A stretch of DNA of 64,000 nt from positions 1,798,001-1,862,000 of the forward strand of contig NZ_CP046976.1 of assembly GCF_030408415.1 (NCBI RefSeq). Reading direction: 5' to 3'. Below the pieces are notes generated by a model. It was given only the letters and a program-made list of their open reading frames with translations. It did no database searches and was not told the origin of the DNA. How positions within the stretch are numbered: position 1 is the first letter of the stretch; the number at the start of each line of letters is the position of its first letter. Positions 1 through 64,000 of the stretch are shown here, piece by piece. The DNA is from Corynebacterium appendicis CIP 107643. GTDB taxonomy: Bacteria; Actinomycetota; Actinomycetes; Mycobacteriales; Mycobacteriaceae. The translations under genes and the position numbers were made by a program.

Positions 1-147
1 TTCGGCGGCGTCGGCATCCTCCTCGAGAACGACGTGGCGCGCCACCACGCCGACGTCGAGGCTCTGCACACCTACGAAGGCACCGACACGATGCAGTCGC
101 TCATCGTGGGCAAGTCCATCACCGGCGTCGGCGCATTCGCCGGCTAA
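1..147 (+). CDS. Acyl-CoA dehydrogenase, C-terminal end (partial)
   Basis: Reading frame 1 is open from the window edge to a TAA at 145-147 and encodes the last 48 residues of an acyl-CoA dehydrogenase. It contains the YEGTDT motif, whose glutamate is the catalytic base in the glutaryl-CoA dehydrogenase-like branch. These residues are nearly identical to the C-terminus of the next gene (FGGVGILLENDVARHH in both), so this is the downstream end of a tandem paralogue. The gap to the next start is 86 bases, so the two are probably one transcript. The family oxidises acyl-CoA to enoyl-CoA using FAD. The substrate cannot be told from this fragment. Confidence 0.9.
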   Translation, partial: FGGVGILLENDVARHHADVEALHTYEGTDTMQSLIVGKSITGVGAFAG

Positions 148-233
148 GGCACGCTGAAAATGAGCTGCATCGCGACCGAGAACGGGAGCGGTGCAGCTTT
201 TCGCGCGAAAGCTACAGAAAGCGAGAAAGACTC

Positions 234-1439
234 ATGACTGAAGACAAGCTGACCGACGGCGTCGCCGCTCTCCTCGACCCGAAAACGGACTACTACCGCG
301 TGTTCGCCGACGTCGACGGTGAGGACCTCGAATGGTGGAAGAAGGCCCGCGAGTTCATGGAATTCGCCCGCCCGTCGATCAACGAGGCGTGGGAGAAGGC
401 CGAGTACAACATCCCCGGTGTTGAGGAAGCCGCGCGCCACGGGCTTGTCACCGACGGCATTTCCATCGACGGCAAGCCAGGGATTTCCATCCGCGCGAAC
501 CGTCTGATTCAGATGGAATTCGCGCGTACCGACGCCTCCACCGCCACCGCACACATCGTGCAGTCCGGTCTGGCGATGCGCTCCATCTCCGAGTGCGGCT
601 CCGACGAGCAGAAGGCCAAGTACCTGGGCCCGATGTCGCGCATGGAGATCCGCGGAGCGTTCGCCCTGACTGAGCCGGACCACGGTTCGGATTCCATCGG
701 CTTGGAGACCTCCGCGCGCCGCGAGGGCGACGAGTGGGTCATCAACGGCGAGAAGAAGTGGATCGGCCACGGCTCGGTCGGCCACATCACCATCGTCTGG
801 GCGCGCGACGAGGAAGACGGCGAGGTCAAGGGCTTCATCGTCGACCAGGATCAGGAGGGGTACTCGGCGGAGACGATCGTGGGCAAGGCGTCGCTGCGCG
901 GCATTCCGCAGGCGCACATCACGCTTAACGACGTCCGCGTTTCCGACGACCGCCGCCTCCCCAATTCCCACTCCTTCCGCGACACCGCGAAGGTGCTCAC
1001 CGGCACCCGCATCGCAGTGGCCTGGGTCGCGCTCGGCATGGCGATCGACTGCTACGAGAAGGCTCTTGACTACGCGCAGCGCCGCGTCCAGTTCGGCCGC
1101 CCGCTGGTGAAGAACCAGATCATCCAGCAGCGTCTCGCTGACATGCTGCAGGAGGTCACCTCCATGGCGTTGTACTGCCGCCGTCTCCTGGAGCTGGAGG
1201 AGGCCGGCGAGCTCAACGAAAAGCAGGCAGCCCTGGCGAAGGTCCACAACACCCGCGGCGCCCGCAAGGTCGCAGCTGATGCACGCGACATGTTCGGCGG
1301 CGTCGGCATCCTGCTGGAGAACGACGTGGCTCGCCACCACGCCGATATCGAGTCGCTCCACACCTACGAGGGCACGGACACGATCCAGTCCCTGATTGTG
1401 GGCAAGTCGATTACCGGCGTTTCGGCTTACCGCTCCTAA
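234..1439 (+). CDS. Acyl-CoA dehydrogenase (glutaryl-CoA dehydrogenase-like)
   Basis: This is a 401-residue FAD-dependent acyl-CoA dehydrogenase of normal family length. Visible family blocks are a flavin/substrate segment (FALTEPDHGSDS), the C-terminal helical domain (RVQFGRPLVKNQIIQQRLADM) and the catalytic-base motif YEGT with Glu379. The C-terminal sequence DTIQSLIVGKSITG resembles glutaryl-CoA dehydrogenases more than medium-chain enzymes, but the substrate is not proven. A purine-rich ribosome-binding region (GAAAGCGAGAAAGA) precedes the ATG. The gene is a tandem duplicate of the partial gene upstream and lies close to a thiolase and a hydroxyacyl-CoA dehydrogenase/hydratase, which supports a role in acyl-CoA degradation. 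A hairpin terminator follows. Confidence 0.93.
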   Translation: MTEDKLTDGVAALLDPKTDYYRVFADVDGEDLEWWKKAREFMEFARPSINEAWEKAEYNIPGVEEAARHGLVTDGISIDGKPGISIRANRLIQMEFARTDASTATAHIVQSGLAMRSISECGSDEQKAKYLGPMSRMEIRGAFALTEPDHGSDSIGLETSARREGDEWVINGEKKWIGHGSVGHITIVWARDEEDGEVKGFIVDQDQEGYSAETIVGKASLRGIPQAHITLNDVRVSDDRRLPNSHSFRDTAKVLTGTRIAVAWVALGMAIDCYEKALDYAQRRVQFGRPLVKNQIIQQRLADMLQEVTSMALYCRRLLELEEAGELNEKQAALAKVHNTRGARKVAADARDMFGGVGILLENDVARHHADIESLHTYEGTDTIQSLIVGKSITGVSAYRS

Positions 1440-1463
1440 GCCGCTCATAGGCAGCGCTGAATC

Positions 1464-1493
1464 ACCGGGTTCACTCAATCGGGTGAGCCCGGT
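1464..1493 (+). terminator. Rho-independent terminator after acyl-CoA dehydrogenase
   Basis: A GC-rich stem (ACCGGGTTCAC with GTGAGCCCGGT) around an eight-base loop is followed by TTTCTGTG. It starts 25 bases after the stop codon of the acyl-CoA dehydrogenase. Confidence 0.65.
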
Positions 1494-1572
1494 TTCTGTG
1501 TTCGGGGCAGGGTGGATGCCAGAACGTGCCGAACATTTGCGCGCGGAAACGTGGCGTTGGAAATCAGCGAGG

Positions 1573-2721
1573 TCAATCGTGACCAGGCGGCGGGTCGGAG
1601 CCGAAAAGTGTCGCCATCGCGCCGTATCTGTGGTGCATCTGCGGCACGGGTGTTCCGCGGGGCGAGACCCAGATTGGTGTTCCCTGGCGCATCTCGATGC
1701 GGCCTCGCTGCCGGCGCCGCGGGCCGTCGTCGTTGACGCGGTTGTGATAGCTGCACAAGGGGGCGAGGTTGGCCAGGTTGGTTTCCCCTCCCCTGCTCCA
1801 CGGCGTGATGTGGTGGATCTCGCACGCATCGGCGCCGTGCCGGCAGAACGGCTGCGAGCACGTCGGCATCGCTGCTCGCGCGAGGTCGCGCTGCTTCTGG
1901 TTGGCGAACCGGCTCGTCCGGTACAGATTCACCGCGCCCTGCTGCGGGTGGAAGAGCGCGGCCTCCAGCTCGTTGTCGGCGGTAGCGATGAAGCGGTTGA
2001 GGAATTCCGCACCGGTCATCGTCGTGCCGTCGGTGAGACCGAGGACGACCTCGTCGCCGTCACCGCGGACAATGCTCGCAAAATCCGGCACGCCCACGAG
2101 AACGAGTGGACGCGGGTGCGAGTGCGGGACGCCCGTGGCGGAGGCAGGTGCGCCGTCGGGGTTGCCACCGAAATTGTCGCCGAGATTGCCGCGCAGCAGG
2201 TTCTCGAGTCTGGACGCCATCTGGGGCATGGCGGGCTTGGAGGAATCGATGCCGTCGCGCAGGAAGTGCTCGGTGTCGGCGAGCAGGCGCTCGTCAGCGG
2301 TCACCGTCATGGAACGCTTGCCCATTCTGGACCGGCCGAACTTCACGGCGTTCTTTGGCGGAGCCGGTTCAGGATCCGGCACCAGCTTCTTCGCGCGGCG
2401 CTTCAACGCGTCGAAACTGCCGCGGAAATTCAAAAGGGAAAGGCGGGTCTGCCAGGAGGTGGAGGGGTCGTCGATAAGCGAAAGGCGTGATTCGATGAAT
2501 GCGAGCTGATCGATCGAGAGCTCGCTCGCGCGTGCCTTATCGAGGGCCTTTCGTTGCCATTTCGTCCACTTCGTGCGGCCGAAATACGTGCGGTGCACTG
2601 CTTCCCACTCGCGGACGCGCCGCGGATCGAGCCCGGCGGCGAGCGCGACCTCGCGGTCGAAATCCGCGAGCGAGTCCACGACGCTGCCGCGCAGCGCCTG
2701 GACCATGTCAGTGAACCTCAT
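1573..2721 (-). CDS. DUF222 domain-containing HNH endonuclease-like protein
   Basis: The protein is about 382 residues. Its N-terminal part is the helical DUF222/13E12-type domain seen in many actinobacterial copies, and its C-terminus is an HNH nuclease motif: paired cysteines, EIHHITPW, GG.TNLANL, LC..HN. Metal-binding and catalytic residues of the HNH fold are present. These proteins are abundant in Corynebacterium and Mycobacterium, and their biological role is not settled. ATG codons at 2721 and 2706 are both possible; the second has a GAGG eight bases upstream. Longer starts would overlap the putative -10 box at 2771-2776. It is convergent with the acyl-CoA dehydrogenase. One CGTCGATAAGC copy lies inside the gene. 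Confidence 0.82.
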   Translation of the reverse strand: MRFTDMVQALRGSVVDSLADFDREVALAAGLDPRRVREWEAVHRTYFGRTKWTKWQRKALDKARASELSIDQLAFIESRLSLIDDPSTSWQTRLSLLNFRGSFDALKRRAKKLVPDPEPAPPKNAVKFGRSRMGKRSMTVTADERLLADTEHFLRDGIDSSKPAMPQMASRLENLLRGNLGDNFGGNPDGAPASATGVPHSHPRPLVLVGVPDFASIVRGDGDEVVLGLTDGTTMTGAEFLNRFIATADNELEAALFHPQQGAVNLYRTSRFANQKQRDLARAAMPTCSQPFCRHGADACEIHHITPWSRGGETNLANLAPLCSYHNRVNDDGPRRRQRGRIEMRQGTPIWVSPRGTPVPQMHHRYGAMATLFGSDPPPGHD

Positions 2722-2763
2722 GACTCGAACGCTAATCGAAGCCGCTACCCTCCGAAAGCGATA

Positions 2764-2785
2764 TTTGCGCATTATAGTGCGCAAA
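2764..2785 (-). promoter_or_regulatory. Inverted repeat containing a perfect -10 box (HNH gene promoter/operator)
   Basis: The arms TTTGCGC and GCGCAAA flank an eight-base spacer. On the minus strand the spacer reads ACTATAAT, so a consensus TATAAT (2771-2776) sits in the centre of the dyad, upstream of the HNH gene. A bound repressor would occlude the promoter. No convincing -35 box is visible, and the regulator is unknown. Confidence 0.45.
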
Positions 2786-2819
2786 ACCGGCACCCCGCGA
2801 TCGTGCGGAATGCCGGTTT
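2784..2819 (-). terminator. Terminator downstream of the beta-oxidation operon
   Basis: AAACCGGCA and TGCCGGTTT form a stem 14 bases past the stop codon of the dehydrogenase/hydratase. On the minus strand it is followed by TTTT. It abuts the promoter of the HNH gene. Confidence 0.65.
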
Positions 2820-2832
2820 CGGGGTGTGGCGA

Positions 2833-5037
2833 CTAGTTGTTCAGCGGCTTGCGCGTGGTCGCCATGGACACGGCGCGGTCGTGGTTCTCCTGGCGCTGGA
2901 GCACCTCGGTGGCCGCGTCGACCTGGCGCTGTGCCAGCTCCTCCTCGGTGGCGGTGCCGTCGCCGGTGTAAACCTTGGCCAAGGCCTCGCCGATGGCCTT
3001 GTCGGTCTCGGAACCATCGGTGTAGGCGAGGGCATCGGTGGTGAGCGGGAGTTCGGCGTCGGCGGGTGCGGAGTAGCCGTCCGCGAGCTTCTTCACCAGC
3101 TCGAGGGCGCCCTCGACAACGTGGTCCGGGGACTGGATGACCTCGTCGTGCTCACGCCAGAAGTCGACGTTGACCGCCGGGACCGGCTTGACGTTGAGCA
3201 GCACACCGAATGCAGTGGCGTGCGGGTTCGGGGCGCCGATCTCGACCAGGCGCTCCAGCAGGCGCACCGGGCCGGACCACGCCGGGAACAGACCGACGTT
3301 GCGCTCCGGGAAGCCCACGCGGGCCTCGGCGTGGATGACGGACGCGTCGGTGTGCAGCAGCAGCTCCATGCCGCCGCCGAGCGCCACACCGCGGACCGCG
3401 CCGACCACCGGGTACGGGGCGATGCGTGCGCCGTGCAGGCCGTCGATGCCCTGCTTGATGGTGCGGGCCAGCTCCTCGGCATCGCCCTCCGGGCCGGAAA
3501 GCTTCGCCAGGGTGCCCAGGTCGGCGCCCGCGGAGAAGGCGCGCTCCTCGTCGTTGGCGATGACCAGGCCCTTGAGGTCCCACTCCGGCGCGTGCGTCCA
3601 CAGCTCGGTGACGGCGTTGGAGTTGGAGTTCATCGGGGTCTTGTAGACGAAGACGCCGAAGCCTGCGTAGTCACCGTCGGTGAGCTTGTACACGGTGGCG
3701 TCGTCGTTGCCGGCGATTTCCTCGGCGCCAGCCACCAGGTCAGCAACGCGGATGACGCCCTCGCGGTTCGGCAGGTCGGTCAGGTTGCCGTCGGTGCCGA
3801 GCACCTTGCCGCCGGCGTAGAAGCCGCCGGCCTGCTTAGCAGACTCGAGCAGGGACGGGGTGTCGTCGATAAGCGATGCGACGAAGTCGATGCCCAGCGA
3901 ATCCGCGAGCGCGAACGGGCCCTTCTTCCAGCCGTAACCGAGCTGCATCGCGATATCGATCTGGTCGACCGTCTCCGCGATCTCCGGCGCGGTGTCGCAG
4001 CAGTACTTGATGAAGGTCGCAAAGACCTCCTTCGCGTAATCGCCCTCCGGGGTGCCCGACTCGATGAGCTCCTTCGGGTCCTTGCCGACCTCGAACTTCT
4101 CCTTCGGACGGTAATCGCCCGCCTCAAAGTCGTAAATCTCGTCGCGGCCGCGGTAGAAGCCGGACTCGGCGGTGCGGCCGGTGAAGCCCTTGTCCAGCAG
4201 GGTTGTGAACTCGTCGCGCTCGACGATGTTGTAGTCGTGGTACGCGTCGGACTCCGGCAGGGCCTTCAGCAGCGAACCCCAAATACCCGGGACGAGCTGG
4301 ATGCCGACGTAGTCGAACAGGCCGAAGATACCGGTGCGCGGCACGCCGAACGGGCGGCCGAACGCGACGTCCGCCTGCTCCGGCTTGATGCCGGTGTCGA
4401 AGGCGGTCTTGGCGCCGACGGCCATCCAGAAATTGCCGATGCGGTTGGCGATGAAGCCCGGGGTGTCGCGGCAGTCCACGACGACCTTGCCCATTTGGCG
4501 CTCCAGCACGTGGTGCATCTGCTCCTTGACCTCGGCGGAGGTGTCCGGGCCCTCGACGTACTCGACGAGGCGCATCACGCGCGGAGGGTTGAAGAAGTGG
4601 GTGATGGAGAAGTCGCGTTTGAACTCGGCGGACGCCTCGCCGAGCAGGACCTCCAGCGGAATGGTGGAAGTGTTGGAGGATACCGGGGTGCCCGGCTTGC
4701 GGTGCGCGTCGACCTTGGCGAAGGTGTCGCGCTTGACGTCGATGTCCTCGAAGACGGCCTCGACAATCCAGTCGACCTCGCCGAGACGGTCCAGGTGGTC
4801 CTCGGTGTTGCCCGGGGTGACCAGCTCTGCATTCTCGGGGCGCTGGAAGCCGTGGCGCTTCAGCTGAGTGTCGATGCCCTTCTGGGCGCGGCCGTTCCGC
4901 TCATCCCCTTCAGCGCCTTCGATCGGCAGATCGAGGAGCTGAACCTTGATGCCCGCGTTGGCCATGTGCGCGGCGATGCCGGCGCCCATGGAGCCGGCGC
5001 CGAGAACTGCTGCTGTTTTGATGTCTTTAGCTGCCAT
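2833..5037 (-). CDS. 3-hydroxyacyl-CoA dehydrogenase / enoyl-CoA hydratase (FadN-type domain order)
   Basis: This is a 734-residue bifunctional beta-oxidation protein. The N-terminal half is a 3-hydroxyacyl-CoA dehydrogenase with a Rossmann motif (VLGAGSMGAG, residues 10-19). The hydratase/isomerase domain follows from about residue 465 (FSAGADLGTL, GVALGGGMELLL, GFPERNVGLFPAWSG). This order is the reverse of E. coli FadB/FadJ and matches Bacillus FadN. The ATG at 5037 is chosen because the Rossmann strand begins right after it; the open frame runs further upstream but into the thiolase gene. The thiolase stop lies 5 bases upstream, so the pair is one operon converting enoyl-CoA through hydroxyacyl-CoA and ketoacyl-CoA to acetyl-CoA. 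One copy of the 11-mer lies inside. Confidence 0.92.
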   Translation of the reverse strand: MAAKDIKTAAVLGAGSMGAGIAAHMANAGIKVQLLDLPIEGAEGDERNGRAQKGIDTQLKRHGFQRPENAELVTPGNTEDHLDRLGEVDWIVEAVFEDIDVKRDTFAKVDAHRKPGTPVSSNTSTIPLEVLLGEASAEFKRDFSITHFFNPPRVMRLVEYVEGPDTSAEVKEQMHHVLERQMGKVVVDCRDTPGFIANRIGNFWMAVGAKTAFDTGIKPEQADVAFGRPFGVPRTGIFGLFDYVGIQLVPGIWGSLLKALPESDAYHDYNIVERDEFTTLLDKGFTGRTAESGFYRGRDEIYDFEAGDYRPKEKFEVGKDPKELIESGTPEGDYAKEVFATFIKYCCDTAPEIAETVDQIDIAMQLGYGWKKGPFALADSLGIDFVASLIDDTPSLLESAKQAGGFYAGGKVLGTDGNLTDLPNREGVIRVADLVAGAEEIAGNDDATVYKLTDGDYAGFGVFVYKTPMNSNSNAVTELWTHAPEWDLKGLVIANDEERAFSAGADLGTLAKLSGPEGDAEELARTIKQGIDGLHGARIAPYPVVGAVRGVALGGGMELLLHTDASVIHAEARVGFPERNVGLFPAWSGPVRLLERLVEIGAPNPHATAFGVLLNVKPVPAVNVDFWREHDEVIQSPDHVVEGALELVKKLADGYSAPADAELPLTTDALAYTDGSETDKAIGEALAKVYTGDGTATEEELAQRQVDAATEVLQRQENHDRAVSMATTRKPLNN

Positions 5038-5042
5038 GTGTC

Positions 5043-6194
5043 TTAAACCTCCAGAATGAGTGCGATGCCCTGGCCGCCGCCGATGCAGGCAGTGACGAGG
5101 CCGTAGCCGCCGCCGGCGTTCTTGAGCTGGTGGATGAGCTTGGTGGTCAAAACGACGCCGGTGGCGCCGATCGGGTGGCCGAGCGCGATTGCGCCGCCCT
5201 GGATATTGGTCTTGTCGTTGTCGAAGCCGAGCTGGTCCGCGACAGCGATGCACTGTGCGGCGAAGGCCTCGTTGGACTCAATGAGTTTGATGTCCTCGAG
5301 CTTCAGGCCGGCCTTGTCCAGCGCCTTCGGCACAGCGGCAACGGGGCCGAGACCCATAGTGGCCGGGTCGCAGCCAGCGACACCCCAGGAGACGATCTTG
5401 GCCAGCGGCTCCAGGCCGAATTCCTTGAGGCCGGATTCGTTGGTCATGACGGTGGCTGCGGCGGCATCGTTGATGCCGGAGGAGTTGCCGGCGGTGACGG
5501 TGCCGTCCTTCTTGAAGGTCGGGCGCAGGCCGCCGAGCTTCTCCAGCGTGGTCTGGCGCGGGTGCTCGTCGGTGGTGAACTCGCCGACCGGGACGATCTG
5601 CTCTTTGAATTCGCCGTTCGCGATCGCGGCTGCGGCGCGCTCCTGCGACTGCAGTGCGTACTCGTCCTGGCGCTCGCGGGAGATGTCGTACTTCGCGGCG
5701 ATGTTCTCCGCGGTCATACCCATGCCGCCGTTGCCCATCGGGTCGGTGAGGGCACCGGTGAGCCAGTCGATCAGGCGGCCGTCGCCCATCTTGCGGCCCT
5801 GGCGCATGCCCTCGACGGAGTACGGTGCCTGGGACATGACCTCGACGCCGCCGGCGAGCGACAGCTTCGCGTCACCGGTGATCAGCTGCTGCGCAGCCGA
5901 GATAATGGCCTGCACGCCGGAGCCGCAGAGGCGGTTCACGCCGTACGCGTGGGAGCTCTTCGGCAGGCCGGCCTCGAGGGCGACGGCGCGGGAAGTGTAA
6001 TTATCGCGCGGGATCGTGGTGACCACGTTGGCCCACACGGAGGAGTCGAAATTCTCAGCGGGAACACCGGAGGATTCGATCACGGCCTTGGCGACGTGGG
6101 TGCCGAGGTCGATGGTGGCCATCTTCGACAGCGAACCGCCGAACGTGCCGACGGGCGAGCGCTTGGCCTGGGTGATGTAGATAGGCTCAGACAT
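5043..6194 (-). CDS. Acetyl-CoA acetyltransferase (thiolase), first gene of beta-oxidation operon
   Basis: The 383-residue thiolase is of normal length. The nucleophilic cysteine is Cys90 in NRLCGSGVQAI. The other thiolase signatures are ALGHPIGATG (active-site His) and CIGGGQGIA (second catalytic Cys). A strong AAGGAGAT ribosome-binding site stands before the ATG, and a TATAAT box lies 42 bases upstream. It is read first, five bases ahead of the FadN-type gene, giving a compact thiolase plus dehydrogenase/hydratase operon. Either a degradative (FadA-like) or a biosynthetic acetoacetyl-CoA thiolase would fit the sequence alone; the operon favours the degradative role. Confidence 0.93.
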   Translation of the reverse strand: MSEPIYITQAKRSPVGTFGGSLSKMATIDLGTHVAKAVIESSGVPAENFDSSVWANVVTTIPRDNYTSRAVALEAGLPKSSHAYGVNRLCGSGVQAIISAAQQLITGDAKLSLAGGVEVMSQAPYSVEGMRQGRKMGDGRLIDWLTGALTDPMGNGGMGMTAENIAAKYDISRERQDEYALQSQERAAAAIANGEFKEQIVPVGEFTTDEHPRQTTLEKLGGLRPTFKKDGTVTAGNSSGINDAAAATVMTNESGLKEFGLEPLAKIVSWGVAGCDPATMGLGPVAAVPKALDKAGLKLEDIKLIESNEAFAAQCIAVADQLGFDNDKTNIQGGAIALGHPIGATGVVLTTKLIHQLKNAGGGYGLVTACIGGGQGIALILEV

Positions 6195-6235
6195 GGATCT
6201 CCTTCATCGATTGTGCTGGATTACACATCCCCACA

Positions 6236-6241
6236 ATTATA
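6236..6241 (-). promoter_or_regulatory. -10 box of the thiolase operon
   Basis: On the minus strand this is a perfect TATAAT, 42 bases upstream of the thiolase ATG. TTGACT occurs upstream, but the spacing (11 bases) is too short for a classical -35/-10 pair, so only the -10 is supported. Confidence 0.45.
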
Positions 6242-6316
6242 GGAAAGATCACAGTCAAGTTCCGCGCCTCGATCACTTTTTTCAATCGAGGTAGCCCCGC
6301 TCACATTTTTTACGGA

Positions 6317-6327
6317 GCTTATCGACG
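6317..6327 (-). repeat. CGTCGATAAGC 11-mer, intergenic copy
   Basis: An exact copy of the dispersed 11-mer (minus orientation) lies in the 150-base gap between the thiolase start and the end of the DUF4233 gene. It is one of three copies outside genes, so the repeat is not only a codon-usage effect. Confidence 0.7.
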
Positions 6328-6344
6328 GGCACCCCTCAAGCCCG

Positions 6345-6794
6345 CTACCCCTCGTCCGCGGTGCCGAGGTGCTGCGTGGTGAGCAGTCCGCGGCGCTGGC
6401 GCTCCAGGATATCGGCGCGCATTTTCACGATCAGGAACCACACGATCCCGAACATGATGCCCACTGCCCCGACGGACCAGTGGATGAAGAAGCCGATGAT
6501 GATCAACGGCACCTGGAGGGCGACGTCGAAAAGCAACGCTCCTGGGCGGCGCTGGAAGAATGCCGCGATGAAGTGCACGGCACCCATGGCGGTGACGAAG
6601 ACCCAGTTGAACGTGGTCCACAGCTCGCCGTCGTTGATCTTGAGGATCACGGTAAGGCACAGCCAGATGGTGATCGCTTCCATGACGAGCGTCCCGGAGA
6701 GTACGCCGGACAGGCCCTTGATGGGGTCCTTGACGGGCGCTGAGCCGGGACCGAGCGGGCCGTACTCGACGGGTTTACGGGGCGTGCGGGACAT
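6345..6794 (-). CDS. DUF4233 membrane protein
   Basis: This 149-residue protein has four predicted membrane segments (starting near LSGVLSGTLVMEAITIWLCL, then WVFVTAMGAVHFIAAFF, LQVPLIIIGFFIHW and VGIMFGIVWFLIV) and a short basic C-terminal tail. Actinobacterial DUF4233 proteins are regularly encoded directly after folC, as here, where the folC stop and this ATG share a base (TAATG). That implies translational coupling and membership of the valS-folC operon. No biochemical function is known to me for the family. Confidence 0.85.
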   Translation of the reverse strand: MSRTPRKPVEYGPLGPGSAPVKDPIKGLSGVLSGTLVMEAITIWLCLTVILKINDGELWTTFNWVFVTAMGAVHFIAAFFQRRPGALLFDVALQVPLIIIGFFIHWSVGAVGIMFGIVWFLIVKMRADILERQRRGLLTTQHLGTADEG

Positions 6795-8287
6795 TATTCG
6801 GGGTCCTTTCCAAACATGGCGCGGGCCTCGCCGACAGTGACGACCGAGCCGGTGATGAGCACGCCCGAGCCGGACTGCACGCCGACAGCTTCGAGCGCTT
6901 CTTCGGCGAGTTCGACGGCGAGCGTGTACGCGGACGGCAGGTGTTCCTCGACGTGGACGCGCTCTTCGCCGAAGATGTCGCGAGCGGTCTCGGCGAGCTC
7001 GTAGGCGTCGGTGGCGCGCGGCGACGAGTTCTGGGTGATGACCACCTCGCTCAAGACCGGCTCGAGCGCGGTGAACACGCCGACGGCGTCCTTGTCGTCG
7101 AGAATGCCGAGCACACCGATGAGACGCGCGAAGTTGAAGTCGCGCTCGATTGCGGCGGCGAGGGCTTGGGCGCCGTGCGGGTTGTGGGTCGCGTCGATGA
7201 ACGTCGTGGGGGTGGAGCGCACCCGCTCGAGGCGCCCCGGGGACACGGCTGCGGCGAACCCGGCGCGCACGGTGTCGGCGTCGAGGGGCTTTTCCGCGCC
7301 CGCACCGAAGAACGCTTCGACGGCGGCGAGCGCCACGGCGGCATTGCGCGCCTGGTGAGGGCCGGACAGCGGCAGGAAGACCTTGTCGTACGTGCCGGAC
7401 AGGCCGCGCAGCGTCAGGGTCTGGCCGCCGACGGCCACGCCGGCCTCTTCGACGCCGAATTCTTCGTCGAGGCGAGCAACAGCGGTGCCGACCTCGACGG
7501 TGCGCTCCAGGATGACGCGCATCGCTTCTGGCTCCTGGTTCGCGACCACGGTGACAGCTTCGGGGCGGCGCACGATGCCGGCCTTCTCCCCCGCGATCTC
7601 GGCGATGGTGTCGCCGAGGTAGTCGGTGTGATCGAGACCGACGGGCATGATGACATCGACGTCGGATTCAACGACGTTGGTGGCGTCCCACGTGCCACCC
7701 ATGCCGACCTCGACGACGGCGATCTCGACGGGGGCGTCGGCAAACGCAGCGAGTGCGATCGCGACGGTCACCTCGAAATAGGACATCGGGTGGTCGCTTT
7801 TGGCATCGACGAGCTCGATGAACGGCTTGATTTCCTCGTAGATGCGCACCAAATCAGCCGGGTGGATCGGCTCGCCGTCGATCCCGACTCGCTCGGTGAT
7901 CGACTGCAGGTGCGGGCTCGTCGTGCGCCCGACACGCGCGCCGAAGGAGCGCAGCAGCGACTCGATCATCCGCACCGTCGAGGTCTTGCCGTTCGTGCCC
8001 GCGACATGGATCACCTTGTACGCGCGCTCCGGGTGGCCGAGGAAGTCCATGAGCATCTCGATGCGCTCGAGGCTCGGGTCGATCTTCGTTTCGGGCCAGC
8101 GCGCGAGCAATTCGCTCTCCACGCGCGCGAGTTCCGCGCGGTCCGCGTCGGACACGGGACGCGGGACGGGGGCGGCAGAGTCGGGGTCGTCGGGGGTGCC
8201 GTCGATAAGCTCGTCGCCCAAATTGAGCACGAGCCCGTCTTCGTCCATGCGGATGTCGTATCCGCTCTCCTGGTCGCTGTCCGCCAC
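6794..8287 (-). CDS. folC: Bifunctional dihydrofolate synthase / folylpolyglutamate synthase
   Basis: This 497-residue Mur-ligase-type enzyme adds glutamate to dihydropteroate and folates in the cytoplasm. The ATP-binding loop is VAGTNGKTSTVRM. The folate-binding motif SPHLQSITERVGIDG follows. The last third matches the Mur-ligase C-terminal domain (TFIDATHNPHGAQAL). The first 45 residues are an acidic, poorly conserved extension. The start is a GTG overlapping the valS stop (TAGTG), and the end overlaps the DUF4233 start, so valS, folC and DUF4233 are a tightly coupled operon. One copy of the 11-mer falls in the acidic N-terminal extension. Confidence 0.93.
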   Translation of the reverse strand: MADSDQESGYDIRMDEDGLVLNLGDELIDGTPDDPDSAAPVPRPVSDADRAELARVESELLARWPETKIDPSLERIEMLMDFLGHPERAYKVIHVAGTNGKTSTVRMIESLLRSFGARVGRTTSPHLQSITERVGIDGEPIHPADLVRIYEEIKPFIELVDAKSDHPMSYFEVTVAIALAAFADAPVEIAVVEVGMGGTWDATNVVESDVDVIMPVGLDHTDYLGDTIAEIAGEKAGIVRRPEAVTVVANQEPEAMRVILERTVEVGTAVARLDEEFGVEEAGVAVGGQTLTLRGLSGTYDKVFLPLSGPHQARNAAVALAAVEAFFGAGAEKPLDADTVRAGFAAAVSPGRLERVRSTPTTFIDATHNPHGAQALAAAIERDFNFARLIGVLGILDDKDAVGVFTALEPVLSEVVITQNSSPRATDAYELAETARDIFGEERVHVEEHLPSAYTLAVELAEEALEAVGVQSGSGVLITGSVVTVGEARAMFGKDPE

Positions 8288-11025
8288 TACTTGGCCTCCG
8301 GCAGCGCGGCGAGGCGCGCGGTGACGCGCTCGACTTCTTCTTGCGCGACTTTCTGGCGTTCGCGAATCTTCTCTACGACCTCGGCGGGGGCCTTGGACAG
8401 GAAGGACTCGTTGCCGAGCTTCTTGCCGGTGTTGTCCAGCTCCTTCTCCGCTGCGGCGAGCTCCTTCTCGAGGCGTTTGCGCTCAGCCGCGACGTCGACG
8501 GTGCCCGAGGTGTCCAGGGCCGCGTCCAGCGTGGTTTCGGCAAGACGCACTTCAATGCTTGCCGACGCCCCGAAGTCCTCCCCCGGCACCTCCACCCTCG
8601 CGATGGAGCGGATCATGTCTTCCTGACCCGCGAGGTCTGCCTTGGCAAAGTCCAGGCGCGCCGGGACTTTCTGCGACGGCTTGACGCCCTGGTCGGAGCG
8701 GAAGCGGCGCAGCTCGGTGATCAGCGCAATGGCGTCGGTGATGCGGCGCTGGGCGACTTCGTCGACTTCTGCACCGCCATTGGTGTCTTCCGCGGTCGGC
8801 CACGGCGCGAGGCACAGAGAGTCCTTCTCCGTGAGTGCCTTCCACAGCACTTCGGTGACGAACGGCATGGTCGGGTACAGCAGGCGCAGGACCACGTCGA
8901 GGACGCGGCCGAGCACGATCTGGGTGTTGCGGCCCTTTTCGGAGACGCCGTCGCGCGGGATCTGGGTCTTGGCGATCTCGAGGTACCAGTCGCACAGCTC
9001 GTCCCACGCGAAGTGGTAGAGCTCTTCGTTGGCTTTGGAGAACTGGTAGTCGTCGAGAAGCTTATCGACGTGCCCCCTCACCGTTTCCAGCCTGTCCAGA
9101 ATCCAACGGTCTGCGTCGGTGAGCTCCTCGCGCGCTGGCAGCGGGCCGACAGCCGCGCCGTTCATCAGCGCGAACTTGGTGGCGTTGTAGAGCTTGGTGG
9201 CGAAGTTACGGGCGGCCGCTGCGTTGTCGTCGCCGATGGGCAGGTCGATGCCCGGGTTCGCGCCGCGGGCGAGCGCGAAGCGCAGTGCGTCTGCGCCGTA
9301 GTCACGCACCCAGTCCATCGGGTCAATGCCGTTGCCGAGCGACTTGGACATCTTCCGGCCCTTCTCGTCGCGGACGAGGCCGTGGAGGAAGATGTTCTTG
9401 AACGGTACTTCCGGCCGATCGTCCTGGCCTTGGCCCAGGACATCGGCTGTTTGAGTGCCGGCGAAGGTGCCGAACATCATCATGCGCGCAACCCAGAAGA
9501 AGAGGATGTCGTAGGCGGTGACCAGCACCGTCGTCGGGTAGAACTTCTCCAGCTCCGGGGTGGTGTCCGGCCAGCCCATCGTGGAGAACGGCCACAGGGC
9601 GGACGAGAACCAGGTGTCCAGGACGTCCGGGTCCTGCTCGTAGCCCTTGGGCGCTTCCTCATCTGGGCCGAGGCAGATGATGTCGCGCTCACCGTTTTCA
9701 TCCTCCGGGCCGTACCAGATCGGGATGCGGTGGCCCCACCACAGCTGGCGCGAAATGGTCCAGTCGTGCATGTTGTCCACCCAGTCGAAGTAACGCTTCT
9801 CCAGGGAATCCGGGTGGATGACGGTGTCGCCCTCGCGGACTGCTTCGCCGGACATGCGGGCCAGCTCGGAGACCTTCACGAACCACTGCAGGCTCAAGCG
9901 CGGCTCGATCGGCTCGCCGGTGCGCTCCGAGTGGCCGACGGAGTGGACGTACGGGCGGACCTCTTTGACTATGCGCCCCTGCTCCGCCAGAGCTTCGCGC
10001 ACCTTCACGCGGGCTTCCTCGCGGGTCAGGCCGTCAAACTCGGTGCCGGTGTCAGCGATGTGGCCGGTCTTGTCCATGATGATTGGCATGTCCAAGTCGT
10101 GGCGCAGGCCCATCTCGTAATCGTTCGGGTCGTGGGCCGGGGTGATCTTCACTGCACCGGTGCCCAGCTCCCGGTCGACGTAGTCGTCGGCGATGACCTT
10201 CAGCTTCAAGTCGTCGCGGAACGGGTGATCGAATTCCTGGCCGACGAGGTGCTGGTAGCGCTCGTCGTCCGGGTGGACGGCGATGGCGACATCTCCCAGC
10301 ATCGTCTCCACGCGGGTGGTGGCCACGACGAGGTGCGGCTCGTCGTCGTTGAGCGAACCGTAGCGGATGGAGACGAACTCGCCCTCGACATCCTTGTACA
10401 CGACCTCGATATCGGAGACGGCTGTCTCCAGCACCGGGGACCAGTTGACCAGGCGGTAATCCTGGTAGATCATCCCGGCGTCGAAAAGCTGCTTGAAAAT
10501 GGTGACGACCGCTCGGTTCAGCCCTTCGTCGAGTGTGAAGCGCTCCCGCGACCAGTCGACGGAATCGCCGATCGCGCGCATCTGCGACGTGATGGTGCCG
10601 CCGTACTTCTCTTTCCACTCCCACACGCGCGAGATGAATTCCTCGCGGCCGTAGTCGTAGCGGTCCTTGCCCTCGGTCTCCTTGAGCATGGCCTCGACCT
10701 TGGTCTGCGTGGCGATGCCCGCGTGGTCCATGCCCGGCAGCCACAGCACCTCGTAGCCCTGCATACGCTTGCGTCGCACCAGGGAATCCATCAGCGTGTG
10801 GTCCAGCGCGTGGCCCATGTGCAGCTGACCCGTCACATTGGGCGGGGGCAGCACGATCGAGTAGGCGGGCTTGTCCGACGACGGGTCGGCCGTGAAGTAG
10901 CCCTTGTCCACCCACTCTTCGTAGATCCCCTGCTCGAGGTCCTGAGGCTCCCAGCTCTTCGGCAGGGCGTCCGCCCTACTGACACCGATGAGCTGCTCGT
11001 TGTACGTCGCGCTAGATTCAGTCAC
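8287..11025 (-). CDS. valS: Valine--tRNA ligase
   Basis: This is a 912-residue class I aminoacyl-tRNA synthetase. The HIGH motif is HMGH at 69-72, the KMSKS motif is at 558-562, a large editing (CP1) domain lies between them, and a C-terminal coiled coil ([17 protein letters not shown]) is typical of ValRS. The GTG at 11025 is the start, because the open frame beyond it runs antisense to mdh. No good Shine-Dalgarno precedes it, and a TACACT-like -10 lies close by, so the transcript may be leaderless. It is the first gene of valS-folC-DUF4233. One 11-mer copy is inside, encoding VDKLL. Confidence 0.95.
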
Positions 11026-11068
11026 GGTTAAATAGTGTAGCCGTCGCGCCCAGCCGGCTTCGAGGGTG

Positions 11069-12157
<1,089 letters not shown>

Positions 12158-12293
12158 CTAGGCAATTTCCACATTCTGCGCCCACATTCTTCCGTTCATT
12201 CGGCACGGCCAACCCCATTTGGGCACGATGTTAAGGAGACGGCGGTCAATTTTGACGTCGCAAATAAATGAGGAAGTTTTCGAAGGAGACGCT

Positions 12294-13127
12294 GTGACGG
12301 AGTCCACGCATCCCGGCACCCGGTCCGGCGGCGGCGCGGCGGAGAACACCGACAAGGCCGATGCCGCCGACACCGCCGCACTGGACCGCGCCGTGGACAT
12401 TGCGCTGACCCACTTCGCACGGGAGGGGTACACCTCCACGAAGCTCGACACGATCGCGCGCGAGGCCGGCATGTCGAAGCGCATGCTGCACTACCACTTC
12501 GGCGACAAGCGCGAGCTGTACCGCCGCGCACTCACCCGCGCAGCATGGAGTTTCACCCCGCCGCAGGAATTCCTCGACCGCTCCTACGCGGTACCCGTGG
12601 AGGGCATCCGCCGCTTCGTGGACGTGTTGTACAACCGGATGATCCAGAACCCGGATTCCATCCAGCTCTTCCTGCGCGAGAACCTCGACCCGGTTCTAAG
12701 CCCGGAGGACGTCACCGCGACACGCAGCGATTCGGAGGTTCTCCTTCAGATCGAACGCCTGCTGCTCATGGGTCAGGACGCGGGCGCGTTCCGCCCGGGA
12801 ATTTCCGCAACTGACGTGGCAGTGCTGATCGCGTCGCTGACGTTCTTCCGCATCGGAAACCACGCCACGATGGATCAATTCGGCGGGATGAACATGCTCA
12901 GCCCCACGAACACGGAGGGCATGCGCCGCCTCACCATCGACGCGGTGCTGACGTTTTTGACGTCGAATATCCCCCACTCGGGCTACGAGTCCTACCTGAC
13001 GTTTTCCGCACCCGAGGTCGCAGAGCCCGCCGACGAGGACGAGCCCAGCGAGGGAGACTACATAGGCGAGACGCTTATCGACGACATCTACGACCCCAAC
13101 TACCCCGCCACCCCCTCCGGGGAATAG
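12294..13127 (+). CDS. TetR/AcrR family transcriptional regulator
   Basis: The 277-residue regulator has an N-terminal helix-turn-helix (TSTKLDTIAREAGMSKRMLHYHF) preceded by a 35-residue acidic/glycine-rich leader, and a C-terminal ligand domain ending in a long acidic tail. The GTG at 12294 is preferred because AAGGAGA lies 4-5 bases upstream; an in-frame ATG at 12219 is less likely. Ligand and target are unknown. It is divergent from mdh with about 230 bases between them, and convergent with clpX with only 9 bases between stops. The 11-mer occurs near its 3' end. Confidence 0.88.
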   Translation: MTESTHPGTRSGGGAAENTDKADAADTAALDRAVDIALTHFAREGYTSTKLDTIAREAGMSKRMLHYHFGDKRELYRRALTRAAWSFTPPQEFLDRSYAVPVEGIRRFVDVLYNRMIQNPDSIQLFLRENLDPVLSPEDVTATRSDSEVLLQIERLLLMGQDAGAFRPGISATDVAVLIASLTFFRIGNHATMDQFGGMNMLSPTNTEGMRRLTIDAVLTFLTSNIPHSGYESYLTFSAPEVAEPADEDEPSEGDYIGETLIDDIYDPNYPATPSGE

Positions 13128-13136
13128 CGCAGGGTC

Positions 13137-14408
13137 TTACGCGGACTTCTTGGACTTCCGCAGCACGTATTCCGGCTCGCTGCCGTTATCGATGACGCCG
13201 GCATCGACAACGACCTCTTCGACGTCGTCCCGGTCGGGCAGGTCGTACATGATGGGCACGAGCGTGTCCTCCATGATCGCGCGGAGTCCACGGGCACCTG
13301 TGCCGCGGTCGGCGGCTTTCTTCGCCACTGCGGACAATGCGTCATCGGTGAAGCGAAGCTCCGCCCCGTCCATCGAGAACAGCCTCTGGTACTGCTTCAC
13401 TAGGGAATTCTTCGGCTCGGTGAGCACGCGTACGAGGGATTCCTCGTCGAGATTCTCCACTGCCGCCACGATGGGCAGGCGGCCGATGAACTCCGGGATG
13501 AGACCGAATTTGACCAGGTCTTCGGGCTGCACTTGAGCGAGCATATTCTGCTCCTCGCGCTCGGTCGCGCTGTCTATCTCCGCGCCGAAGCCAATGCCCT
13601 TCTTGCCCACGCGTTCTGCGATGACCTTGTCCAGGCCCGCGAAAGCGCCGGCGACCACGAACAGGATATTGGTGGTGTCCACCTGGATGAACTCCTGGTT
13701 CGGGTGCTTGCGCCCGCCTTGCGGCGGAACGGACGCGACGGTGCCCTCCAGAATCTTCAGGAGCGCCTGCTGCACGCCCTCGCCTGAGACGTCGCGGGTG
13801 ATCGACGGGTTCTCCGATTTGCGGGAGATTTTGTCCACCTCGTCGACGTAGATGATTCCGTTCTGCGCGCGGTCCACGTCGAAGTCCGCGGCCTGGAGGA
13901 GTTTGAGCAGGATATTCTCCACGTCCTCGCCGACATAGCCGGCTTCGGTCAGGCTCGTCGCGTCCGCAATCGCGAACGGGACATTCAGCATGCGCGCCAA
14001 CGTCTGCGCCAGGTAGGTCTTGCCCGAACCGGTGGGGCCAAGCAACAGGATATTGGACTTGGCGATCTCGACGTCCTCGTCCTTCTTCCGCAGACTGCCC
14101 TTCTCGGTGCGCACACGCTTGTAGTGGTTGTACACCGCCACCGCAAGGGTGCGCTTGGCCGGGTCCTGCCCGATGACGTACTGGTCCAAAAACGCCGTGA
14201 TCTCGGATGGGCGCGGAAGCTTTCCTTCCTCACCGCTGTCCTGGGACTGGGAACCGGCGAGCTCTTCCTCGATGATCTCGTTACACAGCTCAATGCACTC
14301 GTCGCAGATGTACACGCCGCCGCCGGCGATGAGCTTGCGCACTTGCTTCTGGCTCTTGCCGCAGAAGGAGCACTTCAACAGGTCGGAACTGTCTTGCGTA
14401 ACTGCCAT
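13137..14408 (-). CDS. clpX: ATP-dependent Clp protease ATP-binding subunit ClpX
   Basis: This is a 423-residue AAA+ unfoldase. It has an N-terminal zinc-binding domain with Cys13, Cys16, Cys35 and Cys38, Walker A GPTGSGKT at 124-131, Walker [10 protein letters not shown] and C-terminal sensor motifs. ClpX selects substrates and feeds them to the ClpP1P2 peptidase, whose genes lie 1.7 kb away on the same strand. A stand-alone clpX is normal in actinobacteria. Its upstream region is shared with the divergent hydrolase and holds an inverted repeat at 14508-14524. Confidence 0.96.
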
Positions 14409-14507
14409 GGGGTGTTCTACTTCTCGCTTTTCACGTCTTCTCGTCGGTTCAGGATCGTGCTGTGAACCCCAACGCTACCTGGTGGGGTGAACATTCCCGA
14501 TGCGGCC

Positions 14508-14524
14508 GTTCGAACCACTCGAAC
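14508..14524. promoter_or_regulatory. Inverted repeat between clpX and hydrolase
   Basis: GTTCGA and TCGAAC are separated by five bases in the divergent intergenic region. The dyad is perfect. The half-site order is opposite to the actinobacterial SOS box, so I do not call it a LexA site. The binding factor is unknown. Confidence 0.35.
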
Positions 14525-14630
14525 ACAGCCGCGTACTTCTCCCCACCACTATTTCAGATGGCCCCCACGCTCGGTGGGAGGCCCCGCTGGGCTCCTGCGG
14601 GCGGAGTGTTTTTTGGGAACAATGAAAGGC

Positions 14631-15404
14631 ATGACCACACTGCATTCCATCGTATCCGGCAATGAATCCAGCGAGAAAACCGTCGTCCTCCTGCCGTCCA
14701 TCGGCACCACGCACGAGGCGTGGGAGCCGCAGCTTCCCGCATTGGAGGACACCTACCGCGTCGTGCGCATCGATCACCGCGGCCACGGCGGATCCCCCAC
14801 CCCTGCCGTCGATCTCGGCATGACGAGCGTCGACGACCTCGCCCAGGATGTCCTGGAGACCCTGAATTCCCTCGGGATCGAGCGCTGCACCGTCGTCGGG
14901 CTGTCCATGGGCGGCGCGGTCGCGCAGTACTTGGCAGCGACCTCCGACCGCATCGAACGCGCCGTCTTCGCCTCCACGGCGACATTCCTCGGCGGCGCCG
15001 GCAAGTGGCAGGAACGCTCCGACACGGCCCGCACCAGCGGCATGGATTCCATCGTGGACCCGACCGTGGACAACTGGTTCACGGAAGGGTTCAAGGAACG
15101 GGAAGCCGCTGTCGTCGATAAGTTCAAGGCGATGGTGGGCTCCGTCGACCCGGAGGCGTACGCGCAATGCGGCGATGCCCTGGCGAAATGGGGCTTCGAC
15201 GAGCGCCTGCAGGAGATCACCGTGCCCGTGCTGACGATCGCGGGCGCCGATGACCCCTCCACCGGCCCGAAGCAGCTCCAGGAGATCGCCGCGGGCGTGA
15301 CCGGCGAGGCCGAATGCGTCGTCATCGATGACGCCTCCCACCAAGTTGGAACCGAGCAGCCCGACAAATTCAACGAGGCGTTGCTGGCTTTCCTGGAAAA
15401 GTAG
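14631..15404 (+). CDS. Alpha/beta hydrolase (3-oxoadipate enol-lactonase-like)
   Basis: The 257-residue alpha/beta hydrolase has its nucleophile elbow at GLSMGG (Ser92), an oxyanion region near LPSIGTTHEAW, the RIDHRGHGGS motif typical of the PcaD/bromoperoxidase-like group, an acidic residue in TIAGADDPSTG and a C-terminal histidine in DASHQVGTEQPD. Nothing else in the neighbourhood belongs to a beta-ketoadipate pathway, so a general esterase or lactonase is as likely as PcaD. ATG codons at 14622 and 14631 are both possible and neither has an ideal ribosome-binding site. Confidence 0.85.
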   Translation: MTTLHSIVSGNESSEKTVVLLPSIGTTHEAWEPQLPALEDTYRVVRIDHRGHGGSPTPAVDLGMTSVDDLAQDVLETLNSLGIERCTVVGLSMGGAVAQYLAATSDRIERAVFASTATFLGGAGKWQERSDTARTSGMDSIVDPTVDNWFTEGFKEREAAVVDKFKAMVGSVDPEAYAQCGDALAKWGFDERLQEITVPVLTIAGADDPSTGPKQLQEIAAGVTGEAECVVIDDASHQVGTEQPDKFNEALLAFLEK

Positions 15405-15480
15405 TGGTCGGAGGGCTGGTTCAGGTAAGGCGCTAAGGTATGCGGTAAGCGACATTCGACACGACAAGGACCCTCACACC

Positions 15481-16002
15481 ATGACTACCCGCCGACTCAC
15501 CGCCGCATTCTTCGCGCTCACTCTCCCGTTGGCTGTCGCCGCCTGCGGCACCGACGATGAGAAGCTCGCCGAACCGGACCTGACCTCCGCGCCGGAGACC
15601 TCTTCTGCCGCGGAGGAAAGCGAGAAGGAGGAGACCAGCGAGCGCTCATCGACCACTGTGTCCACCATTTACGAGACTGAGGACGAAGAGGCGGATGCTG
15701 AAGACAAGGGCGACAAGGAAGCTGGCGCGGGAGCCGGATCTGACAAGGGGCCGTGCGAGTGGAAGACGGTGGAAGAAGGCGAGGTCGGCGAGGAAGTCTC
15801 TGACTACTGTGATGGCCGCTTTGCAAGCGTGGGCATCTACGCCACGGACGCCTCCGCGTACATGTTCTGGAACGGTAAGGAATGGGAGGCCATTGAGTCA
15901 GCTGGTCAGACCTACACCGGCTTCAAGTGTTACGACGAAGCGCATCTAGAAGAGCTTGGCGTTCCTGCTGAGCTCAAAGAGCTGATGATCATCTGCGACT
16001 AG
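15481..16002 (+). CDS. Putative lipoprotein
   Basis: The 173-residue protein begins with a lipoprotein signal peptide: a short basic start, a hydrophobic core and the lipobox VAAC. A long acidic Glu/Asp/Ser-rich linker follows, then a C-terminal domain with paired cysteines (GPCEWKTV, DYCDGRF, FKCYDEAH and a terminal IICD). That suggests a small disulfide-stabilised domain outside the membrane. I recognise no family. AAGGA lies about ten bases before the ATG. A terminator hairpin separates it from the convergent clpP2. Confidence 0.78.
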   Translation: MTTRRLTAAFFALTLPLAVAACGTDDEKLAEPDLTSAPETSSAAEESEKEETSERSSTTVSTIYETEDEEADAEDKGDKEAGAGAGSDKGPCEWKTVEEGEVGEEVSDYCDGRFASVGIYATDASAYMFWNGKEWEAIESAGQTYTGFKCYDEAHLEELGVPAELKELMIICD

Positions 16003-16019
16003 CCGCCGGAAACGCGATA

Positions 16020-16051
16020 CCCCGCCGCATCCCGGGAGGGATGGGGCGGGG
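16020..16051. terminator. Bidirectional hairpin terminator between lipoprotein gene and clpP2
   Basis: CCCCGCCGCATCCC and GGGATGGGGCGGGG form a 14-base stem with one mismatch and a short loop, between two convergent genes. The dispersed 11-mer abuts its right side. Confidence 0.6.
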
Positions 16052-16062
16052 CGTCGATAAGC
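16052..16062 (+). repeat. CGTCGATAAGC 11-mer, intergenic copy
   Basis: An exact copy in plus orientation lies between the terminator hairpin and the clpP2 stop codon. Confidence 0.7.
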
Positions 16063-16071
16063 GAATGCTTT

Positions 16072-16692
16072 TTAGGCGTTCAGCTTGCGGTAGTCGAAGA
16101 CCTGGTCGATGATGCCGTATTCGACAGCCTCTTCGGCGGTGAGGATCTTGTCGCGGTCGGTGTCGATGCGGACCTGCTCGGAGGTGCGGCCGGAGTGTCG
16201 CGCGAGCGTATCCTCCATGAGGCGGCGCATGCGCTCGATCTCCTTGGCCTGAATCTCGAGGTCGGACACCTGGCCCTGGGTGCCCTGGGTGGCAGGCTGG
16301 TGGATGAGCACGCGGGAGTTCGGCAGCGCGGCGCGCTTACCCGGCGCACCCGCTGCGAGAATGACCGCAGCGGCGGACGCGGCCTGGCCGAGGCACACGG
16401 TCTGGACATCGGGGCGGACGTACTGCATCGTGTCGTAAATCGCCATCAGCGAGGTGAACGAACCTCCCGGCGAGTTGATGTACATCGTGATGTCGCGATC
16501 CGGGTCCTGGGACTCCAGCACGAGCAGCTGCGCCATGATGTCGTTCGCGGACGTGTCGTCGACCTGGGTGCCCAGGAAGATGATGCGCTCCTCGAACAGC
16601 TTCGAGTACGGGTTGGTCTCCTTCGTGCCGAACGACGACTGCTCGATGAAGCTCGGCAGGACGTAACGGGAGTTGGGCATCTGGAAAGACAT
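16072..16692 (-). CDS. clpP2: ATP-dependent Clp protease proteolytic subunit 2
   Basis: This is a 206-residue ClpP serine protease subunit. The catalytic residues are Ser106 (LGQAASAAA) and His131 (LIHQPA), with the aspartate in DTDRDK. The N-terminal segment is longer than in clpP1, as usual for the actinobacterial second subunit. ClpP1 and ClpP2 form a mixed double-ring tetradecamer that works with ClpX or ClpC. It is read after clpP1 with a 33-base gap, as one operon. The family in actinobacteria is normally essential. Confidence 0.96.
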   Translation of the reverse strand: MSFQMPNSRYVLPSFIEQSSFGTKETNPYSKLFEERIIFLGTQVDDTSANDIMAQLLVLESQDPDRDITMYINSPGGSFTSLMAIYDTMQYVRPDVQTVCLGQAASAAAVILAAGAPGKRAALPNSRVLIHQPATQGTQGQVSDLEIQAKEIERMRRLMEDTLARHSGRTSEQVRIDTDRDKILTAEEAVEYGIIDQVFDYRKLNA

Positions 16693-16725
16693 AGTGTTTA
16701 TCTCCTCTGTGTGTAGCTCTGCCGG

Positions 16726-17307
16726 TTAGTTGCTGATCGTGCCCTGGGCGCTGGAAATCACGTGGTCCACGATGCCGTACTCCTTCGCCTCCTGGGCGTT
16801 GAACCAGCGGTCGCGGTCCGAATCCTTGGTGATCTGCTCGAAGGTCTGGCCGGTGTGCTCCGCGATGAGCTCCGCCATCTCGCGCTTCGTCTGCGCGAAC
16901 TGCTCAGCCTGGATCGCGATGTCCGCCGCAGTACCGCCCACGCCAGCCGACGGCTGGTGCATCATGATTCGCGCGTGCGGCAGAGCGAAACGCTTGCCCT
17001 TCGTGCCGCCGGACAGCAGGAACTGGCCCATCGACGCAGCCAAGCCCATGCCGTAGGTGGCGATGTCGCACGGGGAGTACTTCATCGTGTCGTAAATCGC
17101 CATGCCAGCCGTCACTGAGCCACCCGGCGAGTTGATGTACAGCGAGATGTCGCGGTTTGGGTCCTCCGCGGACAGCAGCAGGATCTGTGCGCACAGCTTA
17201 TTCGCGATCTCGTCGTCCACCTGCTGGCCCAAGAAAATGATGCGCTCGCGCAGCAGACGCTCGTATACCGAGTCGCCCAAATTCATGCCGGTTGCCGGAG
17301 AAGTCAT
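16726..17307 (-). CDS. clpP1: ATP-dependent Clp protease proteolytic subunit 1
   Basis: This 193-residue ClpP subunit has catalytic Ser92 (GLAASMGQ) and His117 (RIMMHQPS) and the usual YINSPGG segment. The ATG at 17307 follows AAAAGGAG at proper spacing; upstream in-frame ATGs lack this. It is the first gene of clpP1-clpP2. A sequence matching the ClgR operator consensus lies about 90-105 bases upstream of the ATG, so stress-responsive activation by ClgR is expected from C. glutamicum work. Confidence 0.96.
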
Positions 17308-17393
17308 CGATGTGCTCCTTTTAGTCATTTCAATCATCGTTTCTCGCCTACGATAACGCCCCACCCTAGTTGCGGATTCCGCCCGCGGGGCCG

Positions 17394-17411
17394 TGTTCGC
17401 TGACAGCGTAG
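17394..17411 (-). promoter_or_regulatory. ClgR operator upstream of clpP1P2
   Basis: The sequence TGTTCGCTGACAGCGTAG fits the published corynebacterial ClgR consensus WNNWCGCYNANRGCGWWS at all defined positions. It lies in the clpP1 upstream region. ClgR is known to activate clpP1P2 in C. glutamicum. The match is seen directly; binding in this organism is inferred. Confidence 0.7.
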
Positions 17412-17457
17412 AGGGGCACGCTTTGCTAATCGACGTTCCCCCGACGCGGCAGCGAAG

Positions 17458-17497
17458 AACCTCCCGGCCGGCGACGAATTCACACGGCTGGGAGGTT
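17458..17497 (-). terminator. Hairpin terminator downstream of tig
   Basis: AACCTCCCGGCCG and CGGCTGGGAGGTT pair with one mismatch around a 14-base loop, 13 bases past the tig stop on the minus strand. Confidence 0.55.
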
Positions 17498-17509
17498 CAG
17501 AGAAGGGTC

Positions 17510-18916
17510 TTACTTGTCGTCTTCGGTTTCAGACTCGGTCGCGGCGTCGGCAACAGCCTTGTCGGCGGCCTCAGCCTCAGCGACCTTGTCCTCGTCGATC
17601 TCGCCGAAGTACTCGTTCGGGTCGATGGAGTCGCCCTCGTCGTCCTTGACGGTGGTGCGGGAGATCGCGGCGGCGAGAGCCTTGCCGCGGCGGACATCGG
17701 CGAACAGGTTAGCTACCTGGCCGGACTGCTGCAGCTGCATGATGAACTGGTTCGGGTCCATGCCGTAGGACTGCGCGGTGAACAGGATGTGGTCGGTGAG
17801 CTCCTGCTGGGAGACTTCCGGCTCTTCCAGGTCGGCGACGGCGTCGAGGAACAGCTGGGTGCGGACGGACTCCTCAGCCTGCTCACGAGATTCCTTGTCG
17901 AATTCCTCGCGGGTGGTGCCCTGCGCCTCAAGCATCTGGGCGAACGCGTTCTCGTCGTGGGCCATCTGGCCCAAAATCTGGTGGAGCTGGTTGTGGACCT
18001 GCTCGTCGACAACTGCCTGCGGCAGCTCGAACTTCGTTTGCTCGAGGGCGGCCTTGAGAACCTCGTCGCGGATGTCGGCGGCCTGCTGGGCCTTCTTGTT
18101 CTCCTCGAGCTGGTTCTTGGTGGACTCGCGGAGCTCCTCGACGGTGTCGAACTCGGACGCCATCTGGACGAATTCCTCGTCGAGTTCCGGCAGCTTGCGC
18201 TCCTTGGACTGCTGGACGGTGACCTTGATGGTGGCCTCCTCGCCCTTGTGCTCGCCGAATTGGATCTCGGAGGTGAACTCTGCTTCCTCGCCGGTCTTGA
18301 GTCCCTTGATGGCCTTGTCCAGACCCTCGATGAGGTCGTCGCGGCCGATCTCGTAAGTGATGCCCTCGGTGGAGGCCTCCTCGATCTTCTCGCCGTCGAT
18401 GATGGCTTCGAGATCGATGATCGCGAAGTCGCCCTTCTTCAACTTGCGGCGGGTGTCCTTGAGCTCGCCGAAGCGGGCGCGCAGGTTGTCCAGCTCTTCG
18501 TCGATGGCTTCGTCGTCGATCTTCAGGGCCGGCACCTCGACGGAGATTGTGGAGAAGTCCGGGACCTCGATTTCAGGACGGATGTCAACCTCAGCGGTGA
18601 ACTCGACAAAGTCGTTGTCCTCGATCTTGGTGATGTCGATCTCCGGTTGGCCAATGACCTTCAGGTCGTTCTCGGTCACAGCGGTCTCGTAACGGGTCGG
18701 CAGCATGTCGTTGACGACCTGCTCGAGAATGGGGCCGCGGCCGAAGCGGGCGTCGATAAGCTGGCGCGGTGCCTTGCCGCGGCGGAAACCCGGGATGTTG
18801 ACCTGCTGTGCGATGGCCTTGTACGCTTGGTCGATTTCCGGGCCGAGCTCGTCGAACGGAACGGTCACGGTCAGCTTCGCGCGAGTGTCGCTGAGCTTGT
18901 CCACGGAAGTCTTCAC
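17510..18916 (-). CDS. tig: Trigger factor (ribosome-associated chaperone/PPIase)
   Basis: The 468-residue protein has the three trigger-factor regions: an N-terminal ribosome-binding domain (signature [13 protein letters not shown]), a central FKBP-type prolyl isomerase domain, and a long helical C-terminal substrate domain ending in an acidic tail. It binds nascent chains at the ribosome exit. The GTG start at 18916 has AGGAGAG upstream; the frame extends further but into the tRNA-Pro gene. The order tig, clpP1, clpP2 on one strand with clpX nearby is a classic bacterial arrangement. One 11-mer copy lies in the ribosome-binding region, encoding QLIDA. Confidence 0.95.
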
Positions 18917-18989
18917 GGAAATTCTCTCCTGGCTAGTTTTGCGGATTCGTTCAAAGTTTTCGGGGAGCCGCCCTGTTCGGCGCTCCTTG

Positions 18990-19063
18990 TCGGGGCGACA
19001 GGATTTGAACCTGCGACCCCCTGCTCCCAAAGCAGGTGCGCTACCAAACTGCGCCACGCCCCG
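18990..19063 (-). tRNA. tRNA-Pro (anticodon TGG)
   Basis: A 74-base cloverleaf on the minus strand has acceptor arms CGGGGCG/CGCCCCG, anticodon loop TTTGGGA (anticodon TGG), the T-loop GGTTCAAATCC and discriminator A. No CCA is encoded. Confidence 0.95.
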
Positions 19064-19210
19064 TTGGTCGTTGCAAGCCCCGGCCGGTGACCGGCGCTAG
19101 CTCACGGGAGATGATTCTAGCGTGAGCCGAAAAACCGCCGTTTCATTGGGGGCCGGGTTATTGCGGTCCACATGTTTCCAGGATGCCTGCGGGACGCAAA
19201 GAAGCGGCAT

Positions 19211-19221
19211 GCTTATCGACG
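19211..19221 (-). repeat. CGTCGATAAGC 11-mer, intergenic copy
   Basis: An exact copy in minus orientation lies between the tRNA-Pro and tRNA-Gly genes, in a stretch without any gene. Confidence 0.7.
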
Positions 19222-19294
19222 CCTCCCTGCCACGCGTTCTGGGCTAAGTAGCGAAAAGCCGGCCCCGCATTAGGCGGCGACCGGCCGAAAGTGG

Positions 19295-19366
19295 AGGGAA
19301 TGACGGGAATCGAACCCGCGTCTTCAGCTTGGAAGGCTGAGGTATTAGCCACTATACGACATTCCC
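19295..19366 (-). tRNA. tRNA-Gly (anticodon TCC)
   Basis: The 72-base cloverleaf has acceptor stem GGGAATG/CATTCCC, anticodon loop with TCC flanked by a CAGCC/GGCTG stem, and T-loop GGTTCGATTCC. Confidence 0.95.
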
Positions 19367-19510
19367 ACGTGCGTAAACGTGTGTGAATACGCGCGGGGTC
19401 GAGTGTATCCCACCGCACGGTTCACTCCAAAAAGACTCAGCTAAAGCGTTCCGGAGGGAATGCTGGAGACTCAGTTATCGTTGGAGAAAGCAGCTACGGA
19501 AAGGATCGAC

Positions 19511-20326
19511 ATGGGACTTCTCACCTTGCTCGTCATCGCGGCGGCCGTCGGCGGCGTCGTGATGCTCATCGGCCGCACGCAGAATAACAGCCAGCGCGCG
19601 CAGGTCGAGGGAGCCAATTTCGAGGACGCGCTGGCCGATGCCCGGCGCTGGGTCGAGCGCCTCGGCCACCAGGTGCTGACCATTTCCGGAACAGACACCG
19701 CCTCCACCCAGGCAATGGCGGACGCCTCCGAGCGTTACAACGCCGCGAACTCCGCACTGACTCAGGCGCGTACCGTCAAGCAGGCGCAGCTGGCCCGCGA
19801 GTCCGCGCTCGAGGGCCTGTATTACGTCAACGCGGCACGGGAGATCCTCGGGTTGGCGCCCGGCCCGCAGCTTCCGGAGCTCGAAGCCCAGCGCCAGGCC
19901 GGCCGCGTGAGCGAGCCCCGCAGCGCCGAGTTCGACGGCGAGACAGTGCAGGCATCCCCGTACGCAAGCTCCGCCACCCCGCACTACTACCCCGGCGGCG
20001 CTGTCGCCGGCCGCCCCGTCCCAGCCGGCTGGTACTCCACCGCATGGTGGGCACCCGCCGCCATGACCGGTGTGTGGGCGGCGAGCTCCATGATGTTCTA
20101 CTCCACCATGTTCGCGGGCATGGCCACCGCCGCCAGTGCGAGCAGCTTCGAGGCCGGTGGTCTCGACGGAGCAGGTGCCGACGGCGCTGACATGGGCGAC
20201 GCTGGCGCGGACGCCGGAGACATGGGAGACGTTGGCGGCGGCGCTGCTGACGGAGGCGGATTCTTCGACGGTTTCGGAGACTTCGGCGGCTTCGGCGACG
20301 GCGGCGGCTTCGACTTCGACTTTTAG
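19511..20326 (+). CDS. Membrane-anchored protein with glycine/aspartate-rich tail
   Basis: The 271-residue protein starts with one membrane segment (LLTLLVIAAAVGGVVMLIG). A helical region of about 100 residues follows, rich in Ala, Gln and Glu, then a Pro/Tyr linker and a second hydrophobic Ala/Met/Trp-rich stretch. The last 50 residues are almost entirely Gly, Asp, Ala and Phe (repeats such as DGFGDFGGFGDGGGF). Such tails look intrinsically disordered. I do not recognise a family. AAAGGA precedes the ATG at 19511. Its stop overlaps the stop of the convergent phosphoesterase gene by four bases. Confidence 0.75.
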   Translation: MGLLTLLVIAAAVGGVVMLIGRTQNNSQRAQVEGANFEDALADARRWVERLGHQVLTISGTDTASTQAMADASERYNAANSALTQARTVKQAQLARESALEGLYYVNAAREILGLAPGPQLPELEAQRQAGRVSEPRSAEFDGETVQASPYASSATPHYYPGGAVAGRPVPAGWYSTAWWAPAAMTGVWAASSMMFYSTMFAGMATAASASSFEAGGLDGAGADGADMGDAGADAGDMGDVGGGAADGGGFFDGFGDFGGFGDGGGFDFDF

Positions 20327-21818
20327 TAGCGGATCACCAGAGCCCGCGAATCGAGCGGGCCGAGCATCGTTTCGGGACTGAGTCCGAAGATGGTCCAGCG
20401 GGTGCGCGCTGCCCACCGGAGAGCTTCCTCGGAGGAATTCTGGCGGAAGTTGACCGCCATGCCGTCGTCGAAGAAACGAATCTGGGTCGCGCCGGTGGGC
20501 CAGTTCTTCGCCGCAGGGGTCTCTAAGAACACAGTGTTCTTGGCCACGTCCGGGCGGTTGTTGCGGCCACGGTGAGTGTGGCCGGACAAAACGAGCTTGA
20601 TGTTGTCCTGGGCAGCGATCATCCGCTGCAGGCGCATGATGTCCATGTCACGGAGCACGAAGGCGGGGCCAGCTGGGTTCGACCACGCTGCCTGACGCGT
20701 GGCCGGGTGGTGCAGCATGACCACGGTGGGCGTTACCGTGTCCTCGTCGAAAATCGCTTGGATCTGTGTGAACTGCTCGCGGGAGATCATCTCGCCGCTG
20801 GAGTCGAGCTTCGTCGAGTCGATACCCACTACGCGCGCGACGAGATTTCCGCCGGCGCCGCGGACATCTTCCACCCAGGCGGTCTGGCGGGGTTCGAACG
20901 CTGCTCCCCAGCCGTCGGTCCGCTTGTCGTCGTAGGCGAGGGCGTCGGCGTACTCGGGCCCGTCGGAAAGCTTGTGCGGTCGGTCGTGGTTGCCGCGCGT
21001 GCAGCGCACGGTGCCGTTGAAGCGGCCGAGCAGCTCCTGAGCTTTGGTGATCTCCCACGGGCGAGCTTCCGAGGTGACGTCACCGTTGATGAACAGGTGG
21101 CTGGCGCCGACGGAATGCGCGGTGTCGATCACCGCGTCGAGGGAGACTTCCGGGTACGGGCGCTCCCCCGGCAGGGAGCGCGCCGGCGGCGGGAAATTGT
21201 TCTTCCAGATGCCGTCGCCGTTCTCGCCGATGTGGGTGTCGTTGGCCACGACGATGGTGCCCAGCATCGGGCCGGACAGACGCGGCAGGGTGGTGAACAG
21301 GCGGGTATCCTCCTGCTTCCGTTTTGCGTCGCGGCGGCTTCGGTTCCGTGAGAGGTGGCCAGGAAGGCGTAGGTGGTGTCGGCGCGCAGACCGGTGACTG
21401 TGAGCTGGTGGAAATAGCGGTCGGACGGGCTGGCCACCACGGTGGTGTCGGATGAGTTGTCCACTGGCCAGACGCGGAGTTCACCCGCCGTCGGCATACC
21501 TTTCGGCGCTTTGTCGCGCGCACTCTCGGCATCCCACGTCAACCATGTGATGGTCGCGGAATCCTCCGTCACCGTGACCACCTGCACGTCGCCGGCAAGA
21601 AAGCGGCCGCGGCCGTTGGAGCCGATATTCCCGACGACCAGGCCGGATTCCGATGACCCGACGGACCTCCCGCCCGCGGGACCGAAGAGCTGGAGCACCG
21701 ACGAGCCGCCGGAGGATCCGCTGCTGGACTGGGCAAATGCGTGGGCCGGGGCGACGAGCGTGGAGCCCGCACCGATCGCGAGCGCCTTGAGCAGAGTGCG
21801 ACGGGACGTGGAAGACAC
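20323..21818 (-). pseudogene. Tat-exported metallophosphoesterase, frameshifted
   Basis: Two frames together make one calcineurin-type phosphoesterase of about 500 residues. The upstream frame begins with a twin-arginine signal (TSRRTLLKALAIG, ending near AHAFA) and a fibronectin-like purple-acid-phosphatase N-domain (VTEDSATITWLTWD, GLRADTTYAF). At about 21290-21335 the frame changes. The second frame carries all metal-binding motifs: NDTHIG, NGDV, RGNHD, LHHP and SGHTH. Its own first ATG is at 21267, too late for a proper start. The break is either a real inactivation or a base-call error. The likely start is the GTG at 21818, without a clear ribosome-binding site. Confidence 0.8.
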
Positions 21819-22026
21819 ACTGCGAAAAATATGCGCTCGGACTGACAGGAAAGTTAATTCCACATGGCCGTTCGACGAACCTGGCCGGACACAGCGAACA
21901 CCCGAGGCCAGTTTCGCGTTACCTACGCAACACTTGCCGCCAATGTGTAATGTGGCTCTCATTAGCTAGTTCGAACAACCGACTCCGGAACAAACGGGTC
22001 GAACGAGACGAAAAGGAGAACCGACA

Positions 22027-23007
22027 ATGGCAGCCGCGATTCAGACCCGCGTCAACGAATTGCTCGGCATCGAGCACCCGATAATCCAGGGCGGCATGCA
22101 GTGGGTCGGCACCGCCGACCTCGCATCCGCCGTCTCCAACGCGGGTGGCCTGGGCATTCTCACGTCGCTGACGCAGCCGTCGCCGGAAGACCTCGGCAAG
22201 GAAATCGACCGCATGCGGGAGATGACCGACAAGCCGTTCGGCGTGAACCTGACCATCCTGCCGACGATCACGCCGCCGCCGTACGAGGAGTACCTGCGGG
22301 TGGCAGTCGAGAAGGGCGTGAAGATCGTGGAGACCGCCGGTGCGAACCCCGCGAAGCTCGTCCCGATGCTGAAGGACGCGGGCGTGACCGTGGTCCACAA
22401 GTGCACCTCCGTGCGTCACGCGCTCAGCGCGCAGGAAAAGGGCGTGGACATCGTCAGCGTCGACGGTTTCGAGTGCGCCGGCCACCCGGGCGAGGACGAT
22501 ATTCCGGGCCTGGTTCTTCTTCCGGCCGCAGCGGACAAGCTGGACATTCCGATCGTGGCGTCCGGCGGTATCGCCGACGGCCGCGGCATGGCGGCGGCTC
22601 TCGCGCTGGGCGCGGAGGGCATCAACATGGGCACCCGCTTCCTGTGCACCGAGGAGGCGCCGGTCCACCGCAATGTCAAGGAAGCGATCGTGGAGCGCTC
22701 CGAGCTGGACACCGAGCTCATCTTCCGCACTCTAAACAACACGGCGCGCGTAGCGTCGAACGAGGTCAGCCGCGAGGTCGTCGAAAAGCTCAATGCTGGC
22801 GCGCAGTTCCCCGAGGTCCGCGACCTCGTTTCCGGCCAGCGCGGCCGCAAGGTGTACGAGAACGGTGACCTGGACGCGGGCATCTGGTCCTGCGGCATGG
22901 TCCAGGGTGTCATCAACGACATCCCGACCTGCGGCGAGTTGGTCCCGCGCATTGCCAACGAAGCAGCGGACATCATCACGGGCCGCCTCGCGGGCTTCGT
23001 CAAGTAG
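22027..23007 (+). CDS. NAD(P)H-dependent flavin oxidoreductase / nitronate monooxygenase family
   Basis: This 326-residue FMN-dependent TIM-barrel protein has the 2-nitropropane dioxygenase/FabK signature: HPIIQGGMQWVGTADLAS at the N-terminus, FGVNLTILPT, VHKCTSVRHA, the FMN phosphate segment VASGGIADGRGMAAAL and GTRFLCTEE. AAAAGGAGA precedes the ATG. The next gene, an enoyl-CoA hydratase homologue, starts eight bases after its stop, so they are co-transcribed. Possible roles are nitronate detoxification or an enoyl-reductase-like step; sequence alone does not decide. Confidence 0.88.
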   Translation: MAAAIQTRVNELLGIEHPIIQGGMQWVGTADLASAVSNAGGLGILTSLTQPSPEDLGKEIDRMREMTDKPFGVNLTILPTITPPPYEEYLRVAVEKGVKIVETAGANPAKLVPMLKDAGVTVVHKCTSVRHALSAQEKGVDIVSVDGFECAGHPGEDDIPGLVLLPAAADKLDIPIVASGGIADGRGMAAALALGAEGINMGTRFLCTEEAPVHRNVKEAIVERSELDTELIFRTLNNTARVASNEVSREVVEKLNAGAQFPEVRDLVSGQRGRKVYENGDLDAGIWSCGMVQGVINDIPTCGELVPRIANEAADIITGRLAGFVK

Positions 23008-23015
23008 AGGCAGCT

Positions 23016-23798
23016 ATGTCAGGCGAACTCAAGGGCAACATCACTTCGCTTATCGACGGCGCGACCGCCCTCGTCCGCATCTCCAACCCCTCCAAGCGGA
23101 ACGCATTGGAGCCGGATTCCTACTGGGCGATCGGCGATGCCGTCCAGGCGGCGAACGCCAACCCGGAGGTGCGGTGCATCATCGTCACCGGCGACGAGAA
23201 GTCCTTCTGCTCCGGCATGGACATCGAGGCATTCACCGGTGAGAGCACCGCGGAGGTCGCCGCTCACTCGCTGGGTGGAATCGAGCACATGATCGGCTCG
23301 ATCACCCGCGCCGACGTCCCAGTCATCGCCGCCGCCGAGGGCGCCGTCGCCGGTGTCGGGGCGTCGCTCGCCTGCGCGTGCGACCTCATCGTCGCGGCAG
23401 AATCCGCGTTCATCACCCTCCCCTTCGGCCGCATCGGCCTCATGCCGGACGGTGGCGCGGTGGCGACGCTGGCGGCGTCGATAGGCAGGCACCGTGCAAT
23501 GCAGCTGGTGCTGCTGCAGGAGCGCATCCCCGCCGCCGACGCTGTTGATTTCGGTCTTTTCGCGGAAGTCACGCCGACTGGTGGCGCCCTTGAGAAAGCG
23601 AAGCAGTGGGCGGAGAGCTTTACCGCCTCCCCGCGCGGCGCTGTCGCCGAGACGAAGCGCGCCGTCAACCGCGTCTCCCTCACCGAGCTGCCGAACAGCA
23701 TGGTCAACGAGGCCCGCTTCCAGACCGAGCTGCTGCAAAGCCCCGGCCACAAAGAAGGCGTCGCCGCCTTCCTGGAGCGTCGCGCACCGAAGTTCTAG
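23016..23798 (+). CDS. Enoyl-CoA hydratase/isomerase family protein
   Basis: This 260-residue crotonase-fold protein has a first oxyanion-hole segment (FCSGMDIEAF), a second glycine-rich one (AAAEGAVAGVGASLACACDLIVA), the FPFGRIGLMPDGG region, and a C-terminal helix ending in FLERRAPKF. A glutamate at the usual hydratase position is replaced in the LPFGRIGLMPDGGA segment, so it may be an isomerase or hydrolase of the superfamily. It is coupled to the flavin oxidoreductase upstream. The 11-mer lies at its 5' end (SLIDG). Confidence 0.88.
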   Translation: MSGELKGNITSLIDGATALVRISNPSKRNALEPDSYWAIGDAVQAANANPEVRCIIVTGDEKSFCSGMDIEAFTGESTAEVAAHSLGGIEHMIGSITRADVPVIAAAEGAVAGVGASLACACDLIVAAESAFITLPFGRIGLMPDGGAVATLAASIGRHRAMQLVLLQERIPAADAVDFGLFAEVTPTGGALEKAKQWAESFTASPRGAVAETKRAVNRVSLTELPNSMVNEARFQTELLQSPGHKEGVAAFLERRAPKF

Positions 23799-23829
23799 CC
23801 ACTCGCGCGGGAATGGATATAGTCGCACC

Positions 23830-25029
23830 ATGAATCGCTTCCCTTCCGTTCTCGCGGCGACGACCCTCACTTTCACGCTGAGCGGCTGCGCGCAGGCCAC
23901 CGCCGGGGAAACCATCGAGGTCACCGCAACCGATACCGAGTGCGCGGTGGCTGTGGACTCGGTAGAGGCAGGCACCTCGACATTTGAAGTCGAGAATTCC
24001 GCCGGCGCACCTCTGGCTTTCTTCGTGCTCGCACCGGGCGGCGGGCGCGTGTACGCCTCCCGCGACAACATCATGCCGGGCTCTTCGGCTGACCTCACTG
24101 TGTCGCTGGATCCCGGAGACTACGCCACCGCCTGCAAACTTGGGTGGCGCGGCCCCGATATCGGCCCGGCGGAATTCACGGTCACCGGCGATACGGACAC
24201 CGCCGCCGAAGGTTCCGCAGAGGAGCAGCTCGAGACAGCCCGCGATAATTACGTCACGTTTGCGCGGCGGGAACTCGCTGAGTTCCTTCCTCAGGTCGAG
24301 GACTTCGCCGAAGCCTACGCCGCGGGCGACGATGCGCGGGCCAAGCAGCTCTACCCCGCTGCCCGCGAGAAATACATGCGCATCAGCCCGCTGGCAGTGT
24401 CCGTCGGCGTGCTCGACGAGCGCATCAACGCACGCGAGGAGGAGTACAGGACGCAGGCCGGTGACCTGAAGGAGCGCGACCAGACATTCACCGAGTGGCT
24501 CGGATTCCACCGCATCGAGAAAGACCTGTGGCCGGAATTAGCTGCGGAGACATCCGAGCCGGAAGAACCGACCACTCCGCGCGAGCGCCGCGAGATCGCG
24601 GACACACTCATCGGCGATGTCGAACAGCTCAAGATGACCGTCGACAAGTCGAATTTCATCGAAGCCCGCGACATCACCATGGATACGATCGTGCGCGGCG
24701 CACTGCGTAAGACTGGGCAGCCGGTACACGATGCCCACGACGCGATCGGGGCGGTTCACGCATCTCGCGCCGTATTCGAAGCGGTCAAAGACTTAGCCGC
24801 CGACCGCGGGGAGGAGGGCTCAACACTTGTCAGCGAGACCGAGAACCACCTCGATTCCCTACAGCGCTCTGCGGAAACCGCAATCGGCGAGCTCGAGAAC
24901 CCCGAGACCGCTGGGGAGACCGGTGGGGGGACCGCTGAGAAATCGGATGTCGAACTCAGCCAGCTCAACGAGGATCTAGCGCGTCTTGCAGACCTCCTCG
25001 GCCTCGATGTGGAGGAGCAGGAGGTTTAG
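23830..25029 (+). CDS. EfeO-like iron-uptake lipoprotein (cupredoxin + imelysin/M75)
   Basis: The 399-residue protein has a lipoprotein signal ending in LSGC. A cupredoxin-like domain follows (residues about 30-120, with cysteines at ECAV and TACK), then an M75/imelysin helical domain with the HxxE motif HRIE (His227, Glu230) in GFHRIEKDLW. This is the EfeO architecture of the ferrous/ferric iron EfeUOB system. Neither the EfeU permease nor the EfeB peroxidase is beside it, so it either works with partners elsewhere or alone. The last 60 residues are acidic and helical. Its stop overlaps that of the convergent glycosyltransferase gene. Confidence 0.86.
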   Translation: MNRFPSVLAATTLTFTLSGCAQATAGETIEVTATDTECAVAVDSVEAGTSTFEVENSAGAPLAFFVLAPGGGRVYASRDNIMPGSSADLTVSLDPGDYATACKLGWRGPDIGPAEFTVTGDTDTAAEGSAEEQLETARDNYVTFARRELAEFLPQVEDFAEAYAAGDDARAKQLYPAAREKYMRISPLAVSVGVLDERINAREEEYRTQAGDLKERDQTFTEWLGFHRIEKDLWPELAAETSEPEEPTTPRERREIADTLIGDVEQLKMTVDKSNFIEARDITMDTIVRGALRKTGQPVHDAHDAIGAVHASRAVFEAVKDLAADRGEEGSTLVSETENHLDSLQRSAETAIGELENPETAGETGGGTAEKSDVELSQLNEDLARLADLLGLDVEEQEV

Positions 25030-26816
25030 GGCGTGCGCTGCCAGGTTCCGTCGATAAGCGCGATTGCTCCCGCTTCCTCGAACGCGCGCAACCATCCCTC
25101 CATGGGCCACGTCCCCCATTTGCCGTGGAAGACCGCGGCGTTGCGGAGAATGTCGTCGAGGTGCTGCCACGGCGGCGATGAGACCGGGTGCCACTGGTGG
25201 AACGCGTGCGCGCCGCCGACCCACAGAAGGTCGATGCCGTGGGAGCGCAGGTTCCAGGCGAAGTCCGTGTCCTCCCCGCCGTAGCCGGAATATGCCTCGT
25301 CGAAGCCGCCGAAAGCCTCGACGATTCTTGCCCATGTCTTAGCGGTGCACGCGAACGACAGGGACCAGAAGAGGTCGTAATTGTCGGCGCGGACGATCTC
25401 GCCTGCGGGCGGGTTCGGGCGAGCAGGGTGGGGGTCCGGGCGCACGGTGCGCAGCTCCCCCTCATCCATGTAGGTGACGGGGCCAGCCACGACTGCATCC
25501 GGGTGCTCCGCGAGCGCCTTCGTGTAGAGCGGGACGAGATCGCCGCCGGCGAGGCAATCCGCGTCGAGGAAGATGAGCACTTCGTTGCCGCGCGCAATCG
25601 CCTCGGCGGCGCCACGGTTGCGCGCGCGGGCGAGATTCGGGTGGCTGGTGGTGTCGTGCTCACCGCTGCCCGTGGAAATCACGTGGCTCTTGGGCACCGC
25701 TTTCTCCAGCGCCTTGTGGTCGGCGAGCGCGACCGTGATGTGGTCCGTGCCCTCCGGCGCGAGGTTGACCTGGTGGGTGAGGTGGCTGGCTCGGCCCACG
25801 TTGGCGAGCGTCACAATGGCCGCTTTCGCGCCCGCCGGGTCCTCGGCGACGTGCGCGATCACCTCGGCTGCCCGGCGCGCGGACCCGTCTGTTTCCCAGC
25901 GGGACCAGTCGGCGCCCAGCTCGCGTGCGGCGGCGAGCACCCCCGGCCAGTCCTCCGGCGCCGGGAAACTCTCGGGCACGACAGCGAGTCCTTTGCGCGC
26001 GAGGAGCTGAGCGGACGTCTTCTGCTCGATGAACGGCCGCGGCTGCGGGAGAATCACGGCCGGCGCACCCAGGTGCGCGATGTCCGCGATGGAGTTCTGG
26101 CCGCCTGCAGCCACCACGACCCCGGCGGAAGCAATGAGCTCCGTGGGGTCATCCACGCGGTTGTCCCCGGTCAGGAACGTGAAGCGGTAGTCGGGGCAGG
26201 CCACCGCCACAGCGTCCCAGTCCCCCGGCTCCCACGTGGACCCGCCCTGGCCGGCCATGACGACGACGTGGTGCGGGTCGCGCTCGGACTCCTGCGCCGG
26301 ATCGAGCCGCTGGAGCCTGGTGATTCCGCCGACCGGGTGCAGCCGGTCCGAGTGCATGCGCATGTGCTCAGGCACCGGCACCCAGGACGGCCACGCGGCG
26401 ATAATGGCGTCGGACTGGCGGTAGGCAAGCTGGTGCGGCGGGTCATCCCGCAGACCGGGCATGGCCAGCGTGATCACGGGCACGCCCATGAGGCGCAGGA
26501 ACATGCACATCTCGGCGGAGACGTCCACGTAGAACGCCGCCGGGTCATTCCCAGCCACCCAGGAAGCGACGGCCGCGAAGCGTTCCCGCAGCCCGCGGTT
26601 GCCGTACGGCGCGTAGTGGAGGGTGCCGCCAGCGGTTATCGCGCGGCCGGAGTGGCCGTGGCCGGCGTCATCGGCGATCACCACATCCGCACCCGGCGCG
26701 GTGGACAAGATGACGGCGTCCCAGTCCAGCTCGCGCAGTTCACGCTGGATCATCCGGCACCGCTGAATGTGCCCGCTGCCTTGGTGGTGCGAGTAAATAC
26801 CGATGAGTTTGCTCAC
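25026..26816 (-). CDS. Two-domain glycosyltransferase (GT1/GT28-like + GT2)
   Basis: The 596-residue protein fuses two glycosyltransferases. Residues about 1-345 look like a MurG/UGT-type GT-B enzyme: SHHQGSGHIQRC at the N-terminus, and a C-terminal nucleotide-sugar region with AAGGQNSIADIAHLGAPAVILP. Residues about 360-590 are a GT-A family 2 domain with LARARNRG, a DxD motif in FLDADCL and a GGEDTDFAWNLRSHG segment like chondroitin-polymerase/galactosyltransferase C-domains. Cytoplasmic sugar transfer to a surface glycan or lipid is the best guess. It is the third gene of a coupled operon: its GTG start overlaps the stop of the gene before it (GTGA). An 11-mer copy near the 3' end encodes LIDG. 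Confidence 0.87.
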   Translation of the reverse strand: MSKLIGIYSHHQGSGHIQRCRMIQRELRELDWDAVILSTAPGADVVIADDAGHGHSGRAITAGGTLHYAPYGNRGLRERFAAVASWVAGNDPAAFYVDVSAEMCMFLRLMGVPVITLAMPGLRDDPPHQLAYRQSDAIIAAWPSWVPVPEHMRMHSDRLHPVGGITRLQRLDPAQESERDPHHVVVMAGQGGSTWEPGDWDAVAVACPDYRFTFLTGDNRVDDPTELIASAGVVVAAGGQNSIADIAHLGAPAVILPQPRPFIEQKTSAQLLARKGLAVVPESFPAPEDWPGVLAAARELGADWSRWETDGSARRAAEVIAHVAEDPAGAKAAIVTLANVGRASHLTHQVNLAPEGTDHITVALADHKALEKAVPKSHVISTGSGEHDTTSHPNLARARNRGAAEAIARGNEVLIFLDADCLAGGDLVPLYTKALAEHPDAVVAGPVTYMDEGELRTVRPDPHPARPNPPAGEIVRADNYDLFWSLSFACTAKTWARIVEAFGGFDEAYSGYGGEDTDFAWNLRSHGIDLLWVGGAHAFHQWHPVSSPPWQHLDDILRNAAVFHGKWGTWPMEGWLRAFEEAGAIALIDGTWQRTP

Positions 26817-27916
26817 CGCACAATCACTTCCCGGTAGAGATCGACGTAGCGCCGCGCTGTCTGTGTCAGGCTGTGGTTCTCCACCACCCAGGCGCGGACT
26901 TTGGCTCGGTCAGTGTGGAGAGCGCGGTGGATCGCACCAGCGAGCCCCACCACATCGTCCGGTTTGACCAGCACAGCTGGGGCATGTGCGAGCAGTTCGC
27001 CCATCCCGCCGCGGTCAAAGGCCGCCACTGGCGTGCCGCAGGACATGGCCTCGAATGCCGCCAGCCCGAACGGCTCCTCCCAGCGCGGCGTGACCACGCA
27101 GACGGCATGGCGGCCGACAAGGCGGCGCAGCTCCGCGTGGGACAGCTCCCCCACCCAGCGGATGAGCTGACCGTCCAGCCGCGGCGCGATCTCCTCCTGG
27201 AAGTAGGTGTGGTCGCCCTTCCGGCCCGCGATAGTCAGCGGCAGGCCGAGCAGACGGCACGCGTCCATGGCCAGGTGCAGCCCCTTTTCGGGGACGATGC
27301 GGCCGAACCAGACGGCGCCGTCGCCGCCGGGGCCCGCTGCCCACCGCCGCACGTTCACCCCGTTGGGGATGACCTCTATGGGCGTGGGCATGTCCCAGCT
27401 GCGCGCCGTGGTGGTGCTCACCGCCGCGAACCGGCCGGCCGCCTCACCCGCGGCGTCCACCACGTCCTGGATTTCCGGCAGCTGCGGGGTGTGCAGCGTG
27501 GTCAGCATCGGCAACGGCTCCGGCGACGCCCCCGAGGGGAACATCGCTGGGCTGAGGCTGTTGTTGTGCACCACGTCGTACTGCTCCGCGACGAGGTGCG
27601 CACGCAGGTCGAGAAATGCCTGCTCCTCCCGCTCCTTCTCACCGGCCGGGTAGCCGGTGTCCGTGGCGCGCTCGGGGTTGGACCCCCAGTCCACGCCAGG
27701 CAGCTCGAAGCCCTTCACGTTGCCGTCCGAGCCCCTGGCGGCGTAGAAGTCCACCTCGTGGCCCTCCTCGCGCAGCGCTTTGACCATGGTGTGGCAGAAG
27801 GCCTCCAGCCCGCCGGCATACGGCTCGCGGATGGGATAGCGCGCGGGCGCGACAAACGCGATCCGCAGTTTCGGGGTGCTCAGCACATCGCTAGCTGCGT
27901 GCAGAGTGATCGTCAT
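26813..27916 (-). CDS. Glycosyltransferase family 4
   Basis: This is a 367-residue GT-B retaining glycosyltransferase. The N-terminal acceptor domain has the glycine loop EPYAGGLEAFCHTMVKAL. The donor domain has WFGRIVPEKGLHLAMDA and the EX7E motif in EEPFGLAAFEAMSCGTPVAAF. It is the middle gene of the minus-strand operon; both junctions overlap by four bases, ATGA upstream and GTGA downstream, indicating translational coupling. GGGGAGGGG precedes the ATG. The donor sugar is not identifiable from sequence. Confidence 0.9.
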   Translation of the reverse strand: MTITLHAASDVLSTPKLRIAFVAPARYPIREPYAGGLEAFCHTMVKALREEGHEVDFYAARGSDGNVKGFELPGVDWGSNPERATDTGYPAGEKEREEQAFLDLRAHLVAEQYDVVHNNSLSPAMFPSGASPEPLPMLTTLHTPQLPEIQDVVDAAGEAAGRFAAVSTTTARSWDMPTPIEVIPNGVNVRRWAAGPGGDGAVWFGRIVPEKGLHLAMDACRLLGLPLTIAGRKGDHTYFQEEIAPRLDGQLIRWVGELSHAELRRLVGRHAVCVVTPRWEEPFGLAAFEAMSCGTPVAAFDRGGMGELLAHAPAVLVKPDDVVGLAGAIHRALHTDRAKVRAWVVENHSLTQTARRYVDLYREVIVR

Positions 27917-28884
27917 CGCCCCTCCCCTGCGTCGAGCGCAGCCGCGTAAATCCCGGCGTGAGTCTGCTTGATCGCGCGCAGCTGTGCCCCGCGGTCGCCG
28001 CGGTACGGCACCGGGCCGGCAGCGAGGAGCTCGGCGGCGGCGCGCCCCGCATCGGCCCCGTCGCCCTTGCGGTACACCGACACAGCCTCGGGCGTGTCCG
28101 CTTGGTCGGCGTAGCAGCCGCAATCAGGGACAGCGACGCTCACTCCCAGGTCGCGGCACATTTCCAGCCAGCCAGAGTGCGTCCCCCTGACGTACGGCAG
28201 GATGCACACGCGGTGGGAGGCGACAGCGGAGTGCAGTTCAGAGTCGTTCATGGGGGCGTGGGTGACGGGGGTGATGCCGTCGATACGCGCAAACTCCTCC
28301 CGCAACTCCCGCGTCGCATCGACGTCGTGCATGTATACGGTCAGCGGGACAAAATTTGCGATCGCGCGGTAGAAATCCACGTCGGCAACGGCATTCGCGC
28401 GCAAGGATTTCAGGAAGACCGCGGCATCCGCGTCCGCTTCCACATCGGGCAGTTGCTTGACGACGGCCGGGTGCCCCACCACCGCCACATCCTCCCGCCC
28501 GTAGCGCTGCGCGATGGTGGCCGCCGCGGACTCGGTGAGCGTGACCACCTGCGTGGCCGCGCGGACGAGCACGCCCACATTCGCGCGGTGGCGTTCCTGG
28601 TCAGCCGGATCCGACAAGTGCGGGTTGTCCAAATCGTGGACGGTGACCACGAGCGGCACCGGCAACGCGTCCACGAGCTCCTGGAGCTGCTCCGGCGTGC
28701 GGTGCTCATAACCGAAGTGAATGTGCACGAGATCGACATTGCGCTCCGTGTCCCACCACTGCGCCTCCAGCGCAGGGTGCGGCCACCAGTTGCCGTCGAT
28801 GTCGGGGTCGGGGTGAAAGCTCACTCCTTCAGGCTGAATCGCCTGCGGGTAGACATGTTCCGCAGGGATCGAGAGAACTTTCAT
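27913..28884 (-). CDS. Glycosyltransferase, GT4-like
   Basis: The 323-residue protein begins MKVLSIPAEHVYPQA and has a GT-B-type fold pattern: an N-terminal strand-helix domain with LVHIHFGYEH and VVTVHDLDNPH, then a second domain with PYVRGTHSGWLEMCRDLGVSVAVPD resembling the donor-binding part of GT4 enzymes. It is shorter and more divergent than its neighbours. It is the first gene of the three-gene minus-strand operon. The ATG at 28884 has GGTGGA close upstream; a GTG at 28899 is the alternative. Confidence 0.8.
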   Translation of the reverse strand: MKVLSIPAEHVYPQAIQPEGVSFHPDPDIDGNWWPHPALEAQWWDTERNVDLVHIHFGYEHRTPEQLQELVDALPVPLVVTVHDLDNPHLSDPADQERHRANVGVLVRAATQVVTLTESAAATIAQRYGREDVAVVGHPAVVKQLPDVEADADAAVFLKSLRANAVADVDFYRAIANFVPLTVYMHDVDATRELREEFARIDGITPVTHAPMNDSELHSAVASHRVCILPYVRGTHSGWLEMCRDLGVSVAVPDCGCYADQADTPEAVSVYRKGDGADAGRAAAELLAAGPVPYRGDRGAQLRAIKQTHAGIYAAALDAGEGR

Positions 28885-28917
28885 TCCACCGCCCTTCACG
28901 TGCTGCTCGCAATAATT

Positions 28918-29020
28918 GGGCCGGCCCCGATGGGTCGGCCCGTTTCACGTACCTAATATAAACGCTCGCGCACATATCGGCATAGCGCCCGTGATTCGCT
29001 GCTGTTTGCGCAGCTATATT
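28918..29020. promoter_or_regulatory. Divergent promoter region of the two glycosyltransferase operons
   Basis: A minus-strand -10 (TATATT, 28955-28960) and a plus-strand -10 (TATATT, 29015-29020) point outwards. The plus box lies nine bases before the ATG at 29029, so that transcript is probably leaderless or nearly so. A hairpin at 28918-28941 (GGGCCG...CGGCCC) would lie in the 5' leader of the minus operon. -35 boxes are not clear. Confidence 0.45.
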
Positions 29021-29028
29021 GGGGGACC

Positions 29029-29877
29029 ATGCCGTTTCTCACTGTCGTAGGTAATTGCCAGGCCGAGTCCCTGCGCCGTCTCATCTCGTCCGCCGGGGAC
29101 CTCGAGTCCACGCGGATCGCCCCCGTTCACGAGCTTGAGCCGGAGGACATGGAGTGGTTCGCCGACATGCTCGCCCGCACCGACATCCTGGTCACCCAGC
29201 CGATCCGCGACGACTACCGCGGACTGCCCGTGGGCACCTCGCAGACCCTCGCGCAGCTGCCCCGCGGCGCACGCCACGTGATCGTGCCTGTCCTGCGTTA
29301 CGACGGCCTCATGCCCTACCAGGCCATCATCCGCGACCCGGAGGACTCCTCCCAGGACCCGCCGGTGATCCCGTACCACGACCTGCGCATCCTGGCCGCC
29401 GCCGCACGCGGGTTGGATGAGCCGGTCTCCCACCGCCCCGCCGCCGAGGCGTACCGCCGCGCCGCAGACATGTCCGTGGAGCAACTCCGCTCCCGCGAGC
29501 AGCGCCACGGCTCCGTGGTCGTGTCCGATTACCTTCAGACCGCCCCTGTCTGGCACACCGTGAACCACCCCGATAACGCGACGCTCGCGGTCGTCGCTTC
29601 CCGCGCCCGTGAGGCTCTCGGTTTGGGCGGTGACATCGAATTGCCCGACTACGAGATGCTCGGCGAGCTCGACGCGCCCATCGACGCCCACGCCGCCTCC
29701 GCCCTAGGCGCCGACGTACCCGAACGCGCCACATGGACCCGCCGCGGCGCCGGGGAGATCCCCTGGGACGAGATCGTCGCCGCCCAACTGGCGCATTTCC
29801 GTGCACGCCCGGCACTCGTCCAACACGGGCTGGAACGCCACGCCGATCGCATCGAGGCGCTGGAGCTGCTGCGATGA
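29029..29877 (+). CDS. WcbI-family polysaccharide biosynthesis protein
   Basis: The 282-residue protein opens with the WcbI signature VVGNCQAESLRRLI, continues with TDILVTQPIRDDYRGLPVGTSQ and has the PVLRYDGLMPYQ and IPYHD segments typical of this family. WcbI proteins belong to capsule loci (first described in Burkholderia) and are thought to be CoA-using modifying enzymes. It is the first gene of the plus-strand glycosyltransferase operon and is coupled to the next by a four-base ATGA overlap. Its presence suggests that the product of the locus is a decorated surface polysaccharide or glycolipid. Confidence 0.82.
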   Translation: MPFLTVVGNCQAESLRRLISSAGDLESTRIAPVHELEPEDMEWFADMLARTDILVTQPIRDDYRGLPVGTSQTLAQLPRGARHVIVPVLRYDGLMPYQAIIRDPEDSSQDPPVIPYHDLRILAAAARGLDEPVSHRPAAEAYRRAADMSVEQLRSREQRHGSVVVSDYLQTAPVWHTVNHPDNATLAVVASRAREALGLGGDIELPDYEMLGELDAPIDAHAASALGADVPERATWTRRGAGEIPWDEIVAAQLAHFRARPALVQHGLERHADRIEALELLR

Positions 29878-30824
29878 GCCAGCCCGCTCACCTCGTTGTC
29901 GGGCCCGATGGGCACGGGGTGACGGAGTACGCGCTCGCCCTCGCCGCGGCGGCGGACGCCCCCGTGATCCGCGAAGAAGAGTTCAGCGGTGCACCGCTTC
30001 CGGCAGGCTTCATCCACACCACGTTCACCGACCACCTCTTCGGCCCCAGCCCAGACGCTGCCGTGGACAATCTGCTCGCCCGCGCCGGGCAGCGCCGCTT
30101 GAGTGTCAGCTTCCACGACATTCCCCAACCGGAGGAGGGCGAGGAGCGTTTCGCCCGGCGCACCCCCGCCTACCTGCGCCTCGCCTCCGCCTGCATGGAA
30201 TCCGGCGGCGTGGCCGTGACCAACTCGGACCACGAGGCCCACTTCTTCCGCTCCCGCGGCGCCGAGGTCTCCGTCGTGCGCCTGCCCATCCCCCGTGTGG
30301 ATTCCACGTTCGCCCCGGAACCGGGCACCGTGGGCGTTCTCGGCTTCCTCTACCCCGGTAAGGGGTACGAGGCCCTCATCGACGACCTCGCAGGCACCGA
30401 TTACCGCCTGCGGTTCTTGGGCTCCGTGTCATCAGGCCACGAGGACTGGGCAGACGGACTGCTCCGGCGCGCCAACGTCGCCGGACTGGACGCGGAGATC
30501 ACCGGTTGGCTCACCGACGACGAACTCGCCGCTGAGATGGGCCGCATCGCCGTTCCCGTGTGTGCGCACACACACTTCTCCGCGTCCGGTTCGCTCATGA
30601 CGTGGCTGGGGGCCGGCCGGCACGTGCTGGCCACCGATTCGGATTACACCCGCGAGATCGACGCCTGGTTGCCCGGGCGCATCACGCTCGTCGACCCGTC
30701 CGCGCCCGGCGGCTGGGCCGCCGCCGTCGACTCTTTCACTGCGACCGACCCGGCCGCCCCACCGTCATGGACGTGGGACGACGTCGCCGCCCAGTGGCAG
30801 ACGCTCTGGGAGACCCGCGCATGA
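29874..30824 (+). CDS. Glycosyltransferase (GT4-like)
   Basis: The 316-residue protein has a degenerate N-terminal acceptor domain (LVVGPDGHGVTEYALALA) and a donor domain with GVLGFLYPGKGYEALIDDLAG, LRFLGSVSSG and CAHTHFSASGSLMTWLGAGRHVLATD, a pattern close to family 4 enzymes. It overlaps the genes on both sides by four bases (ATGA), so three plus-strand genes are translated as a unit. Substrates are unknown. Confidence 0.8.
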   Translation: MSQPAHLVVGPDGHGVTEYALALAAAADAPVIREEEFSGAPLPAGFIHTTFTDHLFGPSPDAAVDNLLARAGQRRLSVSFHDIPQPEEGEERFARRTPAYLRLASACMESGGVAVTNSDHEAHFFRSRGAEVSVVRLPIPRVDSTFAPEPGTVGVLGFLYPGKGYEALIDDLAGTDYRLRFLGSVSSGHEDWADGLLRRANVAGLDAEITGWLTDDELAAEMGRIAVPVCAHTHFSASGSLMTWLGAGRHVLATDSDYTREIDAWLPGRITLVDPSAPGGWAAAVDSFTATDPAAPPSWTWDDVAAQWQTLWETRA

Positions 30825-32002
30825 TCAGCGTCGTCATCCCGCACTACAACGCCCCCGAGCACCTCGCCCGGGTCGTGGAGGCCGTCCGCGCGCAGGACGT
30901 TGCCGACGAGGTGGAGATCATCGTCGCCGACGACGGGTCCGACCACGTCCCTCACGTGCCCGACGCGACGGTGGTCACCCAAGACGACCTCGGCTTCCGC
31001 GCCGCGGCCGCACGCAACCTCGGCGCGTCCCACGCCCGCGGCGAGATTCTCGCTTTCCTCGACGGCGACACCGTCCCCGAACCCGGCTACCTCGCCGCCG
31101 CCGCGCGCCACGTTGCGGCGGACTCGCGCGCCGTGGTCGTGGGCACCCGGCTGACAGGACCGTCACGCACGGAGCCCCAATGGCTTATCGACGCCTGGTC
31201 TACCACCCACCACCTCTCCACCCCCGACGACACCTCCTGGCGCTTCATCATCTCCTCCGTGCTCACTTGCTCGAGGGAATTCTTCGAGCGCATCGGCGGT
31301 TTCGACGGTTCCTTTATCGGCTACGGCGGCGAGGACTGGGAATTCGGTTTCCGCGCCTGGAACGCCGGCGCGACCTTCGTTCACGAACCCGCCGCCGTCG
31401 CCGTCCACGACGAGGACGACTTCGGGGGCCGCTTCCCCGACCCCGCAGAGGAAGCGCGTGTGAAGAATGTGGAGACCACGGCCCTCGCCCACCGCATCAC
31501 GCATCCCATCGCCCGCCCGTCCGGTGTCCGCTTCGACACCACCGACATCAGTGTGTGCCTGAACCACCATGCCGCGTTCGCCAGCCCCGGTGTCCTCGAG
31601 CTGGTGGTCAGCACCTGGCTCGCCCTCGACGCGACCATCTACCTCAGCTCCGCCCTCGAGATCCCCGACCTCTTCCGGGCCGATCCCCGCGTACGCCTTT
31701 TTCCGGCGACCGGCTACAGCCCCATTTCGGACCACCGCATCACAGTCAACGTCGACGGTGCTTTCCTTGTCAGCGATGCCGAGCGGTTCCACCGAGCGCT
31801 CCGCGAGACAAAGGACGGGCTGTTCTTCGAGTTCTCGTCCCCTTCCTCCACTTCCTCCACGCTTGCGATCCGCTCGCACCGCTCCCGTATTCTGCGCTCC
31901 CGCCCACGCACGCTCGACGGGTCCGATAGCTCCCTCGCCTCAGTCGGGATATCACGAGTCGACGGACCCGTACGCCTCGAACGGCGCTTCGCCGGCTGGT
32001 AA
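30821..32002 (+). CDS. Glycosyltransferase family 2
   Basis: The 393-residue protein has an N-terminal GT-A domain: MISVVIPHYNAPEHL, DDGSD, GFRAAAARNLGASHARG, the DxD in FLDGDTVPE, and YGGEDWEFGFRAWNAG, like the C-terminal domain of the fusion protein in the divergent operon. The last 130 residues are an additional region with no motif I recognise. It is the third gene of the coupled plus-strand operon. An 11-mer copy encodes WLIDAW. Confidence 0.88.
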   Translation: MISVVIPHYNAPEHLARVVEAVRAQDVADEVEIIVADDGSDHVPHVPDATVVTQDDLGFRAAAARNLGASHARGEILAFLDGDTVPEPGYLAAAARHVAADSRAVVVGTRLTGPSRTEPQWLIDAWSTTHHLSTPDDTSWRFIISSVLTCSREFFERIGGFDGSFIGYGGEDWEFGFRAWNAGATFVHEPAAVAVHDEDDFGGRFPDPAEEARVKNVETTALAHRITHPIARPSGVRFDTTDISVCLNHHAAFASPGVLELVVSTWLALDATIYLSSALEIPDLFRADPRVRLFPATGYSPISDHRITVNVDGAFLVSDAERFHRALRETKDGLFFEFSSPSSTSSTLAIRSHRSRILRSRPRTLDGSDSSLASVGISRVDGPVRLERRFAGW

Positions 32003-32012
32003 GAAAGGGTCC

Positions 32013-32372
32013 ATGGACCTCGACACTCTCCTCCAGCTCGAACACGATGGTTGGGATGCACTGTGCGCCCAGACCGGCGGCACCTTCTACGGCGATCTCA
32101 TGACCGACGACGCTGTCATGGTGCTTGTTAACGGCATGGTCATGGACCAGCCCACAATCGCCAGCACCATGAACCAGGCACCCGCATGGGACCGTTACGA
32201 GATCCGCGATCCCCGAGTCATCCCCCTCGGCACCGATTCCGCCGCCCTGGTCTACAACGCCACCGCTGTGCGTGGCGACGACACCTTTGAAGCACTCATG
32301 ACCAGCACGTACACACTTGTGGGCGGTCACCCCCGCCTCAAGCTCTACACCCAAACCACCACGACCCATTGA
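32013..32372 (+). CDS. NTF2-like (DUF4440/SnoaL-type) protein
   Basis: The 119-residue protein matches the small cone-shaped NTF2-like fold: an N-terminal helix (LLQLEHDGWDALCAQTGGTFYGDLMTDDAVMVL), then VMDQPTIASTMNQ and a sheet segment IRDPRVIPLGTDSAALVYNATAVR. Proteins like this include isomerases, cyclases and many of unknown role. AAAGGG lies before the ATG. It starts ten bases after the glycosyltransferase operon and could be its last gene. Confidence 0.75.
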   Translation: MDLDTLLQLEHDGWDALCAQTGGTFYGDLMTDDAVMVLVNGMVMDQPTIASTMNQAPAWDRYEIRDPRVIPLGTDSAALVYNATAVRGDDTFEALMTSTYTLVGGHPRLKLYTQTTTTH

Positions 32373-32399
32373 CCTCCAAAAAGGTGCGATAGTGGAAGC

Positions 32400-33419
32400 A
32401 TGAAAGCACTGCGCGTCATCGGGAAAGTCGTGCTCGGGCTATTAGCTGTCATTCTCGTGCTAGTGCTCGTGATTGTCGGCCTGCGCGCCTATAACGGGCA
32501 GAAGTATCCGATCACAGAGGCGTCGAATAGCGGATTGAGCTCGGACAAATCCTCCTACGCCACCTCCGAACGCGTCACCGCCATCGAGGGCGAGTACCTG
32601 AACGGCTTCCACTTCCGCCCAGAGAAAAAGACGCACCGCGGGGTCGTCGTGGTCTACGGCGGATCGGAAGGGTCCCCGGACTACGACCGTGCGGTGCAGC
32701 TTGCAGGCGACGGCTACGAAGTCCTAAGCCTGTTCTTCTTCGGCCAGCCGAATCAGAAACCGACCCTCGCGAATGTCCCGCTGGAGCAGTTCGACGAAGT
32801 CATCGACTACATCGGCAAGAATGCCGAAGGCTCCGGCCCCGTCACCGTGATCGGAACATCGAAGGGCGCGGAATTCGCGGAACTGCTCGCAGCGCGCGGC
32901 TACCCGGTGGACAATCTTGTCGCCTTCGCGCCATCCCACTATTCGTACAGCGGCTTGGACTTCGCCAGGGGCGAGGAGCTGCCCTCATTCACCGACCGGG
33001 GTGAGACGGTGGGGTATGCGTCGTTCAGGGAGACGTCGATAAGCGCTGGCGTGAAACTCGCGTGGGACATGGCGACGGAATACCCCGTCTCCTACCGCAC
33101 AACATACGAGGGCGCGGCCCGGAATGCGGCGGACGAGGCACCTATTGAGCTCGGCGACTTCGGCGGAAACGTCCTGCTCTTCGGCGGCGAAGACGACCAG
33201 ATGTGGCAGTCCGCCGATGCCGCGCGTGCGCTGGCGGAGCAGGGCGGGAATATTGAGGCGCACGTTTACCCGGACGCGGGACACGCGTTCTTCCCGGATG
33301 CCGATGATGTCCCGAACGGGTGGCAGATCATGTTCGGCGGGACGGTGGAAGGAAATCGCGCCGCCCACGACGACGCGGAAAAGATTCTGCGCGAACGGCT
33401 CGCGCAGTGGCATTCCTGA
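32400..33419 (+). CDS. Membrane-anchored alpha/beta hydrolase (BAAT C-terminal-like)
   Basis: The 339-residue protein has one N-terminal membrane anchor (VVLGLLAVILVLVLVIVGL) and an extracytoplasmic alpha/beta hydrolase domain. The nucleophile elbow is GTSKGAEFAELLA, the acid loop LLFGGEDDQMW and the histidine YPDAGHAFF. The GxSxG context with Lys resembles the C-terminal domain of acyl-CoA:amino acid N-acyltransferases and related esterases. The natural substrate is unknown. The 11-mer inside is read in an unusual frame (TSIS). Confidence 0.82.
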   Translation: MKALRVIGKVVLGLLAVILVLVLVIVGLRAYNGQKYPITEASNSGLSSDKSSYATSERVTAIEGEYLNGFHFRPEKKTHRGVVVVYGGSEGSPDYDRAVQLAGDGYEVLSLFFFGQPNQKPTLANVPLEQFDEVIDYIGKNAEGSGPVTVIGTSKGAEFAELLAARGYPVDNLVAFAPSHYSYSGLDFARGEELPSFTDRGETVGYASFRETSISAGVKLAWDMATEYPVSYRTTYEGAARNAADEAPIELGDFGGNVLLFGGEDDQMWQSADAARALAEQGGNIEAHVYPDAGHAFFPDADDVPNGWQIMFGGTVEGNRAAHDDAEKILRERLAQWHS

Positions 33420-34229
33420 TCAAGCGGCTTTGGGGTGGGCGCGCAGAAGGCGGCGGATATCGCTCACGAGCTTGCCAGTCATCACATCGCGCCAACCCGC
33501 CCGGATGACGGTAAGCCCCAGACTTTGGAGCTGCTTTTGGCGCTCCAACTCCGCGAGCACCACATCGGTGGGTGCCCCGTACGTCCCGTCGTACTTCAGG
33601 CGGCCGTCGAACTCGACGACGAGCCACCCGTTGATGAGCGCGTCCACCACCGCTGTCCGGTACTCGCCGAACGGTCCGGTGTATTCAAACCGAACCTGGA
33701 ACTGGATGGAATGCACCTCCGGAATCTCCGCCTGTAGCACCGCGTCGCGGCCAATCGTCTCCAGCGGGCTTTGCGACGTCCCCGCGCTCCACCCCACCAA
33801 TTCCTCGAACCCCCGAATCCCGTTCGCCCTGGGCAACATGCTGTGGACCGCATCCAGCAACTCTTCCTGGGAAATGCGCTGGTGGAAACGCACATGCTCC
33901 AAGGGCACCAGCGCTTCGAGCCTGCCGTAGTAGCGGTAAATGTCGAACAGCACGTGAATCGGATGGACAGTTGTAACGCCATTGTGCTCCTGGACCAGGT
34001 CAGACCTCACCTGCCCACTGCGATAGATCACCCGCGGGTCCTTCGGTTGTTTCCCCGACTTGGCCCCCGACAGATACCTCAGATCCACCGCCTCCACCCA
34101 CCCCAAGGTGGGAAACCCCAGTGCAACCGCCGCAGCTGGCCCCGTGACTGCCGCACGAGGAAAAGCAGCTGCAATCTCCCGGATCTCCTGCAGGCTCAGC
34201 CCCTGCTGTTTGCTGTGTTTCCCCCTCAC
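33420..34229 (-). CDS. DUF559-type endonuclease-fold protein with AbiEi-like N-terminus
   Basis: The 269-residue protein has an N-terminal region with helix-turn-helix-like features (LSLQEIREIAAAFPRAAVTGPAAAVALGF) and a C-terminal Vsr/DUF559-like restriction-endonuclease fold: AVVDALINGWLVVEFDGRLKYDG, ending ERQKQLQSLGLTVIRAGWRDV. Actinobacteria carry many such proteins; they resemble AbiEi-type antitoxin relatives, but their role is not established. The GTG at 34229 is chosen because AGGGGAGA precedes it; the longer frame would run through a 24-base palindrome. It is convergent with the hydrolase gene (stops adjacent). Confidence 0.75.
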   Translation of the reverse strand: MRGKHSKQQGLSLQEIREIAAAFPRAAVTGPAAAVALGFPTLGWVEAVDLRYLSGAKSGKQPKDPRVIYRSGQVRSDLVQEHNGVTTVHPIHVLFDIYRYYGRLEALVPLEHVRFHQRISQEELLDAVHSMLPRANGIRGFEELVGWSAGTSQSPLETIGRDAVLQAEIPEVHSIQFQVRFEYTGPFGEYRTAVVDALINGWLVVEFDGRLKYDGTYGAPTDVVLAELERQKQLQSLGLTVIRAGWRDVMTGKLVSDIRRLLRAHPKAA

Positions 34230-34289
34230 GCGTGGTTCTCCCCTCACGCGTGCCAATGATTCCTCTACGCGGCAGGTTGTGCGAGGGAA

Positions 34290-34313
34290 AAGTGTCCACT
34301 TGAGTGGACACTT
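34290..34313. promoter_or_regulatory. Perfect 24-base inverted repeat upstream of the DUF559 gene
   Basis: AAGTGTCCACT and AGTGGACACTT form a perfect 11-base dyad with a two-base centre, 60 bases upstream of the DUF559-type GTG. It may be an operator or a hairpin in the leader. Confidence 0.5.
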
Positions 34314-34332
34314 CCGCACCCTCATAGGTGAA

Positions 34333-34443
34333 GTTAGTCCCGTTGCAGTGCGACGCCACAGCAGTCACAGCCGACCTGGCCTTTTGCGGAGGCTATTCCG
34401 GACGGGACTAACCGCGCTGGGCACGACGGGACTAACCGCGCTG
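34333..34443. repeat. Three copies of ACGGGACTAAC
   Basis: ACGGGACTAAC occurs at 34402-34412 and 34426-34436 in direct orientation, within a 19-base repeat spaced 24 bases apart, and at 34333-34343 in inverted orientation. They cluster in the gap between the DUF559 gene and rpiB. Confidence 0.6.
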
Positions 34444-34461
34444 AAACTCAACCTCGGCGCT

Positions 34462-34499
34462 CACCGAAAACCACCGAAAACACCGAGAACACCGAAAAC
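34462..34499. repeat. Short tandem repeat, unit ACCGAAAAC
   Basis: Four near-identical 9-10 base units (one reads ACCGAGAAC) run directly into the rpiB terminator. Read on the minus strand they give a T-rich tract after the hairpin. Confidence 0.55.
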
Positions 34500-34517
34500 C
34501 CGCTCCGAAGAGCGGGT
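34498..34517 (-). terminator. rpiB terminator
   Basis: ACCCGCTC and GAGCGGGT form a perfect eight-base stem with a CGAA loop, 20 bases after the rpiB stop. On the minus strand it is followed by T-rich sequence. Confidence 0.65.
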
Positions 34518-34536
34518 CAGACCAAAAACTAGGGCA

Positions 34537-35025
34537 TTACAGTGTCTTCGGCGCCGGGATCTCTTCGGTCTCGCCGGTCTCCTCGTAGCGGGCGAGGATG
34601 TCGATGCGGCGCTGGTGGCGCTCCTCCACCTGGTGGTCGGGGCCGATGCCGACGAAGGCGTCGACGATAGCGAGGGTCTCTTCGAGCGAGTGCATGCGTC
34701 CGCCGATGCCGATGAGCTGGGCGTTGTTGTGCTCGCGTGCGAGCTGCGCCGTCTCAACAGACCACGCGAGAGCGCAACGGGCACCCTTGACCTTGTTCGC
34801 GGCGATCTGCTCGCCGTTGCCGGAACCGCCCAGGACGAGGCCGAGGGATTCCGGGTCGGCGACGGTCTTTTCGGCGGCGGCGATGCAGAACGCGGGGTAG
34901 TCGTCAGCGGCGTCGTACTCGTGTGCGCCGCAGTCGATCACCTCGAAGCCCTTGGCCTTCAAGTGCTCGGCGATCTGGTTCTTCCGCTCGAATCCGGCGT
35001 GGTCCGCTCCTAGGTAAATACGCAT
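34537..35025 (-). CDS. rpiB: Ribose-5-phosphate isomerase B
   Basis: This 162-residue RpiB/LacAB-type sugar-phosphate isomerase has the family signature at the start, MRIYLGADHAGFERKN, and GLVLGGSGNGEQIAANKVKGARCALAW, where the usual catalytic cysteine position of E. coli RpiB is occupied by Ser, as in mycobacterial enzymes. It interconverts ribose-5-phosphate and ribulose-5-phosphate in the pentose phosphate pathway. It is followed by a clear terminator. Confidence 0.94.
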   Translation of the reverse strand: MRIYLGADHAGFERKNQIAEHLKAKGFEVIDCGAHEYDAADDYPAFCIAAAEKTVADPESLGLVLGGSGNGEQIAANKVKGARCALAWSVETAQLAREHNNAQLIGIGGRMHSLEETLAIVDAFVGIGPDHQVEERHQRRIDILARYEETGETEEIPAPKTL

Positions 35026-35090
35026 GGCGCCCAGCCTACGGGAACTTCACGTCGGATATCCCGCGCCGGCGCGGGCCGCACCGGAACGAT

Positions 35091-35705
35091 TTAGACCTGC
35101 GGCGCCTCGGTGCGGGAGCGCTTGAGCTCGAAGAAGTACGGGAACTCGGCCAGGCCGACGGCGTGGTCGAAGAGCTTGCCGGCTTCCTCGCCTTCCGGGA
35201 CGCGGGTAATCACAGGGCCGAAGAAGGCGGTGTCGCCGAGCTTGAGCACCGGAGTGCCCACCTCGTCGCCGACGGCGTCCATGGCGCCCTGGTGGTAGCC
35301 GCGGAGTTTCTCGTCGTAATCATCGGTGTTGGCTACGTCGGCGTAGGACGCATCGAGGCCCACTTCCTCGAGAGCCTTGGCGATGATCTCGTCGTAGGCG
35401 CCGTAGCCTTTCTTGCCGCCCTCGCCGCCGGGATGCACGAGGGTGCCCATGGCGGTGTACAGCTCGTCGATCTTCTCGGGCGCCTCAGCTTTGACCTTCG
35501 CGAAGACACGCGCCGGCCCCCAGTTCGCTTCCATTGCCTTGGCATAATCGGCGGGGATATCGGCTCCGTCGTTGAGCACAGCCAGGGACATGGGGACCCA
35601 CTCGACGTTCACGTCGCGGACCTTCTCCACTTCCTTCATCCAGCGCGAGGTCTGCCAGCAGAACGGGCACGCCACGTCGAACCAGAAAGTCACTTGCTCA
35701 GTCAT
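35091..35705 (-). CDS. DsbA-family mycothiol-dependent oxidoreductase-like protein
   Basis: The 204-residue thioredoxin-fold protein has an insertion helical domain. The active site is Cys13-Pro-Phe-Cys16 in FWFDVACPFCW. The regions WVPMSLAVLN, GTPVLKLGDTAFFGPV and FELKRSRTEAPQ closely follow mycobacterial Rv2466c, a mycothiol-dependent reductase with CPWC. A cytoplasmic location is likely because no signal peptide is seen. Its role is probably mycothiol-linked redox defence. The gene is divergent from pepN, with 50 bases between the starts. Confidence 0.87.
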   Translation of the reverse strand: MTEQVTFWFDVACPFCWQTSRWMKEVEKVRDVNVEWVPMSLAVLNDGADIPADYAKAMEANWGPARVFAKVKAEAPEKIDELYTAMGTLVHPGGEGGKKGYGAYDEIIAKALEEVGLDASYADVANTDDYDEKLRGYHQGAMDAVGDEVGTPVLKLGDTAFFGPVITRVPEGEEAGKLFDHAVGLAEFPYFFELKRSRTEAPQV

Positions 35706-35755
35706 AATCCACTCCTCTAGAAATCGGTAACGCCTCCAACGGTACGTTGGTTTGC

Positions 35756-38167
35756 ATGAAGACGAATTTGCTGCGATCCGATGCACAACACCGCGCCGAG
35801 CTGATCAGCGGGGTCCACTACGACATCGCGCTGGATATCACCGGCACGGACACCTTCACCGCGCGCACGACGGTGACGTTTGAATCAAAAGAGGGCGAGA
35901 CGTTCTTCGACCTCGTTGCGGACAGCTTCGAGGCAAGGCTCGACGGCACGCTTATCGACGGCCGCGCCCTCCCCCTTACCCCCGGCCCCCACGAGCTGAC
36001 CGTGACCTCCACCCACACCTATTCCCGCACGGGCGAGGGCCTGCATAAATTCACCGACCCGGCTGACGGCAAGGACTACCTGTACACCCAGTTCGAGCCT
36101 GCGATGGCGATGCGCACCTTCGCGTGCTTCGACCAGCCCGACCTCAAGGCGACCTATGAGATTTCGGTGACCGCGCCGGAACGCTATGTGGTGGTGCTCA
36201 ACGAGGCCGTGGAGCGCACCGACAACGGCGACGGCACCGCCACCACCCGCACGACGATCGACTACCCGCTGTCGACCTACCTCATTTGCGTGTGCGCCGG
36301 CGAATTCGAGCGCGTCGCCGATACCTTCACCTTCACCGATAACGGTGAGGAGCGGACAATCGAGCTGGGCCTCTACGCACGTGCAAGCCTCATTCCGCAC
36401 ATGGATTCGGAGCGCCTGTTCGCACAGACGAAGGACGGTTTCGATTTCTACCACGAGAAATTCGGCCGCACCTACCCGTTCGGCGACAAGTACGACCAGA
36501 TCTTCTGCCCCGAGTACAACATGGGCGCGATGGAGCACGTCGGTGCGGTGACCTACCGTGACGAGTACGTCTTCACATCCGAGCCGACTCCGTACCGTCT
36601 CGAGCGCCGCAACGACACGATCCTCCACGAGATGGCCCACATGTGGTTCGGTGACCTGGTCACAATGCAGTGGTGGGACGATCTGTGGCTCAACGAGTCC
36701 TTCGCGACCTGGTCCGCCGCAACAGCCCAGGTGGGCATCGGCGAGTACCCGGAGGCGTGGACGACATTCGCCTCGGTAGAGAAGGCATGGGCCTACAACC
36801 AGGACCAGCTGCCGTCGACGCACCCGATCGCGGCTGACGCGCCCGATATCGAGACTGCCGAGCAGAACTTCGACGGCATCACCTACGCCAAGGGCGCCAG
36901 CGTGCTCAAGCAGCTCCAGGCTTATGTCGGTTACGAGGAGTTCTTCGCCGGGGTTCGCACTCACTTCGACAATCACGCCTACTCCAATGCGGAGTTCGCG
37001 GATTTGCTTGGGGCGCTCGAGGAAGCGTCGGGACGCGACCTGTCCGACTGGGCGCAGCAGTGGCTGCGCACCACCGGCGTGTCCCGTTTGCGCCCGGACA
37101 TCTCCGCAGACAGCTTCGCCGTCGTGCAAGAGTCCGATGTGATGCGCACGCACCGCGTCCGCGTCGGCCTGTACTCGCTTATCGACGGCACCGTCACCCG
37201 CATCAAACAAGTCGAACTGGATGTCTCCGGCGAGCGCACCGAGATCCCCGAGCTGGCGGGCGTGGAGCACGACCTCACGTTGGTCAACGACGATGACCTC
37301 ACCTACTGCCTCATGGGCCTGACCGAGGAGCATCAGCGTTTCGCCCTGGAACACCTCGGCGATATCGAGGACTCCCTCGCACGCACTCTCGTGTGGTCGT
37401 CGTTGTGGGAGTCCGTGCGTGACGGCTTCCTGCCCGCCCGTCAGTTCGTCCAGCTGGTGGCACGCTTTGCCCGCCAGGAGACTCACCCGAGTGTGCAGGA
37501 GCGTCTGCTCGCCCAGGCAACCCAGGCAGTCAAGCAGTACGTCGCCGACGACTGGCGCGCCGAGGGCATGGCGCTGCTCAACACCGCTTTCCGCGGCGCC
37601 GAGCCCGCTGTCGTCTTCGACCGGGCCCTGGCCCGCCTCACTCCGGAAAAGGAGACGGTGGACCACTTCACGCAGCTGCTGGAGACCTCAGATAACCAGG
37701 AAGTGCGCTGGCTGGCCATCACCGCGCTCATCGCCGCCGGCGAGTTGGATCTGTCGGCTGCCGAGGAAGAAAAGGATTCCTCCTCGGAGGGGGCGGTGTC
37801 GAGGCTGAGGGCGCGGGCGAGCGTCGATAAGCGCTGGGCGTGGGACAAGCTGGTGAACGAGGACCTCACCAACCTCGAATCCCGCTACCTCATGGATGGC
37901 CTGACCTTCTCCCGCGAGGGCCTCGACGGCTTGACCGACGAGTACTTCCGTGTGGCGCCGCAGCTGTGGGAGCGTCTGACCAACGAGATGGCGCAGCGCA
38001 CGCTCGAGGGCATATACCCGCTGTGGGATGTCTCCGAGGAGGCGATCGCGAAGGCCGATGAAATGCTGGCCAGCGATATCCCGGCTGGTCTGCGCCGCAT
38101 CATCTCCGAGGGCCAGGACCGCGCCGCCCGCGCACTGCGGAACCGCAAGGTGGACGCGCAGGCCTAA
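35756..38167 (+). CDS. pepN: Aminopeptidase N (M1 family)
   Basis: This is an 803-residue zinc metallopeptidase. The zinc site is HEMAH (His291, Glu292, His295) with Glu314 in NESFA, the standard HExxH-18-E spacing. The substrate-anchoring motif reads GAMEH (257-261) rather than the usual GAMEN. The C-terminal half is the ERAP1-like helical domain. The enzyme removes N-terminal residues from peptides in the cytoplasm. The ATG at 35756 has no Shine-Dalgarno. Three 11-mer copies lie inside this gene region (35950, 37177, 37822). A hairpin terminator separates it from the convergent metB. Confidence 0.94.
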   Translation: MKTNLLRSDAQHRAELISGVHYDIALDITGTDTFTARTTVTFESKEGETFFDLVADSFEARLDGTLIDGRALPLTPGPHELTVTSTHTYSRTGEGLHKFTDPADGKDYLYTQFEPAMAMRTFACFDQPDLKATYEISVTAPERYVVVLNEAVERTDNGDGTATTRTTIDYPLSTYLICVCAGEFERVADTFTFTDNGEERTIELGLYARASLIPHMDSERLFAQTKDGFDFYHEKFGRTYPFGDKYDQIFCPEYNMGAMEHVGAVTYRDEYVFTSEPTPYRLERRNDTILHEMAHMWFGDLVTMQWWDDLWLNESFATWSAATAQVGIGEYPEAWTTFASVEKAWAYNQDQLPSTHPIAADAPDIETAEQNFDGITYAKGASVLKQLQAYVGYEEFFAGVRTHFDNHAYSNAEFADLLGALEEASGRDLSDWAQQWLRTTGVSRLRPDISADSFAVVQESDVMRTHRVRVGLYSLIDGTVTRIKQVELDVSGERTEIPELAGVEHDLTLVNDDDLTYCLMGLTEEHQRFALEHLGDIEDSLARTLVWSSLWESVRDGFLPARQFVQLVARFARQETHPSVQERLLAQATQAVKQYVADDWRAEGMALLNTAFRGAEPAVVFDRALARLTPEKETVDHFTQLLETSDNQEVRWLAITALIAAGELDLSAAEEEKDSSSEGAVSRLRARASVDKRWAWDKLVNEDLTNLESRYLMDGLTFSREGLDGLTDEYFRVAPQLWERLTNEMAQRTLEGIYPLWDVSEEAIAKADEMLASDIPAGLRRIISEGQDRAARALRNRKVDAQA

Positions 38168-38179
38168 GTGATTCCGGGG

Positions 38180-38200
38180 CTGGATGCAATCTGCATCCAG
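38180..38200. terminator. Hairpin terminator between pepN and metB
   Basis: CTGGATGCA and TGCATCCAG form a perfect nine-base stem with a three-base loop, exactly between the two convergent stop codons. No T-run follows, so intrinsic termination may be weak. Confidence 0.5.
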
Positions 38201-38209
38201 CGGACCCGG

Positions 38210-39406
38210 TCAGAGCTTCGCGAGCGCCTGCTCCAGATCGGCGATGAGGTCGGCCTCGTCCTCGATGCCGACGGAGATACGCACGAGCTCTGGCGGGACC
38301 TCGAGCGCGGAACCTGCGACGGAGACGTGGGTCATGGTGGCCGGGTGCTCGAGGAGGCTCTCGACGCCGCCGAGGGATTCGGCGAGACAGAAGAGCTTGG
38401 TGGAGCGGCAGAAGGTCTCGGCCTGCTCGACGGTGTTGAAGGCGACAGAGACCATGCCGCCGAAACGGCTCATCTGGCGGGCGGCGATGTCGTGGCCCGG
38501 GTGGTCCTCGAGCCCCGGGTAGTAAACGCGGGCGACCTTGTCGGAGGCCTGCAGGTGCTTCGCCACAGCCTCGGCGTTGTCGCAGTGCTTGTCCATGCGC
38601 ACGCCGAGGGTCTTCAGGCCGCGGCCGGTGAGGTAGGTGTCGAAGGGCGACGGGATCGCGCCGATCCAGCCGAAGAAGAAGCGAAGCTGGTCCTCGAAAT
38701 CGTTCAGCTTGTCGAAGCTGGCTGCGGTCACGCCGGTCACGCCTTTCGACTCGGTGTCCGCGGGCCGGTTGGCGCACACGACACCGCCGACGACGTCGGA
38801 GTGGCCGCCGATGTACTTGGTGGTCGAGTGGAGCACCACATCCGCGCCGAGCTCCAGCGGCTGCTGCAGGTACGGGGAGGCGAAGGTGTTGTCGACGACG
38901 AGGGTGGAATCGCCCTTGACCTCTGCGAGGGCCTGGATATCGGCGATGGACAGCAGCGGGTTCGTCGGGGTCTCCACCCACACGACTTTGGTGTTGTCCT
39001 GGATCGCGGCGGCGACCTCGTCGGTGTTGGTGATATCCACCGGGGTGTTCTCGATCCCCCACTGGGTGAAGATCTGCTGGATCAGGCGGTAGGTACCGCC
39101 GTAGGCGTCGTTGCCGATGACAATGTGATCGCCAGGTTTGAGCAGGATGCGCAGCACGGTATCCACCGCGGCCATGCCGGAGGAGTAGGCGACGCAGTAG
39201 TCGGCCTTCTCCAGCGCGGCGACGGTCTTCTCCAGCGCCGTGATGGTCGGGTTGCCCACGCGGGTGTATTCGTAGCCGTTGCGGGTCACCGCCAGGTCGT
39301 CCTGCGCGAAGGTGGTCGACGCGTAGATGGGGGTGTTGATCGACCCGTAGAGGGAGTCGGGCTCGTACCCAGCGTGGATGGAATCGGTGCTAAATCCGGC
39401 AGACAT
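38210..39406 (-). CDS. metB: Cystathionine gamma-synthase
   Basis: This is a 398-residue PLP enzyme of the Cys/Met metabolism family. The cofactor lysine is Lys197 in [15 protein letters not shown]. The N-terminal [13 protein letters not shown] and the YTRVGNPT segment place it with MetB rather than MetC. It makes cystathionine from an activated homoserine and cysteine in methionine synthesis. AAAGGA lies six bases before the ATG at 39406, and a GTG just upstream is less likely. A degenerate McbR-type operator lies 30 bases upstream of the ATG. Confidence 0.9.
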
Positions 39407-39435
39407 CACAATCCTTTCTTATCCTCCTCGCACAA

Positions 39436-39451
39436 TAGACCAAGCGGTTCA
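39436..39451 (-). promoter_or_regulatory. Possible McbR operator upstream of metB
   Basis: TAGAC, six bases, then GTTCA matches eight of ten fixed positions of the C. glutamicum McbR operator (TAGAC-N6-GTCTA), which represses methionine genes including metB. Position and target gene fit; the second half-site is imperfect. Confidence 0.35.
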
Positions 39452-39517
39452 TTACGCCCATGGCGGGTGGTGGATTACATTCACGGACCCGCAAGCGCGC
39501 AGCGTAGGATGAGGAGG

Positions 39518-39973
39518 ATGACTACCAACGCGAGCGGCGACGCCGAGAACACGGCCCAAACGATGTATGAGGCACTCGGGGAGGATTTCTTCCGCCGGCT
39601 TGTCGGGGGCTTCTACAAGCAAGTGCGTGACGACGACCTGATCGGCCCCATGTACCCCGAAGGCGACTTCGAAGGAGCAGAAGACCGGCTCCGGTGGTTC
39701 CTCGTGCAGTACTGGGGCGGGCCGCAGACCTTCTCCGAGCGCCGCGGGGCTCCGATGCTGCGCCGGCGCCACTTCCCCTACACAATCGGCCGCGCGGAAG
39801 CGGAGCGCTGGCTGCAGCTGATGGAGAATTCCCTCGACCAGTTCACCGAGGACGAACTGCTGCCGGCCCAGCGTCACGCATTGTGGAACCACATGCAGCG
39901 CGTGGCGTACATGATGATCAACCAGCCGGAAGACCACCCGGGAATGAGTCCGCAGGGCGGCAATTTGATGTAG
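39518..39973 (+). CDS. glbO: Group II truncated hemoglobin (trHbO)
   Basis: The 151-residue protein follows GlbO closely: Tyr33 at position B10 in GGFYKQV, GPMYP, EGAEDRLRWFLVQYWGGP, the proximal histidine His85 (F8) in RRRHFPY and Trp98 (G8), the hallmark of group II/III truncated globins. It binds heme and is expected to handle O2, NO or peroxide. The ATG at 39518 is used by homology of the following residues; an ATG at 39509 is also in frame. It is divergent from metB. Confidence 0.92.
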   Translation: MTTNASGDAENTAQTMYEALGEDFFRRLVGGFYKQVRDDDLIGPMYPEGDFEGAEDRLRWFLVQYWGGPQTFSERRGAPMLRRRHFPYTIGRAEAERWLQLMENSLDQFTEDELLPAQRHALWNHMQRVAYMMINQPEDHPGMSPQGGNLM

Positions 39974-40044
39974 CGGCGCAGGTGCGGGAAATTCGCACCG
40001 TGAAAACACCCACATAGTTAGTTTGCTGAAACTACGATGGCGTC

Positions 40045-41250
40045 ATGCCATCTACGGTGATCAGTCCTTCACAGACATTGCTCGCGGTCGTGCCGCCGCT
40101 CGTGGAGAGCGGGCAGATAGCGGCCCCGTACGCCGCCGTGGATATCGCAGCCTTCGACTACAACGCGAAGCAGATGGTCGGCCGGGCGCGGGGGTTACCG
40201 ATCCGGGTGGCGTCGAAGTCGCTGCGCAGCGTCGCAGCACTCCGGAGGGCGCTTGACCACGACGGTTTCCAGGGGATTTTGTCCTACAGCGTGCCGGAGG
40301 CGATCCACCTGGCACAGGCGGGATTCGACGATATCGTCGTGGCCTACCCGTGTGTGAACACAGCGGCTCTCAGAGAGCTCGCGGCGGACCAGAAATTGCG
40401 CGAGACCATCACCGCGATGGTGGACTGCACCGAGCACCTCGAGCTGATTGAGGCGGCAGCGCAGGGCGCGGGGCCGGTGCGGGTGGCCATCGATTTGGAC
40501 TGCACGCTCCACCTGCCCGGCGCGGTCATCGGGCCGCGGCGCTCCCCGGTGCGTACGCCGGAGCAGGTGGAGGAGCTGGCGGGGGCGATCGTCGATAAGC
40601 GTTGCCTGCGTCTGGTCGGCGTCATGGCGTACGAGGGGCAGGTCGCGTCGGTCGCTGATGCGGAATCGGGCGTGGCGGGTTCCGTGAAGCGGTGGTTGCG
40701 GCGCACGTCGATGGAGCAGCTGGCGCCGCGCCGAAAGGCGTGCATCGACGCGGCGCGGCAATTCGCGGACCTGGAATTTGTCAACGGCGGCGGGACGGGC
40801 TCGCTGGACGTGAGCGCCGACGAGGGAACCCTGACGGAGCTCGCGGCGGGCTCGGGCTTTTACACGCCGGTCATCTTCGACAACTTCGCCACCGTCAACC
40901 ACCGCGCGGCCGCATTCTTCATCTGCCAGGTCTCCCGCATCCCGGCGAAGGGCTGGGCGACGGTGAACTCAGGCGGGTGGATCGCGTCCGGCCCGCCCGC
41001 CGCGGACCGCGTGCCCGTGGCCGTGCACCCCGGCGGACTGAAATATTCCGCGACGGAGGGCGCGGGCGAGGTGCAGACCCCGCTCCACGGGCCGGGCGCG
41101 AGCAGCGTGCGCGTCGGCGACCTCGTGTGGTTCCGCCACGCAAAAGCCGGAGAGATGACGGAGCACGTCGACGGAATCGTCGCCGTCCACCCGGACGGGA
41201 CAGCAGAAACGTGGGACACATACAGAGGAAATGGGTGGACGCTGCGATGA
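40045..41250 (+). CDS. PLP-dependent alanine-racemase-fold protein (amino acid deaminase/aldolase-like)
   Basis: The 401-residue fold-type III PLP protein has its cofactor lysine at Lys58 in VASKSLRS, the phosphate-binding region near VNGGGTGS, and a C-terminal beta domain (GDLVWFRHAKAGEMTEHVDGIV) with His and Cys-poor metal-site positions as in D-threonine aldolase and D-serine dehydratase. The exact reaction is uncertain. The stop overlaps the following oxidase start by four bases (ATGA), a pairing that is conserved in many actinobacteria as far as I know. The 11-mer occurs as IVDKR. Confidence 0.85.
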   Translation: MPSTVISPSQTLLAVVPPLVESGQIAAPYAAVDIAAFDYNAKQMVGRARGLPIRVASKSLRSVAALRRALDHDGFQGILSYSVPEAIHLAQAGFDDIVVAYPCVNTAALRELAADQKLRETITAMVDCTEHLELIEAAAQGAGPVRVAIDLDCTLHLPGAVIGPRRSPVRTPEQVEELAGAIVDKRCLRLVGVMAYEGQVASVADAESGVAGSVKRWLRRTSMEQLAPRRKACIDAARQFADLEFVNGGGTGSLDVSADEGTLTELAAGSGFYTPVIFDNFATVNHRAAAFFICQVSRIPAKGWATVNSGGWIASGPPAADRVPVAVHPGGLKYSATEGAGEVQTPLHGPGASSVRVGDLVWFRHAKAGEMTEHVDGIVAVHPDGTAETWDTYRGNGWTLR

Positions 41251-42592
41251 CCTTCACAATCAGCGAACCTGAAATGCGCACGGGCCAAAGTTTCACCAAC
41301 TGGTCGGGGTCGGTGAGCACCAACCCGACGGCGTTCTACTACCCCGCCACCATCGAGGAAGTCCAGCGCATCGTGCGCACGCTGCCTGCGGGCCAATCTG
41401 TGCGCACGGTCGGCGGCGGCCACTCGTTCACGCCGGTCGCAGCGGGCACGCAGGCGATGATCAGCCTGGACAAGCTCGCGGGCATCATGCGCATCGACAC
41501 GGAGACCAAGCGCGTGCGCTTCCTCGCCGGCACGCGCCTGCACCGCATCCCGGAATACCTCCAGCCGTTCGGCCTCGCGCTCGCCAACCAGGGCGACATC
41601 GACGTCCAGTCGGTCGCCGGCGCGATCTCCACATCGACGCACGGCACGGGCATCGAGTGGACCGGGTTCGCGGGCACAGTCACCGGCATTTCGCTTATCG
41701 ACGCCACCGGTGAGCGCCGCGACTACTCCATCGACCCCGATCCGGACATGCTCCGTTTGGTGACCGTCTCACTGGGCGCCCTGGGCGTCGTCGTCGAGGT
41801 GGAAATGCAGTGCGTCGACGCCTTCGACCTGCTGGCGGAAGAGGGCGCCGAAAGCCTGGATGCGGTGCTCGATTCGTGGGAGGAGCGCTCCCGCGCCGTC
41901 GACCACTACGAGGCGTTCTGGTTCCCGCACACCGGCCGCGCGATGGTGAAGTCCAATACGCGCCTGGCCCCCGGTGTGCGGGCGCCCGGCGGCGAGCCGA
42001 AAGTGCGCGGTAAATTAACCCGTTTCCTCGAAGACGACGTGATCGGCAACGGCGCCTTCGCCGCCTCCCTGGCAGTCGCACGGGCGATTCCGCGCACCAC
42101 TCCCGTGCTGAACAACATCGCGGCAAGCGCCATGGCCGCGAACCGCTACCGCTCCCGCGCCCACGACGTGTTTGCTACCCCGCGCCGGGTTCGCTTCCAC
42201 GAAATGGAATTCGCGGTGCCCCTCGAGGCCGGGCCGGAGGCGGTGCGCGAAATCAATCGGGAATTTGAGCGCCGCAACTGGCTCATCCCCTTCCCCTGGA
42301 GCTGCGCACCACCGCCGCGGACGATGTAGCGCTGTCCACTTCCACTGGGCGGGAGTCGATGTACATCGCCTTCCACGTGTCTAAGGCGATGAATCCGCAC
42401 GAGTTCTTCCCCGCGATCCAGGACATCTTGAAAGCCGCGGGCGGGCGCCCCCACTGGGGCAAGATGCACACGCTCGGCCGAGAAGACTTCGCGGAGATGT
42501 ACCCGCGTTTCGACGAATTCTGCACCCTGCGCGAGCAGATGGACCCGACCCGGAAATTCGGGTCGGAACACCTGACGCAACTGTTCGGATAA
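41247..42592 (+). pseudogene. FAD-linked sugar-1,4-lactone oxidase (ALO family), frameshifted
   Basis: Two frames make one D-arabinono-lactone-oxidase-like protein of about 447 residues. The first frame (41247-42329) carries the PCMH-type FAD domain, with VGGGHSFTPVA including His59 at the usual flavin-attachment position. After a C-run at about 42292-42298 the frame slips. The product then reads through a nonsense tail to a TAG at 42327, while the other frame continues with the expected LELRTTAADDVALST and the conserved HWGK motif, ending at 42592. One added C would restore the gene. It may be a real inactivation or a homopolymer error. It is coupled to the PLP gene upstream and contains one 11-mer. 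Confidence 0.82.
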
Positions 42593-42595
42593 GGG

Positions 42596-43276
42596 TTAAC
42601 CGAACAGGTTGATCCCGCCGGAGGTGTAGTAGACGCTGCCGAACGGGGCATCGAGGCGGATCCACCGGCCCGCGGTGGAGATGCGCATGTGCCGCGGGAT
42701 CTCCACCGGGGCGCTCGGGCCCGGTATGAGTCCGAGCGAGGTGCAGGTGAAGATCATCCGCATCGGCACATCGACCGGAGTGCCGCCGGTCTTTTCGGTG
42801 TCGGCGGTGAGCACGATCTGCTCGAGAAGCGAGCGCGGCGGGCCCATCGGCCCGGAGAACTGGCGCGCCAAGCGGCGGCCCTGGTCAGCGAGGTCGCGCA
42901 CCACGTGAACCGGCACAATATCGCGCTGGACGTAGCCGGACTTCGGCGGCAGTGCGCCCAGCCAATTCGCGTCACGTGCCGGTCCGATCTCCAACGGCCC
43001 GTTGGAGGAGCCGGAGCTTAGATCGGTAACGCCGGCGAGGGCGTCGCGCAGGTCCTGCAGCGAGACCACTGCCCCGTCGCGGGAGGCCTGCCCCGCCACC
43101 CGGCGCGAGGCCACACAGCTAAACGGCGTGGTCACGAACACGTCGACGGAGGGGGTGGGGGCGGCAGGAAGCGTCGATAAGCGTGCTGAACCTGTTGCTT
43201 CCAGATGAAGCGCACGCTCGACGAGCGCCTTGAGCCCGGCTGCCCCCGACTCGACCGTGAGTGTCTCTGTACCCAC
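42596..43276 (-). CDS. Conserved hypothetical protein
   Basis: The 226-residue protein lacks signal peptide and membrane segments. It is rich in Val, Pro and Ser. Its C-terminal half has VPVHVVRDLADQGRRLARQFSG and a run of beta-strand-like segments ending in FGSVYYTSGGINLFG. I do not recognise a family. The GTG at 43276 overlaps the stop of the thioesterase gene (TAGTG), so it is translationally coupled to it and to ettA upstream. The stop abuts the end of the convergent lactone oxidase. The 11-mer is read here in a third frame (RLST). Confidence 0.75.
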   Translation of the reverse strand: MGTETLTVESGAAGLKALVERALHLEATGSARLSTLPAAPTPSVDVFVTTPFSCVASRRVAGQASRDGAVVSLQDLRDALAGVTDLSSGSSNGPLEIGPARDANWLGALPPKSGYVQRDIVPVHVVRDLADQGRRLARQFSGPMGPPRSLLEQIVLTADTEKTGGTPVDVPMRMIFTCTSLGLIPGPSAPVEIPRHMRISTAGRWIRLDAPFGSVYYTSGGINLFG

Positions 43277-43698
43277 TAGTTTGCGGACTCGCCGGAACCG
43301 GCGTTCAGGATGCCGCGCTCTGCCTGCGTGATCTCGCGCGGGGCGGCGGTGGTGAGATCCACGGCGACCAGCACCGTGTTGACCACGCCGCACACACGGC
43401 CCTGACGGTCCTTGAGGTCCTGGCGCGTCTTGAACGATGTGTTGCCGATCTCCGTGACTGTTGTCTCCACTTCGACCGCGGTCGTGTCCGCCATGACAGG
43501 GCGCAGGTAATCGATGTCCACGTGGCGGACGAACACCCCGAATTCCTGGTCGCGGTCGGCGAAATTCTCGCGCAGGAACGCGATGCGCGCCTCCTGGGAG
43601 ATGTCCAGGAACTTGCAGTTGTTCAGGTGGTCGTACCGGTCGAAATCGTTCCAGCGCAGCGTGATGTGCTGGATATTGTTCGGGGCGTTGTCAGCCAT
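43276..43698 (-). CDS. Acyl-CoA thioesterase (4HBT hotdog fold)
   Basis: This 140-residue hotdog-fold thioesterase has the 4HBT motif in LRWNDFDRYDHLNNCKFLDI (catalytic Asp and the following HLNN) and the long central helix FLDISQEARIAFLREN. These enzymes hydrolyse acyl-CoA thioesters in the cytoplasm. It lies between ettA (76-base gap with a terminator) and the coupled hypothetical gene. Confidence 0.88.
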   Translation of the reverse strand: MADNAPNNIQHITLRWNDFDRYDHLNNCKFLDISQEARIAFLRENFADRDQEFGVFVRHVDIDYLRPVMADTTAVEVETTVTEIGNTSFKTRQDLKDRQGRVCGVVNTVLVAVDLTTAAPREITQAERGILNAGSGESAN

Positions 43699-43729
43699 GA
43701 GTCCGTGGATCCTTTCTCTTAAAGCGAGT

Positions 43730-43760
43730 CCACCCGCGCGGATCGTGGTTGCGCGGGTGG
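43730..43760 (-). terminator. Hairpin downstream of ettA
   Basis: CCACCCGCGC and GCGCGGGTGG form a perfect ten-base stem 14 bases after the ettA stop on the minus strand. Confidence 0.55.
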
Positions 43761-43774
43761 GTGAGCTGCGTGGA

Positions 43775-45445
43775 TTAGCGCGTCAGCTTGCGGTGCGTGA
43801 CGCGGGACGGCTTGGCGGCTTCCTCGCCGAGACGCTCCACCTTATTGGCTTCGTAGTCGCCGAAGTTGCCTTCGAACCAGAACCACTTGCCTTCCTCAAT
43901 ATTGCCCTCCCAGGCGAGGATGTGTGTGCAAGTTCGGTCGAGGAACCAGCGGTCGTGCGAAATGACCACGGCACAGCCCGGGAATTTCTGGAGCGCATTC
44001 TCCAAAGAGCTCAGGGTTTCGACGTCGAGGTCGTTGGTCGGCTCGTCGAGGAGGATCAGGTTTCCGCCCTGCTTGAGGGTCAAAGCCAGGTTCAGGCGGT
44101 TGCGCTCACCACCGGAGAGAACCTTAGACGGCTTCTGCTGGTCCGGCCCCTTGAAGCCGAACGCGGACAGGTACGCGCGCGACGGCATTTCGTTCTGGCC
44201 GACGTGAATGTAATCGAGCCCGTCGGAGACGACCTCCCACACCGTCTGCTCTGGGTCGATGTTCTCGCGGTTTTGGTCCACGTACGAGATCTGCACAGTG
44301 TCGCCGACCTCGACCGAACCGGAATCCGGCTCCTCGAAACCGACGATCGTCTTGAACAGCGTCGACTTACCCACACCGTTCGGGCCGATGACACCGACGA
44401 TGCCGTTGCGCGGCAGCGTGAACGACAGGTCCTTGATCAGAGTGCGGCCGTCGAAGCCCTTGTTCAGGTCCTTGACCTCGACGACCTTGTTGCCCAGGCG
44501 CGGCGGCGTCGGGATCTGGATCTCCTCGAAGTCGAGCTTGCGGTACTGCTCCGCCTCGGCAGCCATCTCCTCGTAGCGCTCCAGGCGCGCCTTGTTCTTC
44601 GCCTGGCGTGCCTTCGGCGAGGAGCGGACCCACTCCAGCTCGCCCTTCAGTCGCTTCTGCAGCTTCTGGTCCTTCTTGCCCGCGATCTCGAGGCGCTCAG
44701 CCTTCTTCTCCAGGTAGGTGGAGTAGTTGCCCTCGTACGGGTAGAGCTTGCCGCGGTCGACCTCGCAGATCCACTCCGCGACGTGGTCGAGGAAGTAGCG
44801 GTCGTGGGTAACGGCCAGGACGGCGCCCGGGTAGTCCTGGAGATGCTTCTCCAGCCACAGGACACTCTCGGCGTCGAGGTGGTTCGTCGGCTCGTCGAGA
44901 AGCAGCAGGTCCGGCTGGGACAGCAGCAGCTTGGCCAGTGCCACGCGGCGGCGCTCGCCACCCGAGAGGTTGGTCACCGGGGAATCCGACGGCGGGCAGC
45001 GCAGTGCCTCCATGGCCTGCTCGATCTTGGAGTCGACCTCCCACGCGTCAGCCGCGTCGAGCTCCTCCTGCAGCTTGCCCATTTCCTCCATGAGCTCGTC
45101 GGAGTAGTTCGTGGCCATCTCCGCGGCGATCTCCTCGAAGCGCTGCTTCTTCTCGAAGATGTCGCCCAGGCCCTCTTCGACATTCTCGCGTACCGTCTTC
45201 TCCTCGTTCAGTGGCGGTTCCTGGAGCAGGATGCCCACGGTCGCGCCCGGGTCGAGGAATGCCTCGCCGTTATTCGGCTGGTCGATGCCCGCCATGATCT
45301 TCAGCAGCGAGGACTTGCCCGCGCCGTTGGGGCCCACGACACCGATCTTGGCGCCCGGGTAAAAAGCCATCGTGACATTGTCCAGAATGACCTTGTCACC
45401 GACCGCCCTGCGAACATTTTTCATCGTGTAGATGAACTCGGCCAC
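43775..45445 (-). CDS. ettA: Energy-dependent translational throttle protein EttA (ABC-F)
   Basis: The 556-residue soluble ABC-F ATPase has two nucleotide-binding domains: Walker A GPNGAGKSS and GPNGVGKST, signature LSGGERRRVALA and LSGGERNRLNLA, and an arm/linker of charged helices between them (KKAERLEIAGKKDQKLQKR). There are no membrane segments. EttA binds the ribosomal E site and gates the first elongation step according to the ATP/ADP ratio. Length and both linkers fit EttA rather than Uup or resistance ABC-F proteins. Confidence 0.94.
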   Translation of the reverse strand: MAEFIYTMKNVRRAVGDKVILDNVTMAFYPGAKIGVVGPNGAGKSSLLKIMAGIDQPNNGEAFLDPGATVGILLQEPPLNEEKTVRENVEEGLGDIFEKKQRFEEIAAEMATNYSDELMEEMGKLQEELDAADAWEVDSKIEQAMEALRCPPSDSPVTNLSGGERRRVALAKLLLSQPDLLLLDEPTNHLDAESVLWLEKHLQDYPGAVLAVTHDRYFLDHVAEWICEVDRGKLYPYEGNYSTYLEKKAERLEIAGKKDQKLQKRLKGELEWVRSSPKARQAKNKARLERYEEMAAEAEQYRKLDFEEIQIPTPPRLGNKVVEVKDLNKGFDGRTLIKDLSFTLPRNGIVGVIGPNGVGKSTLFKTIVGFEEPDSGSVEVGDTVQISYVDQNRENIDPEQTVWEVVSDGLDYIHVGQNEMPSRAYLSAFGFKGPDQQKPSKVLSGGERNRLNLALTLKQGGNLILLDEPTNDLDVETLSSLENALQKFPGCAVVISHDRWFLDRTCTHILAWEGNIEEGKWFWFEGNFGDYEANKVERLGEEAAKPSRVTHRKLTR

Positions 45446-45611
45446 TTAAGTCCCCTTTACATGCGTGTAGGTGGAAAAACGTAAATCACCACAAAGGGTA
45501 CATCACGGGCTTGGCGCGCAGACTCGCTCAGTGGCACCGCGGGCAACTGGCGCGCAGCACAGCGCGCACCCCGCGCCGGAACGTGGAGGTGCGCGCGTGG
45601 GAGCAGCTGCG

Positions 45612-46238
45612 CTAACCGACGGGCACCGGCGCCTTCTGCCCCTCCTGCGCCTCTTGGGTTTCCTGTGCCGATTCGCGCTGCCGGTCGACGAAACTCATTT
45701 CTTCGGGCGTGCCGTTCCGCTCGATGACGCCGTCGGTGCCGTCGCCGGCCGGGCCGTTCGCGCCGTTCTGGACACCGGTCTTGGTGGTGCCGACTACCTC
45801 TGCGATGTCGTCGCGCGTGGTTTCGGCGACATCGTCCATGCCTTTCAGCGTGCGCTTCTGCACGCTGGTGGAGCGGGAGGAGACCTGGAAGCGGGTGAGC
45901 TCCAACGCGATCTGGTTGGCCTTGATGATGTGCTTGTAGCGGGAGTTGCCGTCCGCGTCGGTCCACTTATCGGACACGAGGCGGCCGACCACGACAACGG
46001 GCATGCCCTTTGCCAGGGAAGCCTGCGTGTTCACGGCGAGCTGCCCCCAGCACTCGACGTCGATGTAGAGCAGGTCGGTATCCGCCCACTGGGCGTTGCC
46101 GTTTGCGTCTTCGGTCTCCGTACGCACGCGGCGGCTGGTGGCCACGCGCATGCGCGTCAGGGTGGAGCCGGTGTCGAAGGTCTTGCACACCGGATCGTCG
46201 GTGAGGTTGCCGGACAGGGTGATGGGAAGTTGGGACAT
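45612..46238 (-). CDS. ssb: Single-stranded DNA-binding protein (second-type SSB)
   Basis: The 208-residue protein has an N-terminal OB fold (PITLSGNLTDDPVCKTF, TDLLYIDVECWGQLAVNTQASLAKGMPVVVVGRL, SRYKHIIKANQIALEL). The tail is Gln/Glu/Gly-rich and ends APVPVG, without the acidic DDDIPF tip that recruits partner proteins. It is therefore probably a paralogue (SsbB-like) rather than the main replication SSB, which normally sits between rpsF and rpsR. GAAAGG precedes the ATG. A hairpin with two DnaA boxes lies upstream. The 166 bases between this stop and ettA show nothing else. Confidence 0.87.
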   Translation of the reverse strand: MSQLPITLSGNLTDDPVCKTFDTGSTLTRMRVATSRRVRTETEDANGNAQWADTDLLYIDVECWGQLAVNTQASLAKGMPVVVVGRLVSDKWTDADGNSRYKHIIKANQIALELTRFQVSSRSTSVQKRTLKGMDDVAETTRDDIAEVVGTTKTGVQNGANGPAGDGTDGVIERNGTPEEMSFVDRQRESAQETQEAQEGQKAPVPVG

Positions 46239-46362
46239 GTCGGTTCGAACCTTTCGTTGTGGGAGTTGTCCAGATGTTTGTTAGCGCCACGCACTTGTAA
46301 CAAGGCGGTGACGCTTCAAGCTTTTCCCATAAAAAGGTTCAGGACGAGAACACGAAGCGGAA

Positions 46363-46401
46363 CCTGTGGATAACCCCCAGTTCCGCGGGGTTATCCACAG
46401 G
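46363..46401. promoter_or_regulatory. Hairpin carrying two perfect inverted DnaA boxes
   Basis: CCTGTGGATAACCCC and GGGGTTATCCACAGG form a perfect 15-base dyad around a nine-base loop. Each arm contains the consensus DnaA box TTATCCACA (46365-46373 on minus, 46391-46399 on plus). It lies between the end of the CopD-CtaG gene and the ssb upstream region. It could terminate the former, regulate the latter or bind DnaA. Confidence 0.6.
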
Positions 46402-46434
46402 CGCGGTTTGCCAGGCTGTCCCCTACCCGTTCAC

Positions 46435-48441
46435 TTAGTTGGTTCCGTTCGAGCCCCGATTCGAGTTCTGCTTCGACCGCGCCGAGTACTGCGCGAGCAT
46501 CTCGTTGTAGGCGCGCCACTGCTCGTCATCCGATTCGTCTTCGCGGCGGTCGCTGTCCTTTGCGTCAGCGCGGTCGTCGCGAAGCCAGCCCAGAAGGAGA
46601 ATGACGAAGACGAGCGCCATCGGGAAGCCGCCGGCCGCCCAGCCGATGCCGCCGCCGATCTTCTGGTCGCGCAGCAGATCTGGGTTCCACGGCAATTCGA
46701 GGTTGGTGTAGAAATCCTCGGCCAAGACGTAGGAGAGCTGCATCAGGTACACGCCCATGAATAGGTGGATCGGCATGGAGAAGACGAACCACGCGAAGCG
46801 GATCACCGTGGCACGGCGGTTGGGCACATAGTCCGGTCCGATGAGGTCCCAGAAATAGAAGTAGCCCGACAGCAGGAAGACGGCGTTCATGATGAGGTGG
46901 CCGGCGTGCTCGGAGACCGCGAATTCGTAGAACGACGGGAAAACGTAGAGCACGTAGAAGACAACAAGGAACTGCACAGTGGACACCGGCGGGTATGTGA
47001 CCACCTTGAGGAAGGTCGATTCCTCGAACGCTTCGACCCAGGCGCGGGCGTTGAACTCGCCTTCCGGGTACGCCTGTTTGACCAGGGTCAGCGGGGCGCC
47101 GAGCACGAGGAAGACGGGCACGACCATCGACAGGATCATGTGCACGACCATGTGCACGGAGAAGCTCGCCGGCATGTACATGCCGATGCCCGACGACATG
47201 ATCACGACCGTCGTCGCACAGCCGGCCAGCCACCATGCGGTGCGCGAGTGTTTCCAACCGTCCACCCGGCGCACGAGGTGCAGGTAGTAGGCGGCGAGCA
47301 GGAGCGCGATGACGCTGAAGAAGACCTCGAAGCGCCACATGCCGAACACGTTGGTCACCGTCGGCGCGACTTCAAGGTTGTAGCCCATCTGGATCTGCAT
47401 CGGCGTCAAGTCCGGTTGCAGCGGCGCCGGCGGAGGGGTGCGGCCCATCGACACAGCCACGCCCGTAACCGCTGCCATCACGAGCGTTTCGACGACGGCG
47501 ATCCGCCCGAACAACCGTGGCCTGCTCTCCAACTGCGGAATGGTCAACTGACGGTGCGCGTAGCCCAGCAACCCCAGCACGGCCAGCCCGATGACTTTGA
47601 GCAGCACCGTCCACCCGTAGGCCGTCGAGGTCAGATCGGAGAACTGCACCCGTATCAGCGCGTTGACCACGCCGGAGACCATCAGCGTGACGAACGCGAA
47701 CAGCGCCACCGACGAGTACCGCCGCACAGCGCGCGGCATCTCCGGCCCGAGCCTGCGCGCGTGCGCGATGAGCGCCAGCAGCCCGCCGACCCACAGCAGC
47801 ATGAACACCAGGTGCCACAGGTAGGAGTTCGTGCCGTAGTCGTGGTTTCCGCCCGAGGCGGAGTGGCCCGACAGGCCCAGCGGGATCACAGTGATGATCG
47901 AACCGATGAACAGCGCGACCTGCGACGACCACGAGCTGCACGCGAAACCGAAACCGGCGACGACCGCCGCGATCAGCCCCACGATCAACCAGATCTTCGC
48001 CTCCGCGACCCGCTCCAGGGCAGTCGCCCACATCTGCGGGGAGAACATCACCTCGGGCAGCGGTGTGCCCGACACATCCGACAGGACCAGCGGGATCATC
48101 ACCAGCGCTATCAGCGCCAGCCCTGCGCTCGACCAGGCCGCAGTGCGGGCGGCAAGGTGGCCGTCGACGGCGAGTGAGGCGTCGATTAGCTTCCTGCTAT
48201 TCGGCGGAATCATGAACGCCGCGAACATGAACGACCCGGTGGCGAGCGCCCCCAGCAACCAGGCCACCCCGCGCAACGCCGGCAACCCCACCGTGGTCAG
48301 CGGGCCTGGATCCGGGATGCCCAGCGCCGCCAGGGAACCACCCACGAAACTGAACGACAACGCCCCGGCCACCACGGCGCCGACCGCCAACACCGCGAGG
48401 TAGACCGGCCACGCCGACTTCACTGCTTGCTTCTCCGACAT
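46435..48441 (-). CDS. CopD-CtaG fusion: copper transport / cytochrome c oxidase assembly protein
   Basis: This is a 668-residue polytopic membrane protein. The N-terminal half (about 9 helices, to residue 320) resembles CopD, with conserved histidines such as LWHLVFMLLWVGGL. The C-terminal half is a caa3-type CtaG domain (HMVVHMILSMVVPVFLVLGAPLTL, HLIMNAVFLLSGYFYFWDLIGPD, FSMPIHLFMGVYLM). The tail is charged and cytoplasmic. Fused CopD-CtaG is the usual actinobacterial form and serves copper delivery to cytochrome oxidase. The ATG at 48441 is preferred; the longer frame overlaps the tRNA-Arg gene. Confidence 0.9.
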   Translation of the reverse strand: MSEKQAVKSAWPVYLAVLAVGAVVAGALSFSFVGGSLAALGIPDPGPLTTVGLPALRGVAWLLGALATGSFMFAAFMIPPNSRKLIDASLAVDGHLAARTAAWSSAGLALIALVMIPLVLSDVSGTPLPEVMFSPQMWATALERVAEAKIWLIVGLIAAVVAGFGFACSSWSSQVALFIGSIITVIPLGLSGHSASGGNHDYGTNSYLWHLVFMLLWVGGLLALIAHARRLGPEMPRAVRRYSSVALFAFVTLMVSGVVNALIRVQFSDLTSTAYGWTVLLKVIGLAVLGLLGYAHRQLTIPQLESRPRLFGRIAVVETLVMAAVTGVAVSMGRTPPPAPLQPDLTPMQIQMGYNLEVAPTVTNVFGMWRFEVFFSVIALLLAAYYLHLVRRVDGWKHSRTAWWLAGCATTVVIMSSGIGMYMPASFSVHMVVHMILSMVVPVFLVLGAPLTLVKQAYPEGEFNARAWVEAFEESTFLKVVTYPPVSTVQFLVVFYVLYVFPSFYEFAVSEHAGHLIMNAVFLLSGYFYFWDLIGPDYVPNRRATVIRFAWFVFSMPIHLFMGVYLMQLSYVLAEDFYTNLELPWNPDLLRDQKIGGGIGWAAGGFPMALVFVILLLGWLRDDRADAKDSDRREDESDDEQWRAYNEMLAQYSARSKQNSNRGSNGTN

Positions 48442-48547
48442 GGCAATCACCCTACTTTCGTTGGACGGCAATATGGAAAGCCGTCCCCCGTGCGATACGA
48501 TGAGGTCCGCCCAAAACACGCGCCCCTCGAGCGCAAAAAAAGGGCAA

Positions 48548-48621
48548 GCCCCCATAGCTCAGTGGATTAGAGCATCCGGTTTCTACCCGGCTGGTCGCGG
48601 GTTCGAATCCTGCTGGGGGCG
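48548..48621 (+). tRNA. tRNA-Arg (anticodon TCT)
   Basis: The cloverleaf has acceptor stem GCCCCCA/TGGGGGC, D-arm AGCTCAGTGGATTAGAGC, anticodon loop with TCT (reads AGA) and T-loop GGTTCGAATCC. Its 3' part is the left copy of the 49-bp repeat bounding the accessory island, and the gene is intact. Confidence 0.95.
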
Positions 48622-48622
48622 C
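48574..48622 (+). repeat. Left attachment site (attL) within tRNA-Arg
   Basis: 49 bases, from the anticodon stem to one base beyond the tRNA, are identical to 52436-52484. Bases on both sides differ. An exact tRNA 3'-end duplication is the footprint of tyrosine-integrase insertion that preserves the tRNA. Confidence 0.85.
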
Positions 48623-48753
48623 TTCGTTTTTGCTGTTCATCTGGGCAAACATCGACCTCCAGCAACGCTAGCCAGTGCCTGTGGACACATTTTGGACACA
48701 ATTTGAAGTGTCCTGGGTTTAGTTCCGATCATTTCTAGAGAAGGATTGGAATC

Positions 48754-49071
48754 ATGCCAAGGAAGTACAGTGACGAGTTCAAGGCCAAGGCAGTGCGTTT
48801 GGCTGAGGACCTCGTTGAGCTCGAAGGGTGTTCGAAATGGGGTGCAGCCGTAGAGATCGGTGAAAAGCTCGGCATTCCAGCACACACGCTCAACGATTGG
48901 TTGAAGCCGAATATGGTCTCATCCGATGTTGAGATTGGCGCCGGCGAGTCAACGGCTGACGAACTGAAGCGGCTGCGGAAAGAGATTAAGGAGCTACGCA
49001 GGGCTAATGAGATCTTGAAAACCGCGTCAGCTTTTTTCGCGGCGCAACTCGACCGTCCCACCAGAAAATGA
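48754..49071 (+). CDS. IS3-family transposase OrfA
   Basis: The 105-residue protein has an N-terminal helix-turn-helix (YSDEFKAKAVRLAEDL, IPAHTLNDWLK) and a C-terminal leucine-zipper-like coiled coil (ELKRLRKEIKELRRANEILKTA). It binds the element ends. The stop overlaps the OrfB start (ATGA) next to an A4 run (AGAAAATGA), where a ribosomal -1 shift could make the OrfAB transposase. Confidence 0.92.
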   Translation: MPRKYSDEFKAKAVRLAEDLVELEGCSKWGAAVEIGEKLGIPAHTLNDWLKPNMVSSDVEIGAGESTADELKRLRKEIKELRRANEILKTASAFFAAQLDRPTRK

Positions 49072-49982
49072 TCGAATACATCGATGCGTATCGCGATCGC
49101 TTCGGGGTCGAGGCTATCTGTCGCACATTGAAAGAGACAGAATGTGGGTTCATCACCTCTCGCGGCTACCGAGCAGCGAAAACACGACCGCCGTCGGCGA
49201 GGAGTTTGTCAGATGCGCTGCTCATTCCTGAATTGGTGAGGGTCTACGAGGACAACTTCAGCGTCTACGGGGTCCGCAAGATGTGGAAGGCTATGCAGCG
49301 CGCCGGCTGGAGCATCGGTCGTGATCAGACCGCGCGTTTGATGAAGCAAGCTGGCATTTACGGCCGCAGGCGTGGCCGCACACCGATGACAACGCTTCGG
49401 GCCAACGTGCCGGATTGCCGCCCTGACCTGGTCAACCGTGACTTCACTGCCCCCGCACCGCACCGGTTGTGGGTCGCTGACATTACCTATGTGCGCACCT
49501 TGTCTGGTTTTGCCTACACCGCGTTTATCACCGATGTGTACTCCAGAAAGATCGTCGGTGTCGCGACTCGGGCGAGCATGCGTACCGATGAACTGCCGCT
49601 GGAGGCCTTTGAGCACGCCCTGTATCACGCTGGTGATCTTCGCTCAGAAGGGCTTGTCCACCACAGTGACCGCGGCTCGCAGTATGTGTCGATCCGTTAC
49701 GGTGAAGCGCTCGCCCAGGCGGGTATCGATCCGTCTGTCGGCACCGTTGGCGACTCCTATGACAACGCGTTGGCTGAAACGGTCAACGGGCTCTACAAAA
49801 CAGAGCTGATTTATCCCCACCGGCCGTGGGCATCGGTCGGTGAAGTCGAGATTGCCACCCTTCGCTGGGTGCACTGGTGGAACAACCAGCGACTTCATCA
49901 ATCCCTAGGATATATCACTCCACAGGAGATGGAGGACGCTTACTATCAACGATCAGGCGCTCAAACGTTGGGCGTTAAATAA
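49068..49982 (+). CDS. IS3-family transposase OrfB (DDE integrase core)
   Basis: The 304-residue protein has an N-terminal HTH_21-like part (ELVRVYEDNFSVYGVRKMWKAM) and an rve integrase core. The catalytic triad is Asp138 (WVADITYV), Asp201 (HHSDRGSQYVS) and Glu237 (LAETVNGLYKTELI), with the DD(35)E spacing of IS3 elements. No stop or frameshift interrupts it, so the element may be active. Confidence 0.94.
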   Translation: MIEYIDAYRDRFGVEAICRTLKETECGFITSRGYRAAKTRPPSARSLSDALLIPELVRVYEDNFSVYGVRKMWKAMQRAGWSIGRDQTARLMKQAGIYGRRRGRTPMTTLRANVPDCRPDLVNRDFTAPAPHRLWVADITYVRTLSGFAYTAFITDVYSRKIVGVATRASMRTDELPLEAFEHALYHAGDLRSEGLVHHSDRGSQYVSIRYGEALAQAGIDPSVGTVGDSYDNALAETVNGLYKTELIYPHRPWASVGEVEIATLRWVHWWNNQRLHQSLGYITPQEMEDAYYQRSGAQTLGVK

Positions 49983-50007
49983 GCGGAACAAAAACCAGGA
50001 CGCTTCA

Positions 50008-50334
50008 TTAGATGGAGCGGCTTCACCGCATTGCCGCTTGCCCGCCAGGCAGGTACCACAGCCTGATTTGATCAACGGCGCGCAGGAGAAGGCGTGAGTG
50101 CGCTCCCCCTGGGGTCTCTGCCCTCGCTTTACGCAGCGACCCTGGGGGGTACCCCGCGCCGAGGATGCCTCCCCCCCCCCCGAGCGTATAGGCGCTAAGG
50201 CTGCGTACGGGTCTGGGAATTGGAGGGGGGGAAAGCAAACACCCGACCGAAGTCTTAGGATCCAGGTTGACCAAAAGCTAGAGGCGCGCGCTACAATGGC
50301 ACTATCTCATCTACCAACGGTAGAAGGAGTTACG
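50008..50334. other. Non-coding island segment with a C-run
   Basis: I see no credible gene between the IS and the two-gene unit. The segment holds an 11-base C run (50171-50181), a seven-base G run near 50224 and an imperfect GC-rich inverted repeat near 50106-50157. The composition is uneven compared with the core genome. Confidence 0.5.
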
Positions 50335-50357
50335 GAGCCGTCCCCAAGGGGGCGGCT
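50335..50357 (-). terminator. Hairpin terminator of the DUF3800 unit
   Basis: GAGCCGTCCCC and GGGGGCGGCTC pair around an AA loop, abutting the stop codon of the unknown gene on the minus strand. Confidence 0.5.
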
Positions 50358-50867
50358 CTAGCCATTCCTGCCTTCCCAATACTGCGAGAATTTCTTCTCG
50401 CGCTTACGGCGTTGGTTGTTGAACTCGATTGGGAATGCTGTCCACAACAGCACCTCGCTCGTACGAGCAGCAACGACAACCAAATAGGTGAAGTCACTCA
50501 AAGCGATGTGATATCGGTATTCGCTTCTGCGCTTCTCCACCCACCACGCTATCCGCTCGTTCGAAGGCCGCGGATAACAACTAGCGAATTCATCCAGAAT
50601 CAGGCGCGGCCACGTGATGCGTTCGAGTCGCTCGAGATCAGGGGTTCGGGAATCTTCTTCCTTCCCACTAGAGGTCAGATGAGCGTAGGTCGCCGGTAAC
50701 CCGGCGCGGAACGGCTCCCGCTTTTCCCCATACTTCCGATCATCGACGGGCCATGTGGGCTTATCTAGTACGAAGGCCTCTTCGTAAAACAGAAAGCAAT
50801 GTCGGCGGAATTCTTCGATCCCCCCGTTAAAATCACAAAATTTTTGGGTAGGAAGCCAATCGTGCAC
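50358..50867 (-). CDS. Unknown protein coupled to DUF3800 protein
   Basis: The 169-residue basic protein has no signal or membrane segment. The first half is rich in aromatic residues. The second half has ERIAWWVEKRRSEYRYHIALS, then YLVVVAARTSEVLLWTAFPIE and a basic NNQRRKREKKF tail. That His/Tyr...LWTAFPIE...RRK pattern weakly recalls the ends of Barnase/ColE5/RelE-like (PBECR) RNases, but this is only pattern resemblance. The GTG at 50867 has GGAGGGAAGGG upstream and shares a base with the DUF3800 stop (TAGTG), so the two are translated together. Lower GC than the flanking core suggests transfer. Confidence 0.65.
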   Translation of the reverse strand: MHDWLPTQKFCDFNGGIEEFRRHCFLFYEEAFVLDKPTWPVDDRKYGEKREPFRAGLPATYAHLTSSGKEEDSRTPDLERLERITWPRLILDEFASCYPRPSNERIAWWVEKRRSEYRYHIALSDFTYLVVVAARTSEVLLWTAFPIEFNNQRRKREKKFSQYWEGRNG

Positions 50868-51565
50868 TACGCCCTTCCCTCCCATTGGAAGATATTGAAC
50901 TTCTGCGCCTGGGGGAGAGTTGATTGCAGAAGGGTCGTGCCAGATCGCGCTTTAACTCTTGAAATTATTTCCATTTTGGCTGAGCTAGTCTTGAGACGTC
51001 GATTGGCGTAGGAGATGGACCCTAGTAGTAAATCCGCAAGTTGCAGTTGTTCAACTTCGTGCGATTGGACGATCTGGAGCCTCTGAACGATCCGCTTGTC
51101 AAAATCGTGGCGTTTATTGGCCAGAATGTCGTGGAGTCGGCTTGCTTTTTCTCCGCCGCGGGTGTCCTTTTTATCGAGGTATATTCGATAGCTTGAATCC
51201 GGCTCGAGGAGCCTGACGATCAGCTGGTACATCATTTTGTAGTACCAGTCATCGTGCGTTTGGTTCCAATGGTCGTGGTTCAGGGAAGTTTTGTCGGCTA
51301 CCACCGCACGGAATCTAAGGTCATCGTCGTCGAAAAAGTAATCGACTAAATCGAGGTAATAGTCTTCTTTCGCTGGCGAGACATTTGTCCACTTAATTTC
51401 AAACGCTGGGGGGATTCCGTGCTTTTGTTTGATTTCACGGATTCGGGTAGCGATCTCTCGAGTCTTTCCTAGCGGGCACATGACTGCGCCTAACACCATC
51501 ACCGGTATCTCGTCCGCAGGCAAATGGCCACTTTCATCGCAGTAGATGTTAAATATCTCCGACAT
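50867..51565 (-). CDS. DUF3800 domain-containing protein
   Basis: The 232-residue protein has the DUF3800 features: an N-terminal strand with acidic residues (IYCDESGHLP), EIKWTNVSPAKEDYYLDLVDYFF, DKKDTRGGEKASRLHDIL and the C-terminal QLADLLLGSISYANR. The family has an RNase H-like fold with conserved acidic residues and is common on mobile elements and in defence neighbourhoods; the function is unproven. AAGGAGTG precedes the ATG. It is the first gene of a two-gene unit inside the tRNA-Arg island, and its base composition is clearly lower in GC than the neighbours. Confidence 0.85.
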   Translation of the reverse strand: MSEIFNIYCDESGHLPADEIPVMVLGAVMCPLGKTREIATRIREIKQKHGIPPAFEIKWTNVSPAKEDYYLDLVDYFFDDDDLRFRAVVADKTSLNHDHWNQTHDDWYYKMMYQLIVRLLEPDSSYRIYLDKKDTRGGEKASRLHDILANKRHDFDKRIVQRLQIVQSHEVEQLQLADLLLGSISYANRRLKTSSAKMEIISRVKARSGTTLLQSTLPQAQKFNIFQWEGRA

Positions 51566-52435
51566 GGAGCACTCCTTCGAATCAAGCGATTTCTAAGACA
51601 CTATAGAGTCCACGGTGTCCTCGGAAGTAAAGGTAATCAAAGGGCAGTGGCGGTCAGTTGGTTCCGATAGGGGTCATTGGTGGTTTATGACTCCATGAGC
51701 GGGATTTGCGTTGTTGATTCTCTGATAAACGGATTATTGTGATTCCCCAATCAATCCCCGGATTGCCTTCGACTTAGAAGGATCCCCCTCGTGAGTCTTA
51801 GATCTGCTGCCGCCCTGGCCCCTTCGTCTGCCTGCCATCAGGGTTTTCTTCAGGGTGGTGGAAAGTTACGAGTTTACCTGCGCGAAGGGTGGCTTCGCGG
51901 GCCGAGGTCTCGCGCGTGTAGGTGGCTGGGAACGTGCCTCTCATCGGTGGGGCTTCCAACCCCGAGCACCTAGCCACCCGGCACGTGTTTGGGACGTACT
52001 CTCAAGAGTTTCGCTCAAAAGTGTTCACATCCTCGGAGATCTTCCCGGCTCCGGGAGTTTTTCGGTGATCCCCGGGAAACTCAAGTTCTGAGCTCTGACG
52101 TCCACACTGACCTGCTTTTTTAGGGGCAACCCCAAAGCTTCCGGTGAGCTGGCGGGAGCCTTTTCCTGGGATCGCATGAAACAGTCGTCGGGGACTTCCT
52201 GCAGGTATTTGGTGCAAACCCGTACCTCGGTTTTTCGCCGGCGGGAGCCTCTTCATGCGGTCTCCGGTAAAAGCGCCCCCTACCCGACTAATTGATTGTC
52301 GCGCCAACATTTTCGTCCTCCGGCCATGGACCCGTTTTGGACACATTTTATTTTGATTCGGTAGTATTGCCTGGGATTTTGCCGAATTAGCGAATACCTC
52401 ACTACCAGGGATTAGCCTGCTCTCCTGCATATTTG
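51566..52435. other. Gene-poor right part of the island
   Basis: No credible gene is visible in 870 bases. The segment holds a nested inverted repeat at 51921-51978 (GGTGGCT/AGCCACC, GTGC/GCAC, GGGG/CCCC) that could fold as a structured RNA, and a small hairpin followed by GTTTTT at 52043-52062. A copy of TGGACACATTTT at 52338-52349 is also found beside attL (48682-48693). No integrase gene remains. Confidence 0.5.
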
Positions 52436-52484
52436 ATCCGGTTTCTACCCGGCTGGTCGCGGGTTCGAATCCTGCTGGGGGCGC
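52436..52484 (+). repeat. Right attachment site (attR), tRNA-Arg 3' fragment
   Basis: These 49 bases are identical to 48574-48622 (anticodon loop to 3' end of tRNA-Arg). No 5' half precedes it, so it is not a tRNA gene. It closes the 3.9-kb island. Confidence 0.85.
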
Positions 52485-52495
52485 GTTGTCAACAA

Positions 52496-52537
52496 TCGCG
52501 ACATCGTTGACAGATCAGTCGCGACATGGTGGATAAA
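52496..52537 (+). repeat. Repeat copy A (also downstream of tRNA-His)
   Basis: A 42-base segment contains TCGCGAC and GTCGCGA as inverted arms. It matches 56570-56611 with about six differences. It starts 11 bases after attR, as the other copy starts 13 bases after tRNA-His. Confidence 0.6.
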
Positions 52538-52830
52538 CCAGCGCCTAGGTTCTCCCGGGTGCCGGTTTCAGGTATCGGGGCACTGCTTTCCACGAGCCGA
52601 CACCCAAAGTTTTAAGAAGGTTCGAAAAACCATTCGAGAAAGCTGACAGCTTGGTTCATCCAGTTTCTTAGAGTGCGACATGCAGCGATTCAAAGGCCAC
52701 AGGTAAGAAGACCGCGCTGAGATGCAAAGCCTTTCTCCACAGTGGCCCGTTCGCTGGGCGCTAGCGCCATATTTCTATCGACCATCCCCCTAGCCACGAC
52801 GAGGCGGACAGTTCCTGAAAGGGCCAACAC

Positions 52831-53499
52831 ATGAGTACCGCATTCAACCCCAACCAGGGTGACCCGCAGTGGATCCAGAACCAGCAGCCACAGTGGGGAC
52901 AGGGGCAGCCCCAGCCGGGCCAGGCTCCCCAGCAACCCCAGGCGCCCGAGCAGCCAAAGAGGAAGGGAGGCTGCCTGAAGTGGGGCGGAATCATTCTCGG
53001 CGGCCTGATTCTGATCGGCATTGGTAGCGCGATTGGCGGCGGCAGCGACAGTGCCGAAGAGCAAAGCTCCGCACCAGAAACCACCGCGATCGAATCCGCC
53101 GACGATGCGCCTGAAGCAGCGCCCGCCGACCAGCCAGACGAAAAGGCAGAAGAGGAGCCACAGGAGAAGCCGGAGGAAAAGAAGGAGGACGTTCCCCGCG
53201 AATTCAAGAGCGCGCTCAAGAAGGCCCAAACCTACTCTGACACGATGCATATGTCCGAAGCTGGTTTGTACGAGCAGCTCACGTCCGAATATGGAGAGAA
53301 GTTCAGCCCAGAAGCTGCCCAGTACGCCATCGAGAATGTGAAGGCGGACTACAACAAGAATGCTCTCGAGATGGCCAAGACATACCAGGACACCATGGAG
53401 ATGGCACCCGACGCGATCTACGACCAGCTTGTGTCCGAGTACGGTGAGCAGTTCACTCCGGAGCAGGCCCAGTACGCGGTAGACAACCTGCCCCTGTAG
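52831..53499 (+). CDS. Ltp-family membrane-anchored protein (superinfection-exclusion-type domain)
   Basis: The 222-residue protein has a Gln/Pro-rich N-terminus, one membrane segment (GGIILGGLILIGIGSAIGGG), a Glu/Pro/Ala-rich acidic linker and two copies of the Ltp helix-turn-helix repeat. Both copies have the form A..Y..TM.M....(L/I)Y.QL.SEYGE.F.PE.AQYA(I/V)(E/D)N. The domain is that of phage TP-J34 lipoprotein Ltp, which blocks DNA entry. Cellular homologues are widespread in actinobacteria, with unproven roles. No lipobox is seen, so it is anchored by the helix. It lies 350 bases beyond the island end. Confidence 0.82.
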   Translation: MSTAFNPNQGDPQWIQNQQPQWGQGQPQPGQAPQQPQAPEQPKRKGGCLKWGGIILGGLILIGIGSAIGGGSDSAEEQSSAPETTAIESADDAPEAAPADQPDEKAEEEPQEKPEEKKEDVPREFKSALKKAQTYSDTMHMSEAGLYEQLTSEYGEKFSPEAAQYAIENVKADYNKNALEMAKTYQDTMEMAPDAIYDQLVSEYGEQFTPEQAQYAVDNLPL

Positions 53500-53633
53500 C
53501 CTGCCCCTTCGGCCCGTGGGGAACATGAGCTGCTCCCATGGGCCAGGGAAGCATCCGCGATTGCGCACTGAAATGTACATTTGACGTGCGCGAACGCGCG
53601 ACAAGTGCGCCGCGTGAAATTACGATGAGGGCC

Positions 53634-54269
53634 ATGAACGGCACTTCCACGATCACCGCGACACTCAACGAACTCGAATTCCTCATGAGCACCATCTATC
53701 CGCCGGCGTTCATGGCTTTAGGCGACGGGATGGCGCTCGCCGATATCCAACGCACGGTGAACGCGTACTCGCCTGTGCTGGAAAAGGCCGGCGTCGATTT
53801 CCCGTCCGAGCTGGTCGAACTGTACCACTGGCACAATGGCTCGAACCGCGAGGACATTATCGGCCCAGTCCAGCTACTCAGCCTCGAGGAGGCGTTAGAG
53901 ACGTGGCGCGCGCTTATCGACGCCAGAGACACCGAATTCCCCTCCGACGACTGGTACTACCCAAGCTGGATCCCTTTCGCCGAATCGTGGTCCGACAGCT
54001 ACCTGTGCATTGATGCAAAAGGCGTGGCCGGCGGCAACCGCGGCCAGATCGTGGAATTCAACCGCAACCGCCCGTCGAGGACCATTCAGGCGCTTTACAT
54101 GCGGGACTGGTTCCAGCAGGTGGTGGATGACTACGCGCTCGAGGAACTCACCCGCACCCACGGCATCCCTGCCGGGGAGGAGGGCGAGGACGGGCTCTAC
54201 GACTACGACCCAGAGGAGCCGCCCGAGGGGCCGAACTGCCACGTGCGATTCTTCGAAGCAGGTGAGTGA
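53634..54269 (+). CDS. SMI1/KNR4 (SUKH) family protein
   Basis: This 211-residue SUKH-fold protein has LPPAFxxF-like spacing near IYPPAFMALGDG, VDFPSELVELYHWHNGSN, then WIPFAESWSDSYLCIDAKGVAGGNRGQIVEFNR and a C-terminal helix. Many SUKH proteins are immunity proteins of polymorphic toxins; others are orphan. No toxin gene is adjacent here. GATGAGG lies just before the ATG at 53634; an in-frame ATG at 53625 is an alternative. One 11-mer copy encodes ALIDAR. Confidence 0.82.
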   Translation: MNGTSTITATLNELEFLMSTIYPPAFMALGDGMALADIQRTVNAYSPVLEKAGVDFPSELVELYHWHNGSNREDIIGPVQLLSLEEALETWRALIDARDTEFPSDDWYYPSWIPFAESWSDSYLCIDAKGVAGGNRGQIVEFNRNRPSRTIQALYMRDWFQQVVDDYALEELTRTHGIPAGEEGEDGLYDYDPEEPPEGPNCHVRFFEAGE

Positions 54270-54382
54270 GCCGGCCGCCAGCCCACCAGGTTCGGGCGGA
54301 TTTCCGGTCGCGGCTACCCACGAATGGCTATGCTGGTCCGTGTAAAGCGTCAACAACGTCTTTAGCACTGAAGGAGGACGCT

Positions 54383-54517
54383 ATGTCCAACGAAGGCCCT
54401 ATCCGCGAGGACAGCATCGACGACCTGACCGATCCGGAGGCCGACGCCGATCTGCAGGACCGTGCAGACAAGACCGGCCAAAAGGACACGGAAACGGACG
54501 CAGAGGAGCAGAAATAA
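54383..54517 (+). CDS. Small acidic protein, first of a coupled pair
   Basis: The 44-residue hydrophilic protein is dominated by Asp, Glu, Thr and Lys (DDLTDPEADADLQDRADK). A strong AAGGAGG stands before the ATG. The stop shares a base with the next start (TAATG). It has no homology I recognise; the ribosome-binding site and coupling argue that it is real. Confidence 0.7.
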   Translation: MSNEGPIREDSIDDLTDPEADADLQDRADKTGQKDTETDAEEQK

Positions 54518-54738
54518 TGACGCAGCCGGACAACAACACTGGTAACGCAGGCAGCGAAAAAGGCAAGCTTCTCGACGCAGCGACGCGCCGCATCGGCAAC
54601 GAGCCCGATACCGATCCCATCTCCGATCTGGACCGTCTAGAGTCCCGCGACCTGGACCGCCTAGACGAGGAGGAGATCGGCGAGGACGACAGCAGCTTCG
54701 CCAACGACAACCCGGATGGACCAAGCGAGCTGACCTAA
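54517..54738 (+). CDS. Small acidic protein, second of a coupled pair
   Basis: The 73-residue protein is acidic and without cysteines: LLDAATRRIGNEPDTDPISDLDRLESRDLDRLDEEEIGEDDSSF. It is read by coupling from the gene before it. A textbook terminator follows. Function is unknown; it looks disordered. Confidence 0.7.
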   Translation: MTQPDNNTGNAGSEKGKLLDAATRRIGNEPDTDPISDLDRLESRDLDRLDEEEIGEDDSSFANDNPDGPSELT

Positions 54739-54769
54739 CCACGCAGCACCGCTCTACCTGGGCCGAACA

Positions 54770-54798
54770 CGCCACCCTGGAAACTGGGTGGCGTTTTT
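54770..54798 (+). terminator. Rho-independent terminator after the small acidic pair
   Basis: CGCCACCC and GGGTGGCG form a perfect eight-base stem with an eight-base loop, followed directly by TTTTT. Confidence 0.85.
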
Positions 54799-54837
54799 CG
54801 TGCGCCCGCACTTGACGCCTTATCTAATCACCCCCCC

Positions 54838-54951
54838 GTCAATCTGTCCGTTCTGAAAAACAACCGTGCGAAAGCCTTCCAGTTCACCACGCTCACCGCG
54901 ATCTGCCAGGCGCCCGACTGCCAGCCGGGCGAGGTGTTCTCGGTCAAATAA
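54838..54951 (+). pseudogene. Coding-like remnant
   Basis: An open stretch ending in TAA reads like a protein C-terminus (KAFQFTTLTAICQAPDC then QPGEVFSVK), with GC-rich third positions but no start or ribosome-binding site. It follows a seven-base C run. It may be the remains of a deleted gene; the family is not recognised. Confidence 0.25.
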
Positions 54952-54990
54952 TGCGGGAGCAGTCCGCAGCGCACCTGTAGGCTCGCAGGC

Positions 54991-55791
54991 ATGAGTTTCC
55001 CCTCCCCCGCACGTGATTTCTACGCACTGGTCACCGGCGCGAGCCAAGGCATCGGCGAGGCCATGGCCCGCGATTTCGCCGCCGAAGGCCACAACCTCAT
55101 CATCGTTGCCCGCCGCGAAGACGTCCTGACGCAGCTCGCAGAGGAGCTAGAGAAGGACTACGGCGTCGATGTCGTAGTGGCGGCGCATGATCTATCGGTC
55201 ACGGAAGACGTCGATACGCTGCTTTCGCTCATCGACGAAAAGCGCATCTCCATCTGCGTCAACTCCGCCGGCATCGCTTCCTTCGGGCCTTTCATGGACC
55301 AGGACTGGAACTACGAGACGAACCAGTTCAACCTCAATGCCACGGCTGTCTTCCGCATCACCAAGGCGGTGCTCGACCAGATGGTCCGGCGAGGCGAGGG
55401 TGCGCTGTGCAACGTCGGTTCCGCCGCCGGAAATGTGCCGATCCCGAATAACGCGACCTACGTGCTCACCAAAGCCGGCGTCAACGCGTTCACGGAGGCG
55501 CTGCACTACGAACTAAAGAAGACCGGCGTGCACTGCACCCTGCTCGCGCCCGGCCCGGTGCGCGACGCCGTCATTCCGGAAGAGGACCAGTCCATCGTGG
55601 ACAAGGTGGTCCCGGAGTTCTTGTGGACGACCTACGAGTCCTGCTCCCGCGAGACCATCGACGCGATGAAGAAGAACCGCCGCCGCATCACCCCCGGCCC
55701 GTTGTCCAAGGCCATGGACTTCGTCTCCTCGTACGCGCCGCGCGGTGCGCTCGCACCGGTCATGGGCTGGTTCTACGCCAAGATGGGTTAG
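54991..55791 (+). CDS. cmrA: Mycolate reductase-like short-chain dehydrogenase (CmrA)
   Basis: This is a 266-residue SDR with cofactor motif TGASQGIG (15-22), NSAG, and catalytic Ser144, Tyr157 and Lys161 (YVLTK). The C-terminal region [23 protein letters not shown] is hydrophobic, as in Rv2509 and its C. glutamicum counterpart CmrA, which reduces the beta-keto group of newly condensed mycolates. The neighbour orn is also close to Rv2509 in M. tuberculosis (Rv2511), so synteny supports the call. If correct, it ties the organism to mycolic-acid-producing actinobacteria. Confidence 0.8.
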
Positions 55792-55801
55792 CGTGGGCCT
55801 C

Positions 55802-56434
55802 ATGAGTGAAGCACTGGCACAAAAAGACGACCGGATTGTCTGGGTCGATTTGGAAATGACCGGGCTCGACCCCGACCGCCACGTCATCGTCGAGGTCGCT
55901 GCCCTGGTCACCGATGCCGAGCTGAATATTCTCGACGACGGCATTGACCTCGTCGTCCACGCCACCGACGCAGAGCTAGCCGAGATGGACGATTTCGTCA
56001 CCGAGATGCATGGCTCCTCCGGGCTGACGGAGCAGATCAAGGCCTCCACCGTCACGATCGAGGAGGCGGAAGAAGCGGTGCTGGGGCTCGTCGAAAAGCA
56101 CTGCGGCGAGCACCGCCCTCCGCTGGCCGGCAATTCCATCGCCACGGACCGCTCCTTCATCCGTGCGCAGATGCCGCGCCTGGACGCGGCGCTGCACTAC
56201 CGCATGATCGACGTCTCCACCGTCAAGGAGCTCACACGCCGCTGGTTCCCCAAGGCCTACTACAACCAGCCGGACAAGGGCATGGCCCACCGCGCTCTGG
56301 CCGATATCGTCGAGTCCATCCGCGAGCTCGACTACTACCGCCGCAGCGTGTTCGTGCCCGCACCAGGGCCGTCCTCGTCTGAAGCAAGCGAGAGCACGAA
56401 GGCCGCGACCGAGGCGTACCAGCAGTTTTTGTAA
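55802..56434 (+). CDS. orn: Oligoribonuclease
   Basis: This 210-residue DEDDh 3'-5' exonuclease clears di- to pentaribonucleotides, including pGpG. Motif I is [10 protein letters not shown] (Asp16, Glu18), motif II is SIATDRSFI, and motif III has His and Asp in [11 protein letters not shown]. The C-terminal 25 residues are a Ser/Ala extension absent from the E. coli protein. It starts ten bases after cmrA. A small inverted repeat (CGCTGCA/TGCAGCG, 56464-56480) lies between its stop and tRNA-His. Confidence 0.95.
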
Positions 56435-56482
56435 AACCGAGCGCGTGAACTAATGTAGAAACCCGCTGCAATTTGCAGCGAT

Positions 56483-56556
56483 GGTGGCTGTAGTTCAGCT
56501 GGTAGAGCACCAGGTTGTGATCCTGGGTGTCGCGGGTTCGAGCCCCGTCAGCCACC
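56483..56556 (+). tRNA. tRNA-His (anticodon GTG)
   Basis: The cloverleaf has acceptor GTGGCTG/CAGCCAC with the extra 5' G of tRNA-His encoded at 56483, an anticodon loop TTGTGAT (GTG) and T-loop GGTTCGAGCCC. Confidence 0.95.
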
Positions 56557-56569
56557 CCAAAGTCATCAG

Positions 56570-56611
56570 TCGCGACATCGTTGGCATATGAGTCGCGAGA
56601 TGGTGGACAAA
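56570..56611 (+). repeat. Repeat copy B downstream of tRNA-His
   Basis: 42 bases match 52496-52537 with about six differences and have the same TCGCGAC...GTCGCGA dyad. Copy A follows a tRNA-Arg fragment, copy B follows tRNA-His, at nearly the same distance. Confidence 0.6.
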
Positions 56612-56612
56612 T

Positions 56613-56652
56613 ACCGGCGTCTTGGTTTTCATTTTCCAAGGCGCCGGTTTTT
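56613..56652. terminator. Terminator between tRNA-His and the luciferase-like gene
   Basis: ACCGGCGTCTTGG and CCAAGGCGCCGGT pair with one mismatch around a T-rich loop and are followed by TTTT. It serves the tRNA-His transcript and perhaps also the convergent gene. Confidence 0.7.
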
Positions 56653-56666
56653 GTCGTTTAACCCGA

Positions 56667-57734
56667 TTAGTCGACGGGATAGCCGGTGACTGGGCCGTCA
56701 GTGTTCGGCTGCCAGCCCAGCGCGGGGGCGACGTGGGTGGCGAAGTTTTCCAAGATCTTCACGTTGACGTCGACGCCCATGCCGGTGGGAATGGTGATGA
56801 GCAGGGTGTCGGCGGACATGACGGCGGGGTCCGCTTTGAGCTGCTCGATGAGCTTGTCCGGCTCGGCGGCGTAGGTGCGGCCGAAGGTGGTTGAGCCGGC
56901 ATCAGGCAGCGCGCCCACCTGGTCGGAACCGGTGGCCTGCATGCCGAACATCTGCATGTCCGCGCCGTCGACGATGGGGAAAATGGAGCGGGACACCGAC
57001 ACGCGCGGGGTCCAGTCGTGGCCAGCCTCCTTCCACGCGGCGCGGTAACGGCTGATCTGATCTGCCTGGATCTCACCCAAGGACTCGGCAGTGGTCTCAG
57101 AGACCAGGGTGGAGGACATCAGGTTCAACCCGTCCTTGGCGGCCTGATCCGCCGAGGTGTGGGTGCCCGAGCCGTAAAAGATGTGCTTACGCAGCTCGGG
57201 CACCATGGGGAAGACCGGCAGGGCGGAGCCGGGCTGGAACATGTTGGGGTACTGCCGGTCCAGCGGAGCGGCAGTGGCGAATCCGTTGCCGTCCACTGCA
57301 GCCATAAACGCCTCGAGGTGGCCGCGCGCCACGTCCGCGCCGTTGAGCGCTTCGCCCGTGTAACCGAAGGCCTCCCAGCCGCGGTCAGCCACCTCGGGGG
57401 CGCCGCGCGAGACGCCCAAGGCCACGCGGCCACCGGAAATCTGGTAGAGCGACGCAGCCTCCTCGGCGAGGTAGAGCGGGTTCTCATAGCGCATGTCGAT
57501 GACACCGGTGCCCACCTCGATGTGTTTGGTGGTGGCCGCGACAGCACCGAGCAGCGGCATCGGGGCGGAGGCCTGCGGCACGAAGTGGTGGACGCGGAAG
57601 GACGCGTTGTTCGCGCCGATCTCATCCGCAGCCTGGGCGATTTCCAGGTGGATCTTGGCGATCTTTTCCGCAGATGGCCCGTGCTGGCCACCGAAGGCGT
57701 AGTGCCCGAAGCTTAAGAATCCGAATGCTTTCAT
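56667..57734 (-). CDS. LLM-class flavin-dependent oxidoreductase (luciferase-like)
   Basis: This 355-residue TIM-barrel protein of the luciferase-like monooxygenase family has EVGTGVIDMRYENPLYLAEEAASL, SGGRVALGVSRGAPE and a C-terminal region (LLITIPTGMGVDVNVKILENFATHVAP). A reduced flavin (FMNH2 or F420) is expected; the substrate is unknown. AAAAGGAG precedes the ATG. It is the last core-like gene before the copper module. Confidence 0.88.
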   Translation of the reverse strand: MKAFGFLSFGHYAFGGQHGPSAEKIAKIHLEIAQAADEIGANNASFRVHHFVPQASAPMPLLGAVAATTKHIEVGTGVIDMRYENPLYLAEEAASLYQISGGRVALGVSRGAPEVADRGWEAFGYTGEALNGADVARGHLEAFMAAVDGNGFATAAPLDRQYPNMFQPGSALPVFPMVPELRKHIFYGSGTHTSADQAAKDGLNLMSSTLVSETTAESLGEIQADQISRYRAAWKEAGHDWTPRVSVSRSIFPIVDGADMQMFGMQATGSDQVGALPDAGSTTFGRTYAAEPDKLIEQLKADPAVMSADTLLITIPTGMGVDVNVKILENFATHVAPALGWQPNTDGPVTGYPVD

Positions 57735-57813
57735 TGGGTAACACTCCTTTTGGTGACGTATCAACAACTAGGGTAATGCCTCACCTCGAGATTGTCACGG
57801 ATGGTGGCGGATT

Positions 57814-57850
57814 GAAACCTCCTGGGTTTAGTTCCGATCATTTCTAGAGA
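57814..57850 (+). mobile_element. Remnant left end of the IS3-family element
   Basis: 31 bases (57820-57850) are identical to the left end of the complete IS (48711-48741), and TTGAA a few bases before also matches. Sequence beyond 57850 differs and no transposase follows. It marks an old insertion or rearrangement at the boundary of the copper-resistance genes. Confidence 0.75.
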
Positions 57851-57916
57851 GGCCTACCGCCCTCTGCCCCCATTTGAGCAATGGGCGCAGGAGGTTGGAC
57901 GTCTGGCCTTGAGGAT

Positions 57917-58228
57917 TTAGGAGCGGACGAGGCGGGCGATGGCGTCGGCAGCTTCGACAAGTTTTTCTTCGGCGGCTGGCCCGTCGGTTTGGGCTGCACG
58001 AACGACGCAGTGGCGCATATGGTCATCGAGCAGGCTCAGCGCGACGTTATTCAGGGCTGAGGTGATGGAGCTGATCTGGGTGAGGATATCGATGCAATAT
58101 TTCTCTTCATCGATCATGCGATGAATCCCGCGGGCCTGGCCTTCAATGCGTTTCAATCGGGCCAGGTAGCGGTCTTTGTCACTGATATAGCCGTGGTCAG
58201 CGGAATCAGCATGCGGGGTTTTAGTCAT
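57917..58228 (-). CDS. csoR: CsoR-family copper-sensing repressor
   Basis: This 103-residue all-helical repressor has the copper ligands Cys45, His70 and Cys74, with spacing (25 and 4) exactly that of M. tuberculosis CsoR (36, 61, 65). The core RLKRIEGQARGIHRMI is characteristic. Apo-CsoR represses; Cu(I) releases it. It is read after the ATPase gene with a 47-base gap on the same strand. A CsoR-type operator lies in front of the divergent lipoprotein gene and the ATPase. Confidence 0.92.
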   Translation of the reverse strand: MTKTPHADSADHGYISDKDRYLARLKRIEGQARGIHRMIDEEKYCIDILTQISSITSALNNVALSLLDDHMRHCVVRAAQTDGPAAEEKLVEAADAIARLVRS

Positions 58229-58275
58229 GGGCCTGCTTTCTTCGTGCGCCAACGTTGTCACAGCAGTGTCTCATG

Positions 58276-60507
58276 TTAGGCGTCCATGGTCTCGGGTTTC
58301 CGGTCCAGGGACTTAGCAACACTGGCAGCCGGGGTCAGATCCAAGCGGCGCAGCAGCTGGGCATTGAGAGCTACTACCACGGTTGAGGCCGACATCAGAA
58401 TTGCCCCCACACTCATCGGCAGCATAAACCCGATCGGAGCCAGCACTCCAGCGGCCAGGGGGACGGCTGCGATATTGTAGCCAGCAGCCCACCACAGGTT
58501 CTGTTTCATTTTCCGGTAACTGGCCTCGGAGAGCTCAAATACGGACAAGACCGAGCGGGGATCCGAGGAAGCCAGGATAACCCCGGCCGAGCCGATGGCC
58601 ACATCGGTGCCGGCACCAATGGCGATGCCCACATCGGCCTGAGCCAAAGCTGGCGCGTCATTGACCCCGTCACCGACCATGGCCACTTTGCGGCCCTCAG
58701 CTTGAAGTTCTGCGACCTTGGCGGCCTTATCTTCGGGCCGGACCCCAGCAAAGACTCGGTCAATACCCAGCTCTTCGGCCACGGTCTCGGCCACGGCTTG
58801 GGCATCACCGGTGATCATCACGACCTGGACCCCCTGGGCATGCAGGGCATCCACGGTGTCACGGGATTCGGGTCGGATTTCATCAGCTAGACGCAGCGCG
58901 CCAATAACTTGGCCATCGGCCATCACGTGAAGAATGATTGCGCCTTCGTCGCGCCACCGCTCAGCAATCGCTATCTCATCTTGGGAGTGGTGTTCTAACA
59001 GGTAAGGGCCACCGACTTCAATGACCGTGCCATTGACCGTTGCTTTGACGCCCACAGCTGGGGAAGAGGAAAAATCACTGGTGCCAGGTACGTCGAGGTT
59101 GCGGGCCCGGGCCGCGCCGACAATGGCCTGCGCTAGGGGGTGCTCGCTGTCGGCTTCAGCAGCGGCGGCCAACGCTAACACCTCATCTTTGGTTCTATCA
59201 CCCACAGGGTGGATCCCGGTGACGGTGGGCTCACCTTTGGTCAGGGTGCCGGTTTTATCGAACAGTACCGAATCCACGGAGCGCATCGATTCCAGTGCCA
59301 AGCGATCTTTGATCAACACCCCGCCACGAGCCGCACGCTCGGTGGCAATCGATACCACCAACGGAATTGCGAGGCCCAAGGCGTGAGGGCAGGCAATGAC
59401 CAGCACCGTAATGGTGCGTACTACAGCGGCGTCGGGCATACCCAGTATGGACCACACCAGCGCAGTAATTACCGCAGCCCCGAAGGCGAACCAGAACAAC
59501 CAACCGGCGGCGGTGTCGGCAATGCGTTGGGCTTTGGACGAGGAGGATTGGGCGTCGGCGACCAGTTTCTGGATCCCCGCCAGCGCGGTGTCATCTCCAA
59601 TGGCGGTGACTTTGACCCGCAGCCCGGAATCCGTGGCCACAGTGCCGGCCACGACGTGGTCGTCCGGGCCGCGTCGGACGGTTTTGGATTCCCCGGTGAC
59701 CATGGATTCATCCATGGAGGCACTACCATCGACGATCTGGCCATCGGCCGGGACCGCAGATCCAGGCCGAACAATGACGACATCTCCAACGACCAGCTCC
59801 GCCGGGGCGACGGTGACAACGTCATCGCCGTCGACCTTCTCAGCTTCATCCGGCAGCAAGGCGGCCAGGGAGTCTAAGGCGGAAGTGGTTTGGGCCAAGG
59901 ACCGCATTTCAATCCAGTGGCCTAACAACATAATGACCACCAGTAGCGCCAGTTCCCACCAGAAGTTCAGCTCGTAATCCAAGATGCCCAGGGTCGCACC
60001 CCAGGAGGCAATGAAGGCCACCGTGATTGCTAACCCGATAAGCAGCATCATGCCGGGTTGTCGGGACCGGATCTCGGAGACGGCCCCCGTCAAGAAAGGC
60101 CGGCCACCCCAGAAATAGATGATTGTGCCCAGGATCGGCGACACCCACCACACCCAGGCCGTGTCAGGTAATTGATAGCTCAACAGGTCGGCGAACATCG
60201 GGTTGAACGCGACCACTGGAGTTGCCAGCACCAACATGATCCAAAATAACCGCCGGAATTGTCCGACATGATCCCCATGGTCCCCGTGGCCATGTCCGGC
60301 ATGGCCGCCATGCATCTCGTGGCCGGAATGGTGTTGGCCCTCCTGGCCGTGCCCGCCCGCGCCGTGTTCGTGATGCTCATGCCCGTCGTGCCCCATGGCG
60401 CCAGCTTGGCTGGCTTGATGATCCGCCTGGTGGACTTCGGTTTCAGTAGTGCGAGCCTGTTGATGCGCAATGTGGTGTTGGGGGTGATGGTGGTCGCGTT
60501 CAACCAT
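58276..60507 (-). CDS. copB: Copper-exporting P-type ATPase, CopB type (P1B-3)
   Basis: This 743-residue P1B ATPase has a cytoplasmic N-terminal extension very rich in His (residues about 5-90, for example HHEHGAGGHGQEGQHHSGHEMHG cut across several clusters), then eight membrane helices with CPH in the sixth (Cys373-Pro-His375). CPH instead of CPC marks the Cu/Ag CopB-type pumps. Phosphorylation site Asp417 is in DKTGT, the HP motif is in SEHPL, and the hinge is GDGVNDAPAL. The ATG at 60507 has GAAAGG upstream. It exports copper across the membrane. The neighbouring CsoR and DUF1541 lipoprotein make it a resistance module. Confidence 0.93.
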   Translation of the reverse strand: MVERDHHHPQHHIAHQQARTTETEVHQADHQASQAGAMGHDGHEHHEHGAGGHGQEGQHHSGHEMHGGHAGHGHGDHGDHVGQFRRLFWIMLVLATPVVAFNPMFADLLSYQLPDTAWVWWVSPILGTIIYFWGGRPFLTGAVSEIRSRQPGMMLLIGLAITVAFIASWGATLGILDYELNFWWELALLVVIMLLGHWIEMRSLAQTTSALDSLAALLPDEAEKVDGDDVVTVAPAELVVGDVVIVRPGSAVPADGQIVDGSASMDESMVTGESKTVRRGPDDHVVAGTVATDSGLRVKVTAIGDDTALAGIQKLVADAQSSSSKAQRIADTAAGWLFWFAFGAAVITALVWSILGMPDAAVVRTITVLVIACPHALGLAIPLVVSIATERAARGGVLIKDRLALESMRSVDSVLFDKTGTLTKGEPTVTGIHPVGDRTKDEVLALAAAAEADSEHPLAQAIVGAARARNLDVPGTSDFSSSPAVGVKATVNGTVIEVGGPYLLEHHSQDEIAIAERWRDEGAIILHVMADGQVIGALRLADEIRPESRDTVDALHAQGVQVVMITGDAQAVAETVAEELGIDRVFAGVRPEDKAAKVAELQAEGRKVAMVGDGVNDAPALAQADVGIAIGAGTDVAIGSAGVILASSDPRSVLSVFELSEASYRKMKQNLWWAAGYNIAAVPLAAGVLAPIGFMLPMSVGAILMSASTVVVALNAQLLRRLDLTPAASVAKSLDRKPETMDA

Positions 60508-60702
60508 GTCAGAAGCCTTTCCGTGGAAGTGATTGTGAAATATTTCCGCGTCCGAAGAGCTGAGCGATATCCATCGAGCGTGTAGCGCCTCGCGAGAACT
60601 TGCGGGCTCATGCACTCGTCGGACTGGGTGGCGGTTTCGCACTAGACACGCGACGCGCGTTAACCCGCCGCCTCGACAGCCCATCTTAGTCCGCTTGCTA
60701 TA

Positions 60703-60723
60703 TACCCTATACCCCTATAGGGT
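60703..60723. promoter_or_regulatory. CsoR-like operator overlapping a promoter
   Basis: ACCCCTATAGGGT, flanked by a further TATACCCTATA, makes a C-tract/G-tract dyad like known CsoR sites (TACCCC...GGGGTA). It lies between the divergent copB and the lipoprotein gene, overlapping TATA-rich -10-like sequence. Binding is inferred from position and pattern. Confidence 0.55.
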
Positions 60724-60774
60724 TCGGTTTCAATGGGTGGCATCCCCGTCCACCCCGAAATGACAGGAGCACTG

Positions 60775-61371
60775 ATGAACAAACTGACCCAGATAACTCG
60801 ACTTACTCTCGTCGCAGCAGTGGGTACCTTGGCCCTGACCAGCTGCGCCGGACCCGGTGACGACGAGACTGTCCCAGAATCCGCGCCCACCCAAGACCAG
60901 GTGCAGACCGATACCCCCAGTTCCGATGCACAGGCCCACGATCATGACCCGGATGGCGGTCCAGCACCGTCGGGAATGAAAGAAGCCACCGATCCCACAT
61001 ATGCTGTCGGCGACTCTGTGATCCTCGACGCCGACCATATGCCAGGTATGGATAATGCTGAAGCCACCATCTCTGGCGCATTTGATACGACCACTTATTC
61101 TGTGAGCTACACGCCCACTGATGGTGGCACCCCTGTGACGGACCACAAGTGGGTCGTCCACGAAGAACTCGAAGGCCACGGCGAAGCGCCGCTTGAAGCA
61201 GGCAGTCAAGTCATTTTGAACGCCGATCACATGCCTGGAATGAAGGGAGCAGAAGCCACCATAGATAGCTCCACCGACGAAACCGTCTACATGGTCGATT
61301 TCGAGATGGGCGGCATGGAGATGACCAATCACAAATGGGTCGTGGAGAGCGAAATTCAACCCCGCAACTAA
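60775..61371 (+). CDS. DUF1541 (YdhK-type) lipoprotein
   Basis: This 198-residue lipoprotein (signal ending LTSC) has an acidic/His linker and two tandem DUF1541 repeats. Both repeats carry DHMPGM, AEATI and HKWVV, so each unit has conserved His and Met residues suited to metal binding outside the cell. DUF1541 proteins often accompany copper ATPases. ACAGGAGC precedes the ATG. It is divergent from copB across the CsoR-like operator and is probably co-regulated. Confidence 0.88.
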   Translation: MNKLTQITRLTLVAAVGTLALTSCAGPGDDETVPESAPTQDQVQTDTPSSDAQAHDHDPDGGPAPSGMKEATDPTYAVGDSVILDADHMPGMDNAEATISGAFDTTTYSVSYTPTDGGTPVTDHKWVVHEELEGHGEAPLEAGSQVILNADHMPGMKGAEATIDSSTDETVYMVDFEMGGMEMTNHKWVVESEIQPRN

Positions 61372-61402
61372 GGCACCGATATAAAAGCGCCTGTGATAAA
61401 AG

Positions 61403-61446
61403 CACCCTGTGCAGTTCCTCTCCGCGAGGATCCGCACAGGGTGTTT
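61403..61446. terminator. Bidirectional terminator between DUF1541 gene and ldt
   Basis: CACCCTGTGC and GCACAGGGTG form a perfect ten-base stem, followed by TTT on the plus strand and preceded by an A-rich stretch. It lies between convergent genes. Confidence 0.7.
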
Positions 61447-61464
61447 GCGTTGACCTGAGTCCGC

Positions 61465-62661
61465 CTAGCCTTCGTCGACGTTGCCGGCCTTGAGGGTCTC
61501 CCAGTCGAGGTTCCAGTAACCGAGGCCGTCCAGGCCCGACAGGGTTCCACCGGAGGTGTTGACCACCTCGACCGGATCCCCCTGCTTGACGTAGTTCATG
61601 AACCACTGGGCGTCATCCGGCGTGGCGTTGATGCAACCGTGGGATTGGTTGAAGCTGCCCAGCGCACCGATCGCCCACGGGGCGGAGTGAACGTAGATGC
61701 CAGACCAGGACATCTGCGTGGCGTAGTTCACCGGGGTGCGGTAGCCGCCGTTCTCCAGCGCCAAACCGTAGGTGGTGGAGTCCATCACCATGGACTCGTT
61801 CCGGTCGCCGATGACGTACATGCCGTTCGGAGTGGCGAACTGGCCGTCGCGGCCGAGGGAGACCGGGAAGGACCTCACCTCTTCACCGTTGCGGTAGACC
61901 GTCAGCGTCTTCGTGCTGTCGTCCACGAGCGTTTCCACCAGGTCGCCGACGGTGAAGGTGGACGAGGAGTCCTCCGCACCGTAGATGCCGCCGCCGAGAT
62001 TCTTTCCGTAGATAACGGACTTCACGGTCACCTCGGTGCCCGGCTCCCAGTACTCCTTCGGGCGCCAGATCAGGTGGGCAGGATCAATCCAGTAGAACGC
62101 ACCCTCCGTATCATTCGACGACTCGACGGTGATGGCGTCCTGGGCTGCCTGTCGATCACTCGGCGCAATATCGAAGTAGACGTTGATCGCGTGGGCGACA
62201 CCGACTTCGCTGCCGTCCATCGGGCCGATGTAAGCGTTCGTCTGCCCGCCCGGAACGACGGTGGTGAACACCGACTGGGAGGTCTCGCCCTGGGTGGTGG
62301 TTGCCTCGACGGTGTACTCGCGGCCGTAGCCGAGCGGCTCAGCCGTGGTCCACTCCGTCTTGTCCTCGTTGAGCTCGGCCTCGACCTCTTTACCCTCTTC
62401 ATTGGTCATGGTGACGGACTCAAGGCCGTCGGGGGACGTCACGGCCACCGGCTCGTCCGGCGCCACGCCCTCGGCGCCGTCCTCCACGGAAATGACCGCA
62501 GGGTCATGCTTCTCGGGCTCCGTGGTCTCCACCGACTCCCCCGGCTCCGCCGCAGCTCCCTGCCGGTCAATGGTGCACGCCGCCAACGACCCGCCTGCCA
62601 GCAGAACGACCGCCCCGGCAGCGATGATCCGGCGCATCCGCGCCCCCGTCTTCTCAGTCAT
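61465..62661 (-). CDS. L,D-transpeptidase lipoprotein
   Basis: The 398-residue protein has a lipoprotein signal with lipobox LAAC. An acidic linker follows, then two immunoglobulin-like domains as in mycobacterial Ldt proteins (PDEPVAVTSPDGL, and IGPMDGSEVGVAHAINVYFD), then a YkuD catalytic domain with His341 and Cys343 in SHGCINAT and an upstream catalytic-region histidine in IYVHSAPWA. The tail is Trp-rich. It forms 3-3 peptidoglycan crosslinks outside the membrane and is the probable target of carbapenems. It is convergent with the copper lipoprotein. Confidence 0.93.
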   Translation of the reverse strand: MTEKTGARMRRIIAAGAVVLLAGGSLAACTIDRQGAAAEPGESVETTEPEKHDPAVISVEDGAEGVAPDEPVAVTSPDGLESVTMTNEEGKEVEAELNEDKTEWTTAEPLGYGREYTVEATTTQGETSQSVFTTVVPGGQTNAYIGPMDGSEVGVAHAINVYFDIAPSDRQAAQDAITVESSNDTEGAFYWIDPAHLIWRPKEYWEPGTEVTVKSVIYGKNLGGGIYGAEDSSSTFTVGDLVETLVDDSTKTLTVYRNGEEVRSFPVSLGRDGQFATPNGMYVIGDRNESMVMDSTTYGLALENGGYRTPVNYATQMSWSGIYVHSAPWAIGALGSFNQSHGCINATPDDAQWFMNYVKQGDPVEVVNTSGGTLSGLDGLGYWNLDWETLKAGNVDEG

Positions 62662-62934
62662 AGTGCAACCACGCAACCCTTGAATCCGCTATGAAGATGC
62701 TTATTGTTCCCAGTGCAACGAGTATTTACCCTATAGTCCGCCGCGACCCTAAAGCTAGTTACACGCGCCGAGTTCGAGGAGAGGCTGCTCACCCCCGCGG
62801 CACCTCTGCAACGCATGCGCGACAGAAGCTAGATCAACATATTAAGTCCAGTCATGATCCATCCGCCTGACCAGGCGATTTCTCCCATTAGAAACAAGCT
62901 GCTATATTTTCTTCTCGTTGCCTTCCACGGCAAA

Positions 62935-63007
<73 letters not shown>

Positions 63008-63090
63008 CAATACGGCCAGGTCGAACGGTACAAACCGCGACCTGGCCTTCAGCTTTGCGCGCCTCCACCCGGCAGCTACATTGGGGAGGC

Positions 63091-63675
63091 GTGAATAGCC
63101 AGCCGCAGTCCCCCATCACCGCAGTCACGGTCTTCGCCGGTGCGCGCGAGGGCCTGGACGAGTCGATGACCACAGCCGCGTACGGTTTCGGAACCGCACT
63201 CGCCCGCCACGGGATCGCGCTGGTGTACGGCGGCGGCCGGCTGGGCATGATGGGCGCTGTCGCGCAGGGGGCGATCGACGCCGGCGGCGAGACTGTCGGC
63301 ATCATGCCGGAGCACCTGTCGCAGCACGAGATCGCGCACACGGGCCTGAGTGAACTGGTGATCGTCGACACGCTCGCGGAACGAAAACGCCTCATGAGTA
63401 AGAGGTGCGGCGCGTTCGTCGCGCTTCCCGGAGGTGCGGGCACACTCGACGAGCTTTTCGACGAATGGACCAACCAGCAGCTCGGCCTCCACACCAAACC
63501 GATCGGGCTATTGGGCGCGGAATTCTGGGAACCTCTCACGACGATGATCGACCACATGGTCGCCGCGGGCTTCATCCGCCAGGCTGACCGGGACAGCTTG
63601 ATAGTGGCGGACGACCCGGACGAGCTCATCGGTGCGCTGGCACAGTGGACGCCGCAACCGCCCCGCTGGGGTTAA
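63091..63675 (+). CDS. LOG-family protein (Rossman-fold nucleotide 5'-monophosphate phosphoribohydrolase)
   Basis: The 194-residue protein has both LOG motifs: LPGGAGTLDELFDE (PGGxGTxxE) and LAERKRLM, plus YGGGRLGMMGAVAQGA. It hydrolyses N6-modified adenosine monophosphates in plants and actinobacteria; C. glutamicum has such enzymes of unclear biological role. The GTG at 63091 is immediately preceded by GGGGAGG, which is very close, so the exact start is uncertain. Confidence 0.88.
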   Translation: MNSQPQSPITAVTVFAGAREGLDESMTTAAYGFGTALARHGIALVYGGGRLGMMGAVAQGAIDAGGETVGIMPEHLSQHEIAHTGLSELVIVDTLAERKRLMSKRCGAFVALPGGAGTLDELFDEWTNQQLGLHTKPIGLLGAEFWEPLTTMIDHMVAAGFIRQADRDSLIVADDPDELIGALAQWTPQPPRWG

Positions 63676-63697
63676 ACAACGTTGTACGCTGGGTTTT

Positions 63698-64000
63698 ATG
63701 GATACCGAGAACCCAGCTGGCACCGCTAGCACCAGCAATGTGAGCAACGGGAACAGAGCGCTCGTCGTCGTCGACGTGCAGAACGACTTCTGCCCTGGCG
63801 GAGCACTCGGCACCGCGCGCGGCGACGAAGTCGCTTCCAAGATCGCCGCGCTGATCACAGAGGGCGACAACCGGGGCCACGACTACAGCCACATTGTGGC
63901 TACGCAGGACTGGCACATCGACCCGGGCGCGCATTTCTCCGACGACCCCGATTTCGTCGACTCCTGGCCCGTGCACTGCGTCGCGGAGTCGGAGGGGGCC
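63698..64000 (+). CDS. pncA: Nicotinamidase / isochorismatase-family hydrolase (partial, N-terminal)
   Basis: The gene is cut by the window edge after 101 residues. An N-terminal Ser/Thr/Asn-rich leader precedes VVVDVQNDFCPGGALG with catalytic Asp26. The metal-binding motif DWHIDPGAHF follows, as in PncA nicotinamidases (Asp, His, His ligands). It would convert nicotinamide to nicotinate in NAD salvage. The catalytic cysteine lies beyond the window. It starts 22 bases after the LOG gene. Confidence 0.88.
   Translation, partial: MDTENPAGTASTSNVSNGNRALVVVDVQNDFCPGGALGTARGDEVASKIAALITEGDNRGHDYSHIVATQDWHIDPGAHFSDDPDFVDSWPVHCVAESEGA

Follow-up and report, generated by a model that had tools for sequence, protein, structure and literature searches.

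A gapped DNA motif with a G-rich flank is dispersed through Corynebacterium chromosomes in clade dialects and may serve as an uptake tag

The chromosome of Corynebacterium appendicis CIP 107643 carries, on both strands, a composite motif in which ~30 nt of G-rich, C-poor DNA are followed on the same strand by the gapped core C(G/A)TCG-NN-AAGC. The motif recurs in many species of the genus, its dialects differing between clades while the inner core stays constant, and, from its distribution and form, is probably a dispersed self-recognition tag working like the DUS of Neisseriaceae or the USS of Pasteurellaceae, most likely for DNA exchange by natural transformation. No earlier report of the motif was found in the literature searched.

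In the window, that is, the whole 64,000-nt stretch of DNA that was analysed, the 11-mer CGTCGATAAGC was present in 20 exact copies, ten per strand and all where the original prediction had placed them, compared with 0.05 expected and a largest count of 1 in 100 dinucleotide shuffles; with up to one mismatch allowed, 36 copies were found against 1.4 expected. The next base was G in 14 of the 20 copies, as had been claimed, and the base 3′ of the core was G or T at 170 of 239 sampled sites. A genome-wide count had also been proposed, and when run against the reversed pattern it returned 282 + 303 = 585 copies of CGTCGATAAGC in the 2.28 Mb genome and a single reversed one. Most one-off neighbours of the 11-mer were near expectation; the variant with A changed to C at the ninth base was in excess too (14 vs 0.7), and the middle two bases were degenerate. 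Because these two bases are free, and with the ninth-base variant in excess, a fixed 11-mer was ruled out as the unit, so that the motif as originally defined was too narrow and also missed the 5′ flank and the dialects. The core CGTCG-NN-AAGC was counted 1,324 times in the 2.28 Mb genome, or about one core per 1.7 kb, and its reversed pattern 92 times; enrichment of the motif was roughly 10- to 70-fold. The reported absence from 43.2-53.9 kb and 54-64 kb holds for the exact 11-mer and fails for the wider core CGTCGNNAAGC, which has two copies in the former interval and three in the latter (Table 1). By the simple gene caller used here, 16 of the 20 exact copies were genic and four intergenic, a slight shift from the 17 and three given before.

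Table 1. Motif sites in the window. G and C counts refer to the 30 nt 5′ of the core, on the core strand.
Site	Position	Strand	Flank	Flank position	G, C	Context
core CGTCGTTAAGC	923..933	-	G-tract	934-963	G16 C6	
exact CGTCGATAAGC	2469..2479	+	G-tract	2439-2468	G16 C4	
exact CGTCGATAAGC	3864..3874	+	G-tract	3834-3863	G13 C6	
exact CGTCGATAAGC	6317..6327	-	G-tract	6328-6357	G17 C5	intergenic
core CGTCGAAAAGC	6524..6534	+	tract	6494-6523	G11 C7	
exact CGTCGATAAGC	8200..8210	+	G-tract	8170-8199	G18 C6	
core CGTCGGCAAGC	8557..8567	-	G-tract	8568-8597	G19 C4	
core CGTCGAGAAGC	9051..9061	+	tract	9021-9050	G10 C5	overlaps opposite-oriented 9060..9070 site
exact CGTCGATAAGC	9060..9070	-	G-tract	9071-9100	G14 C5	in valS
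core CGTCGAAAAGC	10479..10489	+	without G-tract		G9 C9	
core CGTCGTCAAGC	11143..11153	+	weak tract		G11 C9	
exact CGTCGATAAGC	13073..13083	-	G-tract	13084-13113	G17 C2	
exact CGTCGATAAGC	16052..16062	+	G-tract	16022-16051	G16 C9	intergenic
exact CGTCGATAAGC	18751..18761	+	G-tract	18721-18750	G15 C8	
exact CGTCGATAAGC	19211..19221	-	tract	19222-19251	G11 C8	intergenic, two tRNA genes either side
core CGTCGGAAAGC	20961..20971	+	tract	20931-20960	G14 C9	
core CGTCGAAAAGC	22779..22789	+	tract	22749-22778	G12 C8	
exact CGTCGATAAGC	23048..23058	-	G-tract	23059-23088	G16 C6	
exact CGTCGATAAGC	25049..25059	+	G-tract	25019-25048	G13 C6	
core CGTCGTCAAGC	28455..28465	-	G-tract	28466-28495	G17 C6	
exact CGTCGATAAGC	31183..31193	-	G-tract	31194-31223	G18 C2	
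exact CGTCGATAAGC	33034..33044	+	G-tract	33004-33033	G14 C4	
core CGTCGCAAAGC	33768..33778	-	G-tract	33779-33808	G17 C3	
exact CGTCGATAAGC	35950..35960	-	G-tract	35961-35990	G21 C5	in pepN
exact CGTCGATAAGC	37177..37187	-	G-tract	37188-37217	G12 C5	in pepN
exact CGTCGATAAGC	37822..37832	+	G-tract	37792-37821	G18 C6	in pepN
exact CGTCGATAAGC	40590..40600	+	G-tract	40560-40589	G18 C4	
exact CGTCGATAAGC	41693..41703	-	G-tract	41704-41733	G13 C8	
exact CGTCGATAAGC	43172..43182	+	G-tract	43142-43171	G19 C4	intergenic
core CGTCGAGAAGC	44893..44903	+	weak tract		G11 C9	
core CGTCGCGAAGC	46575..46585	+	weak tract		G12 C9	
exact CGTCGATAAGC	53912..53922	-	G-tract	53923-53952	G13 C5	
core CGTCGAGAAGC	54567..54577	-	weak tract		G13 C10	
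core CGTCGAAAAGC	56089..56099	+	G-tract	56059-56088	G16 C5	
core CGTCGAAAAGC	63453..63463	-	tract	63464-63493	G12 C6	

The ~30-nt tract 5′ of the core was present alike at sense, antisense and intergenic sites, and in 17 of 18 species groups G exceeded C by at least 13 points at positions −15 to −1. GGG runs were rarer in the tracts than in shuffled tracts (291 vs 378), by which a G-quadruplex or G-run was rejected; a loose G4 pattern was slightly raised (123 vs 101, sd 5.4), and G..G spacing was in excess, as codons would give. Since GGG runs fell below the shuffled level and the spacing is codon-like, composition rather than runs is taken to be what is kept. We know of no counterpart of this tract in DUS or USS.

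Among 151 Corynebacterium genomes, at least 280 copies of CGTCG-NN-AAGC were found in 105 (range 280 to 1,891), CATCG-NN-AAGC took its place in seven, and 39, lying at several places of the ComEC tree, had neither form; G167 carried both forms and is the eighth genome with CATCG. The NN bases of the core also varied by clade. Between the sister species G004 and G006 (79% identity), CGTCG was changed to CATCG in place at 15 of 24 ungapped aligned sites and kept at none, compared with 15 changed and 28 kept for CGTCG outside the motif (Fisher 6e-6). In the orthologue comparison suggested with the original prediction, the site was kept at orthologous places above most decoys: the motif was conserved in 52 of 102 site-by-relative comparisons, against 176/798 for permuted decoys and 20/142 for one-off neighbours, while the reversed-pattern decoy (10/24) was not clearly different from the motif. 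Scans for gapped patterns, covering 20-120 kb per group, detected no other motif of comparable form in the motif-poor genomes. These scans also showed a weak excess of GTCGNTGAGC in G157 and an excess of CGTCGGCAA in G013.

Orientation by genome half was 113 vs 126 of the 239 sampled sites (p 0.44), with dnaA at base 1 and ter assumed, not located, to lie opposite it. No replication polarity, and so no KOPS-like origin-to-terminus trend in strand, was seen among these sites; the non-polar strand use claimed earlier is thus true per genome half and not just in total. Spacing within the sampled stretches was slightly more regular than expected by chance (CV 0.90). Inverted pairs often act as terminators in DUS and USS systems, a common but not defining trait; here they were nearly absent, with one of 218 neighbouring pairs lying within 60 bp. 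Four plasmid stretches of carrier species contained no core in 99,888 bp, against 16 cores in 54,587 bp of chromosome from the three species that own them. Six plasmid stretches in all, two with an annotated mobF gene, held 2 cores in 170,128 bp, and one core was found in a relaxase-bearing stretch of 20 kb. The GC of the plasmid stretches (0.52-0.56) was below that of the chromosomal loci. Recently acquired DNA was motif-poor in this small sample, which comprised the plasmid stretches of carrier species and the relaxase stretch. The absence from the four plasmid stretches, the G-tract at sense, antisense and intergenic copies, and the conservation above most decoys support the original claim that the signal is genome-wide and is read as DNA.

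Several other readings of such a signal were weighed. It is unlikely to be a Chi-like recombination site, at which AdnAB, approaching the core from its 3′ end, would change its activity at CGTCGNNAAGC so that the G-rich, C-poor strand 5′ of it becomes a recombinase-coated 3′ tail. The core is asymmetric, and the strand-asymmetric composition lies on the side expected for recombinase loading by a Chi enzyme; the AdnA/AdnB nuclease-domain family was found in 151/151 genomes, usually with three matches, G097 with its one match has no more than a residual 213 CATCG sites, and no sites were found in the carrier-species plasmid stretches examined. Motif-less genomes, however, mostly keep at least three nuclease-domain matches, and the motif lacks replication polarity, whereas E. 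coli Chi is strongly co-oriented with replication. RecBCD-Chi itself was rejected, the RecC family being found in 0/151 genomes by a search whose E. coli positive control gave a match. Mycobacterial AdnAB reportedly works without Chi, and we know of no repeated dialect switching in Chi. That the motif is bound by a chromosome-organising protein, whether of the nucleoid, of SMC loading or of segregation, is distinctly unlikely: the density on both strands, the slightly over-even spacing and the lack of sites in plasmid stretches of carrier species would suit it, but it would be strange for a core function to be lost or absent in 39 of the 151 Corynebacterium genomes, at several places of the tree, switching hundreds of sites repeatedly would be costly without a drive, and polarity is again missing.

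Mosaic chromosome-wide transfer occurs in mycobacteria, a precedent for a motif that signals nicking or loading in conjugal or distributive transfer of the chromosome, and a relaxase or translocase could be guided by a polar element whose flank is strand-asymmetric; with so few cores in the plasmid stretches, two of which bear mobF, a site-poor relaxase stretch and no orientation bias, we hold this to be very unlikely. A DNA modification or restriction site, also among the options listed originally, fits poorly and is highly improbable. The bipartite, asymmetric core would suit it, and deamination of a methylated C on the opposite strand would turn CGTCG into CATCG; plasmids would be modified too, however, yet the carrier-species stretches examined lack the site, and the enrichment, the conservation and the 30-nt flank would have no reason. 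That codon usage or conserved peptides (LID, VDK) produce the motif incidentally has next to no probability, for although most genic copies lie in the L-x-D frame, copies in both orientations and between genes have the same flank, most one-off 11-mer neighbours are near expectation, conservation exceeds that of permuted and one-off decoys, and the DNA changed in place at 15 sites in the sister species.

An uptake-type sequence, another of the options first listed, fits best with the dialects, the in-place switching, the density and the asymmetric flank. Points against it are the import-gene content shared with motif-less genomes, the apparently split or interrupted comEC and tadA genes of some carriers, the failed pilin residue prediction, the conservation of the reversed-pattern decoy, the scarcity of inverted pairs, the lower GC of the plasmid stretches and a G-tract that we know from neither DUS nor USS. 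In the mechanism we propose, a DNA-binding factor would read the asymmetric core in chromosomal DNA, assisted by the compositional flank as the AT-rich flank is thought to assist in USS, and the tag would mark same-species DNA during gene exchange, by natural transformation that, as in Micrococcus luteus, uses ComEC and a Flp/Tad-type pilus. Import and recombination would be more frequent for tagged alleles, and sites would therefore build up on both strands of the shared chromosome and not on plasmids or recent islands; were the factor's preference to drift, the sites would follow and dialects would arise. Both the factor's role in DNA uptake and its protein identity are what we infer from these patterns. 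We put at about even the chances of a genus-wide self-recognition code for DNA exchange, whose clade dialects switch genome-wide in place and which works through a mycomembrane envelope, the element read being a 30-nt G-rich tract plus gapped core.

Flp/Tad pili drive transformation in the actinobacterium Micrococcus luteus (PMC4322843, accessible text). In Corynebacterium, tadA, tadB, tadC, flp and tadE/F-like genes are clustered and comEC is present: PF03772 (ComEC type), an HHH_3-domain protein and DprA were each found in 151/151 genomes, and a prepilin peptidase in 149/151. The com, dprA and tad genes were equally common in motif-less genomes and carriers, so that gene content offers no link between the motif and competence. 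Among carriers, doubled PF03772 matches in G001, G136 and G138 suggest a split gene, a TGA lies within tadA in G008, G016 and G161, and tadA is in two pieces in G125 and G136. ComEC length, with long open frames in many motif-poor genomes, was rejected as a clade marker because the difference was largely one of N-terminal end placement (40 genomes read). TadB/C (T2SSF) matches were weaker or fewer in many motif-poor genomes; T2SSF presence was rejected as an explanation, TadA being found in 146/151 genomes, motif-poor ones included, and tadA, tadB, tadC, flp, tadE clusters were seen in motif-poor G014, G065, G086, G106, G144, G153, G156 and G157. The specific receptor of a DUS- or USS-type sequence is usually a minor pilin. 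A TadE alignment of four CATCG and six CGTCG genomes gave two columns disjoint between dialects. Residue 63 as the dialect determinant, a prediction fixed beforehand, failed, since G077 has T and G162 has E at this position and four genomes of the CGTCG dialect have Q; no Flp, TadE or TadF residue tracked the dialects. No report of natural transformation in Corynebacterium was found in the literature searched.

Uptake sequences are a rare case of bacteria tagging their own DNA, and how such tags originate and change dialect is an open question. One genus of 151 genomes here offers carriers, tag-less genomes at several places of the tree and repeated CGTCG/CATCG switches, including a sister pair switched in place. 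We know of no uptake-sequence system from this branch of bacteria or outside the Gram-negative DUS and USS families; if true, the tag reading would provide the first, and many corynebacteria would be naturally transformable, now or recently. If the motif is an uptake code, commensals of skin and mucosa are predicted to be naturally transformable, and work on them would gain a tag; otherwise, the motif would be read by an undiscovered DNA-binding factor at hundreds of places on each chromosome.

Compared with known systems, the motif resembles Chi as a short polar motif in many copies and differs in lacking replication polarity and in occurring in genomes without RecC; a flank of this kind is, to our knowledge, not known for Chi. 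With the translocase-guiding KOPS/SRS sites it shares a short, dispersed, chromosomal form and a G-rich neighbourhood, without their ori-to-ter polarity. Micrococcus luteus, of the same phylum, transforms through Flp/Tad pili, and Corynebacterium too has the tad cluster and comEC; the term 'uptake sequence' has no occurrence in the accessible part of that report (PMC4322843). DUS has a conserved inner core, dialects that follow clades and some family members without it (PMC3630211, accessible text), all as in Corynebacterium; it is a continuous motif of up to ~13 nt (PMC12616744, accessible text) with the known receptor ComP, whereas the Corynebacterium motif has a 2-bp gap, a flank and no known receptor. 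USS is known from Gram-negative bacteria and functions in uptake, a role proposed here for the Corynebacterium motif; the flank in USS follows the core and is AT-rich, instead of G-rich and 5′, and the terminator-like inverted pairs are nearly absent in Corynebacterium. In USS, a short core is joined to a long, less conserved, one-sided AT-rich flank in an element of ~32 nt with two dialects (PMC12616744, accessible text), present in ~1300 copies in H. influenzae (PMC5217627, accessible text), and the Corynebacterium motif likewise combines a core with a long one-sided compositional flank, dialects, and a similar copy number and density.

The 20 exact copies of the 11-mer CGTCGATAAGC originally predicted in the window were confirmed position by position, ten on each strand against 0.05 expected from dinucleotide shuffles, and the one-mismatch count was 36 copies against 1.4 expected. 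Throughout the single 2,284,440-base contig, of which the window forms bases 1798001–1862000, 282 + 303 copies of the 11-mer were counted, and the pattern read backwards occurred once. In a 464-kb sample of this genome, made up of the window plus twenty 20-kb stretches, single-base neighbours of the 11-mer were mostly near expectation; in excess were the three seventh-base variants (19, 18 and 23 copies vs 0.9, 2.0 and 2.5 expected), the ninth-base A to C variant CGTCGATACGC (14 vs 0.7), and two-base changes in the middle, such as TC with 26 copies. The enrichment of the predicted 11-mer therefore stood, but its fixed middle did not, as both the seventh-base and the two-base middle variants were in excess, and the unit was taken as CGTCG-NN-AAGC. 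This core had 239 copies in the 464-kb sample, 111 of them with AT in the middle and the remainder with TC, AG, AA, AC, GC and others, and 1,324 copies in the whole genome against 92 for the reversed pattern. In a scan of ten gapped shapes, the core ranked first in all four scanned carriers, that is, genomes with hundreds of cores (G004, G067, G123 and G104; z 16 to 31), while a CATCG-type core, CATCGNNAAGC, ranked first in G168. A second form, CGTCGNNACGC, of which CGTCGATACGC is the instance in this genome, was also in excess at 12 copies per 20 kb in both G027 (L154) and G166 (L156), and the ninth core base, like the middle two, may vary by clade.

Genic copies of the core mostly share one antisense frame, as the genetic code allows. 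Nevertheless, the element is not a codon by-product, because element and flank are alike in sense, antisense and intergenic places. The nearest PepN relatives of the window are C. meitnerae, C. tuscaniense and two further isolates (92–94% PepN identity). When each site was compared with its counterparts in 12 relatives, the core (nine bases) was conserved 52 times out of 102; the figures were 176 of 798 for decoys with permuted letters (Fisher 4e-9) and 20 of 142 for one-off neighbours. These comparisons are not independent, since the relatives have common ancestry; a reversed-pattern decoy, at 10 of 24, was not clearly below the core in this small sample. The original proposal that the constraint is on DNA and not on a peptide is thus supported by the sameness across strands and intergenic places together with conservation above the permuted and one-off decoys.

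The motif is abundant in much of Corynebacterium. Among 61 genomes, the 11-mer ranged from 0 to 494 copies in 36 other members of the genus and from 0 to 5 in 24 genomes from other families of the order. In single loci, each about 22 kb long, C. minutissimum, C. pseudodiphtheriticum, C. amycolatum and C. vitaeruminis had 9 to 16 copies, C. variabile, C. mendelii, C. suicordis and C. dentalis had one or none, and the Gordonia and Williamsia loci counted had 0 to 2. Core counts were bimodal in 151 Corynebacterium genomes: 105 had at least 280, none had 135–279, and 46 had fewer. Seven of these 46 (G006, G077, G118, G129, G135, G162 and G168) carry 625 to 1,080 copies of CATCGNNAAGC, and one of the 105, G167, holds both dialects, with 1,337 CATCGNNAAGC beside 352 CGTCG cores. 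Neither dialect was found in quantity in the other 39 genomes, among which G097 and G108 keep a CATCG residue (213 and 159) that looks like decay and would make them informative on what keeps the motif in place; they have one and two AdnAB-type nuclease domains, respectively (three being usual), and no or weak T2SSF matches. In a ComEC tree built from 40 genomes, where support is weak for some branches and two rows are long, motif-poor genomes are scattered over several positions, as are CATCG users over different ones. Core copies number 280–301 in G013, G101 and G147; in G013 (L149), CGTCGGCAA is over-represented, frequently with T as the next base, and is perhaps a further dialect with an altered 3′ end of the core. 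G157, counted as motif-poor, has an excess of GTCGNTGAGC (12 vs 1.1; L136, L180), which may be a dialect whose core has G for A in its 3′ half, and motif-poor G014 has an excess of the palindrome TCATCGATGA (14 vs 0.6; L033, L034, L126, L170).

The two dialects were compared site by site in one sister pair, G004 (CGTCG, 921 copies) and G006 (CATCG, 1,021 copies), neighbours on the ComEC tree with 79% identity across the two regions compared. Five of the 29 G004 sites were unaligned; among the 24 aligned, 15 read CATCG..AAGC in place in G006, 9 were otherwise changed, and none kept CGTCG. CGTCG pentamers outside the motif became CATCG in 15 cases, stayed CGTCG in 28 and turned into something else in 74 (kept vs switched, motif against non-motif, Fisher 6e-6). 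In the reverse direction, 21 G006 sites comprised 15 with CGTCG in G004, 1 with CATCG in both, 3 others and 2 unaligned. In this pair, a whole set of sites tracked one change of preference.

A G-rich, C-poor tract precedes the core. The 30 nt 5′ of AT-middle cores contain 47–55% G and 17–19% C, compared with 32% each in the genome, and the shift sets in near −35. The tract was present alike at the 55 antisense, 31 sense and 25 intergenic sites of this form, was somewhat weaker at sites with a different middle (antisense 93, sense 27), and was not seen at 250 control places (CGTCG..[CG]AG); G equalled or exceeded C in 96% of sites examined, against 55% of random 30-mers. Defined across species as G over C by at least 13 points at −15 to −1, it was found in 17 of 18 species groups, covering both dialects, the exception being G031 (33 vs 27). 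Between-species identity of the tract letters was 0.735–0.741, lower than that of more distant DNA (0.78–0.79), which indicates that the tract keeps composition and not sequence. The 14 nt 3′ of the core, where a slight T excess occurs in the C. appendicis genome, were likewise less conserved (0.72), and since both sides fall below more distant DNA, the sites tend to occupy variable places.

With dnaA at base 1 and the terminus assumed opposite, site orientation by genome half was 113 vs 126 of 239 (p 0.44), bearing out the predicted lack of a polar signal. Neighbours within 60 bp made up one of 218 pairs, an inverted overlapping pair at 9051–9070. No core was found in 99,888 bases of four plasmid stretches from C. 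kefirresidentii, C. tuberculostearicum (two) and C. glucuronolyticum, whereas chromosomal loci of these three species, taken from other records, had 16 cores in 54,587 bases; the plasmid stretches are lower in GC (0.52–0.56) than the chromosomal loci. Two more plasmid stretches, for which only the plasmid side was counted, had 2 cores (C. striatum) and 0 (Corynebacterium sp. FDAARGOS 1242), and all six (170,128 bases) contained 7 CATCG..AAGC. One site lies in the 20 kb at 798–818 kb of the C. appendicis genome, which contains a relaxase gene. Window positions 48548–53604, beside tRNA-Arg, have no core motif, and GC is 0.565 at 48–52 kb. As for the predicted absence at 54–64 kb, it held for the exact 11-mer, but three core variants occur there.

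Genes in the core-free stretch beside tRNA-Arg and in the predicted copper module
Gene	Window position	Location
IS3-type integrase-core gene	49068–49982	core-free stretch beside tRNA-Arg
DUF3800 gene	50867–51565	core-free stretch beside tRNA-Arg
Ltp-type lipoprotein gene	52831–53499	core-free stretch beside tRNA-Arg
E1-E2 ATPase gene, metal pump type	58276–60684	part of the copper module

Uptake sequences are the best match for the element, given its many copies without polarity, its absence from carrier-species plasmids, its dialects around an invariant core, the concerted switching of its sites and the compositional flank on one side only. That AdnAB reads the motif as a Chi-type site is unlikely, although AdnAB-type nuclease domains were found in the genomes; reading by a chromosome-organising protein is given a slimmer chance still. 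RecBCD as a Chi reader was excluded by the absence of RecC from the 151 genomes.

Among genes relevant to an uptake reading, the C. appendicis genome contains a tadA-type ATPase gene, two T2SSF genes assigned as tadB and tadC, one for a short Flp-like pilin (Pfam DUF4244) and, at the tadE/tadF place, two small genes, these last three being named by position and form; comEC, dprA and an HHH_3-domain gene are present as well. With or without the motif, PF03772, PF12836 (not ComEA-specific, as it also matches proteins of about 800 residues) and PF02481 each occur in 151 of 151 genomes, TadA in 146, Peptidase_A24 in 149 and T2SSF in 143. Being near-universal, these genes permit the uptake reading without supporting it by association. 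A TadE residue was rejected as a candidate receptor determinant after a prediction made in advance failed. In some strong carriers, com or tad matches are doubled or stop-bearing, which could reflect recent loss or assembly errors; tadA is interrupted by TGA in G008, G016 and G161 and lies in two pieces in G125 and G136.

Among the literature matches listed, from a coverage outside which most subscription journals and all bioRxiv preprints fall, no uptake-sequence, natural-competence, Tad-pilus or transformation finding of this kind appeared for Corynebacterium or Actinobacteria, and the listed papers containing the motif letters concerned other subjects by title. As excerpted, a prokaryote-wide survey of spaced motifs mentions CRISPR repeats, not CGTCG-NN-AAGC, for the Corynebacterium genomes it covers (PMC5217627). 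In the same phylum, Micrococcus luteus is described as taking up DNA with Flp/Tad pili (PMC4322843). As excerpted, the uptake sequences of Pasteurellaceae (USS) combine a core of 9 nt with AT-rich stretches, up to 32 nt, that are less conserved, lie to one side and are proposed to aid DNA melting or kinking (PMC12616744); the Corynebacterium element has a similarly one-sided flank, but a G-rich one. Those of Neisseriaceae (DUS) are reported in eight dialects, with some genomes of the family having none (PMC3630211), and the Corynebacterium element likewise shows dialects and motif-free relatives.
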